Of a DNA stretch of 64,000 bases, positions 1 to 64,000 are shown one piece after another; within the stretch, counting starts at the first letter, position 1; each line of letters begins with the position of its first letter. Position numbers and translations under genes: made by a program. Where the stretch lies: the NCBI GenBank assembly GCA_963969365.1, contig OZ017754.1, positions 2,790,001 through 2,854,000 of the forward strand, read 5' to 3'. The notes beneath the pieces were generated by a model. The model saw only the letters and a list, made by a program, of their open reading frames with translations. It searched no databases and was not told where the DNA came from. The stretch comes from Asterochloris sp. CNOR1 (lineage: Eukaryota; Chlorophyta; Trebouxiophyceae; Trebouxiales; Trebouxiaceae).

Positions 1-2
1 AG

Positions 3-204
3 GGACACGCAGCAGCTTCAAGGAGTAGGGCATGTGGGATGGCTAAGCTTTCCAACCTTCGTCCTCACTGCCGGTTGGGGGCACCAACACTGCTGTCTGA
101 GCAATGCAGCTGCCAACGCAGGCTGTAGCAAAGGCCTCACACAGGAGCACTGCATCACCATCAGAGACACGCAGCAGCTTCCAGAAGGAGGGCATGTGGA
201 TGAC
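3..204. repeat. Tandem copy of the CPSF1 exon 15 donor region
   Basis: The stretch at about 167-204, just past the exon 15 donor in the downstream intron, recurs in diverged form at about 4-40 (shared core GACACGCAGCAGCTTC followed by a GGGCATGTGG block). It lies wholly inside the intron that runs off the left edge and looks like a local tandem duplication rather than coding sequence. Confidence 0.5.
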
Positions 205-217
205 TCACCTCGCTCAC

Positions 218-3200
218 CTTCATCCTCACTGCCAGACAGAAGTACCGCGCTGCCATCTGAGAAATGCAGCAGCACGTAGGGATCCACGATGCAGGCTGCT
301 GCAATGGCCACCTGTGGCCGCCACTCCATGGAGGGCAGGATGTCCTCGATGGGGAAGTGCTGCACCTCTGCAGGCCCATCCAGCAGCTTGATGCCCAGGG
401 CATACACCTGCAGCCCATGCAGGGGGGAAAGGGGCTGAGCAGTGGGTGCGGATAGCATTCATCTGCGCGAGTCCCCTGGATGAAATTGTTGCGCCTAGGT
501 AAGGGGCTGCAAGAGGGGCTCAGGGCGTACACCTGCACCCCATGCAGGAAGGGCTGAGAGATTGGCTCAACAAGCTTTCAGCTACATCAGCTCCATGGTT
601 CTGCGAGATGCCCAGGGCTACACCTGCAGCAAATGGTGGTGTCCAGGGGTTTGTCAGGCTGCATCCTAACCAGGCATGCACCAGACGCTCTGTAGCTGTG
701 CTGTATCAACATGGAAATTATGACATGCCCAGCAGCGTCGTGAACTCAAACGTGACACAGCACCGCTACAGCAGGGTGATGCCCGGGGGATGCACTTGCT
801 GCACGAGGCCTCGTGAGCTTGCCGACTGGCGTCAGTGCATGTCACATGGTGCAAGGCCCAGCAGGCAGCTGGATCTGCACCTGCTGGTTGGGCAGCAGCC
901 TGTTGCTGCCATGCCCTTTGCAAACGGTCCCAGTAAGCTTCCTGGGTCCCCTTGACGCCCTGACCTTGCTTGCCATCTTTGACTCAGGATGCAGGTCATG
1001 CAACACCTGCTCACCTGGACAACGCGGGTGTTCCTGAGGATGTTGGCAGCTGCCAGGGTGGGCGCCGCCGTGACAAAGTCTGAGTCATCCACCTGCTGCA
1101 GCTCGCCCCCAGCAGCCAGGACCTTGGTCTCCCCCGTGCGGGGGCTGCTCAGCAGGAGGTGGCTGTGGTAGGGCCCGCCGGGGCTGGCCAGCTGCATGCC
1201 CGTTTCAGGGCCTGAGAATTGGTGCACCGCCCACACCCCCTCCACACCTGCAGTGCACAGGCAGCAGGTGCTGGCCAGCTGCTTGGTTTTGCTGCGGGGT
1301 GGGTGCCCCCTCCACATTGGCAGGGCAGCACGGCAGCCCTTCCAGGCCAGCTGCATGCCTGTACCAGGGGCATAGGAGTTGAAGTACTGCCCACAGTCCA
1401 AGCACACCTGCAGTGCAGAGAGGCAGCAATCCAGGGGTTCACCTACACGTCTGTGCCGGGCACAGGGACTGGTGTCCCATGCAGGTATGGAGAAATTTTA
1501 TGCACAACCTGCAGTGAACAGGGGCAGAACACCTGAGGCTGGCCGGCTGCATGCCTACAGCTGCATGCTTGTGGGGCAGGTTGATGGGTACCTCGCGTCT
1601 GCTCACGTGTGCAAGCTCAGAGCATGTTGGTCCCGTTCAATGCTCACCTGGAAGGGGCACGGCAACTGCAAGGTCTGGCACCAGCTGCTGCCGCAGCACT
1701 GCAAGGGCTCCCTGCCGCCCATGACCTGCAGGTAGGGGAGCCAGCCTCTGTAGCTGGCAATTTGTGTAGCTGGTCCATGATTTACAGAGCATTCTTGTCA
1801 CAAATCTGTACTCCTAGTTATATACGCTCTAAGATAACCAGAGCAGGGCATCAGCAGATACCCCTGGTTGTTGGCTCAGACAAGTGACAGAGCAGATTAC
1901 AGATTACAGACAGGCAGGTGCTTATGCCAGCTTATTGAAAGCCGCCCCTTGCTGCTCAGGGCTGCAGGCACACACACTAAGACGCGGGACAGACATGATG
2001 TCAGCCTGAACATGCATGTGGCAGGCTCACCAACGGCAGCCACCACCTGCTCAGGCCCACGGGTGGGCTCCTCTGCGGTCGCCTGCGCAGAGCAGGCCAG
2101 CCCAGTAGCCATGGCGTGGACCGGGGCAGTGCTGTCAATCTGGTCTAGCACCTGCACAGCTGAGGCACCATGTCAGGCAGCTGGAGAGACCATGAAATGC
2201 ACTTCAGCCACTCAAGCTGAGCCCATGCCAGAGCAGGCATAGAGTGTGACATCAAGGGCTCAAAAGCACAGGGCAGACGGCTGTATGTAGACAACAATGC
2301 TGTGTCTGGCTCAAAGCACGCAGGACACGCGCCAAGCTGGCTTGTCAGGCCAGCTTTATTGACTGGGCTGGCCAGTCTGCCGCAGCGCGCGAGCGCTTCA
2401 AGCCTGCTGGCACTCTTTGGTATGCAGAAATTACCCACAGGCTTGGAGCTCTGTTCAAAACCTGGCACTGCTTCCAGGGACCTGACATGAAGCACCAAGC
2501 TGTGCAGGAATGCTAGGTGCTGCCGAGTCCTTATCAAAGCAGCTTGATGTGTTTTCATCAAAATCAGCATGAGGCTCTCACCGTGAAGGCGTGCTCCCTG
2601 TCAGCAAAGGGCGCCTGCTGTCTTGCTAGCAGCAGGTCTGCTGCATCCTCCTCATCTGGAGATGGGGTGTTCCAGCGCTGGACTGCGTGGGCAGGTTGCG
2701 CCAGCTTGGGACGCACAGCTGCTTTGTCTCCGCCATCCTGCACCCGCAGAGCGGTGGAATGGGCTCTCTGCCAGGCTCTTGTGCAACCTGACAAGCTGCT
2801 GAAGCTGGCTGTCAAACCCAGCTGGCGCTGGTGCGTATGATGTGGCCCCTCAACATGCGCTGCTTGGTCTGCAGCAGCATGCAGGTACATTGCCACATCC
2901 CCATGTTCCCATGGTCAATCAGAGAGCTTCTCAGACTGCCACATTGCTGCGCTGCCCAGAGATCAACATTCAGCCCTGATGCGCAGTCAGAGAGCAACAC
3001 CCTCGCGCTGTTTGTGTCGCGTGTAGACCCTGACCCTGTACCTTGTGTCGCCGAATGTGCAACATTTGAGAGGAGCCCTGCCATGTCCCTACAAAAACGA
3101 GCTCCCTGTGTAGCCAGGCAACGCAGGATGGCACAGGGGCCACAATGGACGTGTGAACCTGCAGCCATGGCACAGACTCAGCTGCAAAGGAAATCAACAG

Positions 3201-6200
3201 GCAGCTCCCTGTGTAGCGAGGCAACGCAGGTTGGCAGAACCTCATGAGACCTGTGTGGGCGCCCACGACAGGTGCCCTGGCCGCCTGGAGGGGTTACCAA
3301 CACCCCCGCCACAGCACAACAACACCGCCTTTCACACAACACCCTAGGGATCACCCGCAGCGACTGCACTCGACCACCCTCCACGTGCAGATGGGCCACG
3401 GCGGCCTGCCCTGTCTTCAGGAACACCAGCAGGTGGTCCTCTCCCATCCAGCAGCAGTGAGCGGCATCCAACTCTAGGTTCAGGGCGGCCTGAGACCGGT
3501 CAGCCTGCTTGACCACGGCTGAGACAGCCTCCTGCAGGTGCAATGCTCATTTCAAGGCACAAGGTCTCCCTCTGGTGGCGGCAGCTGACTCCTGCAGGCT
3601 CATGCTCAAATCATGATTGGCCCCAGAAGCAGCCTCCCGTGCACATGCACCAGCAGAGGCTTCAAGGCAGCCTTTGCACCAGCAGAGGCTTCAAGAGGAG
3701 GCCCTGGGCATTGCTACAGGGTTGTTGCTGTTGAGAAGAGGGTTATGCCGCCCTGAAGTAGCCACAGAGGCAGCTTGCTGCGGGCATGCACCAGCAGTGG
3801 ACCCAGATCCAATTGGAAGTCCAGCCTACCAGCATCAACCAAAGAAGCACAGCCATGCACAGTCTCGAGATTGCCTGAGCAGAGTTTACTGTACATGTGG
3901 CAGCTGCAGGCACAGCCACATGCAAGCTTGTGGCGGTGTAGCTTGCTAGATGCAGGCGGACTGCACCTTTTTTTGTAGACGTTGCGCAGCACGCTCTGAA
4001 CTTCTGCCGTTCACTCACAAGTGCATGCTTGCTGCAGCCTAAGCATGCACTTACCACCTGGGGTTTCCAATAAAGGCAACACAGATCAATGAACTCGAGC
4101 GCCCTTCAGACCCACCGGATGCACGCTGCTGTGGTACTTCTCCGCATGCTTGGCAGACAGCTGGGCTGGGAGCATCTCTGTCTCCAGCGCAAACTCCAGG
4201 CGCTCAGGGTCGGAGCCAGGCAGGGCGTGCTCGTTCACAATATGAGCCAGCGATGCGCTCTGCAGCAGACATGCAGCAGTGGAAGCCTTGCCAGTTCGTG
4301 GGAGTCCAAGGGGCGAGCTTGTCCCAGTTGTGTCCCTGCATGGCACTCTGCAGCAGCATCATACAAGCGCCGCAGGGTTGCTGGCTTGGAATGCGGCCAG
4401 ATAGGTGCATACGGAAGGGCTCTGCAGGGCTTGCTTTGCAACGATGTGGCCAGCAAGAACATTGCAGCACGAGCCAGTGAATGAACTGTACGGCAAACTA
4501 GTGATGATGTGGCAGGCATCAGGTCCCTGAGACAGTTGGTCATGTGAGATTGCAACATGCTTTCACATATTCAAAGGATGACACCAAGGTCGTTTGCTGC
4601 CAGGAGTGTGACCAGCCTTGGCAGGGCTTGCCGTATTGTGACGCCATCTAAATTCAAATGTCTGCAGTAACAGAGAGCGAAGCTGAAAGCAAGGTTGACG
4701 GGCCTTCTCACCTGGCTGTGGTACAGTATCATGTTCTGGCAAAGAACCAGCGCTCCGCCACTAGGCACAGCCACCAAGCGATAGGCGTCACTGGGCAGTC
4801 TAGTGGCCCCCCAGATCTTGGGGTGCCGCTGGGCCACAGTATTGATGGAGAGGGCTGTCAGGGCCATGGTGTCATGCTTGTGGCGCGCCATGCCGGCCCA
4901 GGTGGGCTCCGTCTCGTGCAGGATGAGCAGCACTGGCTCATTGTACTTGTGCAGAAAGATCATGTCCTTGACCTGGGAAGCAGTGGACATGAGGAGGGTC
5001 AGCAAATTAGAGTCTGACAAAGTACAGCATAAGCAAATTTTACATGTGCAGGCAGGTCATGACAGGGACCGGCAATGCTTACAACATGTCACAAAAGAGG
5101 TCAGTGCTTGTGAACCAGCACGTTGCCAAGCTGCAGAGAGGGCAGATGAGGTCCTTACTGGAGGAAGCTGCAAGGGTGAAAGCATCATGTGTCAGACCTG
5201 CAGGGAAGAGGCCCTGCTCATGTTCATGAGGAGCAGCACTGGCTTGTCATATGCAGATGATTGTGTCTTTGACCTGCTGTGGGCAGACTGACAGGGCACT
5301 GAATCAGGTTGTCCATGAGGCCCTACTGCACAACACCAGCAGGTTGTTGCACATGTGCAGAACATGCACTACGTTGTTAAACTGCAGGAAAAGAGTGCTT
5401 TGCCTGACTGAGACTGTAGGGTACCCCCTGAGATGAGACACGTAGTGCAAAATGGCAGCTGTAGTGTCGTACACAGCACCAGGGCCATGTGCGGCATGTC
5501 TATCAAGAACATGCTCTCTGCTGATGCACTTGATGGCACCCTGCAAAACCAACTTGTTGTTTTGAATTCTGGGTTGTGTGCTGCACTTTTTGGGGGGACA
5601 TGGTAGGCATGCGAGTATGGATCCCACCTGTGCAATGCTCTGCTTGCCCAGATTGACCATGTAGCTGTTCTCCACAGTGGTGGCCACCAGCCCTGCCTGC
5701 CCTGCTGCGCCCTCCCCTGCAGAAGTGGCAATTGCTTCATTGAACGGCAAGAAGGACACAGCACCCACAGCAACATGCTTATCGTTGATGGGATTGCGGC
5801 AGCCTTCCTGCCCAACCTGCTGCACCTTTCCCTGCATGGTGAAGAGCTTTGCTCTCAACAGAGCAGCACTGAATGCAATATGCATTGCAACTGGAGACTG
5901 GCTGCCAGTTCTGCTCCGCCTTCCCCTGCAAAGGTGTTGACTGCTGTCAGGGACACAGCACCAGCACCGACATGCTTTTGCATGTAGAAGCGGCGCCAGT
6001 GACATGATAAATGCGCATGCAGCAGTGGCCCCTTCCTTTACCCAGCCTGGCTAAGCATCATTGCAGAGATGCAGTTTGCTGTGCAACCCCTCAGCAAGAA
6101 CCTGCTGCCTTTCAGCATGCAGAAGACCCCGCAGCAGGCTCACTGCAACCATAGGCTCAGTGGCCACAGAAAACAAGTACTGTACCGTACCCTGCCCTAT

Positions 6201-8921
6201 GGAATTGGGACAAGCACGTCTCAGCAATGCAAAAAGAAACCCAAGTTCAGCTATGGAGACAAAAGGCAAGGAAGCAGCCTGCAAGTTGGGCCAGCTGGTG
6301 CAATAAACGCCAACAAAAGGCTACCTGCTGTTTCTGAGTAGGGGTCCTCCACCAGCAGGTCCAGCTCGAGCCCCTCTGTCTCCATAACTGGCAGCATGGC
6401 CAGCTGGTTGAGGTACAAGGCAACAGCTGCACAGCGACCCTGCAGGCACATAACGTGCCCCTGCTCAGGCAGCAGCCGATTTCATGCGCCCCAATGGATG
6501 ACTGCTGTGCAGCGGCCCTGCAGGGGGCACAGCAATGCGTTGTGACCCTGCATCCTCACACCCAAGGATTGCGTCTGCATTCACATGCCCAGGGACTGCC
6601 CATGCCACTTGTGCCTATGCAGCTGCACACCCAGGGAAAGCTTGTGCAGCCACATGCCCAGGGAATGTTCATGCCAGCTGCGGCTATGCATTTAGATCCT
6701 GTACTCCAGAGCTGGGCAAGCAGTTGGGCCAGGCACCTCACGTATGGGACGAGTGTGATCCTATGGGTCTTTGCTTGTCCTGGGCCCAAGGCGGAACACT
6801 TCCTCGCAAGCAGGCTTGCACAGATCAAACCTGTACCCCAGAGCTGGGCAAGCAGCTGGCCAGGCACCTCACGCAGGATCACTGACCTCCCATGGATCGG
6901 TGCTTGCCCAGGGGCCCAGGGGCCCAAGGGGTGAGAGGTGCGTCCCTGGTGGAGCTCAAAAAGTGACTCGCATCAGCTGTTTGCTGACTACGGCATGCTC
7001 ACCTGCGGGTCGGTGACCACCTGGGGGCCCTGGGGGAAGGAGGTGCGCCCCTGGCGGAGCGCGGGGTCCCCCTCGAGGTAGTGCAGACTGGTGGTGCTGC
7101 AGCAGTGGGCCTCTGCATCCCAGTCCAGCACTGACACCTTGCCCTCCCTGCAGTGGCATCAGTGGCAGGTGGCGTTGTTGTGAGCCCCAGACCGCTTTCT
7201 GCGGGATGCTTCTTCTGGTGCATCCCAGTCCAGCAGACATATCCAGTTGTGCATGGATCAGATCCCCAGGGACAGGCGCCTGCAAGGTGGGACTGCTGCA
7301 GGTCTGCTGCGCGTGCCCTGCAGTCTTCGCTCTAAAAGACCGCCTGCTGCGGGCTCCAGACCTTCAGGCATCCTGGTTGGCACAGCTCCAGCCTCACAGG
7401 AGCGTGAGCTAGAAGGTGAGCAGCCGCTCTCTATGCTCTTCGAGCCAGGTCACATGCGCAAAGTGCTGCCACTACTGCAGGCGAAGGGATCAGGCCACCC
7501 TCATGCTGCAGACGCCGCCTTTTGTTGAAGGTCCTGCTGACGGTCAGGGGCCAATTGCTGCGCATCAGCCATCAGGCTTTCTGTGTTTCCCTGAAGGTCA
7601 GCAACTGCCCCCTATACTTATCGTTCCAACATACAGCTGCTGCCCCTACTGCAGCTGCAGGCATCAGACCACCTCAATGCTGCAGATGCCGCTCGATGTT
7701 GAAGGTCCTGCTGGCACTCAGGGTTCAAGTGCTAGGCCTCTATCAAAACCGGTGTCATGTGCTTGCCTGAAGGTCAGCAGAAGGGCGTCCTTCTGGCGAG
7801 AGCTCCGCCCCCGCAGCACTGCCATCGACTCCACTGTGCTGGCCAGGGCCGTGCTGCCGACCAGCTCCAAGCGCGCCCCCGAGACATCACCTGGGGCTGC
7901 AGCGCTGGGCGTCCTGCATGAGGCGGCGGCGCATGTGATCTGGTGCACGTTTTGGCCTGAATGTTTGGGGTGGTGCTGCTATCAAGCTCCATGCGAGTTC
8001 CCCAGTCCTCCCTGGGGCTGCAGCGCTGGGCGCCCTGCAGGAGGCGGCGGCGCATGTGATAGGGTGCATGATCTGCCTTGCTGGTTTGGGGTGGTGCTAT
8101 TGTTGAGCTTGATGTGAGTCCCCATAGTCTCCCCTGGCGCTGCAGCACTGGACATCCTGCTGAAAGACAGGGCTGGTGCTGGCTTGGTGCACACTGCGCT
8201 TTGCTGCTCTGTAAACAAGCACTAGAAGAGCCTATTAGTAAAGCTAGAGGGCTGCACTGCTGGGGCAGATGGTGTCGCTCGTGATGTGGTGAGTGCCACA
8301 GCATGATGATTTCTTGGTCTGGTGCTGCTGTCAAGCTCCAAGCAGCAGTGGCGCCCAGCCGGCGGCTGCAACTTGTGGCAGATGCAAGCCATGCTGCGAA
8401 GGACCTGGTTCACGACGCGGGGTGAGGTGTAGGGTTTAGGGAGGGCAGGGCAGGGCAACATGTTTGCGCTTTGCAGAGAGTGGCCTGGACAGTCTGAGTG
8501 TGTTCGAGCATTCCTGACCTTTTTGACAGGGCAGCCAGTGGCACAAGCTCAGTGTTGTGGAACTGCAGGCTACATGCAAAGATGCAGACTAGCAGAGGAC
8601 ATCTGATTTGCAGGTCTTAGACAGCAAGCCTTAGCAGCCTGTTGCTACTAGTCACAGTATTCTTACCTGACGCTGTAAATTCGCAGGAGGGATGAGCAGA
8701 TGACTATGAGATTGGGGATGGCCTTGGGGCTGTCCCTGCTCTGCCGCGGCACATGTGTGAAGTATGCGGTTTTACATAGCGTCACGCCAGTGGGTAGGTG
8801 CACCTGTGAGTGGGCAGGCTGCCTTTGCTTTGCATCTTCGCAATCAGAGCGATGTGCAACGACACAGATCAAGCAATGCCACCGCAGATCTGAGCAGGCC
8901 TACCTCGGCCAGCAGAGCCAT
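218..8921 (-). CDS. CPSF1: Cleavage and polyadenylation specificity factor subunit 1 (CPSF160), N-terminal half
   Basis: Large scaffold subunit of the nuclear complex that recognises the polyadenylation signal and directs pre-mRNA 3' cleavage. Fifteen exons on the minus strand: 8921-8904, 8803-8667, 7913-7767, 7147-7003, 6439-6325, 5716-5628, 4972-4712, 4259-4116, 3531-3343, 3158-3042, 2737-2582, 2151-2031, 1725-1648, 1247-1015 and 407-218. All phases agree and give about 713 residues of a family usually near 1,400. Recognised blocks in order: HLPTGV, KDALLLTF, SLHYLEGDPALRQGR, GRCAAVALY, EPVLLILHETEPTWAG, HPKIWGATRLPSDAYR, GHGRQGALAVLRQ, PYHSHLLLS, DPYVLLHFSDGS. The start is the ATG of a six-codon first exon (MALLAE), because the family's HLPTG block follows directly across intron 1. 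Intron 3 has a GC donor (7766-7765). Several introns hold decayed copies of exon borders. The C-terminal half, including the CPSF_A region, lies beyond the left edge. Family assignment is firm; the acceptor of exon 3 is the least certain border. Confidence 0.93.
399..548. repeat. Duplicate of the CPSF1 exon 15 acceptor
   Basis: The acceptor and first codons of exon 15 (about 399-424 on the plus strand) are repeated at about 525-548 inside the preceding intron, with few mismatches. The second copy keeps a TGCAG|GTGTA-like acceptor, but its reading frame is not needed by the protein. Confidence 0.55.
1186..1430. repeat. Pseudo-exon copy of CPSF1 exon 14 start
   Basis: About 80 bp spanning the acceptor and start of exon 14 (1186-1265) recur at about 1345-1428 within intron 13. 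The copy preserves CTGCAG|GTGT and the GGCCAGCTGCATGCC block but has small indels that disrupt the CPSF1 frame. A shorter third trace lies near 1503-1555. It would act as a decoy exon at most. Confidence 0.65.
3087..3245. repeat. Pseudo-exon copy inside CPSF1 intron 9
   Basis: The coding block of exon 10 around 3087-3130 (PSCVAWLHREL) recurs at about 3196-3240 as PTCVASLHREL in the adjacent intron. The copy is clearly exon-derived but is followed by unrelated sequence, so it is a fossil duplication. Confidence 0.6.
7860..8220. repeat. Tandem repeats in CPSF1 intron 2
   Basis: A segment of about 115-120 bp containing GGGGCTGCAGCGCTGGGCG, CCTGCA and GAGGCGGCGGCGCATGTGAT occurs at about 7890-7950 and again at about 8011-8070, with a weaker third copy near 8125-8165. 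The first copy overlaps the acceptor and first codons of exon 3, so the array again derives from an exon border. Confidence 0.6.
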
Positions 8922-9058
8922 TCTGCTCCTCTCTCCCTAGATTATCTAAGTGCTCTCCCCATGAGATTTAGGGTTCCAAGAAGGTCGATCGAGAGAATCT
9001 GAGACCCAGCTCCCAAGGCAACTGGACTACCAGCTCAATTCAAAGAAGTCCTGCGAAG
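8922..9058. promoter_or_regulatory. Short divergent promoter with a telo-box-like motif
   Basis: Only 137 bp separate the CPSF1 start (minus strand) from the start of the small mitochondrial-type gene (plus strand), so promoter and both 5' UTRs must be compact or shared. TTTAGGGTT at 8967-8975 is the reverse complement of the AACCCTAAA telo-box found upstream of many plant housekeeping genes. No clear TATA box was seen. Regulatory use of the motif is inference. Confidence 0.5.
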
Positions 9059-9812
9059 ATGAGCCTTCGTGCTGTTGCCTCTCAGCTGACAAGGACTCAC
9101 ATGCCGGGTTTGGGCGGTGTGCAGACCAGGGCCTTCGCCAAAGGTGAGATGCGACTAGGCGTCCGAGTAGCGTTGAGCCCAGAACTGCCTTTTGAAGCAT
9201 CTCCAACACGATGATCCAATGCAAGAGTTGGCCACTTCAGCTTTCGGAAGAGGTGCCAGTTTCCTGCACCTAGACTATGGCATGTAAGCTGCATGATTGC
9301 AGCTTGTTTGCAAATGCATGCATGTATTCCAGGCCTGGTCAATGCTAACACCTCCTGCTTTGGCCTCCTGCAGTAGCCCCAGATGTGCCAAAGCCAGGTG
9401 AGCTGCCTGGCACCTTTGCTGTACAACAGTGGCTATGCTGAAGTTGTGTGCTGTTCTAGGTGCCATGTGCAGCTGCATGTATCCTGCTCTGCAGCCCTTG
9501 CATGTCAGCTGCAGTCTAGAGTGCATGCAGATCTGCACACCTCAGATGTAGCTTTCTGTCTTCTTGCAAAGTGCACAACCCCTCAGAGGCCCCAACAGAA
9601 CCCCATGTGTGGAAGAAAGAGTACCAGTGGGCACTGATGGCCGCAGTTGGAGGTGGAACGGTTTACACGTGAGACAAAATGTTTGCTCAGAGTATTCATT
9701 TAGTGGCTCATATTTGTACTCTAGAGTTTACAAGATTCTAAAGCTGTGTTCCCTTGCATGCAGATTGTGGACAATAATGAACACCCAGGCGCCAGAGCCG
9801 GCCAAGAAGTAG
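9059..9812 (+). CDS. Small mitochondrial-type single-pass protein (84 aa)
   Basis: Four phase-consistent exons: 9059-9143, 9374-9397, 9572-9668 and 9764-9812. The predicted N terminus (MSLRAVASQLTRTHMPGLGG, then VQTRAFAK) is rich in Arg, Ser and Ala with no acid, a typical mitochondrial presequence. A Pro-rich linker follows, then WKKEYQWALMAAVGGGTVYT, which looks like the start of one membrane helix, and a short tail ending PAKK. This layout (presequence, aromatic-charged patch, single helix) is common among small accessory subunits of respiratory complexes, but I do not recognise the family. The gene is divergent to CPSF1. The third-exon donor GTGAGA removes an otherwise immediate TGA, which supports the four-exon model. 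A 24-nt second exon is unusual. Confidence 0.7.
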
Positions 9813-10026
9813 TGAGCTGCCAGATGCTGGGGCATATCAAAGTGATGTGCAAGCATTGCCCAAGGATACCTGATATCAGGTATCCTAGGATGTCCCTTGT
9901 CCTCATGAGGATGTCCCTGCTGCAGACATTCTGCGTCAGAATGTGCATCTTGATTCTGCTGACTACCGCTGTGTGTACTGCATGATGCATTGTAGACTCA
10001 TCAGAAGGCCAAACAGCTATGTGTTT
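9813..10026. other. Intergenic / 3' UTR, nothing further seen
   Basis: Between the small plus-strand gene and the converging minus-strand reading frame. It contains a short imperfect inverted repeat (ATACCTGATATCAGGTAT around 9869-9886) but no coding signal that I can support. Confidence 0.4.
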
Positions 10027-13000
10027 CTATGTTGACCCATGTGTAACCTGCCCAGAAAAGACCTGGACCTGGCCGAGATTATGCTGGAATCCAGAGAGGC
10101 CTGCCTGCCAGCCTTTATTCTGGGACTGCCAGTGCTGCCAGCCTGCAGCAAAACACAAGAATTGCGTACACCGTTGAGCTTGAGTAAACAGCTGCCCTTG
10201 ATTTGGGCTTCGCCCTGGCTGTTTGCTCAACCTGAGCACAGCCTCGCATTGACCCGCATACACACTGTTGATAAGGGTCTGTGCAGCAGTGAGCATATGG
10301 CTTGTCGACCCTGCCTGACCATGGCCAAAGCGGAACCCCACCTGACTTTCTAGCTTGTGCCCCAGGAGGCGCGCCAGCACTGAGCTCTGCCGCTTGTCAG
10401 CTGACAGCGGTGTCTGATTGACAGCCTCAGCAGCTCCATCACTGTGCCGGGACAGCTGGCCACTGTCTGTGGTCACATGCCCAGGATCCTCAATCGGCTG
10501 CTCTGACCTGCTGCCACCCTGTGCACCTGCCTGCAAGGCCTGGCTGGTCAGGGTGGCAGCACAAGCGCCAGGGTTGCTGTCAGCAGGGCTCAGTGTGGAT
10601 GGCTGCTGCGACTCGCTGGGTCGGCTTGGGCTGCCGCTCTGAGAGGCAGCCCAGCTCTCAGGCCTGAGAGATGGGCCCCAGCGCTGCAAGTCCTGCTCCG
10701 CCTTGCTGAGTTGGGTGGCAGTGCCACCTGCAAAAGGGTGAAAAGCAGAAGCTGGTAGGCTGCTCTTGTACTTTGAGCACGAGGCCCGCAGACACCAAGA
10801 GTCCGGCACATGAGTATACAAACACCCTCAGGAGGACACATGGAAGTGTAGAATATGCGCAGCTGAACAGGCACCAATCATTGCACTCTTGAATGCCAAG
10901 AAGGCTGATGGAGGGCCTGACATCAAACATGAAGTCCTGCTGCACATTGAAGCTGCATCCCAGTGCGCAATGCGATGCCATGCACAACCTGCAACATGAA
11001 AGTGCAGCCAGTGATCCTGTGTTGGCATATAACAGTGCATGGCCATGGGGGCTTCAGGAACCCATGCTATACCAGACCCCACAGCGAGAAGCTGCACGTC
11101 AGACCCCACAGCGAGAAGCTGCACACCAGATCCCACACCAGGAAGCTGCACATCAGACCCCACAGCAAAAAGCTGCACAAGCATCAGGAAACAGGACAGG
11201 AGGGTGCGATGGCGACTCAGACACCCCGGGAGAGGCCTGCACAGACAAGCAGGCCATAGGAGGTAGGCTCAGGGGTATCAACGACTCGCTCATGCAGCTT
11301 GAGGGGACGTGTTGCTGATTGAAAGCGGCTCACGTGGCAGGACGCAATAGATGGGCTCCCCAGCAATGGCGCTGCGCCCTTCGTCCAGCCAGGCTGCAGA
11401 GCTGCGCCCCTCTGCAGGCCGATAAGAGCTTGCTGCTTGCACCCTGCCAGCGCCTGCAGCAGCCTGGCTGGACATCTCTGATGGTGCACTGCTGCCTGCT
11501 GCAGGGGCAAGCAGGAAAGCTTTGTGACATTTCAAGCAGCGCAGGCCATTGAAAGTACACATGCCCTCAGAGGATCCTGCAGAAAGGCTGTCGTCACATG
11601 AAGCACGGGCAAGGGACAGTTGTTGCACATAGCTGCACTGAGCACAACGCAGTTGCACGCAATAGCCCAATGAAGCCTGGTTGGTATTCACGGCATGGGA
11701 CAGGACAGTTTTGAGGGTTTGATGTGACCTTGAGCAGTACTCAACAGCACATCCACATGTGCTGTACCCGCCTGGTGCCTCCAAAGCTTCTGTTGCCCAG
11801 CTTGCTCCCTCTGCTGCATGTTGCAGACAGCCTTTGAGGCTGGCGGCCCCGTCTTCATATGTTGCAAGGCAAAGGATGGCGCTCACCTGCTGGCAGGCTG
11901 ACAGCTGCTTTTGGATGCTGCAATTCCTCTGCACTCACTACAGCATCCTCAGCTGTCTGGCCTTTATCTGCTGGATCGTCCACTGCATTGCCCTCATGTG
12001 CTTCAGGCTGCAGCCTGTCACCCCTGCTGCTGCTGGCTGTGGAGGTTGCCTTTGCCTGCTGCTCCGCAGAGTTGGTGCTGGTGGCTGCAGCAGGGGGCGC
12101 AGGCAGCACATCAGCTTGGGCTGCCCTGAGTCCAGAAGAGCAGGGCTTCTGCTGCGAGGTGGCTGCAGCATTCTGATGGTGTTTTGCAGGCACCCTCAAG
12201 CAGCGCCACTAGCCTCCATGACCCTTATCGCGCTCACACATCCCTGCATTTATGCGGTCTACAGGTGACCGTGAGTCTCTCAAAGAGAGCAGTGTAGGAC
12301 CATCCTGCTTATGCACTGCTGCACCAAGCTTTGCTGCCTGTGCCAGAGCTTGGGCCTGCCACAGCTGGACGACTTGGCAGTGAAGCAGGCAAGCCAGCAG
12401 CTGTACAAGGCAAATGTCAACCTTGAGTGGAGCGCTGGCTGCTGCTGTACCCCATGTCCATATCTCTTCCAAGCTCCGGCAGTGCAGGCTCCGTCTGCAT
12501 GCCAGCCTCCCACTGCTGGGCTGCACGCACTGCGTGCGGCTCTGCCGGACGCTGGGCTGGAGCTGGTCGCCCATCAGTGCCCGCTGACTGCGGAGGGTGC
12601 TGCCTCTCGACACCACTCTGAGCAGCCTGCGCCTGCCTTCGCCGCTGGCGCACCTGCTGGCGCACCCTGCAGGGCACAGGCTGCAGCCGATTGCTCTGGG
12701 GCCAAAGCTTTTGAAGTGAGCGCACAGCGAGGCAGGCTCTGCTGCTCATGCACCTGCTGCCGCACCCTGCAGGGCACAGGCTGCAGCCAATGTGCTCCAA
12801 GGCACCATATATCAAACTGAGCATACAGCGAGGTAGGCATTTTTGTGACGCTGTGCTTGGGCAATGTATGGAGGTCTCAGAAACTAGTTGCACAGTGGTC
12901 CTGCAAGGAGCGCCGAGGGTGACCCTGTTACTGAATCTCATGGCAGGAGCAGCAGACCAAGGACTGGCGCCGTGTTGCAGACATGAGAATGTGCCTACAG

Positions 13001-13325
13001 TCCTGATCACCAGCGTCCTAGCAGCTCTCTGCCCCAGCACGGGCGTGCCTCATCCACTCCAAGCCTTCTTTGCACACAAAGGCACTGTTCAGAGTGGCCA
13101 TGAAGGTATTTTTTGCTGTGGCCAGCAATAGCACATCAGTCGTGGACTGGCCCCACCTAGAAGGGGATGTCTGCACAGCCCGTTCCACTGCCCACTCTGC
13201 AGCCCTCACGGCCTGCATGGCAGCGCCTGCCAGCTGATGGAAGCCGTCTGGTGCAGCCTTCTCTGCCTGGTGGGCGCCAAATGGTGGCTGGGCAGGCTGA
13301 GAGCAAGCAGCCTGAGCTGGCGCAG
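10027..13325 (-). CDS. Low-complexity minus-strand coding exons (C-terminal part of the LRRLF gene, or a separate gene)
   Basis: Several open stretches with coding-like composition follow each other on the minus strand: about 13325-13040 (QAVRAAEWAVERAVQTSPS, then a Lys/Phe-rich block), 12666-12417, about 12195-11885, about 11860-11293 and about 10730-10027, where the frame ends in a stop. The proteins are rich in Ser, Gln, Ala and Pro. In the 11.3-11.9 kb piece, CAQC and CLKC pairs could form a small zinc-binding site. Individual donors and acceptors are visible (for example the acceptor before 12666), but phases between pieces are not fully resolved, so this is a list of probable exons rather than a finished model. 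No family is recognised. It may be one transcript with the gene upstream at 13.7-18.5 kb. Confidence 0.4.
10042..10046 (+). terminator. Candidate polyadenylation signal TGTAA
   Basis: TGTAA, the usual green-algal poly(A) signal, lies 230 nt after the stop of the small mitochondrial-type gene, on the same strand. It is a pentamer, so a chance match is possible; it also overlaps the last part of the opposing minus-strand gene, which would make the two transcripts converge. Confidence 0.35.
12648..12795. repeat. Duplicated acceptor region upstream of the 12.4-12.67 kb exon
   Basis: About 40 bp containing CGCACCCTGCAGGGCACAGGCTGCAGCC occur at about 12660-12690 and again at about 12761-12788, spacing about 100 bp. 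In minus orientation each copy carries a CTGCAG acceptor, so the second is another intronic decoy of a splice site. Confidence 0.6.
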
Positions 13326-13699
13326 CCTGCTGAGGAGAGACGTCTGCAGGCAGCAGACGGCCTGTGGGGGATGCTTCAACAATTCACTGTGCATGTGCAT
13401 GCTGCTGTCTGCTTGTTGCAGCAGTAGATTGTGGGCTCAAAGGTAAAGCTACGCATGAAGCGCATTGCTTGTGCGTAAGCAGGTAGGTAGCACAAACACC
13501 TGATCTCGAACACTTGCGTGCTTGTTGCCCCAGGCACAGCACAAGCAAGAAAGCAATAGCAACAAGTTGATTGTATCACAGGCAGACAAACAGTGTGTTG
13601 CTGCGGTCCACATCAGCGCCAGTGACAGGCTCAAGATGAGCTGGAGAAGACAAGTCTTTGTGCACAAGGAGATTGCTCACTGACTGATCCGAAGGAGGC

Positions 13700-16600
13700 A
13701 TGCCAGTCCTGCAGGCCTTGAAGCAGTCCCTGCAGCCTGGGGGATGCGTCCATCTGTGCTTCACCATCATCCTATGCAAGGAAAGTGCATCGTGAGTGTT
13801 GTGGATGGCTTGCTGTGCCTCCCTCCCAGCATCCACCCTTCCACAGTGGTAGACTGCCTGCCAGGCAGCTGGGCTGGAGCCCTGCCTGCCTGTCAGCATT
13901 GCACAACACAACAAGCCAAGCAACCTCTCACGCAAGACATGCTGGGGTGGCACAGGCACATGCCTGAACATCCAGCAAGCCTTACCACCCAGCAACCCTA
14001 CAGATGGATGACCCTGTGGGTACACATTGCCTGGCCACAGGGCTGTGCAACCGTGCTTGCCTGTGACGCCAGCCAGCCCTTGTGCTCCAGGCACTGCTGC
14101 TGCTGCAGAGGACGCTGCTGAGACCAGCGCGAGCGCCCCGCTTTACAAATTTGCTGGCGCACAGTGCCCTGCATGGAGCAGCGGCCAGGTCTGATAATGT
14201 GTCGGTGAATACCATAGTGTTGTGTGCCCATGCTGCAGCTGGCAAGGAAAGGGTACAGGCAGGTACATGACCTCTTGTCTCAGTGTCCCACCTGCATGTG
14301 CCTGCCATGGCAAGCAAGGTGCATGTGGGCGCCACCAGGGCCAGTGAGGACTCTGAATGAGTGTTGCTCTTAGCTGTGCAGAGGAGAGGTGACGGAACAG
14401 TTCTAGTGCAACGCCTTGCTTGGCCTCATGCAGCAGAGCAGCCCACCTGGCCACCACTTGGCGCTTCTGCTGTGGCCAAGCCAGTGGCGTACAGCACCTG
14501 CCTGCCCGCTCCAAGATTCTCAGCAGGGAGTGCAGCCCCTGGCCTGAAGCTGAGCTGCCTGCCGAGCTTCTGCAAACTGGAGCCTCTGCTGGGCTGCAGG
14601 CAGCCCTGCGGTTGCAGAGGGCCAGATCCTGCAGGCTGAGCTGCCGGCAGCTGCTGTGTCTGGAACAGCCTACGCAAGGTGGCACCCTGGGTGTCCTCTG
14701 CAGATTGAGTGTTGTGCTGGGCTGAGGCCAGCTGCTGCGTCTGGAAGAGCCTACGCAAGGTGGCACCCTGGGAGCTCTCTGCAGGTTGAGTGTTGTGCTG
14801 AGCTGAGGGCAGCTGCTGAGTCTGAAATAGCCTGCGCAGGGTGGCACCGTGGGTGCCTGCTGCTGAGTGATTGTTGTGCTGGGCTGAGGGCAGCTGCTGA
14901 GTCTGAAACAGCCTGCGTAGGGTGGCACCGTGGGTTCCTGCTGCTGAGTGAGCTTTGTGGTGGGCTGAGGGCAGCTGCTGCATCTGAAATAGCCTGCGCA
15001 GGGTGGCCCCCTGTGAGTCACCGTGTGAATTCTCTGCAGCAGGCAAATGCTGCTGTGCAGCAGGCAGCTTCTGGGACTTGCACAGCTCCTGCGGCGTGGC
15101 GCACCGAGGACCCAGCTGAGCTGCTGGCAGCTGCTGTGATTGGAACAGTCTGCGCATGGTGGCTCCTTGCTCAGGCTGAGCTCTGACGTCATGCCTCTGG
15201 GACTGCACACTACCAGCACGGGACCTCTCCTGGGTGGCAAACATGCTCCCGAGGGTGACTCCAGCGTCCTCTAATCCAGGCAGGCTGCCATGCTGTGGGA
15301 GGGCGGACAGCACCTGCTGGGAGCTCTCAGCTTCCTGCAGGCAGCACCGAACCTTCACAATAGTCAGCAGAGTGTAACCACGCAGCTGCAGGGTTTGCTC
15401 TGGTCATGGGCGCCTTGAGAACAGGAGGCACCCATTGGCTGCCAGGGCACCCATCTTACTCAGAGGCCATCTGGCAAAGCCCAAAGGCCTGTAGGTGGTT
15501 TGCTGAGCAGCAGAAGGACAGCCGGCGTCTCACCTGGTGCTCCGAGCGCCCTATCCGCTCCCGGTCAGGGCTCTGCTGCAGCTCACCATCTCCTGGCATC
15601 GCAGCAAGCCTGGTGGTAAAATCAGCGTCAGCTGCCGGCCCCTGATTTGGCCAGGGCCACTGCAGGCTGCCTGGCCTGCTCTTGGCAGGCGCTTGCTCCT
15701 GGAGAGCAGCTGAAGCAACCTGGCCAGCATTGCGAGTCTGAAAGGGTGCGCGCATGGTGGCACCGTCGCTGGCACTGTGTGGGTCCACCACAGGGCAGCT
15801 GTGGCTCCTGCTTGAGACAGGCTGCGGCAGCCTGGATGGGCCGGCATGCCCCAGAAGGACGTCTGGATACTGCACTTTCCTGCCAGGCTGGCTCTGCCAG
15901 GTGCTCTGCTGCTGCAATTGCCCTGCAGGCACCTCTGTTGGCTTCTGCGTCTGGAACAGTCGCCGCAGGGTGCCCTGGTCATCTGCAAACTGCTCACACC
16001 GGTGCCCATCTGCCGCAGCACTTTCCTGCAGCTGCTGAGTGGCAAAGAGCTGCCGCAAGGTGCCTTCATCAGCAATTGACTGCTGTGAGTTTAGGTTGTG
16101 TGCCTCTGCACCACTCTGCAGCTGTTGAGTGGCAAAGAGCCGCCGCAGGGTGCCCTGGTCGCCTGCTGACTGCTCCCACTGGAGCCCATCTGCCGCAGCA
16201 TTGTCCTGCAGCTGCTGAGTGGCAAAGAGCTGCCGCAAGGTGCCTTCATCAGCAGTTGACTGCTCTGAATGCAGGCTGTGTGCCTCTGCACCACTCTGCA
16301 GCTGCTGGGTGGCATACAGACGCCGCAGGGTGCCTTGATCAAGCTCCTCTGCCGACCTGTAGTAGCAGATTGTTTTGAAAGATGCAGTGACTCTCTAGAG
16401 TCAAGTCACACATGTCTACTTCAGATGAAGGCAATGCCGCCACATGTCAGTCCTGCAGCAACATGCGCAGCGCGGACATACTCTAACACAACCCATCCGT
16501 TCCTCAGTGTGTCACCGCTTACTTCAAGTCCTCCCTGTCCGGGCTCTGCAGCCATGACTCTGAGCAGTTGCTGCTGCTCCGCATACTCTCATGGTCACAA

Positions 16601-18453
16601 AGCTCAGACGGAGGCGAAGCGGCGTGCTTCTGCGTGGTGCCATTCTGGTCTCTGCAAGAACAATCCAGCAGCTACACATACTGCAAGACAGGTTTACTAC
16701 AGAGTGATGTCTGCTGAGGCCCTGCAACATTGCAGATGACTGCACAGCACTTCCACACAAGGTGAGCTGTGCTCGAGCGACATGCACATACAGTGGTTCA
16801 CAGCCATCAGTGGGTGCAGGCCAGGGGTGTATTCTAGAAACATGCTCACATGAAGCAGAAGCTGGCAGAGCTTGCCAGCCCTGAAGCCAGCTGATTCTGG
16901 GGCTGCTGCTGCTGGCTCAGCAGCTGCTGTATCTCCTGCTGCAGGCCCATCAGCGCGGCCTGGTCTGGACCTGGCGGAGTGCTCCCTGCAGAAGGGACAA
17001 TGCAGTTCACTGGAAAGAGAGTTTGAGGCACGTACGGCAGGCGGCCAGCCAAGGGCAAATTTCGAAGTGGGGCGCTCCAGCCGGGAACTGACATCAAGCA
17101 CCTCAGACAGAATCAGCACTGCAGGGCATGCCAGATGCCCTCGCCAAAGTCACCTTTCAGGGGGCTGAGCGCCTGGTGCAGAAAAGGCAGGCTGCCCTGC
17201 AGCTGTGGCAGCTGCTCCTCTTGGGGCAGCCTCTCCAGCCAGCCCAGCAGGTCGCGCAGGACCTGCTGCTGCTGCTGCAGCACAAAGCCGGATGCATTAC
17301 GCGGCGGGGAGGCCTGCCCCTGCGGCCGCCCAGGCTGCTGCTGCAGTGTGGCGCCCAGCCCAGGGTCGGGGCTGGAGGCAGCACTGCTGCCTGAGCTGCT
17401 GCTCACGCCCAGTTGCCAGGAGCCTGCTGCAGGCCTCACAGTCGTCAAGCCGCGCAGTGCCTGGGCTCTGGTTGGACCGTTCAGGGCTGTGCGAGGGCCC
17501 CTGCGCAGGCGGTGCACAGGCATGCCCTGTCCTGTAAGGATGGCACTCTCCCCAGAGGCCGAGCCTGCTGAGTGAAGCAGGCTGACCCGCACACCTCCCC
17601 TGGCTGCCTGCTGCCTACCACCCTCCCGCTGCTGCTGCTGACTGGAGGAGCTGTCAGTTGCACTGGGATGCAGTGATGCCTGCCTGTGTAGAGCACATGA
17701 AATTTGGGCCGAGGCCCCAGCTGCCGCAGGCTGTCTGACGCCAGTGAGCCGCCCTGACAACGCAGCATCGAGCTGTGGTGCCCGCCTGTCAGCAGCAAAG
17801 CCTGTGCTGCTGGTGTCACTGCTGTCTGAGGCTGCAGGACTGAATGGGTCCTGCCTGCGTGGCGCTGGCGCGGCACGCCGCCCCTGCGTGTCACCCCTGC
17901 TGCTCCTGGGCATGGCCTTGACGGGCACCCCTGGCCTGACTTTGTCACTTTCGGAGGTGTCAGAGCCATCCTCTAATGCCGGGCCCTGCTTGCGCTTGCG
18001 GAGCGCAGCACTCTGCCCCTGCACTGCATCTCGAGCGGCAGCAGCTCTTGGTGCAGGTGGTGCGGCTGTGCTTGAGGTCCTGGCTGGGTCAAAGGCCAGT
18101 CGTCGAGCTGCTGCAGGTCTGCTGCTGCCGGAGGGGACTGGAGGTGCAGGCGGAGCGCTTCTCGGCTGCTGGTGCTGCAAGACTGGGCCTTGGACAGCTG
18201 TGCGAGGCAGCACACTGCGGGCACCCGCCCGCAGGCTGCCTTGCAGCGGGGTGCTGGCCAGGCGCTGCAGCCACGCTGCCGGTGTGTGGCCTTGCTGCGA
18301 GGAGGGTGGGCTACTGGCAATGCTGCTGCTGCTGCCTAGCCATGATCGCCAGGCGGGAGGCAGGCCGGAAGCACTTTGCAGCACTGAGACCAGGCGCTGG
18401 AAACGCTGAGCTGTGCAGGAGTCCTGGCACACGCTGCATGGCAGTGTTTGCAT
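13700..18453 (-). CDS. Disordered protein with tandem LRRLF-xTQ motifs
   Basis: Well-supported exons, phases agreeing: 18453-17154 (Ser/Pro/Ala-rich, ending in a helical WLERLPQEEQ block), 17087-16850 (Gln-rich), 16651-16523, 16356-15534 and 15334-14498. Probable further exons lie at about 14466-14292 (ARWAALLHEAKQG helix), 14238-14147 and 13788-13700. The hallmark is a repeated G-[AT]-[TM]-L-R-[RQ]-L-[FY]-x-T-Q-x-L motif: six copies in the fourth exon on an approximately 90-bp period and about eight, some degenerate, in the fifth on an 81-bp period. RRLF fits the RxL cyclin-docking pattern, each unit carries a TQ (ATM/ATR-type site), and SP sites are scattered through the protein. Family unknown; a link to cell-cycle or damage signalling is inference from short motifs only. 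The joint at 14467-14497 would need an implausible 31-nt intron. The exact start (18453 or 18513) is uncertain. Confidence 0.6.
14650..15015 (-). repeat. 81-bp coding repeat array (GATLRRLFQTQQL units)
   Basis: Five 27-residue units in a row (GATLRRLFQTQQLPSAQHN type), with a diverged unit further upstream and degenerate remains on both sides. The same core motif as in the neighbouring exon has amplified here independently with a different spacer length. Confidence 0.85.
15990..16350 (-). repeat. 90-bp coding repeat array (LRRLFATQ units)
   Basis: Four near-perfect 30-residue units plus flanking degenerate ones inside one exon. Units alternate between two types (TLRRL[FY]ATQQLQSG and TLRQLFATQQLQ[DE][NS]), so the true period is a 180-bp pair, suggesting growth by duplication of pairs. 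Confidence 0.85.
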
Positions 18454-18782
18454 GTTGCAGGGCTGCATGGCACTATCATGCAGATGCAGCTGTCTTGGAA
18501 GCAATGACAGCACATGTCAGAGGCCATCATGCACCCTATTGTTTTGCATGTGTCCCCTCACAACAGACCTGAGCTCCCAAGCTTCAAAATCGGAGTCGCT
18601 GTCGGTTGACAGACACTGGTACTGTTCCATGCACAAGATTTAGCCTGGTTGGACACTGCCGCCAAGTCATTGCTTCCAAGAAGCTGAAGTGGCGAGAAGA
18701 GAAAGTGTAGCATTCTCGCCTGTCTGTCAGGCCCAGGGCTGCAGCCACTGTCCGACCTCTTCTGCAACGTGCCCCAGGCAAC
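18454..18782. promoter_or_regulatory. Divergent intergenic region
   Basis: 329 bp between the probable start of the minus-strand LRRLF gene and the plus-strand coiled-coil gene. It should hold both promoters. No convincing TATA box or other element was identified. Confidence 0.35.
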
Positions 18783-21700
18783 ATGAAGCAGCTTAACTTT
18801 GCTATGGTGGTACTATCCCTCTTGATGGCGGGTGCTGCGGGAAGGGCAGACATGTCAGCCTCTGGCGTTGACGGCCTGGCGCCTGAGGCAAGTTTATCAT
18901 CGCAGATCTGCACCCTTTGGAGACCTTGATCAAATTTGGCTCTCTATTCTCTGAGCTGATCCCGTCCTACTGTGCAGGAGGCCATCAAGTATCACAAGGA
19001 TCGAGCAGACAGCCTGCAGGGGCAGGGGGAGGTGCGCCATGTTTTGCAACCGGCTGTGCCGTGCACAAGACTGCACAGCAGCAAGTCTTGCAGTCATCAA
19101 GCATGGTCATCATCCGAGGCAACTGCCAGTGTGTTGCCATCAGAACTATCTGAAGGCTTGGTCGCACTGATGTGCAGGATATTGAACAGCTCAAGACTGA
19201 GCTGAGGACGCGTGACAGCTCCCTCAAAATGCTGGGGGTGTGTCCCTGTGCTGTGAAGTCCAGCCGACTACTGCACTGCTGTGCGGCCAGCATGCAGCTG
19301 CTGCGTGGAGCATTGCCAAGCATCAAAGCACAGTTGCCAGTGCAGACGCACCACTGTTGGGGGTGAAGGGTTTCCTGCATCGACAACATCTGCATCTGCT
19401 GCAGGAGTTGAATGCGCAGCAGCTGAAAAAGCAGAAGGACCAGCAGAGCCAGCTGGACGCTCTGACTGCCAAGCTCGAGTCTGGCCAGGTGAGCCACTTA
19501 TCTTTGGTTGAGATTTGCTTTGGATGCTCTGTCAAGCAGTACTGAGCTGCAGGCTGGTTTGATGCATGCTGTGTTGGCATGGGCTAGCAGGTGCTGCTTG
19601 GAGCAGCAAGGCCACGCCGCCAGAGTCACTGTCTCCAGCAGGCAGCATATGTGCTGCGCTGCAGGGGACGGCTGCTGCCGACACCTCCAAGTTGCGGGCA
19701 GATCTCGACGCCGCCCTGGCCGAGCTGAAGGACGTCAAAGCTGCGAGGTCTGCAGCTGACAAGGCTGCAAAGGTGGGGCGCCTGGCAGGCTGCTGTCTCT
19801 TGCAGCTTTTTTGGCATCTGCTGGGCAGATGCACTTTGCGAGCGCACAGTTTGACTGTCAGTATGAGCAGCACATGCAGAGTCTCTTTTGACCTGGGTCT
19901 GCCTCTGACCAGAAGAGGCCCGTATGCTGCCCAGACTAGAAGTAGCACTTCCGCAACATTGCAAGCTATGCAGGAGGCCTGAAAAGGCTGCCACGGGCCT
20001 GTGGAAGGTTTTGTCTGGGTTGATTCAAGGAACTGAAGGCTGTTGAAGCTACCAAGCTCCTTGAGGCATCGAATCGCGGCAGCTGGGCCGCTGAGGTTCC
20101 TTCTCCTTGCTGCAGGATGCCAGCAACACCATCAAGAGCCTTGAAAAGCAGGTGGACCAGGCCACCAAGCACCAGGAGAAGCTGGCAGCCCAGGTGCAAG
20201 ATGCACAGGCCAAGCAGCAGGCTGCAGAGGCCAAGCTGGCACAGCAGGGACTGGACAGCAACAAGGCAAAGCAGCTGCTTGAGGCGGTGAGCTCAGGCGG
20301 TCTGCCATGCAGCATGCAAGGGGGTGAGGTCACAGCTTGCCCTGGTAGCAACATTCCCCAGCCTGCCTGTCTGCCCTTGCGTTGGCAGGTGTCAGAGCAG
20401 GTGTGGGACGCCGATGTAGCGCACGGACAGGAGCAGTATCAGTCTTGCTGCTCACTGATCCAGCAATACTGGGCAGCTGGGCTAGCCTGTAGGTCTCTTG
20501 GGGTCTCTTAGGGCCCCGAGCCATGGCAGCCTTTGCTCACCTGTGATAGGCATGCTGCATGTGCCCTCACATGGCATTGCTCAGGCTGCACATCGCTCCA
20601 CTTGAGTGCAAGCTGCCATCTCCAGTGCTATCACTGCCTGCAGGCAGAGAAGCGGGCAGCTGAGGCCAGTGCCCAATTCCAGGACCTCTACAAGAAGGCC
20701 ACCTCTTCCTGGACTCCTGTCTGGCTGCAGGAGCGCTTCGGCAAGGTAAGGTCACATGCTCTAGTTGGAGGTCTTGTTTTCCAGGTTTCCACCCATTGAG
20801 TGGCCAAGTGCAGTTTTGTTCACATGGGCCTTTGCTCTGTACTGCGTGCATCTGAGCTGAGTTGGACTGGACTGATGAAACATTTGGGTCAACAAGCGGC
20901 TTGTTGACGGCTTGTTGACAGCTCGCTTGTTGACAGCTCGCTGGCTAAAAAGGCTGTGTGTCACATGTTGTGGCACCCTTTGCACGCCAGCTGAGGCTGC
21001 CGCCCTCTGTCATGTTCCAAAGCTCTTGCTGTGCTGCTGCAGGTCTCAAAGCACAAGGGTGTGGGGACTGCACAGCAGCACCTTCAGGCTGCTTGGGCAA
21101 AGATCTTGGTGCTCTGGGCCAAGTTCAAGGTATGAAAGGCCAGCCTCGGCCGTGTGCTGAACACAACCATTGGGGTGCCTGCATAGCCTTCTGCATGTCA
21201 ATTGCATGTGTGCACATGGTGTGACACCCATCAGTAATACTGACGCCCGGCCACAGAGATCTTCATGCAGCCTCTGTTGGTCGGGCTGCATCTGCCTGGT
21301 GGTCCTGCCTCTGCCTGGCTGTCACTGTGTGTTGCAACCAAAGGCAGCAAGTGGTGACTGCAGAGAACAGCCAGCCACCTGCACATCAGCGCTGGGCCCT
21401 TTGCCAAGAAGGTGTCCACAACCTCTCAACAGTACTACAAGACAGCGAGGCGGTTCTTCAAGAAGCACACAAAAACACTGTGGCGGCATAAGCTGGTGGG
21501 ACCTATGTCTGCTGTGTGTTACACACGCTCGCCCCTCTCACAGCCAGCCATTGCATCAGAGCACTAGTTGACAGCTGGGTTGCGTCTGATTTTGCCCGGC
21601 CTTGCCTGCTCAGAGCTCTGGCAGAGGTCTACAGCTGCAAGCTGTGTATGTGATTGAAGTACCCATTGCAGGTACGGCAGGCAAAGCATCGGTTCTGGGT

Positions 21701-22108
21701 GATGCATGGAAACCTGGAGACAATGCTCATCAAGCTGCTCTCCAAGTCGAGGAACCCGGTCATAAAGAGAATGACCCAGAGGCCCTACTCATCTTCTCTC
21801 GTTAACTTTTTCCTGCTCATGCCTGTGGCGCTGCTGCTGCCCAGCCTCATGGCATGGTGCTGCGGCTCAGGTGGGTCACAGTAGCACTTCCTGTGGGCTT
21901 TGCATTATGATCTTGCCTTTCTGCCTAGGGTGTTGTGCCTGCATGGTGCAGGCTTGCAACAATGCCTTGGTGTGAGGCTTGGAGAGATGCTGATCCTAAT
22001 GTGGCACTTGCAGGCCGGCGCAGGCCATCAAGGCCTGTCAGCAAGCCATCAGCCAGCAGCAGAGGAGCAGGCAAAAAGCCTGCCAGCAGGAGAGAAGTGA
22101 GCAGCTGA
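18783..22108 (+). CDS. ER-type coiled-coil membrane protein, At2g24420/At4g31340-like
   Basis: Twelve exons with agreeing phases: 18783-18887, 18978-19031, 19178-19237, 19405-19488, 19665-19772, 20030-20095, 20116-20286, 20644-20745, 21043-21129, 21364-21495, 21672-21870 and 22014-22108; 420 residues. It starts with a signal peptide (MKQLNFAMVVLSLLMAG), followed by about 210 residues of coiled coil (DIEQLKTELRTRDSSLK through KQVDQATKHQEKLAAQ). An aromatic-basic segment ending KKHTKTLWRHKL comes next, then a C-terminal membrane helix (VNFFLLMPVALLLPSLMAW) and an Arg/Ser/Lys tail. This order and length match the plant 'myosin heavy chain-related' family, thought to sit in the ER with the coil in the lumen and a short basic cytosolic tail. 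Function in that family is poorly defined. Intron 1 has a GC donor (GAG|GCAAGT, 18888). The start is fixed by the signal peptide. Confidence 0.85.
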
Positions 22109-22430
22109 AGCATTCCTGTTGCACATGGCTGCTGTGGCTTGTGCTGCTCTGGATGTCACACAAAGCGTCCAGGTATACAAGCTCACACAGATTGTTGTAG
22201 TGATGCAGCCACCGCCACAATTTCCAACACCTGAAGCCAGGACCAAGAGTGAGAAGGGCCGCCGCATCACTCTTGGTGGTGACACGGTCAGGATCCCTTG
22301 AGAGGCAGCCTCCGGACTGTGATGACCACCAGAAACACACCACACATCGAGCATGTCAACTGGTCAAGCTTTGCTTTGACCGCTCCATGCCGCCTGGCCG
22401 AAAAGCATAGAAGCCTCGAACGGATCTTCA
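22109..22430. other. Gene-to-gene spacer (3' UTR and promoter)
   Basis: 322 bp between the stop of the coiled-coil gene and the IFT46 start, same strand. It must contain the first gene's 3' UTR and the IFT46 promoter. No TGTAA or TATA element was found on the plus strand. Confidence 0.4.
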
Positions 22431-25400
22431 ATGGACGATGAGTTCGAGTATGGTGACGAAATGGTGAGTCCTTCACGTTTGAGCCTCAGGGGTCCTCAAC
22501 TTTCGGGAGTAACATGCTATTGGCCATTTGTACCTGTATCTGCAGGGCACTTTGCAAATGCCATGGTGGCATCACACAGCCATGTGTGTCTCTACTGGCA
22601 TGCTTCCTCACTGTGAGATCGCTGCGGCAACATGCTTGGCAGGACTGCTGGCAACCTTTTGTGAGGGTCTGCTGCCACCGCCTGCAGGAGGAGCCAAGCT
22701 TCAGCGGGGTTGACAGCGCTGCAGGCGCCCCAATGTACCTGCAGCAGCAGGCAGGCGCTTATGCAGCTGGCCAGCAGATGCAGCAGCCAGAGCACATGCA
22801 GCGGCCAGCCAGCAGTCATGGGCCTGGTGCAGGGGTCTCAGGTGCTGCACCTTCCTCTGCCTTGGTTAAGCACAGCCATTGAGCAGTTACCCTCGAGCAA
22901 GGCTGGCTGACTGAGACTTTGCTGCAGGAATGGCTCAATCGCTAGCTGCTGCGCAACATCAGGCGGTTCAGGTGAGGCTGGCTGTCCCAGGCCCAAGCTG
23001 CCCTGTCTGGCAAAAGGTATCCTGGTCGTGGTGCTTGAGGGGACTTACAGCAAGTGTGGACCAAGCCAGGCTCTGAGGGTGCCACAACAGTCGCCCCTCA
23101 GTGCGAGCATGGCCTGCTGGTGTTGCTGAGGGGAGCCAAGGCAGATTGCAGCATCTGGTCACCTTGCTGCTCATTGCGGTGAGGGGTCTGGCAGCTCATG
23201 GTCCATGCATGTGGAGTTTGGACCATGCACACATTGTTAGCTCTGTGCAGGCAGATTGAGCGCCCGCGCCTCCTCAGTCAGCGTGTGCCTGGGCTGCATT
23301 CAGGTCCACAGCAGAGCCCACCTGCCATGGCTAAAGTCACAGCAGAGCCCACCTGTCATGGCTGAAAAGTGCCTGCGCCGTCAAAATTCCTGACGTCGCA
23401 GGCGCCCCCCAAGACCTCTCTGTTGTGATTGCAGAGTCCGCCAAGCAGCAGGGGGCACTCAGCCGCTGGGCGCACTGACCACGAGGCGGAGGTGGACGGT
23501 GCGCATGAGGGGTTTGGTGGCCAGGCAGCGACTGCAGGTCAGCACTGTTGTGAGGCAACGGGGGGCCTGCAGGTCATGGCACCATGTGTGCACAACAGGC
23601 AGGGGTCACTGGAGCACTAGCTGGAACTTTAGTGGGTGCTGATGGGTCAGTGGCTCACGACGTAGTGTTCTGGTGCTATGCATGCCCATTCCTGTGTGGT
23701 CCCCATGAGATGGACTGAATGAGGGGTCTCAGATGGCGGGGCTCGGCGCACAAGCAGCCTTCGCATATGGCAAGTGCTTGCTTGGATTCCCAAGAAAGGG
23801 AGCTTATGCTGCTGTTTGCATAAGTGTGCTCATCTCCTGCTGCTTCATGTTGCCAACTTCTTGGCCACCATTGAGGAGCTCAGCAGCCAGGTCACTACAA
23901 CCGTTATTTTTCTTGCAGCTGCCTACAATGCCCAGGACTACCTCAACCTGCCAGTGTCAAAGGAAGTGCAGGACCTGTTCCAGCTGATAGGCAGGTCAGC
24001 AGGGGCTGCTGCCTTGGTCATACTTGATGTTTGGGTTTCATTTGAGGGGCTTGACTCGTTGTTTTTCATCCTTTCTGCTGCTGCAAATGTGCCTCTCCCT
24101 GAGGCAAATGCCCTCATTGCAGCCAAGGCACGCACTGTGCCTGGACCTGCAAGCCAGCAGGGGCTACTGTCATGGGCTTGACTCGTTCTTTTGCATCCTT
24201 GGTGCTGCTGCATGTGCCCCTCTCCTTGAGGCAAGGGCCATATTTGCAGAATTTGGACATGCTGGCAAGTGTAAGCAAGACAAGGCATGCAGCTTGGCTT
24301 GCATGTCAAGCGCATGAGTCTCTGCATGAGCATTCGCCAGAAACTGCAGGCTGCTGAAGCAGTTGTAGTCTTACGGTTGCTGCAGGTATCGGCCCAAGCA
24401 CATGGAGATTGAGACACCCCTGAAGCCCTTCATCCCAGAGTACGTCCCTGCCACAGGGGACATTGATGAGTTCATCAAGGTCAGCAGCAGCCACCCTGTT
24501 AACCTGCCTTTCACCACCTGTAACAGAGTCTGTGCTGCTGTGGGGGAATCAGTGCGGCATATGTAACAGAGCCAGTCCTGTGCTGCTGTGGGGGGATCAG
24601 TGCGCCATGGCCTGCAAATGGAAGGCCTGCAAGCTCTGCTGTGACACTGCAGATGCCCTGCCCAGGCAGCAGTGCAGTGGCACGTTGCTGCTGTGCTTCT
24701 GAGCATCCAGTCTGGCCCTGCAGCCGGCAGGCTGGACCTGCTCCACTGCTCTCCCTTTGAATCAGTTTTACAAACCACGTTCCTGTAGGGCCGGCCCTCA
24801 GATGGCAGGACAGGCTCATGTTGCCGTGGTCTCATGCGTTTTGCTTCTCACCCTTACACTTCACATGCGGGTATCTTGCCCAGATGGCAAAACAGGCCCA
24901 CCTTGCTTCAGCATCTTGTGCTGCGCGGCTTCTCAGCTGTGCACTGTACGCTTCACATGCAGGTTCCGCGGCCAGATGGCAAGCCAGACCTGCTGGGCCT
25001 GAAGGTGCTGGACGAGCCCTGCGCGCACCAGTCTGACCCCTCAGTCCTCATGCTGCAGCTGCGGCAGACCTCAAAGCAGGTCAGCCTGCGCTGCCTCTGT
25101 GTTGCTGCTTTCCATAGGGTTTCTGTCCATAGGTCAAGCGCTGCCATCGGGCGCCATGCCGCGGCAGCTGTTGCTTAGCGGCGGCACGCCGTGCTCCATG
25201 CAGCCATCAAAAGCTGCCCACAGATACCTCACCTGCTGGGCTGGCTAATCAAGCCCATAGGGTCCTGGTGAGCTGGTTGCGCACCTCTGACGGTACATTG
25301 GCTGCTGTGAGGGAGCCCACTGCAGCTGGCCTGGGCCACAAGCCCATTGAGCAACATGAGGCGACTTCCTTCTGGCACGAACGCTCCCGGCCTGCACTTT

Positions 25401-26993
25401 TTACAGGCAAAGCTTGCATGCTCGTCTGTTGCAGCTTTCCTGCTTTCTGCCTGACCTTGCTCCACCCTCAAGCATGTTCACCTGCCCTGCAGGCCGGGAC
25501 TGCAGCTGCAGCGGTGGACGTGGTCAGCAAGGTGGAGGATGCCGCCAACAATGGGCGGCGCATCACGGAGTGGATCACAGACATCGGGGAGCTGCAGAAG
25601 GTGCGTGTGGTCCACAGGCAGGAGACACGTCAGGCAGGCAGAGGTATCATGGATGCAGTCGAGCACCAGGCCAGAGGCCATCAGGGGTGTCTCTTGGCTC
25701 TGCTGTGGGTTCAAGGTGGGGGGGCAGCTCCAGAAGGCGGATGGGAGGTTGAGGGGCAGGCAGGCAGGGCACCTGCTTCTCTGCTGCAGCTGCAAGCACT
25801 CTGGCGACAGCCCATTGCTGTTCCGCCAGGAGCAGGTGCTGCCGAAGAGGTTCTGCTCAAAGGGATCGGACGCTGTGGGCAACACAACGGAGTCCCTTCA
25901 AGAGCGGCAGGGATGTGGTGAGGCTCTGCTCAAAGGGGTCGAATGCTTTGGGTAACACAGCGGGGTCTCTTCAAGAGCGGCAGGGAACCGGTGGGGTACT
26001 GAGACGCAGGCTGGCAGGGCGCCTGTTGCTCAGGTGCGGCTGCAAGCACATGAGCAATAGCACATTCCCTCAATGCCCACTTTCCTCAATGCCCACTTTC
26101 CTCCAGCATGCAGATGACTTGGGCAGCAGGGTAAAGCTGACTTGCAGTCCACCTTGCCTGATGTCTCTGCCTGCTCACATTCAGCAGGGCAACCGAGTTG
26201 CGGTGCAGCAGCATGACGGCCTCCGTGGCTGCCAGACTGAGAACTGTCAGCCAGATCGCTGCTGCTGTGTCAAAGCTGCTGAGAGGGTCGCATCGGCAAA
26301 GGAGCCAGCGCTCTGCCAGGCCCTGTGCTGTCATGTGGGGTCATTCAGGCTGCCTGGCACAATGTCTTTCAGAGCAACTCCTGTACTCCGGATGGCGCAG
26401 GGTGGTGGTTCAGAGCAACTCTCACACACCTGGTGCAGGGCAAGCCGGCTGCAGCAGTGCACTACACCAAGAACATGCCGGACATTGACGCGCTGATGCA
26501 GCAGTGGCCAGCAGAGGCAGAGGAGTTGCTGCACGAGATGCAGCTGCCAGATGAGACGCTGGTGAGCCAGCATTGCAGACTGCTGGCCACCCCTTCTGCG
26601 GCTGACAGCCATTCTGGTCTTCCCAGAAGCGGGAGCCACCTGTATTGAGCTGCTGCTGGAGGTGCCCGAAGGAGGTTGTGCAGCAGAAGGGCAGGATCCC
26701 ACCTGCCATAGTTACTTTGCTGGCTGACCATGACTCCTTTTGAGTGCCCTCAACTGACCTCAGATGCTCTGCTGCAGGACCTGCCGCTCAAGTCCTTTGC
26801 CCAGCTGGTGTGCAACGTGCTAGACATCCCTATGTATGCCAACCCCATCGAGTCTCTGCACCACCTATTCACCCTGTTCCTAGAGTTCAAGAACAACCCA
26901 GCATTCCAAGACATCAGCTTCCCTGGCGCTAAGACCCAGCAGGGCAGCATTGCAATGCTGACAAGCCCAACAGCCGATGTCATGACAATGTGA
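22431..26993 (+). CDS. IFT46: Intraflagellar transport protein IFT46
   Basis: Core subunit of the IFT-B complex that carries cargo, notably outer dynein arms, into flagella. Ten exons with agreeing phases: 22431-22463, 22688-22841, 22928-22971, 23435-23537, 23919-23994, 24386-24479, 24963-25079, 25493-25600, 26439-26561 and 26778-26993; 355 residues, close to the Chlamydomonas protein. The N-terminal third is Gln/Ala/acid-rich and poorly conserved. The conserved core starts at YNAQDYLNLPVSKEVQDLF and runs through IETPLKPFIPEYVPATGDID, EFIKVPRPDGKPDLLGLKVL, DEPCAHQSDPSVLMLQLRQ, YTKNMPDIDALMQQWP and NPIESLHHLFTLFLEFKNNP. The start ATG (MDDEFEYGDEM) is acidic like the known IFT46 N terminus. Introns 6, 7 and 8 contain duplicated exon-border or local sequences. 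Presence of an intact-looking IFT46 implies cilia in this lineage. Confidence 0.95.
24520..24615. repeat. Tandem duplication in IFT46 intron 6
   Basis: A unit of about 52 bp (GTAACAGAG, then GTGCTGCTGTGGGG, then ATCAGTGCG) occurs twice in a row at about 24521-24616. It lies entirely in the intron. Confidence 0.65.
24790..24985. repeat. Decoy copies of the IFT46 exon 7 acceptor
   Basis: The sequence around the exon 7 acceptor (CTTCACATGCAG|GTTCCGCGGCCAGATGGCAAG, about 24951-24991) is preceded by two diverged copies. One at about 24859-24900 reads CTTCACATGCGGGTATC then CCAGATGGCAAAACAGGCCC; one near 24785-24815 contains CCTCAGATGGCAGGACAGGC. In the first, the acceptor AG has become GG. Confidence 0.65.
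25855..25995. repeat. Tandem duplication in IFT46 intron 8
   Basis: About 66 bp (CTGCTCAAAGGG, then a GGGTAACACA-type block, then TCTTCAAGAGCGGCAGGG) occurs at about 25853-25914 and again at about 25925-25985 with roughly 15 percent divergence. No coding role is seen. Confidence 0.65.
26365..26440. repeat. Duplicate upstream of the IFT46 exon 9 acceptor
   Basis: TTCAGAGCAACTC followed by a short variable stretch and a GCAGGG block occurs at about 26368-26403 and again at about 26408-26440, where the second copy forms the true exon 9 acceptor. Confidence 0.55.
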
Positions 26994-27114
26994 AACATGG
27001 CTTGAATGACCGAGGTGCAACTCATTCATGACAGGCACAGCAACTCGAAGGCACTGTGTCAGCTGTGTGAAGACAGCGCTGTGGCACAGATTCAGACAGC
27101 AAATTGTTCCTTGC

Positions 27115-27650
27115 ATGAAGCTTGAGCTGAAGGCACGTGGTGGTCCACAAAGAGATAGGAAGAGGCATGACCTTGCACTGCTAGTGTTGCTGGCAGCTGC
27201 AGAGATGACTTCCGTCACCTCTGAGCACTGCAAACAGGCTATGGGGGCTACTTTTGAGGCATGCACATGCAGGGTCCATAGCTTGCTTTTGATCGCCAGC
27301 AGGCGATCAGGATGCACATACAGTGGAATCTACCAGCTCAGGCAACAGTTAGCTGCAGCTGGTTCTCAGCCCCTCCCATGGCGTGCGTGTGGTTGCACCC
27401 TTTGACAGCTAGCTTTTGGAGAGTTGCTGAGTCAGCAATCCAGGTTGTTCTGTACGGCAACCTCCTGGTCTTAAGCATGTTCAGCATGTCAGCAGGGACA
27501 TCTGAGGGTGTCATCAAGTCAAGGACCAGATCTGATCGTCGTGGCGCTGAAGTCACAACTGCTGGCTGGTTTGCACTCATGGGCTTGATGACATTACATG
27601 AGGTTAGGCCAGAAGCGCAGCATGTCTTGTGTGATGGTTCCCCATGCTGA
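27115..27650. repeat. Decayed dispersed repeat, copy A
   Basis: Blocks such as CATGAAGC[TC]TGAGCTGAAGGCA (27115), TGACCTCTGAGCA-type sequence (about 27215) and ATCAGGATGCAC (about 27306) recur in the same order near 30288, 30420 and 30888. Spacing differs, consistent with two old copies of one element. No terminal repeats or open transposase frame could be identified. Confidence 0.45.
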
Positions 27651-28101
27651 AGTCAAATCATGTTCAACATGTCACGCATTGCGTTTTGCACTCCCTCTTT
27701 GCTGTAATAAGGCTGTTCTAAAGCTGGCTTGGCATATAAATTGAGGGCTTAGGGGTGCTGTCAGGATTTGAACTTCTGATGCATCACCAAGATGTGGTCT
27801 TGATAGCGTATTCAGCAAAGCCAGACACAAGGACAACATTGATCTGGCTGCTCCAGTGTATCAAAGCTCAAGTACAACAACATGATTCACTGATGCTAGT
27901 TTGCGGTCATGTGCCACATATGTATGGTGCACTGACGAGATTCATGTGCCAGGAGCACAAATTCTTTCGTGCGGTGAAGCCGCAAGCCAAATGTACATCA
28001 AATTCATCTCAAGCAGCATTTCATGCGCCCTCTGACTGCAAAGAGAATACTGAGCTCTTCATGGAGGCCTCATGAGATTCGACACGCGATTTCATGCAGG
28101 G

Positions 28102-28109
28102 TATATATA
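28102..28109 (+). promoter_or_regulatory. TATA-like element
   Basis: TATATATA about 145 bp upstream of the first ATG of the kinase-like gene, the only clean TATA-like run near a start in this window. Its position would fit a promoter with a 5' UTR of roughly 110 nt. Use is inferred from position only. Confidence 0.4.
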
Positions 28110-28253
28110 GTGTCAGCAGGGAAGTGGGCTATCATCGTGCTTGCCTGGCCATGCGCTGGCTGGACCTTCCTGCAGGGGCTGGGCGCTGAGGGCTGCTGCC
28201 GCCATTTGCTTGGGTGCAGGCACGTCAGAGACCTGCAGGCAACGAGGCATGTT

Positions 28254-29431
28254 ATGGACCGTGCAGGCAATGGAGGCCAGGGACCAGCACCTGATGGGGC
28301 AGGCACCAGCGGTGGCAGAAAGCGCAAGGCGTCGCTGGCAAGGGACGGGCCCGCTGCAGGCACCCGGAGCGTCCAACGCCGTCAGGAAGACGGCAGCATT
28401 CCTGCTACTGGCAGGGACAGCCAGCAGCCCAGCAGTGCACCGTCGGCAGAGCAGCAGCAGCTGGACGCCATGCTGCTCAGGCTGCCAGAGGTGCCCTTCT
28501 CCAAGCTGCCCCTGGGAGCCACCATCGCCCACAGGGAGAACCGCTTGGTGAGTTTCCGCTGCACATGCAGCCACGTATTCAGTGCATTCAGGTGTTGCCA
28601 CTGTCAGGTGCTGCAGCATGCAGCTGTGACTGGTGACTGGCGCTGCAGGGTGCTGCAGATTGCAGCTGTGGCCACCGACTGGTGCTGGGCAGGCAGCTGT
28701 GGCCGCCCGGAGGGCCTGTGTGCATTGCTAAAGTCTCAGATCATGAAGTGTGCCATGGCACTGCCTGTAGCGCTCTAGCAACCGAGTCATTTACAGTCTT
28801 GCGCTTGCTGGTCCCCTGCTTCTTTATCCCAAGGCAGCCTTTCACGCCCTGCTGCAGATCAGGCGGGGAGTGTGGGAGAACGAGGCTGCCGTTTGCAAGG
28901 TCTGGGACCTGACCCGGGACGCTGAAGGCATTCACGAGCTCTTCCATGAGATCAGCATGTTGACACACCTGCAGGCTCTGCAGGTGTTTATGCTCTTGAT
29001 ATGTTGCACTGTGCTTGGCTGCTTGACAACAAATTGTATTTGGGGCAGGGAGCTTGCAGTGCTGGTGGGTTCCTCTCTGACCTGCAGGGGCAGCATGTCA
29101 CTAAAGCGCTGGGGACAGGTCGCACCTTCAATGGCGCACTCGTGTTCATTGCAATGGAGGACTGCGGAGAGCCCTTGCAAGCAGCGGAGAGCCCTTGCAA
29201 GCAGCAAAGCTGACGCCAGAGCTCTGCTCCCAGGGCCTGGCCGCTGTGCGCGCCGTGCATCAGCTTGGCGTGCAGCACTGCGCCATTGAGCTACACAACT
29301 TCCTGCACGGACCTGGCAGAGTGGTCCTTTGTGACTACAGCGATGCTGCCCATGCCGCCCCCGATAGCCCCATTCTGAAAGCAGAGGCTGATCTAGCCAG
29401 CTGGGTGCTTTGCACCTCAGAGGACAGCTGA
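28254..29431 (+). pseudogene. Kinase-fold protein, catalytically degenerate and frameshifted
   Basis: Three exons: 28254-28547, 28858-28983 and 29088-29431. The N-terminal 98 residues are Ser/Gln/Arg-rich and disordered. The second exon resembles a small kinase N-lobe (AAVCKVWDLTRDAEGIHELF, then HEISML, with a candidate Lys and Glu pair). The third has a GLAAVRAVHQLGVQHCAIEL segment followed by HNFL and VVLCDYSDAA, in the places of the HxD...N catalytic loop and DFG. The catalytic Asp is Ala and DFG reads CDYS, so no phosphotransfer is expected. A perfect 20-bp tandem duplication (29166-29205) shifts the frame; read straight, translation stops right after it (QAAESPCKQQS then stop). Removing one copy restores an uninterrupted match across the kinase-like region. 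It may be a recent pseudogene, a segregating allele or an assembly error. Family placement beyond 'kinase-like' is not claimed. Confidence 0.65.
29166..29205 (+). repeat. Perfect 20-bp tandem duplication causing a frameshift
   Basis: Two identical copies of a 20-mer starting GGAGAGCCC lie head to tail at 29166-29185 and 29186-29205 within coding sequence. Since 20 is not a multiple of three, the downstream frame is lost; with one copy the frame joins CGEPLQAA to KLTPEL cleanly. Confidence 0.9.
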
Positions 29432-30287
29432 ATTGCAGACCCTGCCACGACTATGTTATGGTTCACCTTTGGGTGGCGTTTAAAGCAAATGAAAGCTCAA
29501 AGCAACATTTGCTGTGCTGTGCATGTCGCGGCTCTTCTGCGCTCTTATTTCCATAGGCACAGCACAGCATGAGTTGCTTTGTAAGCAGCATCCTCTGGAA
29601 GACACACAACCTGTACACCGTGCTTCTGGCCTTGAGTATAACATGCTGCTCAATGTATGATTCAGCTGCCTGCACTCGGAGGTGGCATTTGGCTATTGAC
29701 AGAGGTTGAACCACATGGCGCCACCACAGAGGAAGGGACAGTCCCTGCTGCATGCTGAACAGAACATGCAGGTCACATGAGACGTTGCAGCAATGGTGCA
29801 CCTATAGGCCCACAGCGGCTTGAGGCCCACGTGGGTGTGTGCACAGCAGCCTGTGCACAGCGGCTGCCAGTTGACCCCTTGGGGCTGCACCAGCGCACTG
29901 TGCACAGCCCCAGCAACAACAATGCATGGCATGACTTGGCCTGCACCCAGTGACTGGCTGGCGATGTTTCTGCACAGTGCCCTGCTGTGGCCTGCGCCAG
30001 AGCAGTCATTATCCAGAGCAAGAGCAGCTGCATGCATGCATACAGCAGAGACATAGCCATCGTCAGCAGTCAGGCAGTCCTGCCAGCTGCCTACTTCTGT
30101 TAGCCCTGACCCCTGTGGACCAAGCTTGCCAGCAGGAACAGCAACAAGGCACATCTTGACAATCGAGGCGCTGGCTGTGGAGCGGCACACATGAGTGCTG
30201 GCCTTGACCTACTTGGATGCCAGTGTGCAGGCGTACCCCTCTGCATCCCAGCAGGTGCAATCCTGCTGCCATCTAAGCACATGTGTG

Positions 30288-31200
30288 CATGAAGCCTGAG
30301 CTGAAGGCATGTGCACTGGGTCCTGCAATGCACTTGGTTCTGCAATAGCACAGGAGACATGACATTGTGCAGCCAGTCTCACTGGCAATGCAATGACGTC
30401 TGCAGAGTATGTGTTTGTGACCTCTGAGCATTGCAGACGGGCAATGACAGTGCTGCAGGCCTGCCGGCAAGCCTGCCAAACAGGCAATGCACAAGCAAGG
30501 ATGCTCCACACCTTCAATGGAATCATGCTTGGTTCCACTGTGCCAACATGTGCTCTCTTACCTTCTTCCTGCCGAGAGCGCTCTGTCCAGCAGCACCCCG
30601 CTGGGATTGTCCCTCATCAGCCAAATCAATAATGCCAGGATGGTGCGAAGGTCAACAAGCACTTGACCCATGCATGCCATATGGCTGTTTTGTGAAGGTC
30701 CCTAACTCTCTGTGTCTGCAGCATGAGGGGTCTTGGTTTGTGGCAATCTTTGCCGGTGACCGCACAGGTTCACAGCCTGCTGACCTGCAGGCAATGGCTA
30801 ATAGCTGAGGCAGGGTTCAACACAGCTGTGCTGCAGCACGGCCTGCATGAGCTGGCAGCTCTATGCCACGCACAGCAATCAGGATGCACTCAGCTGAGCC
30901 GCAGCGCACTTCACATGAGTCTATCAGCTCAGGTAGCTGACCGGCTGGTCAGCCCGTGGGTCTCTGCCTCTGCCATGACTTGTGTTTGATTGGACTCCTT
31001 TTTAGACAGCAGCATCTGGTGTCTCACAACTTCTGGGCTTGCAACAAGCATGTTCAGCAATTACATGTACAGCTATGGGGACATGTGGGTGACCAGCATG
31101 TGAAGGAACATATGCAGCATCACCAATGAACAAACTATCTTGCAATCATGTGGGTGACGGCAGAGACTGAGGTGAAGCCAGGAGCACAGCATTCTTTTGC
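30288..31200. repeat. Decayed dispersed repeat, copy B
   Basis: It shares ordered short blocks with 27.1-27.65 kb, including TGAGCTGAAGGCA, GACCTCTGAGCA[TC]TGCA and a C-terminal-like block near 31160-31190 (GGTGAAGCCAGGAGCACAGCAT) resembling 27600-27625 and 27948-27985. This suggests three or more fragments of one old element. Confidence 0.4.
31061..31065 (-). terminator. Candidate polyadenylation signal TGTAA for the BTB gene
   Basis: TTACA on the plus strand reads TGTAA on the minus strand, about 156 nt past the BTB stop codon, a normal 3' UTR length in green algae. Confidence 0.45.
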
Positions 31201-31220
31201 TGGGGAATTTGAAGCTGAGT

Positions 31221-32331
31221 TCACTCCATGGACTCCAACCAAGACAACTTGTCCAGCGCCTGTGTAGTCTGATGTCTCTTGGGGAAAACTCCTTCAGGTG
31301 GGCTCTCTAGCCGACAACTGATGTATGTTGCAGAAACTCTGGCACGGTCCTTCAGCTCCTTGAGGTGCCTTACAGACAGTGCTTGGCAGACTGTCAACTT
31401 CACCTCTGAGGGCACCTGTGCCCAACTGCATGCGTTTGGCAAAAGCGGTGCTTGACAGCACCTGTGAAGCTTGCGCTGGCTCTTCAGCACACACAATGTA
31501 CCTGCTTGAGTCCCAGTCCATGCCAGCAGCTGCCTGTTCAATGCACAGCTGCTTGAAGGCATTGAGCGGCACTGGGTCAGCCAAATGTGTCATCACCGTC
31601 AGCCAGGCAAGCGCATTGGTCACAATGTCAGCACCTGCATAAGGCAGCAGAATCCCCATCATCAGCAGCCATTCCTCAACACAGCACCTCATTGCACAGA
31701 ATGTCAACATTGCAGTGCATGCTTGTGAAGGGTATCATAAACAGCTTATTCTCTCACCTGTCGCCGGTGAGGTTGCTAGCAAAGTGCCCTTCATCTTCTC
31801 ACTGTCAAGGCTGTTCAGCCACACAGTGCAGCGCAACAAGACTGTCGGAATATCATACTTGTCAGCAACGAGAAGCAGAGGCAGGACTGTCTCAGCGTCA
31901 ATGGCGCTCCTGCCCTTCATGAAACCATACAGCTCCTTAAGCAGGAGGCAAAGGCTCTCAGCACTGTCTTGCGTCTGCATAAACAGCATCATGCAAAGTT
32001 GAGCATATCCCTGGGGCAGATCAAGCCTGCTTTGCATAGCAATAACATGTGCCAGTAGCGCATGCATGTGTGCGCACAGCACTGGAGCTGTCAAGAAGGT
32101 GATAAGCAGCTGTTTGGAGACACATCAGCTTACCTGCAAGCGCTTGCTGCCTTTGTCATCAGGCTTTGCAACACCCAGCATTTTTACTAGGTCCTTGGAG
32201 TGCATGCAGAGGAATGACTGGTGGGCTGGCAGTTCAGCGCCATCCTCAGGGACAAGCACACAGTCTGGCAAGCACACTGGCTCATCGTCAGGAGGTAGGT
32301 GGCTGAGAGACTGCTGCTTGACATCTTCCAT
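31221..32331 (-). CDS. BTB-domain protein, intact copy
   Basis: Four exons with agreeing phases: 32331-32134, 31974-31758, 31634-31502 and 31461-31221; about 262 residues. The first exon carries the BTB signature PDCVLVPEDGAELPAHQSFL followed by CMHSKDLVKML. The second continues with ESLCLLLKELYGF and LLLVADKYDIPTVLLRCT, the typical BTB C-terminal helices. The third begins ADIVTNALAWLTVM. BTB domains dimerise and many serve as substrate adaptors of cullin-3 ubiquitin ligases; no second recognised domain (Kelch, MATH, NPH3) is visible, so the target is unknown. A paralogue with the same exon phases and a third exon of the same 133 nt lies at 53.9-55.3 kb. An upstream in-frame ATG at 32400 is possible, but MEDVKQQ is preferred because it sits just ahead of the conserved part. 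Confidence 0.82.
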
Positions 32332-32400
32332 GCCTGAGGCAGCAGTCGCAGATGACTGCTGGCAATGGCAATTTGAAAGACTTGTGTTGAACACAGACAA

Positions 32401-33310
32401 GGGTCAGTCCCAGAAAAGCGCGCATAGAAGTGATGATAACATCATGACCTGGCTGATCAGCTGCTCCTGATCACAGCATCAGGTTGAAATTCAGCTGGCC
32501 AAGGCCATGCTTGTCTGCTGTGAGCAGCCAGCCAGAACACCCATCTGTGTGCTGGACATGGCCTTGAAGCTTGCAGTACTGACTAGTGTTCAAGCAGATG
32601 ACGTATGCTTAGGCCTCTTGCAGCTTTTCTGGTCCTGGCTTGTGGCTTCGGCGTATTGGCGTGGTGCAACCCAGAGTGTACAGGGCCCTGTAGCCATCCT
32701 GACATCTTGCCTGGCAGCCAAGCTACTGTTGGTGCCAAAGTACACTGGTGACGTCCGCTGTCCGTGCACAACCCCACAATACTATGCGTGCGGGTCTTTG
32801 CAGACTGCTGACATCCAAGGCAACAAGTGAAGCATCAAGTGAACACTAGATTGGTTTCAGTTGAGTCTCAAATGTTAAACATGACCTGACCACGATTCAA
32901 CAGGGCTGCTGATACCTGCTCTAATGTCATTTGAAAAGGCCACATCAGGCGCTCTCAGCAGAACTAACTACAGCAAAGGCACATCGCAGCCTAACTGCAA
33001 TTAGTTTCTAGTGTAGCACCATCTGGTGGGACACTGCTGAGCGGGGAACTGCAGGGGTGACAACTCAGGGACAAGAGCTGATGCCTTTGAAATCAGGCTA
33101 CAAGCGGCTGACCAGTTGGCCAGCGACTGCATGACGCTAGACGGCTTCACTTATGCCCGCGCCCATGCTACGCCTGCTGAAGCACCGCTATCTGGCTGTT
33201 GTGAGCCTGACATGCCAGCCTGGCGGGGCTCGAAGGTGTTGTGTGCACATGAATGTGCGCCCTTGGCCCCTGCAGCAAGCACAGCAGAGGCTCACGGTGT
33301 ACGCACTCCT
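32401..33310. other. Intergenic region, nothing recognised
   Basis: Between the start of the leftward BTB gene and the probable 3' end of the next leftward gene. Open frames are short, with no domain signal and no matching splice phases. Confidence 0.45.
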
Positions 33311-33312
33311 CT

Positions 33313-36300
33313 TCATGTGAAACCTGAGCTTACATGACCTGAGCTCCAATGCGCTCTGCCAGAACTTGGCATGACAGCCTCCAGCAGGCACTCATTTTCC
33401 TGTGAAATTCGAGCATGCATGACCTGAGCTGGAATGCTCTCTGCCATAAGCTGACATTCCAGCTTCTGGCCAGGCACCAGGCTTACCTGAAAGGGGAGGC
33501 CTGGCAGCTCTGCCTCCAGCGCAGCCGGCTCCACTGGAGCGCCCTCTGCGCCACAGGAAAGCAGGACTGCTGCTCTGGCTGGCTGCTGCAAATTGGCCTC
33601 AAGCGACGGCCGCAGCGCCTGCAGGCAAGAGCTTGCGCTTTTGGTGTCCAACATTCTTCACTGCTGCCGCTCAAAAGCATTTGGGCTGTATCCCAGTTCC
33701 TGACAAGTCTCAAGACAAGTCTCAAGACAAGGGCACAACCAGTTGCGTGACTCTTTCCAGCGGTTCTGAACTTTGCCTTTCATAGAGTTGCTTTGCAACC
33801 ACTGCCCATGAGACCAAGCTGCCACCTTCTGAGGAGCGCAGCAGTGTACGGGCGTGCGTCTCACATTGTGCTGCCAGATGAGGCATCTGACATCAGGGGG
33901 TGCCATCAGGAAAGGCAACAACGCCAGCTTCTACAAGACAGCCCTTCCCCACAACGGTACAGACCTGGCCCCAGATGTAAGGAGCCCAATTGGAGCATGC
34001 ACATCAAGCGCAGCACCTCTACAGTTATCACGGAGGGTTTGCAAGCAGAGAGTCTGACCTGCAGCATTGCGCGCACACGCTCCTCTGCGCCGCGGTCAAA
34101 GGGCAACATTAGCTGCACAGTGCTCCCTTCCGACACCTGCACCAGCCACTGCGGTCAAAGGGCAGCATCAGCCGGACATTGACACTCCCCTCCAAGACCT
34201 GGACCAGCCACCCTGTGGGGCTGTGACTCCTCAGCGAAAGGAGCCAGACAGCTGCTGGGCTGGCTCTGCAAAGAATGTGACAGCAGCAGTACCCTGTGGG
34301 CACATGCTGTCAGACATGGCACCAGCCTCTTGTTGTCCCAACCTGTGAGGGTGGCTACCAAGGCTGCATGCCTGCCCTCTTGATACCCCTGACCTCCTGC
34401 GGCACTAGTGTTCAGCAGGCACTGTGAATCTAATAAGCATGCCTAGCAATGACCAACACCTCTACCTAGCGCTTACAGAGCAAGCAGGGCTTGATCCTTG
34501 CTGCACAGGCTGTGGCCATCAGTGCTCCCGCACCAAGTAGGTGTCCCGAGTGACCGCCTGATGGTAGTGCAGCCCGATTGTTCAAGCACAAGTCTCACAC
34601 GCAAAGTTCAGCCTGATGACCAACATCTAGGGCGCCATGTCAGCTGTCTGACGGACTGAAGCCACTGCTATTTGCAGGCCACAGACAAGGCTTCATCTGT
34701 CTGCAGGCCACAGACAAGAAAATACAGGGACTGACCTGCTGTGGGTCTGCCACAAACTGAACCACATGCAGGTTGAGGACTGACCTGCTGTGGGCATACC
34801 AGCTCCTAAGCCTCACAGCATGCAACTTGAACACTGACCTGCTGTGGGCAAACCAGCTCCCAGCTGTCCAGCAGCAGCCCCGCCTTGCACAGCATGGGAG
34901 CCTGGCTGCCGCCATGCACTGCCAGGAGGAAGGAGCCGCGCAGCTGGGGGTTGGTGGCAAACCAGTCCTTCAGGGCTGAGACGTCCCGACAGCCCTCGTG
35001 CAGCAGCTGGGGGATGATCTGCAGCACGTGGACCGTCTCAATGATGGGTACGGCGCCTCAGCTGCATGTACACGCCTTGGAGTTTGAAGTTTCTGTGCAG
35101 TGGCAGGGGAGTGAACTGCACCCATGCTGTGGGGAGGCAGCAAGACGATGCTTGTCTGCAAGCTGGTGAGGCAGGCCTCCGCAGCAGCTGGCAGACGGTC
35201 TGCAGGTGGTTGGAACATCATGCACAGCCTCACCTCGTCCATGGCAGCTCTCCCGTTGAGCTCTGTGATGGCGTCCCTGCCAGCTGCTGTGACAGTCATG
35301 GGCTGAGTCAGGGCCCTGTTGCTCCCGTGAGTGCCCAGGATGCTCATCTGCAGGGCCACAGCAAAGCCCTCTGAGAATCTGCATGCCAGCCCAGAGCTCA
35401 AGTGCACGTCCAGCCTGTAGGTGCTGGTGGGAGTCTGCTTGCTGCAGGGGACAGCACACATGCTTCCTCATCCTAGTAGAATACAGCACATGCCGAACGG
35501 TGGCGGGAGTCTGCCTGCTGCAGGGGTCAGCCTGCAAGCTCCTGTGTCCACTGCAATCAAGCGAACATCTGGGGTTTGTGACAGCCTGCATGCTGCGGGG
35601 AGCAGATTTTATGCTTTTGTACCCATCTGCAAGCACAAGCTGGGTGCTGGAGGAACTTTGCCTGCTGCAGGGAGAAGCACACATGTCTCTATCAAAACTG
35701 GCAGACAACCCTCTACCAGAGCCCAGTGGTGAGGCTCGCTGCCAGCCCGGACGTGAGGCTCACCCACCTGCAGGGGCCCATGCAGCAGGCAGCCGGCCAC
35801 GCCCTCGTCGTAGGCCTTGCTCCCCAGGAAGACTGCTCCACGCAGGCTGCGCCGCACAAAGGCCGGCGTCCCCCAGGCATCGCTGGGCAGGGAGCTGCCC
35901 AGGATGGGAGCCCTGGGGAGCAGGTTGTGTACCAGTTGCTGCAGACCCATTGCCTGCAGGCAGAGCAATACATTGACTGCCTGCAGGCAGGGCAGCAATG
36001 GGATTGTCAACCAATGAGGCAAAGCAAGAATTCCTGCTTGCGTGCCAAGCGAGAACACAAGCAGGCAAGCATTAACTTTGCTCTACCAACAAACGACGGT
36101 GTGCTTCATACTGTACCCCATCTGCACTTCTTTGTGCCATGCCTGGCGCGTAGCACTTGTAGCCAAAGGCTGCACTTTTGCATGTCTGCATGCAGATGAC
36201 CCACTGCAGCTGGATGTCACCAGACATCAGTTACCGCCCAGAGCCTGGTTGCACCCAGGTTGTGCGCCGACCTCAAGCAGCCCTGCTGTGCCACGCAGTG

Positions 36301-37970
36301 CCCACCTGGTGCCAGGAGTGTGGCTCGAAGAAGGTCAGGAGCCCCGTCCTCTGTGCAGCTTTGCCGTCCTCCACGCCCTCTTCTGCTTGCATGAGCTGCG
36401 GCCAGCTGGCAGCAGGGCCCAGGTCTGGCAGAGCTGCTTCTTTGGAGTGGAAAGGCAGCAGCTGGACGCCTGCTGGCACAGCAGGAGCAGCCATCAGCAC
36501 GCCAGTTTTACATGGCAGCAGAGCCAGGTTGGGCAGGGCTGCCTCATTGAGGTGTAACAGCTGCAGTCTCGACGTCTGCAGGTAGGATGAAGCAGCCATG
36601 AGCTTGCAGACAGGGCTGCGTATGTTGAGTGGAAGGGCAGCACCAGGATGTCTGCAGGCACAGCCTGCCTGACCTATTGCAACTTATAGGCGATGTTGCT
36701 CTGCATGAGCCACAATGTGCGCAAAACATTGCTTGCCTTGTCAGCAGATTCGTGGCCACGCCCTACATGTCACATTTGCATAGCATCATGTGCCATCTCT
36801 GCTCTGAACATCAGGTACAGGATACAAGACCACTTGCTGACCATAGCTAGCACAAATTGCCCCTTCACACTTTTTCCCTTGCATCCTTCATAATGGTTGC
36901 AATGGCTTGCTAAAAGCTTGCACATGCACTGCCACTGCACAGAGTGAACCCAACAATCAACAAGCACCTGCCTGGGAGATGTGCGCCCAGGATGGACACT
37001 CCTGTGGAGGGTGTCGGCCCCGTTGAGGAGGTCCGGGAGCAGGCAAACTCCTGGACTGCGCCGCCAATCACGACAGGGGGCCCCTGCTCCCTGCTGGTGA
37101 AGCATTCCTGCAGGAACTGCAGCAGGCAGAAGCTAGGCTCAGGCTGCATTCAGTGGCACCGCTGGTATCAGTGCTGGTGAGAGCAGTCCTGCACGCACTG
37201 AAGCAGGCGTAAGCACTGCTCAGATGGCAGTCAGCAACACCGCTGTCGTCAATGCTGGTGAAGCATTGCAGCAGGAACTGCGGCATGAAACAACTTCGCT
37301 CAGACTACATTCAGCAGTCAATGTCAGTCGCACACAATGACTGACACAGCTTCAGGGGCAGCGCCCACTCAGTCCAGAATAGACACCAGGAAAAGGCAGA
37401 CGTCAGGGCATTCTTGCTGATCTAGCAACAAGCAGGGACTGCAGGTGGTTGGACGCACGCTGGGAGCCAAGCTGAGGCTGTTAGCGTGGGGACGCGAGGT
37501 CACCAGCAGCTGACACAGGTCCGGGTGGATGCCAGGGCCAAGGCTGCTCTTCAGCTGCTGCACGCACTCGACGATGGCAGCGGCAAGGTGGGGATTGCCG
37601 CTGTGGGCAGCTGCAAACCTGCAGGCAGCAAGGTGGCTCAGACACGGGATGCTACAGCACACGGCACGCTATAGCACTATGCAGATGGGACACATAGGCT
37701 GCTGTTGGGCACACTGAGATATCTATGCTACACAGCAATTCTGGCCATTTTGGTGGCATCTGCAGCTGAGAATAGCAGGCAGGCGGTCTCATACACAAAG
37801 CTGTAGCTCCAACAAATGAGCACGCACCTGAAGCTTGGCCTCTCCCCGGCTGCGGTGGCTGCTGCTGCTGCAGCTGTGGCGCCAAGGCCCTGATATGGAC
37901 TTGAGAGGGAAGCCTTGAACAGGGTGGATAGGATTTGACTCTGGCTCTTTGACAGGCGCGGCCAGCGCAT
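33313..37970 (-). CDS. Unrecognised multi-exon protein (helical N terminus, beta-rich C terminus)
   Basis: Minus-strand exons with good phase support: 37970-37828 (SKSQSQILSTLFKASL), 37618-37459 (PHLAAAIVECVQQLKSSLG), 37116-36968 (GPPVVIGGAVQEFACSR), 35953-35768 (PSDAWGTPAFVRRSLRGAVF), 35434-35234 (TYRLDVHLSSGLACRFSEGF), 35036-34839 (ETVHVLQIIPQLLHEG-like), 34136-34059 (VSEGSTVQLMLPFDRG) and about 33654-33487 (EAELPGLPFQ). Exons between 36.9 and 36.0 kb and after 33487 could not be fixed. The first half looks helical and repeat-like (HEAT-type would fit). The last segments alternate hydrophobic and polar residues like a beta sandwich, which would suit a coat or adaptor appendage, for example an AP-5 beta-like protein, but this is a weak resemblance only. 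Several introns contain copies of exon ends. The gene is divergent to the nuclear-type gene at 38305. Confidence 0.5.
34075..34205. repeat. Pseudo-exon next to the 34.06-34.14 kb exon
   Basis: In minus orientation, the exon encoding VSEGSTVQLMLPFDR is preceded about 60 bp upstream by a diverged copy encoding VLEGSVNVRLMLPFDRS, complete with a CCAG|GT-type acceptor. The copy overlaps the true acceptor, a clear case of exon-border tandem duplication. Confidence 0.75.
34725..34870. repeat. Triplicated exon 3' end and donor
   Basis: GACTGACCTGCTGTGGG followed by a variable 15-20 bp occurs three times at about 34731, 34778 and 34834. The rightmost is the real donor (CACAGCAG|GTCAGT in minus orientation); the other two lie in the downstream intron with intact-looking decoy donors. 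Confidence 0.75.
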
Positions 37971-38304
37971 TCAAGGAAGTTGCTCAAGCCCCAGGCAGGG
38001 CTTTGATATAAGTGTAACTCCAGATTGTCCCTTGCCAATCTGATGACCTGTGCAGTTCAGCAGCAGTATACAGGCTTGACTGGATTGCAAGCGTAGATGT
38101 TGGGCTGAAACGATAACTAGTAAACACTGAAGTTGACCTGTGGGATGTCAGCATGACTTCACTGGCTCACTGCTGATGTAGCTCTACTGTGAAAAGCGCC
38201 GGCAAGACTCACTGATGAGTGGTCAAACTCAGTCTCAGTTCTCTTCTTGGAAAGATGCCTGCAAATCGAGCCAGGACTCAATCCTCTGCAGGTACTTGTT
38301 CAAA
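37971..38304. promoter_or_regulatory. Divergent intergenic region
   Basis: 334 bp between the start codons of the unrecognised leftward gene and the rightward nuclear-type gene. No distinct promoter motif was identified. Confidence 0.3.
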
Positions 38305-41300
38305 ATGAGTGACAGCGATGAAGATGTGCCATTAGGCAAAGCGTTTGCTAAACCTGATCCGCAAAGCAAGCAGCCTCTTGCCAAGGAGGCCTCTGTCTTG
38401 AAAGATAGCAAAGCTGCGGCGGCCCCAGCAGCAGCAACTGCTGCGAAGCAGGACTCTGGGAGTGACAGTGAGGATGACAAGCCTCTTGGGGAGAGGACCA
38501 AGGAAGCAGGTGACGGCTGTTTGCTGTGATGCAGTCAGCACTCTACGGTCCAACACATTGGTCTGCCACACACAGCAAGTTGCACAAGCTGTAGAGCTTG
38601 CGGCACAATGCTGCAGATGCTAAACGGCCATCAAGCGCTGGCACTGGGAAGAAGGCGGCCCCTTCCAAGGCTGAGCAGGTCAGCAACAGCTACTGTACTC
38701 ACACTGGACTCTTTTAGCAGTGCTGCTGCCCTGGCAGGTTTGCAGCAGGAGCTGCTGGGTTCTTTCAGAGATAGCATGACCCTCTCCTGTCTGTAAAGAA
38801 TGGCTGTGTAAAACCATACCTTGCTGCTCACTTGCTCTGCCAGCGTCTGGCTCCACTGTTGAAGTAGGTTGCATTGTCTGCAGGCAAAGGCAGCCAAGCC
38901 CAAGGCAGCCCGTCCCAGCTCAGCAGAGGGCGCCAAGAAGCGGCCAGCCTCTGCTGAAGGCTCTAAGAGGAAGTCGATAAAGCTGGAGGAGAAGCCGGCG
39001 GCGGCAGGGTCGGGGGCCAAGGGGGCTGCGGGGGAGAAGAAGGTTCGGGTGAAGAAGGAGTACGAGCTGCCTGGGCAGACGCGAGAACCCCCTGACGAGG
39101 TGGGGCAGAGTGGCGGCCTCTTATGTGCCATGCCAATAGCGCCCTGAGTGCGACGGCAGTCATCGCAGAATACACGATCATGCCCATCCTGTGCTGTGGG
39201 GATCCACAGGATCGACGGCTGTCCTGACATGTTCTGCAGTACAGCCTTCTTGCTGGTTCCTGAGGCATCCATGCCTGCCTCTATGTGTGATCCTATCTCA
39301 GCCCTTTTGGTCGTACAAGACATAGATCTGTGATGAGTTGTGACAGGTGGGGGATAGTGCCAGCTTCAGGCCATGGCACCTGATGAGGTGTGTGGTTCAA
39401 AGCCTGTGGGCAGCAGCTGAGGGCTTTAAGCTGTGAGCACTTAGTGCTGCTGTGACAGGAGACGCACGCCTCTGATGAGGTGCCCAAGGGTCATGTGGTG
39501 CAGCCCTGGGCCTGGGATGTGTGACGCAGATAGGGCCCAGGGGCTGCCTGGACCGTGCAGAGCAGCTGGAAGGGCGGCCCACCCTGCAGGCAGATGCCCT
39601 GCAGGCAGCCTGCATCTGCAAGGGGGCCGCAGCACATGTAAACATGCTTTAGCTGCCCAACAACAGTGGTCACGCTGCTGTTCTTGCGCCTGCAGACGGA
39701 CCCTCTGAGGAGGTTCTACACCTCCCTGCTGGAGCAGCGGCCGGAGAGTGAGATGTCCAAGAAATGGTGAGCAGGTTGCGCATGTGCAGCCAGGCATCTT
39801 TGCACACTCCGATTGCTTGGCGCTCATATTCCTGCTCCCTCAACCCTGAAAACCCCCCTGCCGCATCCTGCGGCATCTGCTGAAAGCCAGGCTGCCTGCA
39901 TCTACAGACAGGGTTAGTTTTGAGGCGGGGGAGCAGGCACTGCTGCTTGCAGGGTAGCCAGCTGTGGGCTCTTGCAGCGCTTGGCATGTCTGGCAGGATC
40001 GAGCTGACAAGCTTCAGTCTACAGGCTGCTTAGCTGCATCTTCAACCTGTGTGGTCCTAGTGCTGGCCAAAGCAGCATAGCCCTCCCGCATCTTCGCTTC
40101 GCATCTTCCTGGCGCAGGATGGTGCAGCATGGCCTGCGCTGCATTTTCGATTCTTGTTTTAATGGTACAGGTTGGTGCAACATGGCCTGCTGCCAGAGGA
40201 TGAGGCTCAGGCATATGTGGACTCCACCAAGGCAGCCAAGTGAGCTTTCTTTGTTTGCCCTGGGGTGGAGGCCAGTGGTGCAGCCATGGGGCTTGCTGAC
40301 CCAGGCCCGCCATCTGCACTTGCACAGGGGCGACTGAATCTGGCCAGTGTCAGGTTCGGCCAGGCAGCGCTGCAGCTGCATGCTGGGCAGTGCCATGCAT
40401 GCACCGTGCTGGGCAGGCTGTCCCTGCACTGCCTTCAACAAGGACTCCGGCAGACTGCTGGGCTGCAAGGCCGTGCTGCTTTGCTCACACGTACTCCTGC
40501 ACACACAGGCCAGCGTGGTGAAATCATTTTCAATTTTGAATTGATGTTCTTGCACTTGTTAGCTAATCATGAGCTCCACATGGGCTCCTGCAGCCACGTG
40601 GCACAAACATGCCCAACATGTGGCTGCTCTGGCTGCCTGCAGGGGTTCGCCGCCTGCCAAGCGGAAGGCCACGCCCACCAAGGCGCCTGCCAAGCGCCCA
40701 AGCTCGGCTGGCAAGAAGGAGAAGGCGGCAAAGGCGGCGCCAGCCAAGCGGAAACGTGAGCGGTCTGTTGGCGCATGCCAAGAGCTACAAGGGGGCACAC
40801 TCTTGAGGACAGCAATCTCAACAGGACAGCGCCCAAGCAGTGTTACAAATGATGAGAGCTGCACTTTGGCTTTATGAGGGGTCAGACTCACAGGCCAGCA
40901 GTCTCCACAGGGCAGTGCTCAAGCAGTGCCATGGACGATGGCAGCTGTACTCAGGCTGCAGGGGGGCTAAGGGCCCACGCAATATCAAGGATGGTACAGG
41001 TTGCACTGCAGGCCAATCTGGCTGCAGGGAAGGAGGAATCAGAACCCTAAGGAGAACAACATGTACAGGACAAGGCCCAAGCAGTGCAATGGATGGTGAA
41101 AGCTGCACTCTGACTGCAGGCAAGGAGGAGTCAGAGTCTGAGGACAGCGATGATGACGACTTCGACGAGAAACCCGCTCTCAAGAAGCGGGCGCCGGCTG
41201 TGCGACCATCTTCAGCGGGCAACACAGGGAAGGCCAAGGCGGGTCCTCAGCTCAAAAAGGCCAAGGGCCAGGTGTGTAGCAGCAGCTTGCAGCCGTTGAT

Positions 41301-42324
41301 CACGCTCGGTTGCTGGCCTGGGGTTGTTGAAGCTGTAGGGTGCTGTAATGTTTGGCAGACGGCAACAGAGAGGGCAATGCGTATGCCCAGCTCGTGCAGT
41401 CTAAGGAGCAGTTGTGTTGCGGCAGCTAACTGCTGTCTCCGAGCTCAGTTGAACTTAACAGCTTAGTGAATGTCTGTGGCTTAGTGAAAGAGCAGCTGCA
41501 GCTAGGTACTGGGCCTGACGGCTGGAAGCAGTTGGGCGGGGACATGGGTTACCTGATCACGTGCAGTGGGCAATAATATAAGAGGTGAGGCGAGGGTTTG
41601 GCTCGTGTAGTTCTTTGGGGCATTGGTTGCAGTCGCCTGCGGTCTGCATTGCGGCAGTCGGCAGCCAGCTGCTGGGCTGGGGTTGAAGGGCTCGGGACCT
41701 GTAGGGTGCCGCCATTGTCTGCAAAGGCAGCAGAGATGGCAAGATGGGACCTTTGCTGACCAAGTGTCAGGGGCAGGTGAGGCTTGAGGCATGACTTTGG
41801 CAGCTGCACTCCTGTGTTGGAGGTTGGCACCTGGTGTTTTGCTGTTCCTTGATGTGCACTGCCTTACCCCTTTCTCAGTGCAGGCTTCAAGTATTGTCAC
41901 CATGGTGTCCGTTTAGTGTTACCAAACTTGGCGGTCGGCAGGGGGACTGTGAGAAAGGCTGGGAAGTAGGGGCCTCCCTGGCAGGCAGCAGAAACACAGC
42001 ATCGTCCCAGCTAGCACGACCTGCTTTATTTGTATTTGTTGCAGCTGGTGCCTTGGGCAACTCAATTTTGGGCTGTAAGCACGGCAACTTGTGCAACTTG
42101 CCAGCCAAGTGTGCCCATCCTCTGCGCAGCAGCAATGGGAGGGGCAAGGGCATGGCCCAAGCTTAAAGAGGGTTGGCCAAGGCGCTGGAGCACTACCATG
42201 TGCAATATGTTCTGATACAGGCTCATGCTCAGTCTCATGCTCGGTGCTGCAGGATCGAGCTTTTGAGGATGATGACGAGTCAGACTCTGAGGACGACAAG
42301 CCGCTTGCCATGAGGAAGGCGTGA
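38305..42324 (+). CDS. Highly charged nuclear-type protein with a plant-conserved DPLRRFY block
   Basis: Eight exons with agreeing phases: 38305-38509, 38617-38678, 38884-39099, 39696-39766, 40171-40239, 40643-40755, 41120-41271 and 42253-42324; 319 residues. The N terminus is acidic (MSDSDEDVPLG), and acidic SDSEDDKPL blocks recur near both ends. Long Lys/Ala/Pro stretches (KRPSSAGTGKKAAPS type) could act as nuclear localisation or nucleic-acid-binding tails. The centre holds the only ordered-looking region: YELPGQTREPP, then DPLRRFYTSLLEQRPESEM, then KKWLVQHGLLPEDEAQAY. From memory this block is shared with plant nuclear proteins of unknown role that have a similar DLPGQ...DPLRxFY pattern. 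The repeated KRPSSAG motif (three or four copies) suggests internal duplication. The start at 38305 is chosen for the acidic signature; an upstream in-frame ATG exists at 38215. Confidence 0.8.
40105..40200. repeat. Pseudo-exon copy of the 40171-40239 exon
   Basis: GCGCAG|GATGGTGCAGCATGGCCTGCGCTGC at about 40111-40141 is a diverged copy of the real ACAG|GTTGGTGCAACATGGCCTGCTGCC at about 40166-40195. Both have an acceptor-like AG at the same place. Confidence 0.7.
40790..41119. repeat. Tandem repeats derived from the 41120-41271 exon border
   Basis: Intron 6 contains repeated blocks of GGACA[AG][GC]GCCCAAGCAGTG and GAAAGCTGCACTCTGACTGCAGG type at roughly 100-150 bp spacing. One copy (about 41026-41060) continues into GGAAGGAGGAATCAGAACC, matching the start of the following exon (GCAAGGAGGAGTCAGAGTC) before it decays. 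Confidence 0.65.
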
Positions 42325-42735
42325 CACCCAATCAATTTGCATCCCTTCACCGACAATGATGCAGCTTGTGAATGCATGCTGGCTATTGTTTATTTCTCAA
42401 AGTGGACTGGAGCCATCCTTATGCAGGCTGTGAAGCGTCCAGCGTGATTTCGCAGTTGAAAGACCGAATGTACAGAATTCAAGGTGTCAGACAGCTACTT
42501 TTGTGGCCTGACCCGCATGCTAGCAATTTTGCATGCAAAGCCTGACCTTGCAGTGTCTGTTCCAGTAAACAGCCTCATGGACGTTGATTGCTCATATTCA
42601 TGGCCATTGAAATGAAGGCAATTCAACAGCTGATACTGTATTTAGGCGGTGAAGCAGTTCAAGAGCGCACTGGGGCGTCATAAACGAAATCAAAACTGGC
42701 AGGGTTCATTGCGTGGGGACCCGTGAAGCCCCTGC
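42325..42735. other. Convergent intergenic region
   Basis: Between the stops of the rightward charged protein and the leftward spartin-like gene. It is A/T-richer than its neighbours and has no coding signal; both 3' UTRs should lie here. Confidence 0.4.
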
Positions 42736-45700
42736 TCACTTTGTTTGAACGCAAAAGGAGGGAGTGTCAGTGGACGCAGCAGCTGCTCTATGTACACGAC
42801 TTGCACTCTTTGACGGGGTTCTGGAACCTATACAAGTCAGAATCCTGGCCTGCCCGCTGCCTGTGCCGCTTGAGGGGCTGCGTGGCCAGACCCGCCTGGG
42901 GCCGGCGCCCTCTGGGGCCCACTCTGTGCACTGCCAGCCATCTCTGAATTGAAGGTTTTGGCTGCAGCCTGCCCCTGCTGGGCCTGTGTGCCGTAACCTA
43001 TGCCTGCACATCAGTGGCAACACCCTTGGCTGCGTGCACAAACCTGTGGCTGTTTGGTCAGATCCAGAGGCATGCCCCAGAGTATGCCAAAGCAATGGTC
43101 ATCAAATGGGAGTGGAGCAGATGTAATGGGAGCCTCTCAGCAACATGGCAAAGGCTGTTCCACACCAGCTGAAGCATCTTGCCCACATCATCTGGGCAAC
43201 CTCAGTCAGCATTTCAACCACCAATGTGCCCAGCTGCTGGTCTCACCTGCCAGCAGACCTCTGAACCAGGCCTCAAGATTCCTGAAAGATTTGCAATGAC
43301 CTGGATACAGATGAACATGTGTACCCCACCTGCCAGTGCAGCATTGTTGATGTGGGCCTTCGCGGTGTCCTGGGCAGTAAAACATTGTGTTGGCATTGCC
43401 AGTTTGCCTCAACTGCCAGCAACTCAACAGACAAGCACCTTGACTTCACCCACATCTTGGCACAAGTTGATTATGAAGAGAGAGAGAGAGAGATTGACAT
43501 ATGCTTGCCCCACCTGTCAGCACAGTGTCGTCGACCAGGCCTGGCGTGGCGCACTTGTAGCATACCAGGCTGCCAACTACAGTAACATAAGGCCCCCTTG
43601 CAACAGCTGAATTAATAACCACTCAGCAGGCCAGGCTTGCCCTACCTGTCAGAACAGTGTTTTTGACCAGGCCCTTGGCGGTGCGCTTGGCAATGCGCTT
43701 GGCCACTGTACGGACGCCCATGCGGGTCATGTTGTAGTAGGCTGCACTACTTTCAATGGCTGCCGTGGACACATCGCCGGCAGCCTGACGAGCATCAGGG
43801 CCATACCTGCAGGCCAAGGCGCAATGTCAGCTTCCACATGCTGTGCCTGCCCCAGAATGTCCAACCCAAACATCCTTCACGTAAAAGTAGGGATAGTAAG
43901 CACTTTGTCTACAGCCGATGTAGTACCAGTGTGTGGGGTGCGTAGGCGCAGCAGGAGCTTCCCAGGTCTGGTTGCCAAGCATCAGGCCCACAGATGTGCA
44001 GCTTGAAGTTCCACCACTGGTTTGGTATGCTGCAATCTGGCTGCCACATGACGGAGATCCAGCTCTAGATTTGAGCAGTCCAGCTTGCAGAACACCAACA
44101 ATAAGGCGGACTGTGCAGAAGGGAAGGCATGCACCATTGTCCTTTCAGCAGGTGGTCCACGACCCGCAGGGGTGGTTTTCTTCTCCATATGATGGCCCAC
44201 CTGCTACCACCAGCAGGTGGCACCTAGGGTCTGGAGGTGGGGCCTGTCAACCTGGAAAGGCAATATAAACAGCCAGGAAGGCAATTCACTTCCAGTGGGC
44301 CCAGCCCAGGCCGGCTCAAGCAGTGCATCACACATATTTCTTACAATACTAAACCCTGATGCCTCAGGCAGACCTGGACAAAGCAGCACAGACTGCAGCT
44401 TAACCAACCAACAGTTGATTCTGTTGTCACCATGATGAGCACCTTAGCTATCTGTCAGAAGCCAGCAGGTGCTGGGTGAGGACTTCACTGTCCGCCAGAG
44501 GCCAGCAGGTTGCTTGGTGAGCAACTTCAAGTCCACAAGAGGCCCACAGCTGGTGAGCGAGACTGTTGTCTGCCACTGGCAGGTCCTCTGCCTGGCACAA
44601 AACGTCTGGATGCGCCATACTGGAATGCTGGATGCATCATTATACTCACTTTGTGCCCTCAGTGGTGTCACCACTGCTCAGAAGTGCTGTTGCAGTCCCA
44701 CACAGGGTTCCAGGAATGCTCAGCTGTAAGGAAGTGTAGTTGTACCATTGTACTCACTTGTGCCCCACAAAGTCTGCAGTTGTGCTGCCACCGCTCTTCA
44801 TCACCGTCATAGCGCCCGCATACATGCTCTCATAGATCTCTGCTGCCGCCACCACTGATGCAGCTGCAATCTCCTTGGCCGCACTGGTTCTTGTGGGCTT
44901 GGCATCAGACTGTAGCTTTCTGCAGAACAGCACAGATGGCTTGAGCAGGGCTTGTTCAGGGGTGCAGGTTGTTTGCTTGACACTGGCCGATGAGGAGGAC
45001 ATAGTAGCCCGACTCACAAGTAGATACACCTCATAAAATACCAGAGGACAGCAAATGCTGTTGTAGCTGAGTCTGCCTGCAGCGCAGAATCACACCCTGC
45101 AGCCAGGACATAGTCAAGCGCTTGCCCTGCACAAGTCATTTCACTTGAGTCTTTAAGAGTTTACTACTGCTAGGCTGCAGGGACACTTGTGTGTTGGAAC
45201 TTCCTCTCACAGGCAGAGCATGACGGCTCGCCTAGGCTAGCCCATTCAGGTGACTTTCGCACTGTCACACTGCACGCCCCTCAAAGCACAAAGCCAAGGC
45301 AGCAGATGTAAGTTGCCTTCGCCAGTCTGCAGACCAGCTGTTGTGGCGCAAGCACCATGCTCAGTTGGGTATTTTGGTCAGTGCTGCAGCGTCAAATGGC
45401 ACCTTTCCAGGGGAAAGGCCTTGTTTACAAACCATCAATTTGGGAGGAAGTGCCTTGAATGTCTATTCCCAGCAATGAGGGGGATGGCCATTCTTAAGAG
45501 CTGGGTGGGCATGGCCCAACAAGAGGCGGCTGTGCCATGGAGAGATGGCACTCAGAACTGCATGTGTTGCTGCTGCCATCCATGCCTGAACACCATGCAG
45601 CATGAGCGATGCAGAATGTAAAGCAGCCACCCACTGGCCATAGTTTGCTGCCCAGACACTGAACAGCCACCTGCAGACATGCCATGAACGCAAGGCGGTG

Positions 45701-48700
45701 CCAGGTACACAGTTTGCCACTCACTGGCCATAGTTGCTGCCACCCATGCGCCGCACGATGCCGTCTGCCACGCGAATGGACATGTCTGCCACCTGTCCTG
45801 TGACTGTCCCAGACAGGTGGTTCACGCTGTGAGCCACCTGGCGACACTTTTTCAACCTGCAAGTCACAGACACAGTTGAGTATGATGTGTGTGGCTCAGA
45901 GGGAGTGTAATGCAGGCTGCTGCATGTGCTGCGCAGGTGTCAGGGAGGCGGGGCCTCACAAGAGCGGCCTGGCAGCCAGCTCTTGCCATCCAGGGCTGCA
46001 CCAAGGCAGTCTTGGTGCCATCACTTACTAAGGGGGCTCTGCAGGTGCTGGGGGCGTTTTGCAGGTGTGCATACAGCCAAGTGCACATAGCCAGGGGCGT
46101 TACTCACAATGCCTGCGTTCTAGGGTCTATCTTCATGGGCTGCTCGTTGGGCCTCACACGCTCCTGCATTTTCTGTCCTGCCTGGGCGATCTTCTCACTG
46201 GCATACACGGCCCCCACCCCAATGGCTCCTTTGATCTTCTCAGCGCCTGCAGGCACATGTAACGCTGTCAGACAATCACCAGCTAAGCATTGCAAGGGTG
46301 TCCTTCAGGATCCAGGCAGTAATGACGTGCAGAGTTGGATGCAGGCCTGGCATGTGAGCTGCTGGAGGGCCAGCAGGGCTCACAGTTCGGACCTCAGTGT
46401 GCCCCACTGTGGAGTCAACGCGCACAGTATGTGACGTGCGCCTGTCATACCCCCTGTGAGCTGGTCAGTGCACTAAGGTGCTTGCCTGGCATGTGACCAA
46501 CGCCGTCTCATTTGAATAGGCACTGGTGTCACGGCACTCATGGCAGGTCCTGACCTCAGTTTGGTTCAAGCAGAACCACGAGCAGGTGCTGCTGGCAGCA
46601 GGTATGAGGCAGGACCAACTGCAAGCGCTGGCAGCAGCGTCAGTGGAGCAGGCAGAGGTCAGCTAAAGCTCGGCAGGCTCACCCAAGGAGATGCGCCGTG
46701 CAGACGTGGTGCGCCCGTCCGGCTGCTCCCTTTCTGGGGAGCTATCTGCTGAGTCCACTGACGCTGCCCCACCCATTTCAGGTTGCGGCTTCCGAATGAT
46801 ATTCTCATCCTGCAGCCGCCATGTGAGAGTGAGAAAGGGCATGTATGCAGGCTGTGTGTCAATTTTTCTAGTCAGACCGGCAGCATCTGCGTGTGGGCTG
46901 CACCCTCAGACTACATGCTCTGGCAGCCAGGTCAGATGCAGCATCGAAGTGCTATGAACCCCTAAAAGATGTGCTGCATCTGTAACCGCCTCTGGGGTTT
47001 TGCATCAAGCAGGACCTCAGAGCAGCTCAGCCAGCAGGGCTGCTGCTCCGCACCAGACTTTGCAGCGTCATGCATCAGTAGGTAAGCCCCTTGGCCAGAC
47101 CAGTGTGGGCGACAGCAACAAGCAACAAATGCACCACCCCTGCTGCAGTGTCAACAAATTCTCCTGTGCATGAATTCACGCTTGCTGAGGGGTATACAGC
47201 CTCCTTCCCTGCACCTGGCCCTTCAAGCGGTCAGCACGGGGGACTCACTTTCAGCAGAGACTCTGTGATCTCCTCTGTGATGGTGCTGGAGCCGTCATTG
47301 GTGAGCGTGCCCGCTATCTGGTACGAGGTGCACTCCCCGAGAATGCTGGAGAACAGCTGGGCGGTTTCCACAGGCGTGCCTGCGAAAAGACCAGCAGCAG
47401 TAGATGCGCTGAGAGCTGGTCATAGCAGATGTCAAGGCGTGGTGCAACAGGCTCATTTGATACCAAGGAGGGACTGAGTGGAAAAGCTGACTGCCAGGCA
47501 TAGCAAGATTGGAGTGCAGCATGAGGCTCACTCGATGCCAAGAGGACTGAGTAGAAGCACTGGGTGCCAGGCATGGCAAACATGAAGGTGTGGGCGTTCG
47601 CCTGAAGTGTGGGCATCGTCGTCTCCAGGTCCCATGTGATCTTGCCCACCTGCACAGCATGGGGCCAGCAGGGTGAGACAAGCTGCATAGAAGGTGTGGC
47701 CAAGGAGCCTGGAGAATCATATGACGGCAGCAGCTCTGCCCACTGGCCTGTATGGACACTCTGAGTAGCCCTGAGACAGAGCTGGAATTGCAGCAAAGGG
47801 GTCTCCACAATGTTGCTGAGTGCTGCAATCCTTTGCAGAGGGCCACACCTCCAGGGGGATGAAGGCCAGCTGCTGTCTCAAAAAGTCTGTGGACCAGCCA
47901 CAGGGCTCCATGAATGTATGCAAAGCAGGGAGAGGGGCTGCAGCCCTTCCAGGGGGCGACCGGCCCCAGAGGCCTGAGGCCAGCCTCGGGAGAGGACGTT
48001 TTAGCAGGCCTGAGAGGAAGCTTGCTGCCGCGAGCGCAGTGGCCTCCCGCACCATCAGCGGGGGGCCTGTGTGCTGGCGAGCCACTGACCACCCTGCCAA
48101 CCAGATTGGCCGGATTCATGGGGTCGGTGGGCTCACTGAGTGAGGCATGGGCAGGCCAGGTGGAGGTTGCTTTTGTCTTGCAATGGCCCCCTGCAAGGCG
48201 GGGCGGCAGCCACCAGCCTCCCCTCCTTTTCCCCTCCAGAGTTGCAGGCCAGCTCCCAGTTCCTGTGCTATTGACATCACTTGCATCGTCGTCAACCAAC
48301 TGCTCCTGCCCTGCTGTCCCTCACCTGCACTTGCACTTCGCTGGGCTTCCCATTCTTGAGATGCACTGTCAGGGGGCCCCACTCCAGGAGGCTCTCCTGC
48401 TGGCCCTCAACCTGCAGCAGGGCAGTGTGAACGCTGGAAGGCACCAACTCTGACTCAGGAAAAAGGGTGTCGCCCCCACAGCAGCGGCAGCATGGTTGTT
48501 ATCAAACAAGTGAGGCGCATGTGCAGCAGATTTCTCAGCAGGAGGCTTAGCCACCAAAAGGGCCCACAGGCCTCTGTGCTGTTGGAGGGTACCCCGCTCT
48601 CCTGTGCAACATGCCAAGTGGTCTGCACAAGGACTGCCTTGGAGAGCACACTGTCACCTCACCTTGTGCAGCTGCACCTCTGGGATAGACAGCACTATCT

Positions 48701-48710
48701 CTTCAGACAT
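42736..48710 (-). CDS. Spartin/ERD7-type senescence-domain protein
   Basis: Exons with agreeing phases: 48710-48663, 48447-48325, 47649-47532, 47379-47249, 46809-46683, 46246-46108, 45856-45725, 44919-44758 and 43806-43646 (about 380 residues), plus a tentative last exon 42923-42736. The N-terminal part (MSEEIVLSIPEVQLHK, then TVHLKNGKPSEVQVQ and MFAMPGTQCFYSVLL) matches the beta-rich front half of plant ERD7-like proteins. An acidic linker leads into the senescence/spartin helices: GAEKIKGAIGVGAVYASEKI with RPNEQPMKI, then VAHSVNHLSGTVTGQVAD, AAKEIAAASVVAAAEIYESM, and HKYGPDARQAAGDVSTAAIE. Spartin binds lipid droplets and lipids in animals; plant ERD7 proteins bind acidic membrane lipids under stress. 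The start is the first ATG ahead of the conserved EEIVLSIP block. If the last donor (43645) is not used, the protein ends about eight codons later at 43623. Divergent to the FAD monooxygenase. Confidence 0.85.
43320..43665. repeat. Decoy donor copies after the spartin-like exon 9
   Basis: The exon end and donor at about 43637-43690 (CCCTACCTGTCAG[AC]ACAGTGT then GACCAGGCC) recur at about 43503-43558 and, more diverged, at about 43320-43376. All keep a CTGACAG|GTGGG-like donor in minus orientation. Confidence 0.65.
45635..45745. repeat. Decoy donor copy after the spartin-like exon 7
   Basis: CACTGGCCATAGTT[T]GCTGCC at the real donor (about 45721-45742) is duplicated at about 45632-45654 in the following intron. 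Confidence 0.6.
47440..47585. repeat. Decoy copy of the spartin-like exon 3 end
   Basis: The last about 55 bp of exon 3 with its donor (about 47522-47582) recur at about 47446-47506 in the downstream intron (shared AGGCTCA, GATACCAAG/GATGCCAAG and TGCCAGGCAT blocks). Confidence 0.7.
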
Positions 48711-48913
48711 CCTGAGCACAGAGGCTGGCTGGCAGATCACGGCTTGATTAGAGCGGAAAAAATACAGCTCAACAAAGTCAGAAGGGGCTCGCCAGTGTGG
48801 GTTCAGCAAATCAGGTGCTGCTGTCAAACTCAATGTTGCGAGTCCTGCAGCTGGGGTCTTGAAGCTGTGTCGTAGCTGTCTCATAGGCGCAGCATTTCAG
48901 CTTTCTTGGCCTG
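48711..48913. promoter_or_regulatory. Divergent promoter region
   Basis: 203 bp between the spartin-like start (minus) and the FAD monooxygenase start (plus). No TATA or telo-box motif was seen. Confidence 0.35.
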
Positions 48914-51900
48914 ATGTGGCAGCACAGCATGGACACCTTAGCTGCATGTGCAGTGCCCCGGTGCTTTGCAATAGCTCCCAGAATATGGCCAAGGCATCAT
49001 TCACATAGCTGGAACTGTGCAAAGCGAGGAGCTGCTCAGCTGAACAGAACCAGATGCCAGAATGCAACTACTGCTGTGGATGCCACAGCAGGCAGGTCAT
49101 TGGACAGCATTCCCAGATCTAGGCCTCAGCGCAAGGCTGGCAGCGTGCATCAGGATGAAGTCATCATTGTTGGAGCTGGCATTGCAGGTCTGGCCACAGC
49201 GGCTGCCTGCCAGAAGGTGTGGCATGCAACTGCCTCTGCTGGCTCCACATGGGCAGTAAATGGTGCTGAGCAGCCCATACTAGAGCACGGTCATACGATA
49301 CATCCTGCACACACAGCAGGGGTCACACCAAAGTCCATCAGGGGTGCCTGGAGTCATCCGCTCAGAGGGCGTCTGCCAGGAGGCATGGTGCCAGACATAG
49401 TGCTGCCTGCGGCGGCAGGCAGCCCTCAGCTCAGATCACCTCAACCTGTGACAGCTGACACAGTCGCTTTGTGTGCAGGTGGGCATCCCCTACGTGGTGT
49501 TTGAGCGGGAAGAGGAGCTGCGGGACTCGGGGGGCGCCATTGGCATGTGGACCAATGCCTTCAAGGCCCTGGACGCTTTGGGAGTGGGGGACGCCATCAG
49601 GAGGGACAACTCCCTGCTGACAAAGTGAGGCTGTGCACCTCTGTTTGGAAGCATGATTTCCATGCCCAAGGGCCCTGTGCAGCTCAGTCTCTGTTGTGCC
49701 TGGGGCACTGCAGGCCTGCCCCCTGTCTGCCTGCCTGGTTGAGTTGTGCTCAGCGCACGGAATCGTGCTCAGGGACTTGGCCAGGGCTGTTCCACCTTGC
49801 GCTGGCAGCAGCCTGCTTGTCTGGGGCAGTATCAAGCGTTCCAACAAGGATTGAGAATCAACTTCATGCACCTGGAACAGGATCTGATTTCACTGCCACT
49901 GTGGGAAGCAATTTCCACTTGTATATAATCAACAGAGCAACCATTGATGCCAAAAGAGCTGTCGCTTCTGTCAGAGCGATAACGGCAGGTCTGCAACAGC
50001 ATCCCTGGCTGCCTGCCTGCAGGATTGAGCTGTGCTCAGCGCAAGGGGCTGTGCTCAGGGGCTTTGGCCTGGATGAGTGTGAGGGAGGACCACACGAGTT
50101 CCGTGGCGTCAGCCGGGGAGGCCTGCTGCGCGTGCTTAAGGACCTCCTGCCCGAGGGGACCGTCAAGTACGGCGTGCGCATCGCGAGGGCCTCCACTGAC
50201 ATCAACGGTGAGGCGCTCTGCACTTTCCCTGGGCTGAAGGGAAGCTTCAGCTGCAGTCACAGCCGTAGTGGAACGTAAAAGGACACCGAGCATCCTCTTT
50301 GCCCTGGGGGCTCTGGGATCTCGGTCGCAACTGTCACATCCCGTCTGAAGGGGTGTTACATTCTGCTGCAGGAGGCCTGCTGGAGATGGAAGACGGCACC
50401 AAGCTGCGTGGACGGGTCATCGTGGGCGCGGACGGCGGCCGCAGCAGGGTCGCAGCTGATCTGGGCCTTGCCCAGCCAGGCTACGCAGGCTACAGCGCGT
50501 ACAGGTACGATGCAGCAGCTGCGTTCCAGCGAAGCATTGCACATGTTGCTGTGTGCCTTCCTCTCTTTCAAAGGCAGGTCACCACAGTCTTGGCATGCAA
50601 GAACTGCGTGGGTGGACACCCGTGGGCCGTAGGCACCCGGATGGCATTGCAGAAGCAGAAGTCCAGGCAGCTGCTCTTGTGGAGCCACCAGACTGAGGCA
50701 ACGACCCTTTTCGTGCAGCCAGCAGCCCTGCACTTGCGACTGCGGTGCTTGGAGGTTCCCAGGGTGAGAGTCGCTGAGATGCCTGCTGCAGGGCAGTGGC
50801 AGTGGAGATCTCTGGACCCCTGAAGCTGTCGTCCTCCAGGCCATGCAGGGCTGTGACCGTGCTGTCTTGCATGCTGTCAAGCCCTCAGCTGAGTCACACG
50901 CTGCGTCTGAAGGGGCGTGGCGGTCTTCCCTGAGAACATGGTGCCCATACCCGAAGACACGTGCCGGCAGGTCTGGGGCTCCGGGGTACGCGCGGGCATG
51001 TACCCACTCAACAGCAGGGAGGTCTACTGGTTCACAGTCTTCAACACGTCCCAGGTCAGCACACGGGTCTCAATCTGGTCTGCTGAGCACTGGAGGGTAT
51101 AGACCTGTGGCCCTGTGCTCTTCCACCCGGATTGGCAGGGTCTTTGGCCCCTGACCAGCACAACTCTGCAGCTCTCTGGCAGCTCAACAACAGCTGTGTG
51201 CAGCGTTCAGTGTGCAGTGTGCAGTGTTGACCGCTTTGAGCTCAAGAGTACGGTGTCTGATCAGCTTCCTATGGCCTCATCCCATGGATGGCAGGCCAGT
51301 CTGCAGCGTTTGCTCTGACATGCCACCCTCAATCCTTCAACTCGTGGCTGCACACCTCATTGTTGTTCTCCCTCAGCGTGCTTGCTATTCGCACTGCCCC
51401 ATACTTCGTGAAGCACGCAGGGGAGTTTCTGCACCTCTTGCTGAGTGGCAGTGTGCAAGACAAACTTTGCCTGCACGTGCTACCTCTTGTGCACCCCTGC
51501 TCATGCCTGCAGATGCAGGCTGGCTGCACATTGTGTTGTGCAAGATGCCTCTCCTGTATGCTCACTGCCAACAATGTGGCTGCAGAACTGCCCTCAGATG
51601 AGCCAGGAGGACATGCAGCGCGATGCCATGTCCTATGTGCGGGACTGGAAATTTGGAGTGGCTGAGGCCATCCAGCACACCCCCCTGGGGCGCATCACTC
51701 GCAGCCGCATCACGGACAGGTGGGAGGCCCTGTTGGTGTGCACAGCTGACGTCTTTCAGAGCAGCTGAGGCCATCCTGCACATAGTGTACCATCCGCAGC
51801 TGCGTCACTGACTGGTGGGAGGGAGGACATACGCGGTGGCGGGCGTATTGGTTGTGTATGGCTGATGTCATCTGGAATTGCTGAACCACTCAGCACACAC

Positions 51901-53612
51901 CCGCAGCTGCATCACTGACAGATTTGGATTTTGTTGGTGTACACAACTGACATCAATTGCGGTGGTCGAGGACATCAAGCCAAACCCCCCCAGCGCGCAT
52001 GACCTGCAGCCGCATCACAGACGGGTAACCGGGCAGGGGCTGTGTGTTTGCCGCTGAAACAAGGGACTGCTGTAAGCAGCATGCCAGCTCTGGTGCCCAT
52101 GTCCTGGTGTCCACAGCTGATGTCATGAGGCTGCTGGAGGGAGCATGCCTGTCAGGGGAACAGGTTCTGGGCATGCACAGCTGATGCACAAGGCTGCTGG
52201 AAGCAGCCTGCTAGCTCTGGGGAGCAGGGCGTCACAGTACAGAGCTGGCATCTGGGGCTGCTGGAAGGAGAATGCTAGCTCTTGGGACCAGGCCCTGGTG
52301 TGCATAGCTGATTCACAAGGCTGCTTGAGGGAGCATGCTAACTCCAGGGACCCAGCCCCTATGCGCACAGCTGATGGACAGTGCTGCTGGAAGCAGTATG
52401 CTAGCTCTGGGGAGCAGGACCTGGTGTGCACGGCTATCAAGGAGGGAGCATGCTAGCTCTTGGGAACAGTCCCTGCCTCAGCACCTGCAGTCTGGCAGCA
52501 ACAGGTGGGCTGTGTTGTGGAAGGTACAGCCACAGCACTGGGGAAATGGGGGGCGCCAAGCAGAGGGCCCTGCAGTTGCTTTGTGGGGCCAGTTGGCAGA
52601 CATCACCTGCTGCATTACCTGCACCCTGCTGAGGGCACTGATGCTGAGCCCAGGTGCTGCTCATGCTGCCTGGGGTGTTGAAGATCTTGTGTTCTCGTTG
52701 CTGAGTGCTGTAGGCAAATACTCTGGCATTGAGCATGCAGAGACTTTTGTATCACCGCTTATGTGTGCTGCAGGTGGCCGCTCCCAGGCCAGGCGCTGGG
52801 TAAGGGAGCGCTGACCTTGACTGGCGATGCAGCCCACCCCATGACACCCAACCTTGGGCAGGGTGGTTGCACTGCACTAGAGGTGAGAGCTGCTGATGAG
52901 GGTGTGTATGGAGTGCCGCAGAAGATGTCTCAGCATATGCGCGCACCTGCATTCCAGGTCAAGCATTCCAGGCTAATTCACGCATTCAAAGCTAATGCAA
53001 GCAACTTTGGCCACTGCTTTTCAAGTCCACTGCGTCTGAAGCATAACATGCATCATGAGAAGTCAGTGCATTGGAAGCCAAGCCCTGGCACCATGTGCCT
53101 GCCTTTTGCCCCCAAGGAGCTATCCAACCTCATGGCGGCTTTGTCATGTGCAAATCCTACCTTGAACTGCCTGTCAACCTCGACATACCCCTACTGCCAG
53201 ACGGCAGAGGGCCCTGCACTCTGCCCAGATGGGCTGCAGCCAAAGGGGCAGGTGGCGTAGTGGAAGCACAAAGCCTGGATTGCTCCACCTCACTGCCATG
53301 CAGGATGCCATCGTGTTGGCACGCAACCTTAAGAAGGCCATTGACGAGAGCCAGCCGCCATCAGTCGCTGGCCAGGCGCCCCCTCCCACCCTCCGATCTG
53401 TCCAGATGGAAGGTCTGCAAGAGGCACTGCGGGCCTATGAGACAGAACGCATGATGCGCTGCCTGCCGCTGTCAGTTCGTGCAAACCTGATGGGGCAGGC
53501 ACTGCAGCTCCCCCTTGCCCCAGTCACTGCCTTTCGGAACTTCTTCATCGGAAAAGCCTTCTCCCCAGCCCACTTCCTCAGCCACGCCACATATGACTGT
53601 GGCAAGATCTGA
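48914..53612 (+). CDS. Plastid-type FAD-dependent monooxygenase (CTF2/MO1-like)
   Basis: Eight exons with agreeing phases: 48914-49216, 49479-49624, 50023-50207, 50372-50504, 50913-51054, 51598-51719, 52774-52882 and 53304-53612; 482 residues. The first about 75 residues are rich in Arg, Ser and Ala with few acids, consistent with a plastid transit peptide. Then come the FAD-binding dinucleotide motif EVIIVGAGIAGLATAAACQK, the acid-ended strand VVFERE, the central GADGGRSRVA (DG motif) and the second FAD motif LTLTGDAAHPMTPNLGQGGC. This set defines the flavoprotein hydroxylase family with zeaxanthin epoxidase and plant CTF2/MO1 proteins. No FHA domain follows, which argues against zeaxanthin epoxidase itself. 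The substrate cannot be read from sequence. A start at 48929 (MDTLAACAV) is an equal alternative. The long intron 6 holds copies of the exon 6 end and a minisatellite. Confidence 0.9.
49715..49775. repeat. Pseudo-exon copy of FAD monooxygenase exon 3
   Basis: About 57 bp at 49718-49775 (GCCTGCCTGGTTGAGTTGTG onward) match the acceptor and start of exon 3 (GCCTGCAGGATTGAGCTGTG, about 50013). The acceptor CAG has decayed to TGG in the copy. Confidence 0.7.
51787..52035. repeat. Decoy copies of the FAD monooxygenase exon 6 end
   Basis: The exon 6 3' end CGCAGCCGCATCACGGACAG|GTGGGAGG (about 51701-51727) recurs at about 51794, 51901 and 52006 with increasing divergence. The first copy keeps a TGACTGGTGGGAGG donor-like sequence; together they introduce the minisatellite that follows. 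Confidence 0.75.
52078..52500. repeat. 63-bp intronic minisatellite, seven copies
   Basis: Units begin AGCATGCTAGCTCTGGGG at about 52078, 52142, 52205, 52269, 52332, 52395 and 52447 (spacing 62-64 bp, last 52). Each also carries a GTGTGCACAGCTGATG-type block resembling the intron sequence just past the exon 6 donor (about 51736), so the array appears to have grown from that exon-border duplication. Confidence 0.8.
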
Positions 53613-53899
53613 CCACGCTGCTCCTTCTGCTGGTCGTCCATGTCTTCAGCACTGTTGCAGACTGTGAACTGCAAAGTTTTGGACAGCATCTCCATCTGAA
53701 ACAGCACTGTGACGGAATGTCACCTCTGTCGATCATGTAGCCTGCCATCAGCTCACTGCAGCACAGGTCCTGGCATAGGCAACATCCTGGCAAGCTGCAC
53801 ATGCATGGTTAGGCACCTTTTGCAGGATTGACTGGTCAATCAGCCTTTGTGTCCAGAATCAGCAATCTGTATAGGGCGAGGCCTCATCAAGCTGGCCAG
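53613..53899. other. Spacer between FAD monooxygenase and second BTB gene
   Basis: 287 bp, same strand on both sides. No poly(A) signal or promoter element stands out. Confidence 0.35.
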
Positions 53900-55313
53900 A
53901 TGCAGCTCAGCTACCTGCCAGCCAAGTGCAGGTGCCCAACAGACTGCATCCTGATTACTGAGGATGGCGCAGAGCTGCCAGCCCATTCACAGCTCATCAA
54001 TGTGCACTCTGAGCCACTCGGTAACATGCTGCTCCTGAGACGGGCCCCCAGGCGCCTCAAGATGAGCCTGCTGGGCCTCTGCATGTGCTGCCTGCGTGGT
54101 TGCGCTGTAGTTCTGATCACAGTGGGCCTCGATAGAAATACTGGGCAGCTGCAGCTGGTGTTGGGCATCACAGCCTGTTCTGGCGCTGACTCAGCACTGG
54201 CACCTTCCATGCTGTCTAAAAGGCTGTACTGCTGCAGGTCCAGGACAGCAGCGAGAGCCTGCAGGTGCTGCTGAGGGACATCTATGGCACCAACCCGGGG
54301 TCTGGCCTGTCCAGGCTGTCCAGCAACACCCTGCTGGACCTGCTCCTCATTGCTGACAAGTACAATGTCTGCTCCACTCTGCAGCACTGTACTGAGTGGC
54401 TGCATGGCCTTGGCAGCAAGCAGGTGCTGAGGGAGCGTCTCCTTGCAGAGCACCCCACCAGAGGTGGGTGAGGGGCAGGGCCTGAGGACCAGCTGATGCT
54501 GGAGATGTTCTGTTTCACACAGACTGAGTGCCTGCACTTGTGGCGTCTGCACCGCCTAGGAGCCTGCCACTCTGCTGTGCGCGCTTCTGCCTGGTTTCCT
54601 GCTTTCTCTGGCAGATGGAAGCTTGTCATGCATATTGGCTGATGATAAAGGCACTTTGGCCTGGGCCCCTAACCCTCATGGCTTGTGCTCAGCCTGGAAG
54701 CCAGTCAATCGGCTGTGCAAGCTTCTGCCTGCCTCCTGCCTACTTCACCAGCTGAGGTTACTTGGGCAATTTGGCCAGTGACATAGGGCAATTTGGCTTG
54801 CACTGGGCCGAGTGCTGACCGTGAGGGCATGTGCACAGCAAGCAAGGCGGCCACTCGGCTATGCACAGCATGGAAGCCGGCGTTGCGGCTGTGAACCAAG
54901 CTCCACCCAACTTACTGCTTCTCCATGCTCCCTAAAGCTTCTGTGGCCTCTTGCAGGTGTCAGGGAGGTCAGTAATGCGCTGGCCTGGCTGACTGCAGTG
55001 GTTGGCTTGGCCGAGCCGACTCGCTTTGGCACATCCAAGCAGCTGTGTGTTGAAGTGGCGGCAGATGACATGGACTGGCGGTCTGACAGGTGATGGTGAT
55101 CCTGTCTGCGGCTTTGTATTTGATGTAAACTGTCATGTTTGCAGATATCAAGCACTCACACAGCCAGCTGTCATCTGGACAATCAGTGTCGAGATGGCTG
55201 CACGGCAGCAGCAGAACCTCAAAGGTGCTTTCAGGGAGATCAGCAGGGCGCTTGGGGTGAAGCTGAAGGCAAATCTGGTGGAGTTAACCAACGTTGGAGT
55301 TCTGGAGCGCTGA
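53900..55313 (+). pseudogene. Second BTB-domain gene, splice donor of exon 1 damaged
   Basis: Paralogue of the BTB gene at 31.2-32.3 kb. Exons: 53900-54061, 54238-54463, 54957-55089 and 55145-55313. It shows PTDCILITEDGAELPAHSQL in the first exon, LLLIADKYNVCSTLQHC in the second and VREVSNALAWLTAVVGLAEP in the third. Exon phases match the paralogue (0, 1, 2) and exon 3 has the same 133 nt. At the end of exon 1 the expected donor reads AAG|ATGAGC instead of GTGAGC, so the conserved border has AT at the invariant position. Without splicing there, the frame runs on and stops after about 70 unrelated residues. Either a cryptic donor is used, the intron is AT-AG, or the gene is losing function. 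The other borders are canonical. The C-terminal exon differs strongly from the paralogue. Confidence 0.7.
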
Positions 55314-56162
55314 AAAGGCCTCAGTGTTTGCTGACGCTGTCGCCAGATGGCTCTGCAGATGCCTGGATTCCATAGACGTTGAGAAGGATTGATGATGTGT
55401 GCAGTGCCCAAGACAGTGCAGCACAAGTCATGGTGTTCTCAGCACTGGCTTGCAACACCTGGGCTGTCCTGCCAAGCCCTGGTAACAGCTGCCATATATG
55501 GTGTCCACTGCCTTGGCAAGAGCTCGCTAGCAGCAGCAGGCAGCAGGTCTGATCCCTGAATGAACAACAGCAAGAGCTTGGCCAGTGGATGCCTGGAATG
55601 CGCTGTCCCTCCCTCCATCCAGCAAGCCAGGCTGTTCTCAAGCGCCTGAGCTCCATGAGCTGTGTTTCAAAGCCTGCTTAGCAGCTCCTAGACTGCATGA
55701 AGAGGCAGGCTGTCCACCTGCAAACATCTGCATGCCTTTTGTTTGGTGCTCATCAAAGCACTGTTGAGCTGGCATTCTTAGTCCACTGTTTGAGTGTCAA
55801 GCAAGGATTGGAAGGCCAGTACTGGATGTAATGTGGTCACCTGGCTGTCTGGTGTAGTCATCTGCCCCTAGAGTTGCTGCTGACATTGTTCCCTTGAAGG
55901 AGGGAACACTGGTCTCATCTGACCAAAGTTTTAGGTCTTAGCTCTTAGGTTCAAACGGTCACAAATCCTATCACATGGATTTCAAGAGAGAGGGGCTATC
56001 AGAAAGAGGAGCTTCTTCGTCATCAGGCATTGAACGCTACTGTCATTTTTGAGAAGTAGTCTGAGATCAGGCTGCAACTTGTCATCGATCAGATGCAGAC
56101 GTGGTCTGCCAAATCCGCTGCACAGCAGCACTCATAGCCAGCGATGGTTGTGAGGAATTGAC
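55314..56162. other. Intergenic region, nothing recognised
   Basis: About 850 bp between the second BTB gene and the golgin-like gene, both rightward. A TGTAA at 55827-55831 is a weak poly(A) candidate for the BTB gene. No coding signal was seen. Confidence 0.4.
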
Positions 56163-59100
56163 ATGAACAAGCTCTGGCAGAATCGGCTGGATGGCCTGCG
56201 CAGCACCATTACCAATGTCAGCGCCCTCTCTGATGGTGCAGCCAGGTCAGCATTCCTCTTCAATCTGCTCTTATATCTGCACCATCATCTGCTCATGGGC
56301 CCAAAACTGAAATTCCACTGCCAAGTCTCTGCTACCTGCAGGCTCCGACAGGGGCTGGCAGCTGATGGCCGTTCAGGCGCGCCTGCATCCCCTGAGGCCA
56401 GCGACAAGCAGCAGTACCTGCGCTTGCCTGTGGAGTCAGCCAAGAAACTGAGGTGGTATGACCGCGCAGACCTCAGCACCCTGGTCATGCAGAACCTGAA
56501 GGACAAGCAGGAGCTGCAGGCTGTGAACGAAGCCCTGCACCAGGTGAGACTCTGCTGACTCCCCGGCGCACAGGCTGAGAGGCGCTCCGTGCTCATGCCG
56601 GCTTGACCTTGTGTGAGGTGCCCCTGCAGCACTCTCTTCTGTCAGTGCATGCACTTGCTGTACCCAGTAGAGGGAGCTGGATAGAGGTGTGATGTGTGTC
56701 CCCTGCACAATGCTTCTTAATTAGTGCATGCAGATGTTGTGTTGGCGCTGCACATGCCAAGACTCCATGCTGGGCAAACACAGGATGGCAGGGGCCAGCT
56801 GCACCGCATGCCCACATACTGCAATTTTACTGCTGATTCTTGCCGGCCCTTGGGAGCCGTGGCTGATCTCCTGAGTCTACAAGCTTGCACTGGGCTGGCA
56901 CCAGAGGCAGCTTGTGACCACCTGCCCGCCGTGCTGGCAGACAACCAACATGCTGTCACGAGTGGTGTCTGCCCACGCCTGCAGCTGTGGGCTTGCATCA
57001 GAGGCAGCTGGTGATGACATGCTGAATATCCTGGCAGGAACTGCCACTTGAGCCCACCCAGGAAGCTCAAGAGCTGCACCCTGCCTGCAGAGTACTGGTC
57101 AGCCAGGGCCTGGCACCAATAGGGACCTACACCTGAGCCCGCCCTGCAATCTCACCCATCAGGCGCTGCCTGTAGGTGCTTGTCAACCAGGGGTTGGCAC
57201 CAGAGGCAGTCGACGAGGAGGTGCAGGCCATGCTGGCAGGCGCCGAGAAGATGCGGTTCTACGATGACTCAGTGAATGCCGTGCTGGTCACTTCAGCCAC
57301 TGCGGAGATCAGCAGCCTGAGGGAGCAGCTCGCAGCCCAGGCTGCCCAGATTGCAGACTTGGGCGCACAGCTAAGGGACATGCAACAGAGGTGAGGCGCA
57401 CTGCTGGGCTGTGCGCATGGTCTGACTTGGTGCTTGGCGCTCTGAGGGCACTGCCAGTGCCAGGCTCAGCTGCTGCCGGTAGCAGAGGCAATGGGCACCA
57501 TGCGTGCCCAGTAATGGCCAGGAATGATTCAGTCACTCTTGGGCTGCTGACCAGGCTTTGAGTGATTGAGCAATACAGCAGGCTGAAAGATCTGTACTTT
57601 GAACATTGAGCGTTGCTTGTGCTTGCAACCCGGTGTTGTGATGCACATAACATGGACTCCTGAAGTTGAGGCTGCAAGCTCTCAGTATGCAGCATCAATT
57701 CGAATTGAGGAGCTGATGTCTTGCCTTGCTGGTCCTGCAGGCTCCCCAAGGCAGCAGCACACCTACACGGCCTCTGCTGCTGCCTACCGCCTGGACTGCA
57801 GCTGTGCGGCTGGGGAACAGTGGCCTAGCTTAGATGATGTGAAATCTTGCTGGCCCCTTGCTGATCCCTTGCTGATCCCTTGCTTTGCTGTGCTGCAGGC
57901 TCCCCTCAGGCAGCAGCACCCCTGCCGTGCCTCCGCTGGCGCCTGCTGCAGTGCCACCAGACGCAGCTTCGCAGCGGCCTTCAGAGCACGTCAGCCTGCG
58001 CCTGACTGTGGCCCCTGAAGGGCATGTGCAGTCAGCTTTTGTGTATGAGCCAGCCAGCACAGGCCAGCTGGACTCCCAGGGGTACTCCTCTGCCCACCAC
58101 AATAGGACGGCGTCCATGGCCAGCCATGACTGGGCCAGCAGCCTCGACGGCGGCCCGGCAGACGCACCAGCAGGTGCGCGCACCTGGCACATCTGTCTGG
58201 GAGTGCTGGGCTGGAGAGCGCATGAAGGACTCAAGAAAACAGATATGTGTGTGGATGCTGGGGTGGGGTTGAATGATGAGACTGCGCAGGCCATCCCTGA
58301 GGATGCAGGCTGTGGTGATGCAGCCCCTGAAGAAAGCAGCAGGCCGCAGTGGGGTAGGCAGCTGAGGGCTTGGAGGAGCTAGCCGACATGCGCCTCGTCA
58401 CGACTTGCAACCCCACCAGCAGCACGCTCTGCATCACCTGCGTCCCTCCCGTGACGCTTAAGAGGCAACCCAGCGGACTGTGGTGCCTGGATACAGGTTG
58501 CGCCTGCAAGGCGCTGCCAACAGCATCCAGCTGTGGTGCTGTGTGCTCTGCAGAGCTGGCAGGGGAGAGGGAGCAGCAGCAGCACCTGGGGACTGCTGCT
58601 GAGGCTCAGGCCCAGGTGCAGCACCTGCAGCAGGAGCTGGCGCAGGCCAAGCGCCAGCTGCATGAGTCTCAGGAGCTGGCTGAGGGGCAACTGCAGGTGG
58701 GCTTCGGCTGTGGGAGCATTGGCTGTGACAAGGCTCTTCACTTGAGAATGTGTGATTGGCCTGCTGCACTTGTTGGAGGAGAGCAAGCCCTGCTCTGCTG
58801 AGGACTGGGAGGGGGCATCTAAGATGTTTCCACGATTGGCCGTCAAGGATCCCTGCTGCCCTGCGTAGGCCTTGCCTGCTGAGAAGAGTGAAAAGTAACC
58901 GTCTGGGACATCATCTGGCTGCATTTGCCTGCATGCTGGTGTCACTAAGCTGGGCTGCCGTGGGCCAGAACTAGCAGGCTCACATCTGTTCTGTTGAACA
59001 ATCGATAAAAGGGTCTTCAACCCATGATAAAGCATCCCTGCACTGCTACAGGAGCTGCGGGGCAGGCTGACTGCCAACGGGGCGCAGCACGTGGAGACGC

Positions 59101-62100
59101 TGCAGCGGGTGCAGGGGATCTGCATGGAGGCTGAGAGGCGGGCCGAGGCAGCAGACAGGTGATAATCCTAACCTTAACCCTGACTTGAAGAGCTCAGGAA
59201 CTGCTTGTGTTGTGGCGCCCCTCAGACTCACGAGCTGGCAGCACAGGCTGTGTGTTGTAGCAAGCAATTGAAGGCAAAGACCATTATGGCTTCACAGCTG
59301 GTAAGGTTGACACTTCTAATCTGGGGGACAGGGGCGCTCCAGCAAGGACCACTTGAGGCAGCGCAAACACCATTGGTGACAAGGATGCGCTGTGCAGTCT
59401 CAGCAAGATTGTGGCAAGAAGCACTGCACCGCCTGGCAGCATGCCACAGGGCTGGAGCTCTTAACAACGTGCTGTATCATAGGGGTCTTGAGACGCAGCT
59501 GGGTGGGTCAGCCATGTGATGCTTCCAGCACTGTTTGGGAGGTAGGGCACAGTAGGCTGCTGTCTGCATGCAGGCGCTGCGCACGTTTGGAGGGGGAGCT
59601 CAAGGACTCCCGCGCAGATGTCCGTCGTGTGGCCAACACCCTCAGAGTGGGTCTGGGGTGTCGCCTGCCCTGCTTGCTTTGCGGAGGGTTCTGTGAGCCC
59701 GCCGTGGTGCTGGGCACTGTCAAGCTCTGCCAGCTGAGACAGTGCAACTTGCCGAGAGGGCCAGCTGGTATGACTGATCTTGCAAAGTTTGCAGTTCGCG
59801 GGAAAGACCTCGCGCTGCACTTGTTGGAGACAGTCCTGCATGCAGCAGGCATGCCAAAGACAAGCATGCTGCTTCCCTTGACGCCAACCCCGATAGCAAC
59901 TTTTCTGCTTGTGGCCCAGCTGCCACAAATTTTGGAGGCTACTGCCAAATGCATAAGTATGCACCTCAGCACCGCTTCTGGATGACCCTGCAGCCAGCTC
60001 AGACATACCTCCCTTGACAGGTATACGACAGCAGTCAAGTCAATCTAATCTTTGTATTAATTTTTGGTATATTTATGTATGCAACCAACCTGGCTGCGGC
60101 CAGAAGTGTCAGCCCTGCCGCAGTGCCTGTTGTAGTCCTTTGAGCAGGAGCAGCTGGCCTGGCGGCCACTTCGACTGCTGCTCAGATGATCCCACAGCTC
60201 AGCTGCAGTGCCCTGCTGCAGGGCTTGGAGCAGGAGAGGGACAAGGCGCAGGGGCGTGCGCAGTCTGCTGAGGCAGCTCTTGCTGAGGCAGTCAGCAAGG
60301 GGCAGGTGCACGCCGACAAGGTCGTGGCCGCCGCCGGTGCCCTTGCCGTTGCCAGAAAGCAAGGTAATAGTCACATTGCTTTCCTGTTGACCTGCCTGCT
60401 TTCCCCTGCTACATTCTCAAACAACAGGGTGGCTGGAAGCCTTGTCCCGCCTCTGGGTCCGCTGGATGTCCTGCAGCTGGAAGCAGTGTTTTTTCTTTTT
60501 GGCATTGCAACTGACTTAATGCATCATACCCCATCAGCTGGCGCTTGGTCATTGCAATGGTACGCCAAGGCGTGATGTGCAGAGCCAAGAAGCAGGGTCT
60601 TGCACATTGCGGGCCGCTTCTCAACAAGTCTCCACCCAAGAAGTCAGGTTTGTAAGCTGATGCTGCAGCTGAGAGAACTGAAGCTGACTTTGCACAGTGC
60701 CAACTCCCGCAGGCTCTGCACCAACTGCTAGCAGCTGAATCATAGCTGCCCATGCTGCAGCTGAGGATCGTGAGGCTGAGCTGCGGAGGGCCATGCGGGA
60801 CGGCGAGGCCCGCCTGAGGGAGCGCGTGGCCCAGCTGGAGGCAGACAATGTCTCCCTGCGCAGGTGGGTACGCCCCTGTGTGTTGCTTGCTGGTTCTGAT
60901 TGGCAGCAGGGCGACACCTCAACAGAGGTGTAGGCCACAAGCACTGCCCCTGTGTGTTGCTTGCTGGTGTTGATTGGCGGCAGGCGACACCTCAACAGAG
61001 GTGCAGGCCACAAGCACTGCCCCTGTGTGTTTTCTGGCTGGTTCTGATTGGCAGCAGGCGGCACCTCAACAGAGGTGCAGGCCACAAGCACTGCCATGCC
61101 CAGGTGGGTTTGTGCATCTCGAGCCTGCATGCAGTTCAAGGCAGCAGGGCAGGAAGATTCTCCCCGCAGTGTGCATTCGCTGAGGCCGACTTGGTCCTCT
61201 GCAAAGATGGGGCATGAATGCCTGCCTGACTGTGGCAGCTTTGACATGCAGTGCAAGCTCTCCTACTTGACCTAGGGCAAAACCCTACAGCAGTCAGCCC
61301 ACAATGCTTTGCCGGCTTTGAGGCATGTGGTGCACCTTTGGTATACAGGCTCTGACTGGTTCAAGCATGTACAGGTCTGTGGCGTCCGGAGCCTCAGAGA
61401 CACAGGGGGTGCTGGCGCGGCTTGTAGCTGCTGAGGAGGCAGAGGCGCGAGCCCTCCGGGAGCTGCGCGATGCAGAAGCGGCAGTGGTGGACAGGTCAGG
61501 CGGCAGTGGATGCCGCTGGTGTGGTGATGCAGCTGCTGAGGCATCAGAGCGTGACCTGATGGCCTGCACCACAACACACGGCAGAAGCATTGTGCTATGT
61601 GGGCCTGCCAGTCTTCTTGAGCAGGCTGCTGTCTCAGCTCATGGGGTCCCTTTATTGCAGAGCGGGCTGCTGTCTCAGTTCATGGGTTCCTGCCATTGCA
61701 GAGCAGGCTGCTGTCTCAGCTCATGGGTTCCTGCCATTGCAGAGCAGGCTGCTGTCTCAGCTCATGGGTTCATGTCATTGCTGTGCAGAAAGGACCTCAC
61801 CACGCGCTTGGCAGTGCTGGAAGACAGACTGGCGGAGAGCAGGGCAGAGCAGGGGCAGCTGCAGACTTACAAGCAGGTCAGCTGGGCCCTGCACCAAGCT
61901 GCAGCCTGCAATGCCATCCCCCTGCAAGAGCGTGACAGGCCGGGTGGTCACCAGACAATGCAACGCTGACTCACCGACCCTTTCAAAGCGTTCATCAGAA
62001 GGCAGGCCTGTGTTGTGCTGACTCCTTTGCTGGACTATTGCTGGCAGCTTATGCAGATCCGCACAGACTACAATTGCCTCCTGCCGCACTGTGCAAGCTG

Positions 62101-64000
62101 TGCACTTGCTGCAGGCCTTGGCATTCAGCAGTGATACTCTCCAAGCTGTGCACAAGACACAGGCCTTAGCATTCAGCAATAACACTGTCCAAATTCTGCG
62201 TGAAACACAGCGCTTGGCATTCGGCATTACCACTGTTTGTGCACATGCCACAGAGCTGGGCATCCAGCATACTGTTAGATGAAGCCTGCATTGTCGTCAA
62301 CTCTGGTCCATGCACCTGCAGCTGGCAAGGGAACTGGAGGCTGCCAAGGCGCGAGTGGAGGAGGAAGTGCTGGCCACGGTCCACATCGCGACTGGCCTTG
62401 AGACGCGGCTGCGGGCAGCAAAGGACGACGCTGAGGCTGCCCAGGAAGCTGCTGTTCTGGCCCAGCAGAAGGCCCAGCAGGTGCTTGCTGCACATGCCAA
62501 CAGATGTTCTTTTGCTGCTGTCATCCACAGCATGCATGCATGCATCTGGCGTGAGCATTTGTGGTGGCACTGCTCGAGGGCTGCTTGCACTCTGCAGCCC
62601 TGATGGACCACCTTCATCTGATGCATTGCTGGGGCATGGTAATTGCAGGCGGAGCGTGAGGTCACAGCAGAGGTGCAGCGGCGGCTTGAGGCTATGGGGG
62701 ACGACAGGACCCAGTGGCCGCCGGCTGCCAGGGACGAGTGCATGCGCATGGACCGCAAGCAGCAGGTGAAGCAGCCTCTTGGCGCATGGGCTTGGCAGGG
62801 TTAAAGAAGCCGCTGGCATGCCCGGGCATGTAGCACCAACTTTGACCCTAGAATAGGTACACACTGAATGCTGCACGTGCTGCTCACCTGTTACCCTGTT
62901 TTGTAGCTATACAAGGACTGGCGCTGCGCACTTGCAGCAACCCACCCCAAAGTGGCACCAAATGCACCTTGCATCAAACATCAAAGGAGGTCCTTTGCGT
63001 GTTGGTCTGTGCAGCAGGTGTCTTGCTCACTGGGCCGCCCACCCCCTCAGCAGCAACCTGCCTGCAGGCTGTAGTCATGACGTGGGCTGCTGGCCTGCTC
63101 AGGGATGCATGGCTCCATAGTCCTGCATTCCATCAGGCTAGTTTCTGCCTCAGCAGCGGCCTCATATCATTCATCTTGGGGTCGCACAACACCCGGAGGG
63201 CAGTGGCCTGCCTGACCAATGCGACCTTGAGGAATCTTGATCCCCTTGAGCTGACTGCCTGCGCATGCAGGGCCTGCGCGCCATGTTGGCTGCCCTGCAG
63301 CAAGACCTGGACACAGAGGTAGCCCACAGGGATAGCGATGCAGCCACAAAGGCCGCGCTGCAGCAGAGGGCAGCTGCCGCTGAGGAGAGGGCTGATCGCG
63401 CTGAGCGGGAACGCAGCCAGGGTACCAGCAGCCTGCAGAATCTGGTGGGTCAAGCTGCAAAGGTTGTGTGTGGATATACATATGTGAGGGAATGGCAGCA
63501 ACAAGCTTTCGTCAACCGGAAAGATGACTGATGTGCAAGTCTTGCATCACCCTGACAGTATTGTTATTGTAGCTGGTGTGCATGGGTTTTGGCACCACCC
63601 TGACAGCTGCCAGGTTTGTGGTTCATGTGCTTGCTTGTGTCTTGGCACCACCCTGATGATGATATTCTTGTAGCTGCTGTCCATGCATCTTGGCACCACC
63701 CTGACAACTCTTGACTCAATGTCGCTGAGCCTCTGACCCTTGCCAAAGCGCTGCATGCGCGACCACATGTTGCTTGCACGAGCGCTGGCGCAGGACCCCA
63801 AGCACTGCCTGCGCACCCATGGGCACTGGAGTCCCGCCGTGACCACTGCAGGTGGCCACACTGCGAGAGCAGCTTGAGCAGCTGCGGCGAGACGCTGCAG
63901 CGGCAGAGGAGGAGCGGGACAAGCTGCTTGTGCTGTCACAACGCACTCCCTTTGGCCATTCCAGACCTGGGCAGGAGACCCCCACAATGAGAGGCAGTGG
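56163..64000 (+). CDS. Golgin-like long coiled-coil protein, 5' part
   Basis: Fifteen exons with agreeing phases to the right edge: 56163-56245, 56342-56543, 57176-57390, 57899-58173, 58554-58696, 59052-59158, 59574-59646, 60222-60363, 60761-60863, 61375-61494, 61789-61876, 62322-62480, 62649-62765, 63271-63444 and 63852-64000 (open); about 716 residues so far. The start is MNKLWQNRLDGLRSTITNV, then a Ser/Pro/Ala-rich stretch around residues 165-260, then almost continuous heptad-type coiled coil (QVQHLQQELAQAKRQLHESQ, ELRRAMRDGEARLRERVAQL, LAVLEDRLAESRAEQGQL, REQLEQLRRDAAAAEEERD). Overall layout resembles plant and algal golgins or GRIP-related tethers, but the diagnostic C terminus lies outside the window, so a ciliary or cytoskeletal coiled-coil protein is also possible. 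Introns carry several tandem repeats derived from exon borders. Confidence 0.75.
56885..57125. repeat. Copies of the golgin-like exon 3 start
   Basis: The start of exon 3 (TTGGCACCAGAGGCAGTCGAC onward, about 57192) is preceded in intron 2 by diverged copies at about 56893-56945, 56990-57040 and 57103-57120, each keeping [CT]TGGCACCAGAGGCAG-like sequence and, in the first two, a following CTGGCAG block. Confidence 0.65.
57730..57790. repeat. Copy of the golgin-like exon 4 acceptor
   Basis: CTGCAGGCTCCCCAAGGCAG at about 57735, continuing into CAGCACACCTACACGGCCTC, duplicates the true exon 4 start (CTGCAGGCTCCCCTCAGGCA, about 57893, continuing CAGCACCCCTGCCGTGCCTC). The decoy keeps a good acceptor. 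Confidence 0.7.
60870..61100. repeat. 74-bp tandem repeat, three copies
   Basis: Units of about 74 bp with CTGATTGGCAGCAG, then CACCTCAACAGAGGTG, then AGGCCACAAGCACTGCC start near 60896, 60971 and 61045. They begin just past the exon 9 donor; CACCTCAACAGAGGTG contains a short palindrome. Confidence 0.85.
61617..61788. repeat. 41-bp repeat of the exon 11 acceptor, four copies
   Basis: GCAGGCTGCTGTCTCAGCTC followed by ATGGGTTCCTGCCATTGCAGA occurs at 61621, 61662, 61703 and 61744, an exact 41-bp period. Each unit ends in an acceptor-like TTGCAG or GTGCAG, and the last one leads into the true exon 11 acceptor at 61788. Confidence 0.9.
62085..62245. repeat. 51-bp tandem repeat, three copies
   Basis: Three 51-bp units containing [CT]TTGGCATTC[AG]GCA (about 62116, 62167 and 62214) preceded by CTGTGCACAAGACACAGGCC-like sequence. 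Because 51 is a multiple of three, the plus strand reads as a 17-residue repeat (QALAFS core), but splice phases do not place it in the gene. Confidence 0.7.
63540..63715. repeat. Tandem repeats in the last visible intron
   Basis: TTGGCACCACCCTGA recurs at about 63588, 63642 and 63690, with TATT[CG]TTGTAGCTG at two places between them; units are about 50 bp and imperfect. No coding role is seen. Confidence 0.65.

Follow-up and report, generated by a model that had tools for sequence, protein, structure and literature searches.

Decayed copies of exon borders in the introns of a green alga and their probable origin in ordinary small tandem duplication

The window, a stretch of 64,000 nucleotides (OZ017754.1 2790001-2854000), lies inside the 56.4-Mb genome of Asterochloris sp. 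CNOR1, which comprises 21 contigs. Two of its genes were matched to homologous proteins, namely CPSF1, with Trebouxia and Myrmecia as nearest relatives (39-43% identity), and IFT46, with Myrmecia bisecta and Trebouxia as nearest named relatives (47-50% identity) and an unnamed protein as the best match overall (51%); these relatives point to a trebouxiophycean green alga. The window and 200 kb of its flanks formed a main data set of 264 contiguous kb, and 10-kb samples from five other contigs formed a second data set of 50 kb. A self-trained gene finder run on the 264 kb predicted 471 introns with a median length of about 250 bp, a donor consensus of CAG/GTGAGC and an acceptor consensus of CTGCAG/G (the slash marks the border), so that CAG/G is common to both sides of the intron. 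Homologous IFT46 and CPSF1 proteins independently placed 28 introns, kept from 29 candidates (one overlapped another) and supported by one to seven homologs each. The gene finder was exact for only 14 of these 28, and the border-match, junction-profile and junction-coverage tests therefore rest on approximate borders. Five predicted introns of one gene in the flank (window coordinates -91571 to -90864) are probably a 99-bp array misread as introns; they were dropped for the junction-coverage, donor-acceptor and short-intron tests (367 → 362 introns) and are still included in the border-match (224 introns), class-coverage and junction-profile counts. Also in the flank, three predicted genes, two of them with equal score, follow one another at intervals of exactly 6,873 bp (at 120172, 127045, and 133918 in window coordinates) and probably form a tandem gene cluster near the contig end. 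Repeats with periods of 81 and 90/180, all multiples of three, occupy 14635-15013 and 15955-16341, mostly in the predicted exons of one long gene, and are probably in-frame coding repeats.

The original prediction, made from the window alone, had listed eleven places as intronic copies of neighboring exon borders. These places, the functional regions from which two of them were copied and one related array are as follows:

1186..1266, minus strand: functional CPSF1 acceptor region, source of the copy; the exon begins GVEGVWAVHQ (tblastn, Trebouxia and Myrmecia CPSF1)
1345..1428, minus strand: decayed copy, within the intron, of the CPSF1 exon start and its 3' splice site; source 1186-1266, about 160 bp away
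24859..24898, plus strand: decayed copy, within the intron, of the IFT46 exon start and its 3' splice site; source 24951-24990
24951..24990, plus strand: functional IFT46 acceptor region, source of the copy (homologs)
34091..34211, minus strand: two tandem copies of about 60 bp spanning the predicted acceptor 34136 (TRF 34092-34211, period 59, and gapped scan)
34731..34865, minus strand: short-period copies, three by eye, of the predicted donor near 34838 (34860-34820 aligns with 34806-34766)
40115..40137, plus strand: intronic copy of the predicted acceptor and exon start 40168-40190 (predicted model)
43503..43552, minus strand: copy of 43635-43686, a segment lying across a predicted donor (weak gene model, score 8.3)
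47449..47579, plus strand: repeat with 75-bp spacing (47449-47506 and 47524-47579) without a supported exon border
49721..49774, plus strand: intronic copy of a predicted gene's acceptor and exon start 50003-50060 (predicted model)
51794..52030, plus strand: about three decayed copies, counted by eye, of the exon end and donor predicted at 51658-51721
52067..52435, plus strand: diverged tandem array, 63 bp x 5.8, taken as the same process
57735..57785, plus strand: intronic copy of the acceptor and exon start 57893-57944 (predicted model)
61621..61788, plus strand: intron-internal array, 41 bp x 4.1, that runs up to a predicted acceptor and does not copy an exon border

All eleven places hold a diverged local direct repeat and nine include an exon border, the exceptions being 47446-47506 and 61621-61788; inspection by eye shows nothing in common between the unit of the latter and the exon edge beyond the TGCAG of the 3' splice site. 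The partner lies outside the listed interval for eight of the eleven, and 61621-61788 repeats inside itself. Neither 34075-34205 nor 34731-34865 has an outside partner or an ungapped internal shift, and a gapped scan finds two copies inside each. At 51794-52030, the segment 51962-52026 aligns with 51658-51721, the predicted exon end and donor. Two of the nine border copies have homolog-placed borders and seven rest on predicted models. For CPSF1, the copied border is the acceptor at 1247 of the homolog-supported intron 1647-1247, and for IFT46, it is the acceptor at 24962 of intron 24479-24962, which is backed by seven homologs.

Copies of this kind are not confined to the listed places. In the border-match test, the last or first 60 exon bases were scored against their own intron for 224 of the 471 predicted introns, namely those at least 80 bp long that lie between exons of at least 40 bp each in genes scoring at least 50, and matches of at least 30 were found for 5.8% of upstream and 10.3% of downstream exons in the 264 kb. 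The corresponding values were 0.2% and 0.2% for borders of other genes (1120 pairs each), 0.3% and 0.0% for dinucleotide-shuffled introns (1120 each), and 0.0% and 0.2% for non-adjacent borders within the same gene (880 each). At a score of at least 36, own-border matches remained in 4.0% and 6.2% of the 224 introns, and every control fell to 0.000. Self-alignment compared with shuffled and non-adjacent pairs had been proposed earlier as a test that could refute the observation; it was run, the similarity exceeded these controls, and the observation stands. Where borders were placed by homologs (50 exon bases against the intron, score ≥28), a copy was found in 11 of 28 introns versus 4 of 1512 mismatched pairs, with all 11 positives in CPSF1 (11/22) and none in IFT46 (0/6). 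The listed CPSF1 and IFT46 places are absent from these positives because the test used 50 exonic bases: with splice-site flanks they score 65 and 35, and from the exonic part alone only 23. On the other contigs, a copy was present in 6 of 29 introns (three upstream, three downstream) versus 0 of 290 controls per border. Local tandem duplication followed by decay is supported for many genes and on other contigs. The earlier figure of one to four copies per intron is on the high side, since 35 of 39 copied junctions have one hidden copy and 4 of 39 have two, and three can be made out by eye at 51794-52030 and 34731-34865. Decayed exon-border copies inside introns are real and common in this genome, where they occur in about a tenth of introns (38/362) or more.

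The copies belong to a wider population of local direct duplications. A gene-blind scan of the 264 kb found 199 local pairs (score ≥40, within about 800 bp) versus 2 and 1 at two controls with larger offsets, and an order-5 Markov null gave 0 local pairs in 100 kb; these counts were taken from chunked alignment because BLAST self-comparison misses close pairs. At a score of at least 36, 172 direct rows lie less than 500 bp apart, compared with 2 inverted rows at 50-500 bp, while a further 19 inverted rows less than 50 bp apart are palindrome-like and only 4 direct and 4 inverted rows lie 500-2000 bp apart. Some dispersed repeats are present too. At the same score, 63 direct rows and 162 inverted ones are separated by more than 5 kb, a distance class in which far more pairs are compared. 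The spacing of the best pair per cluster has quartiles of 89, 124.5, and 167 bp. Of the 30 rows with an identity of at least 0.9, 7 abut with a gap of -4 to +2 bp and another 7 are artefacts of self-alignment (recognized by a gap equal to minus the row length, and ignored). The others are spaced or overlapping, and by eye one spaced case is a multi-copy array whose unit measures about 55 bp; many young pairs are thus spaced rather than abutting. Identity was recomputed from unmerged pairs.

In the 264 kb, local duplication covers 12.3% of intronic sequence, 11.0% of CDS, and 4.8% of everything else (control ≤0.3%), with values of 15.9, 15.7, and 4.7% within the window. In the 50 kb of other contigs, coverage is 7.9% in CDS, 6.4% in introns, and 6.1% in the rest, and one of the five 10-kb samples is without any local duplication. 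The original prediction placed the process across exon-intron junctions, and a process aimed at junctions was not supported: duplications cover 29 of 362 donors (8.0%), 41 of 362 acceptors (11.3%), and 98 of 1080 random intron points (9.1%), with overlapping intervals, and no coverage peak at junctions was seen in the 264 kb with predicted borders. As random intron points are covered as often as donors and acceptors, the process is not aimed at junctions; it acts throughout introns and merely reaches coding sequence at the exon edge. Slower change at the exon edge than in the intron should, in addition, keep copies of the edge recognizable for longer.

Coding sequence is not consistently poor in duplications, and the evidence that selection removes coding duplications is mixed for this reason. 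Coverage is 11-15% at the junction, falls to 4-7% at 60-120 bp into the exon, and is 9-14% at 120-160 bp, a distance reached by long exons only. For random points placed in exons at over 60 bp from either end, the count of covered points is 13 of 432. In-frame coding repeats and misplaced borders probably contribute to the coverage of CDS. For the hidden border copies themselves, the spacing is a multiple of three in 14 of 41 and so has no preference for that phase, giving no sign that hidden copies are read as coding sequence.

The decay of the copies carries a further signature. Over 39 copied exon edges, mismatches rise from codon position 1 to position 3 (52/445, 71/449, and 88/452, or 0.117, 0.158, and 0.195; p=0.013). 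Such a rise would follow if change in the exon fell mostly on third positions while the intronic copy mutated at all three. This pattern fits a functional exon held by selection while its intronic copy changed freely. The two members of a pair are also more alike in their exonic parts (identity 0.85) than in their intronic parts (0.81-0.82), which is the expected direction, although as a clock test the difference is weak.

Taken with a rough probability of 80%, the preferred reading is that ordinary small tandem duplication, filtered by selection on the protein, lengthens introns and leaves spare splice sites in them. It is built on the findings that local direct duplications far outnumber those in controls, that introns and junctions are covered evenly, that hidden copies have no preference for multiples of three, and that decay follows codon position. 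Small tandem duplications, with a spacing mostly of 50-250 bp, would arise widely in the genome, and those that change the protein would mostly be removed by selection, while those in introns and across exon-intron borders would be kept. When a duplication crosses a splice site, the gene would go on using the copy beside the intact exon and the protein would be unchanged. The intron would lengthen by a unit and harbor a redundant exon edge, splice site included, that is free to mutate. Spare splice sites of this kind are presumably seldom used. As to the molecular origin, end-joining repair of staggered breaks or of paired nicks with fill-in, or else replication slippage, appears most plausible. 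Several observations count against the preferred reading: the homolog-placed positives all lie in CPSF1, the predicted borders are approximate, CDS is not consistently poor in duplications, one of the five 10-kb samples has none, and many young pairs are spaced. In addition, local duplication is denser in introns than in non-genic DNA in 7 of 8 blocks of the 264 kb on this contig, an excess which plain genome-wide duplication does not explain.

A possible but rather doubtful variant is that the lineage underwent a burst of small tandem duplication, perhaps favored in transcribed introns, as a main route of intron growth. Best-pair identity is 80-90% in 62 of 102 clusters and 90-100% in 27 of 102 (p=0.0003), a differently built set of 129 loci has 82 at 80-90% versus 24 at 90-100%, and the 38 clusters without coding bases have 22 versus 10 (p=0.05). 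A past burst is hinted at by this shortage of young pairs, since under a constant rate young pairs should be no fewer than older ones. The intron excess on this contig points the same way but was not repeated in the 50 kb elsewhere (6.4% versus 6.1%). If a burst did occur, about a tenth of introns (38/362) or more would hold datable fossil exon borders, most of them with an intact splice site.

It appears unlikely that the border copies were selected for, as decoy or alternative splice sites that regulate splicing. Of 41 copies, 33 retain an unaltered splice dinucleotide and 2 of the other 8 have one base of it unaligned, and per-base identity is 0.91-0.94 at the dinucleotide compared with 0.81-0.85 around it, both of which would suit such a role. 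However, the alignments had to span the splice site, which favors intact sites, and the copies have neither an excess at junctions nor a frame preference. Acceptor-like CTGCAG words also stand inside 165 of 362 introns anyway, at a density of 1.7-1.9 per kb in the last 40 bp before the acceptor and of 2.1-4.0 per kb in most bins 40-280 bp upstream. With the same reservation about the alignments, the 33 intact dinucleotides of 41 also mean that there is no clear sign of selection against spare sites.

The original prediction had also raised the possibility that introns were created by tandem duplication of exonic segments containing AG/GT (the Rogers model), and this is very unlikely for the introns of the 264 kb. 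An intron formed in this way should have donor and acceptor regions that resemble each other. The CAG/G common to both sides of the splice consensus agrees with this route, and donor and acceptor regions are alike (score ≥24) in 2 of 69 short predicted introns (<130 bp) versus 0 of 690 controls; of these two doubtful cases, one is a 51-bp repeat that is by eye open in frame and probably coding, and the other is marginal at a score of 25. None of the 293 introns of at least 130 bp reaches a score of 24, the best being 21 with controls up to 23, in an ungapped comparison at five shifts that could miss old or indel-rich cases. The claim is thus left almost unsupported. As own pairs in these longer introns score like mismatched ones, the process is read as intron lengthening and not as intron gain: duplication makes existing introns longer, with no clear sign that it makes new ones.

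Mobile introns (introners), or dispersed repeats of one family that inserted close to exon borders, would account for the many genes affected, and dispersed matches more than 5 kb apart (63 direct, 162 inverted) do occur, yet this origin is highly improbable because the excess is local, with 172 direct rows below 500 bp and then 4 at 500-2000 bp. All three units compared with the whole genome were unique to their own locus: the border copies 1345-1428 and 57735-57785 matched only themselves and their neighbor with no third place, and the array at 61621-61788 matched nothing beyond itself, in a search that can miss common words. Chance similarity from a biased vocabulary, suggested by a genome in which CTGCAG, also the 3' splice consensus, reaches 3.45 per kb in the 264 kb against an expected 0.31 from base composition (11-fold) and 1.99 from dinucleotides (1.7-fold), can be practically discarded, as it is refuted by controls of the same vocabulary (0-0.3% of introns, 4/1512 pairs, and 0 pairs in the Markov null).

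Exon borders serve as slowly changing references from which the age of a duplication can be read, which makes this genome a natural test of intron lengthening, of the tolerance of spare splice sites, and of the rarity of intron creation by tandem duplication. It also carries a warning for gene finders, which may choose the wrong copy when they set a border: the one used here failed to reproduce 14 of the 28 homolog-placed introns exactly. In a limited literature search of titles and abstract openings, no description of decayed exon-border copies in introns of this lineage was found, and within the reach of that search, the density and regular fate of border-spanning duplications in one genome look new.

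Minisatellites occur in introns, and the arrays at 61621-61788 and 52067-52435 resemble them in being ordinary short arrays. The border copies differ from intronic minisatellites, as only one hidden copy was detected at 35 of 39 copied junctions, with no array. Small tandem duplications that arise from end-joining repair have reportedly been described by Schiml et al. in 2016 and by Vaughn and Bennetzen in 2014. Similar duplications are described at induced breaks in mouse and human cells in a later study (Schimmel et al., 2021; PMC8355091). The present duplications are like these in being short, direct, and limited to one locus, and 7 young pair rows abut with almost no spacer, whereas the cases in that study are fresh products of induced breaks and those reported here are old, decayed copies in an alga, for which the repair pathway is only putative. 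Intron gain by tandem duplication has also been described (Lehmann et al., 2010, PMC2891723; PMC4974935), and the duplicated sequence carries splice signals there as it does here. The outcome is different in this genome, where introns were lengthened and donor-acceptor likeness was found in 0 of the 293 longer introns. The closest match to the present case is mentioned in one of these same papers, where an 83-bp duplication inside an intron left the gene structure unchanged (Ma et al., 2016; PMC4974935).
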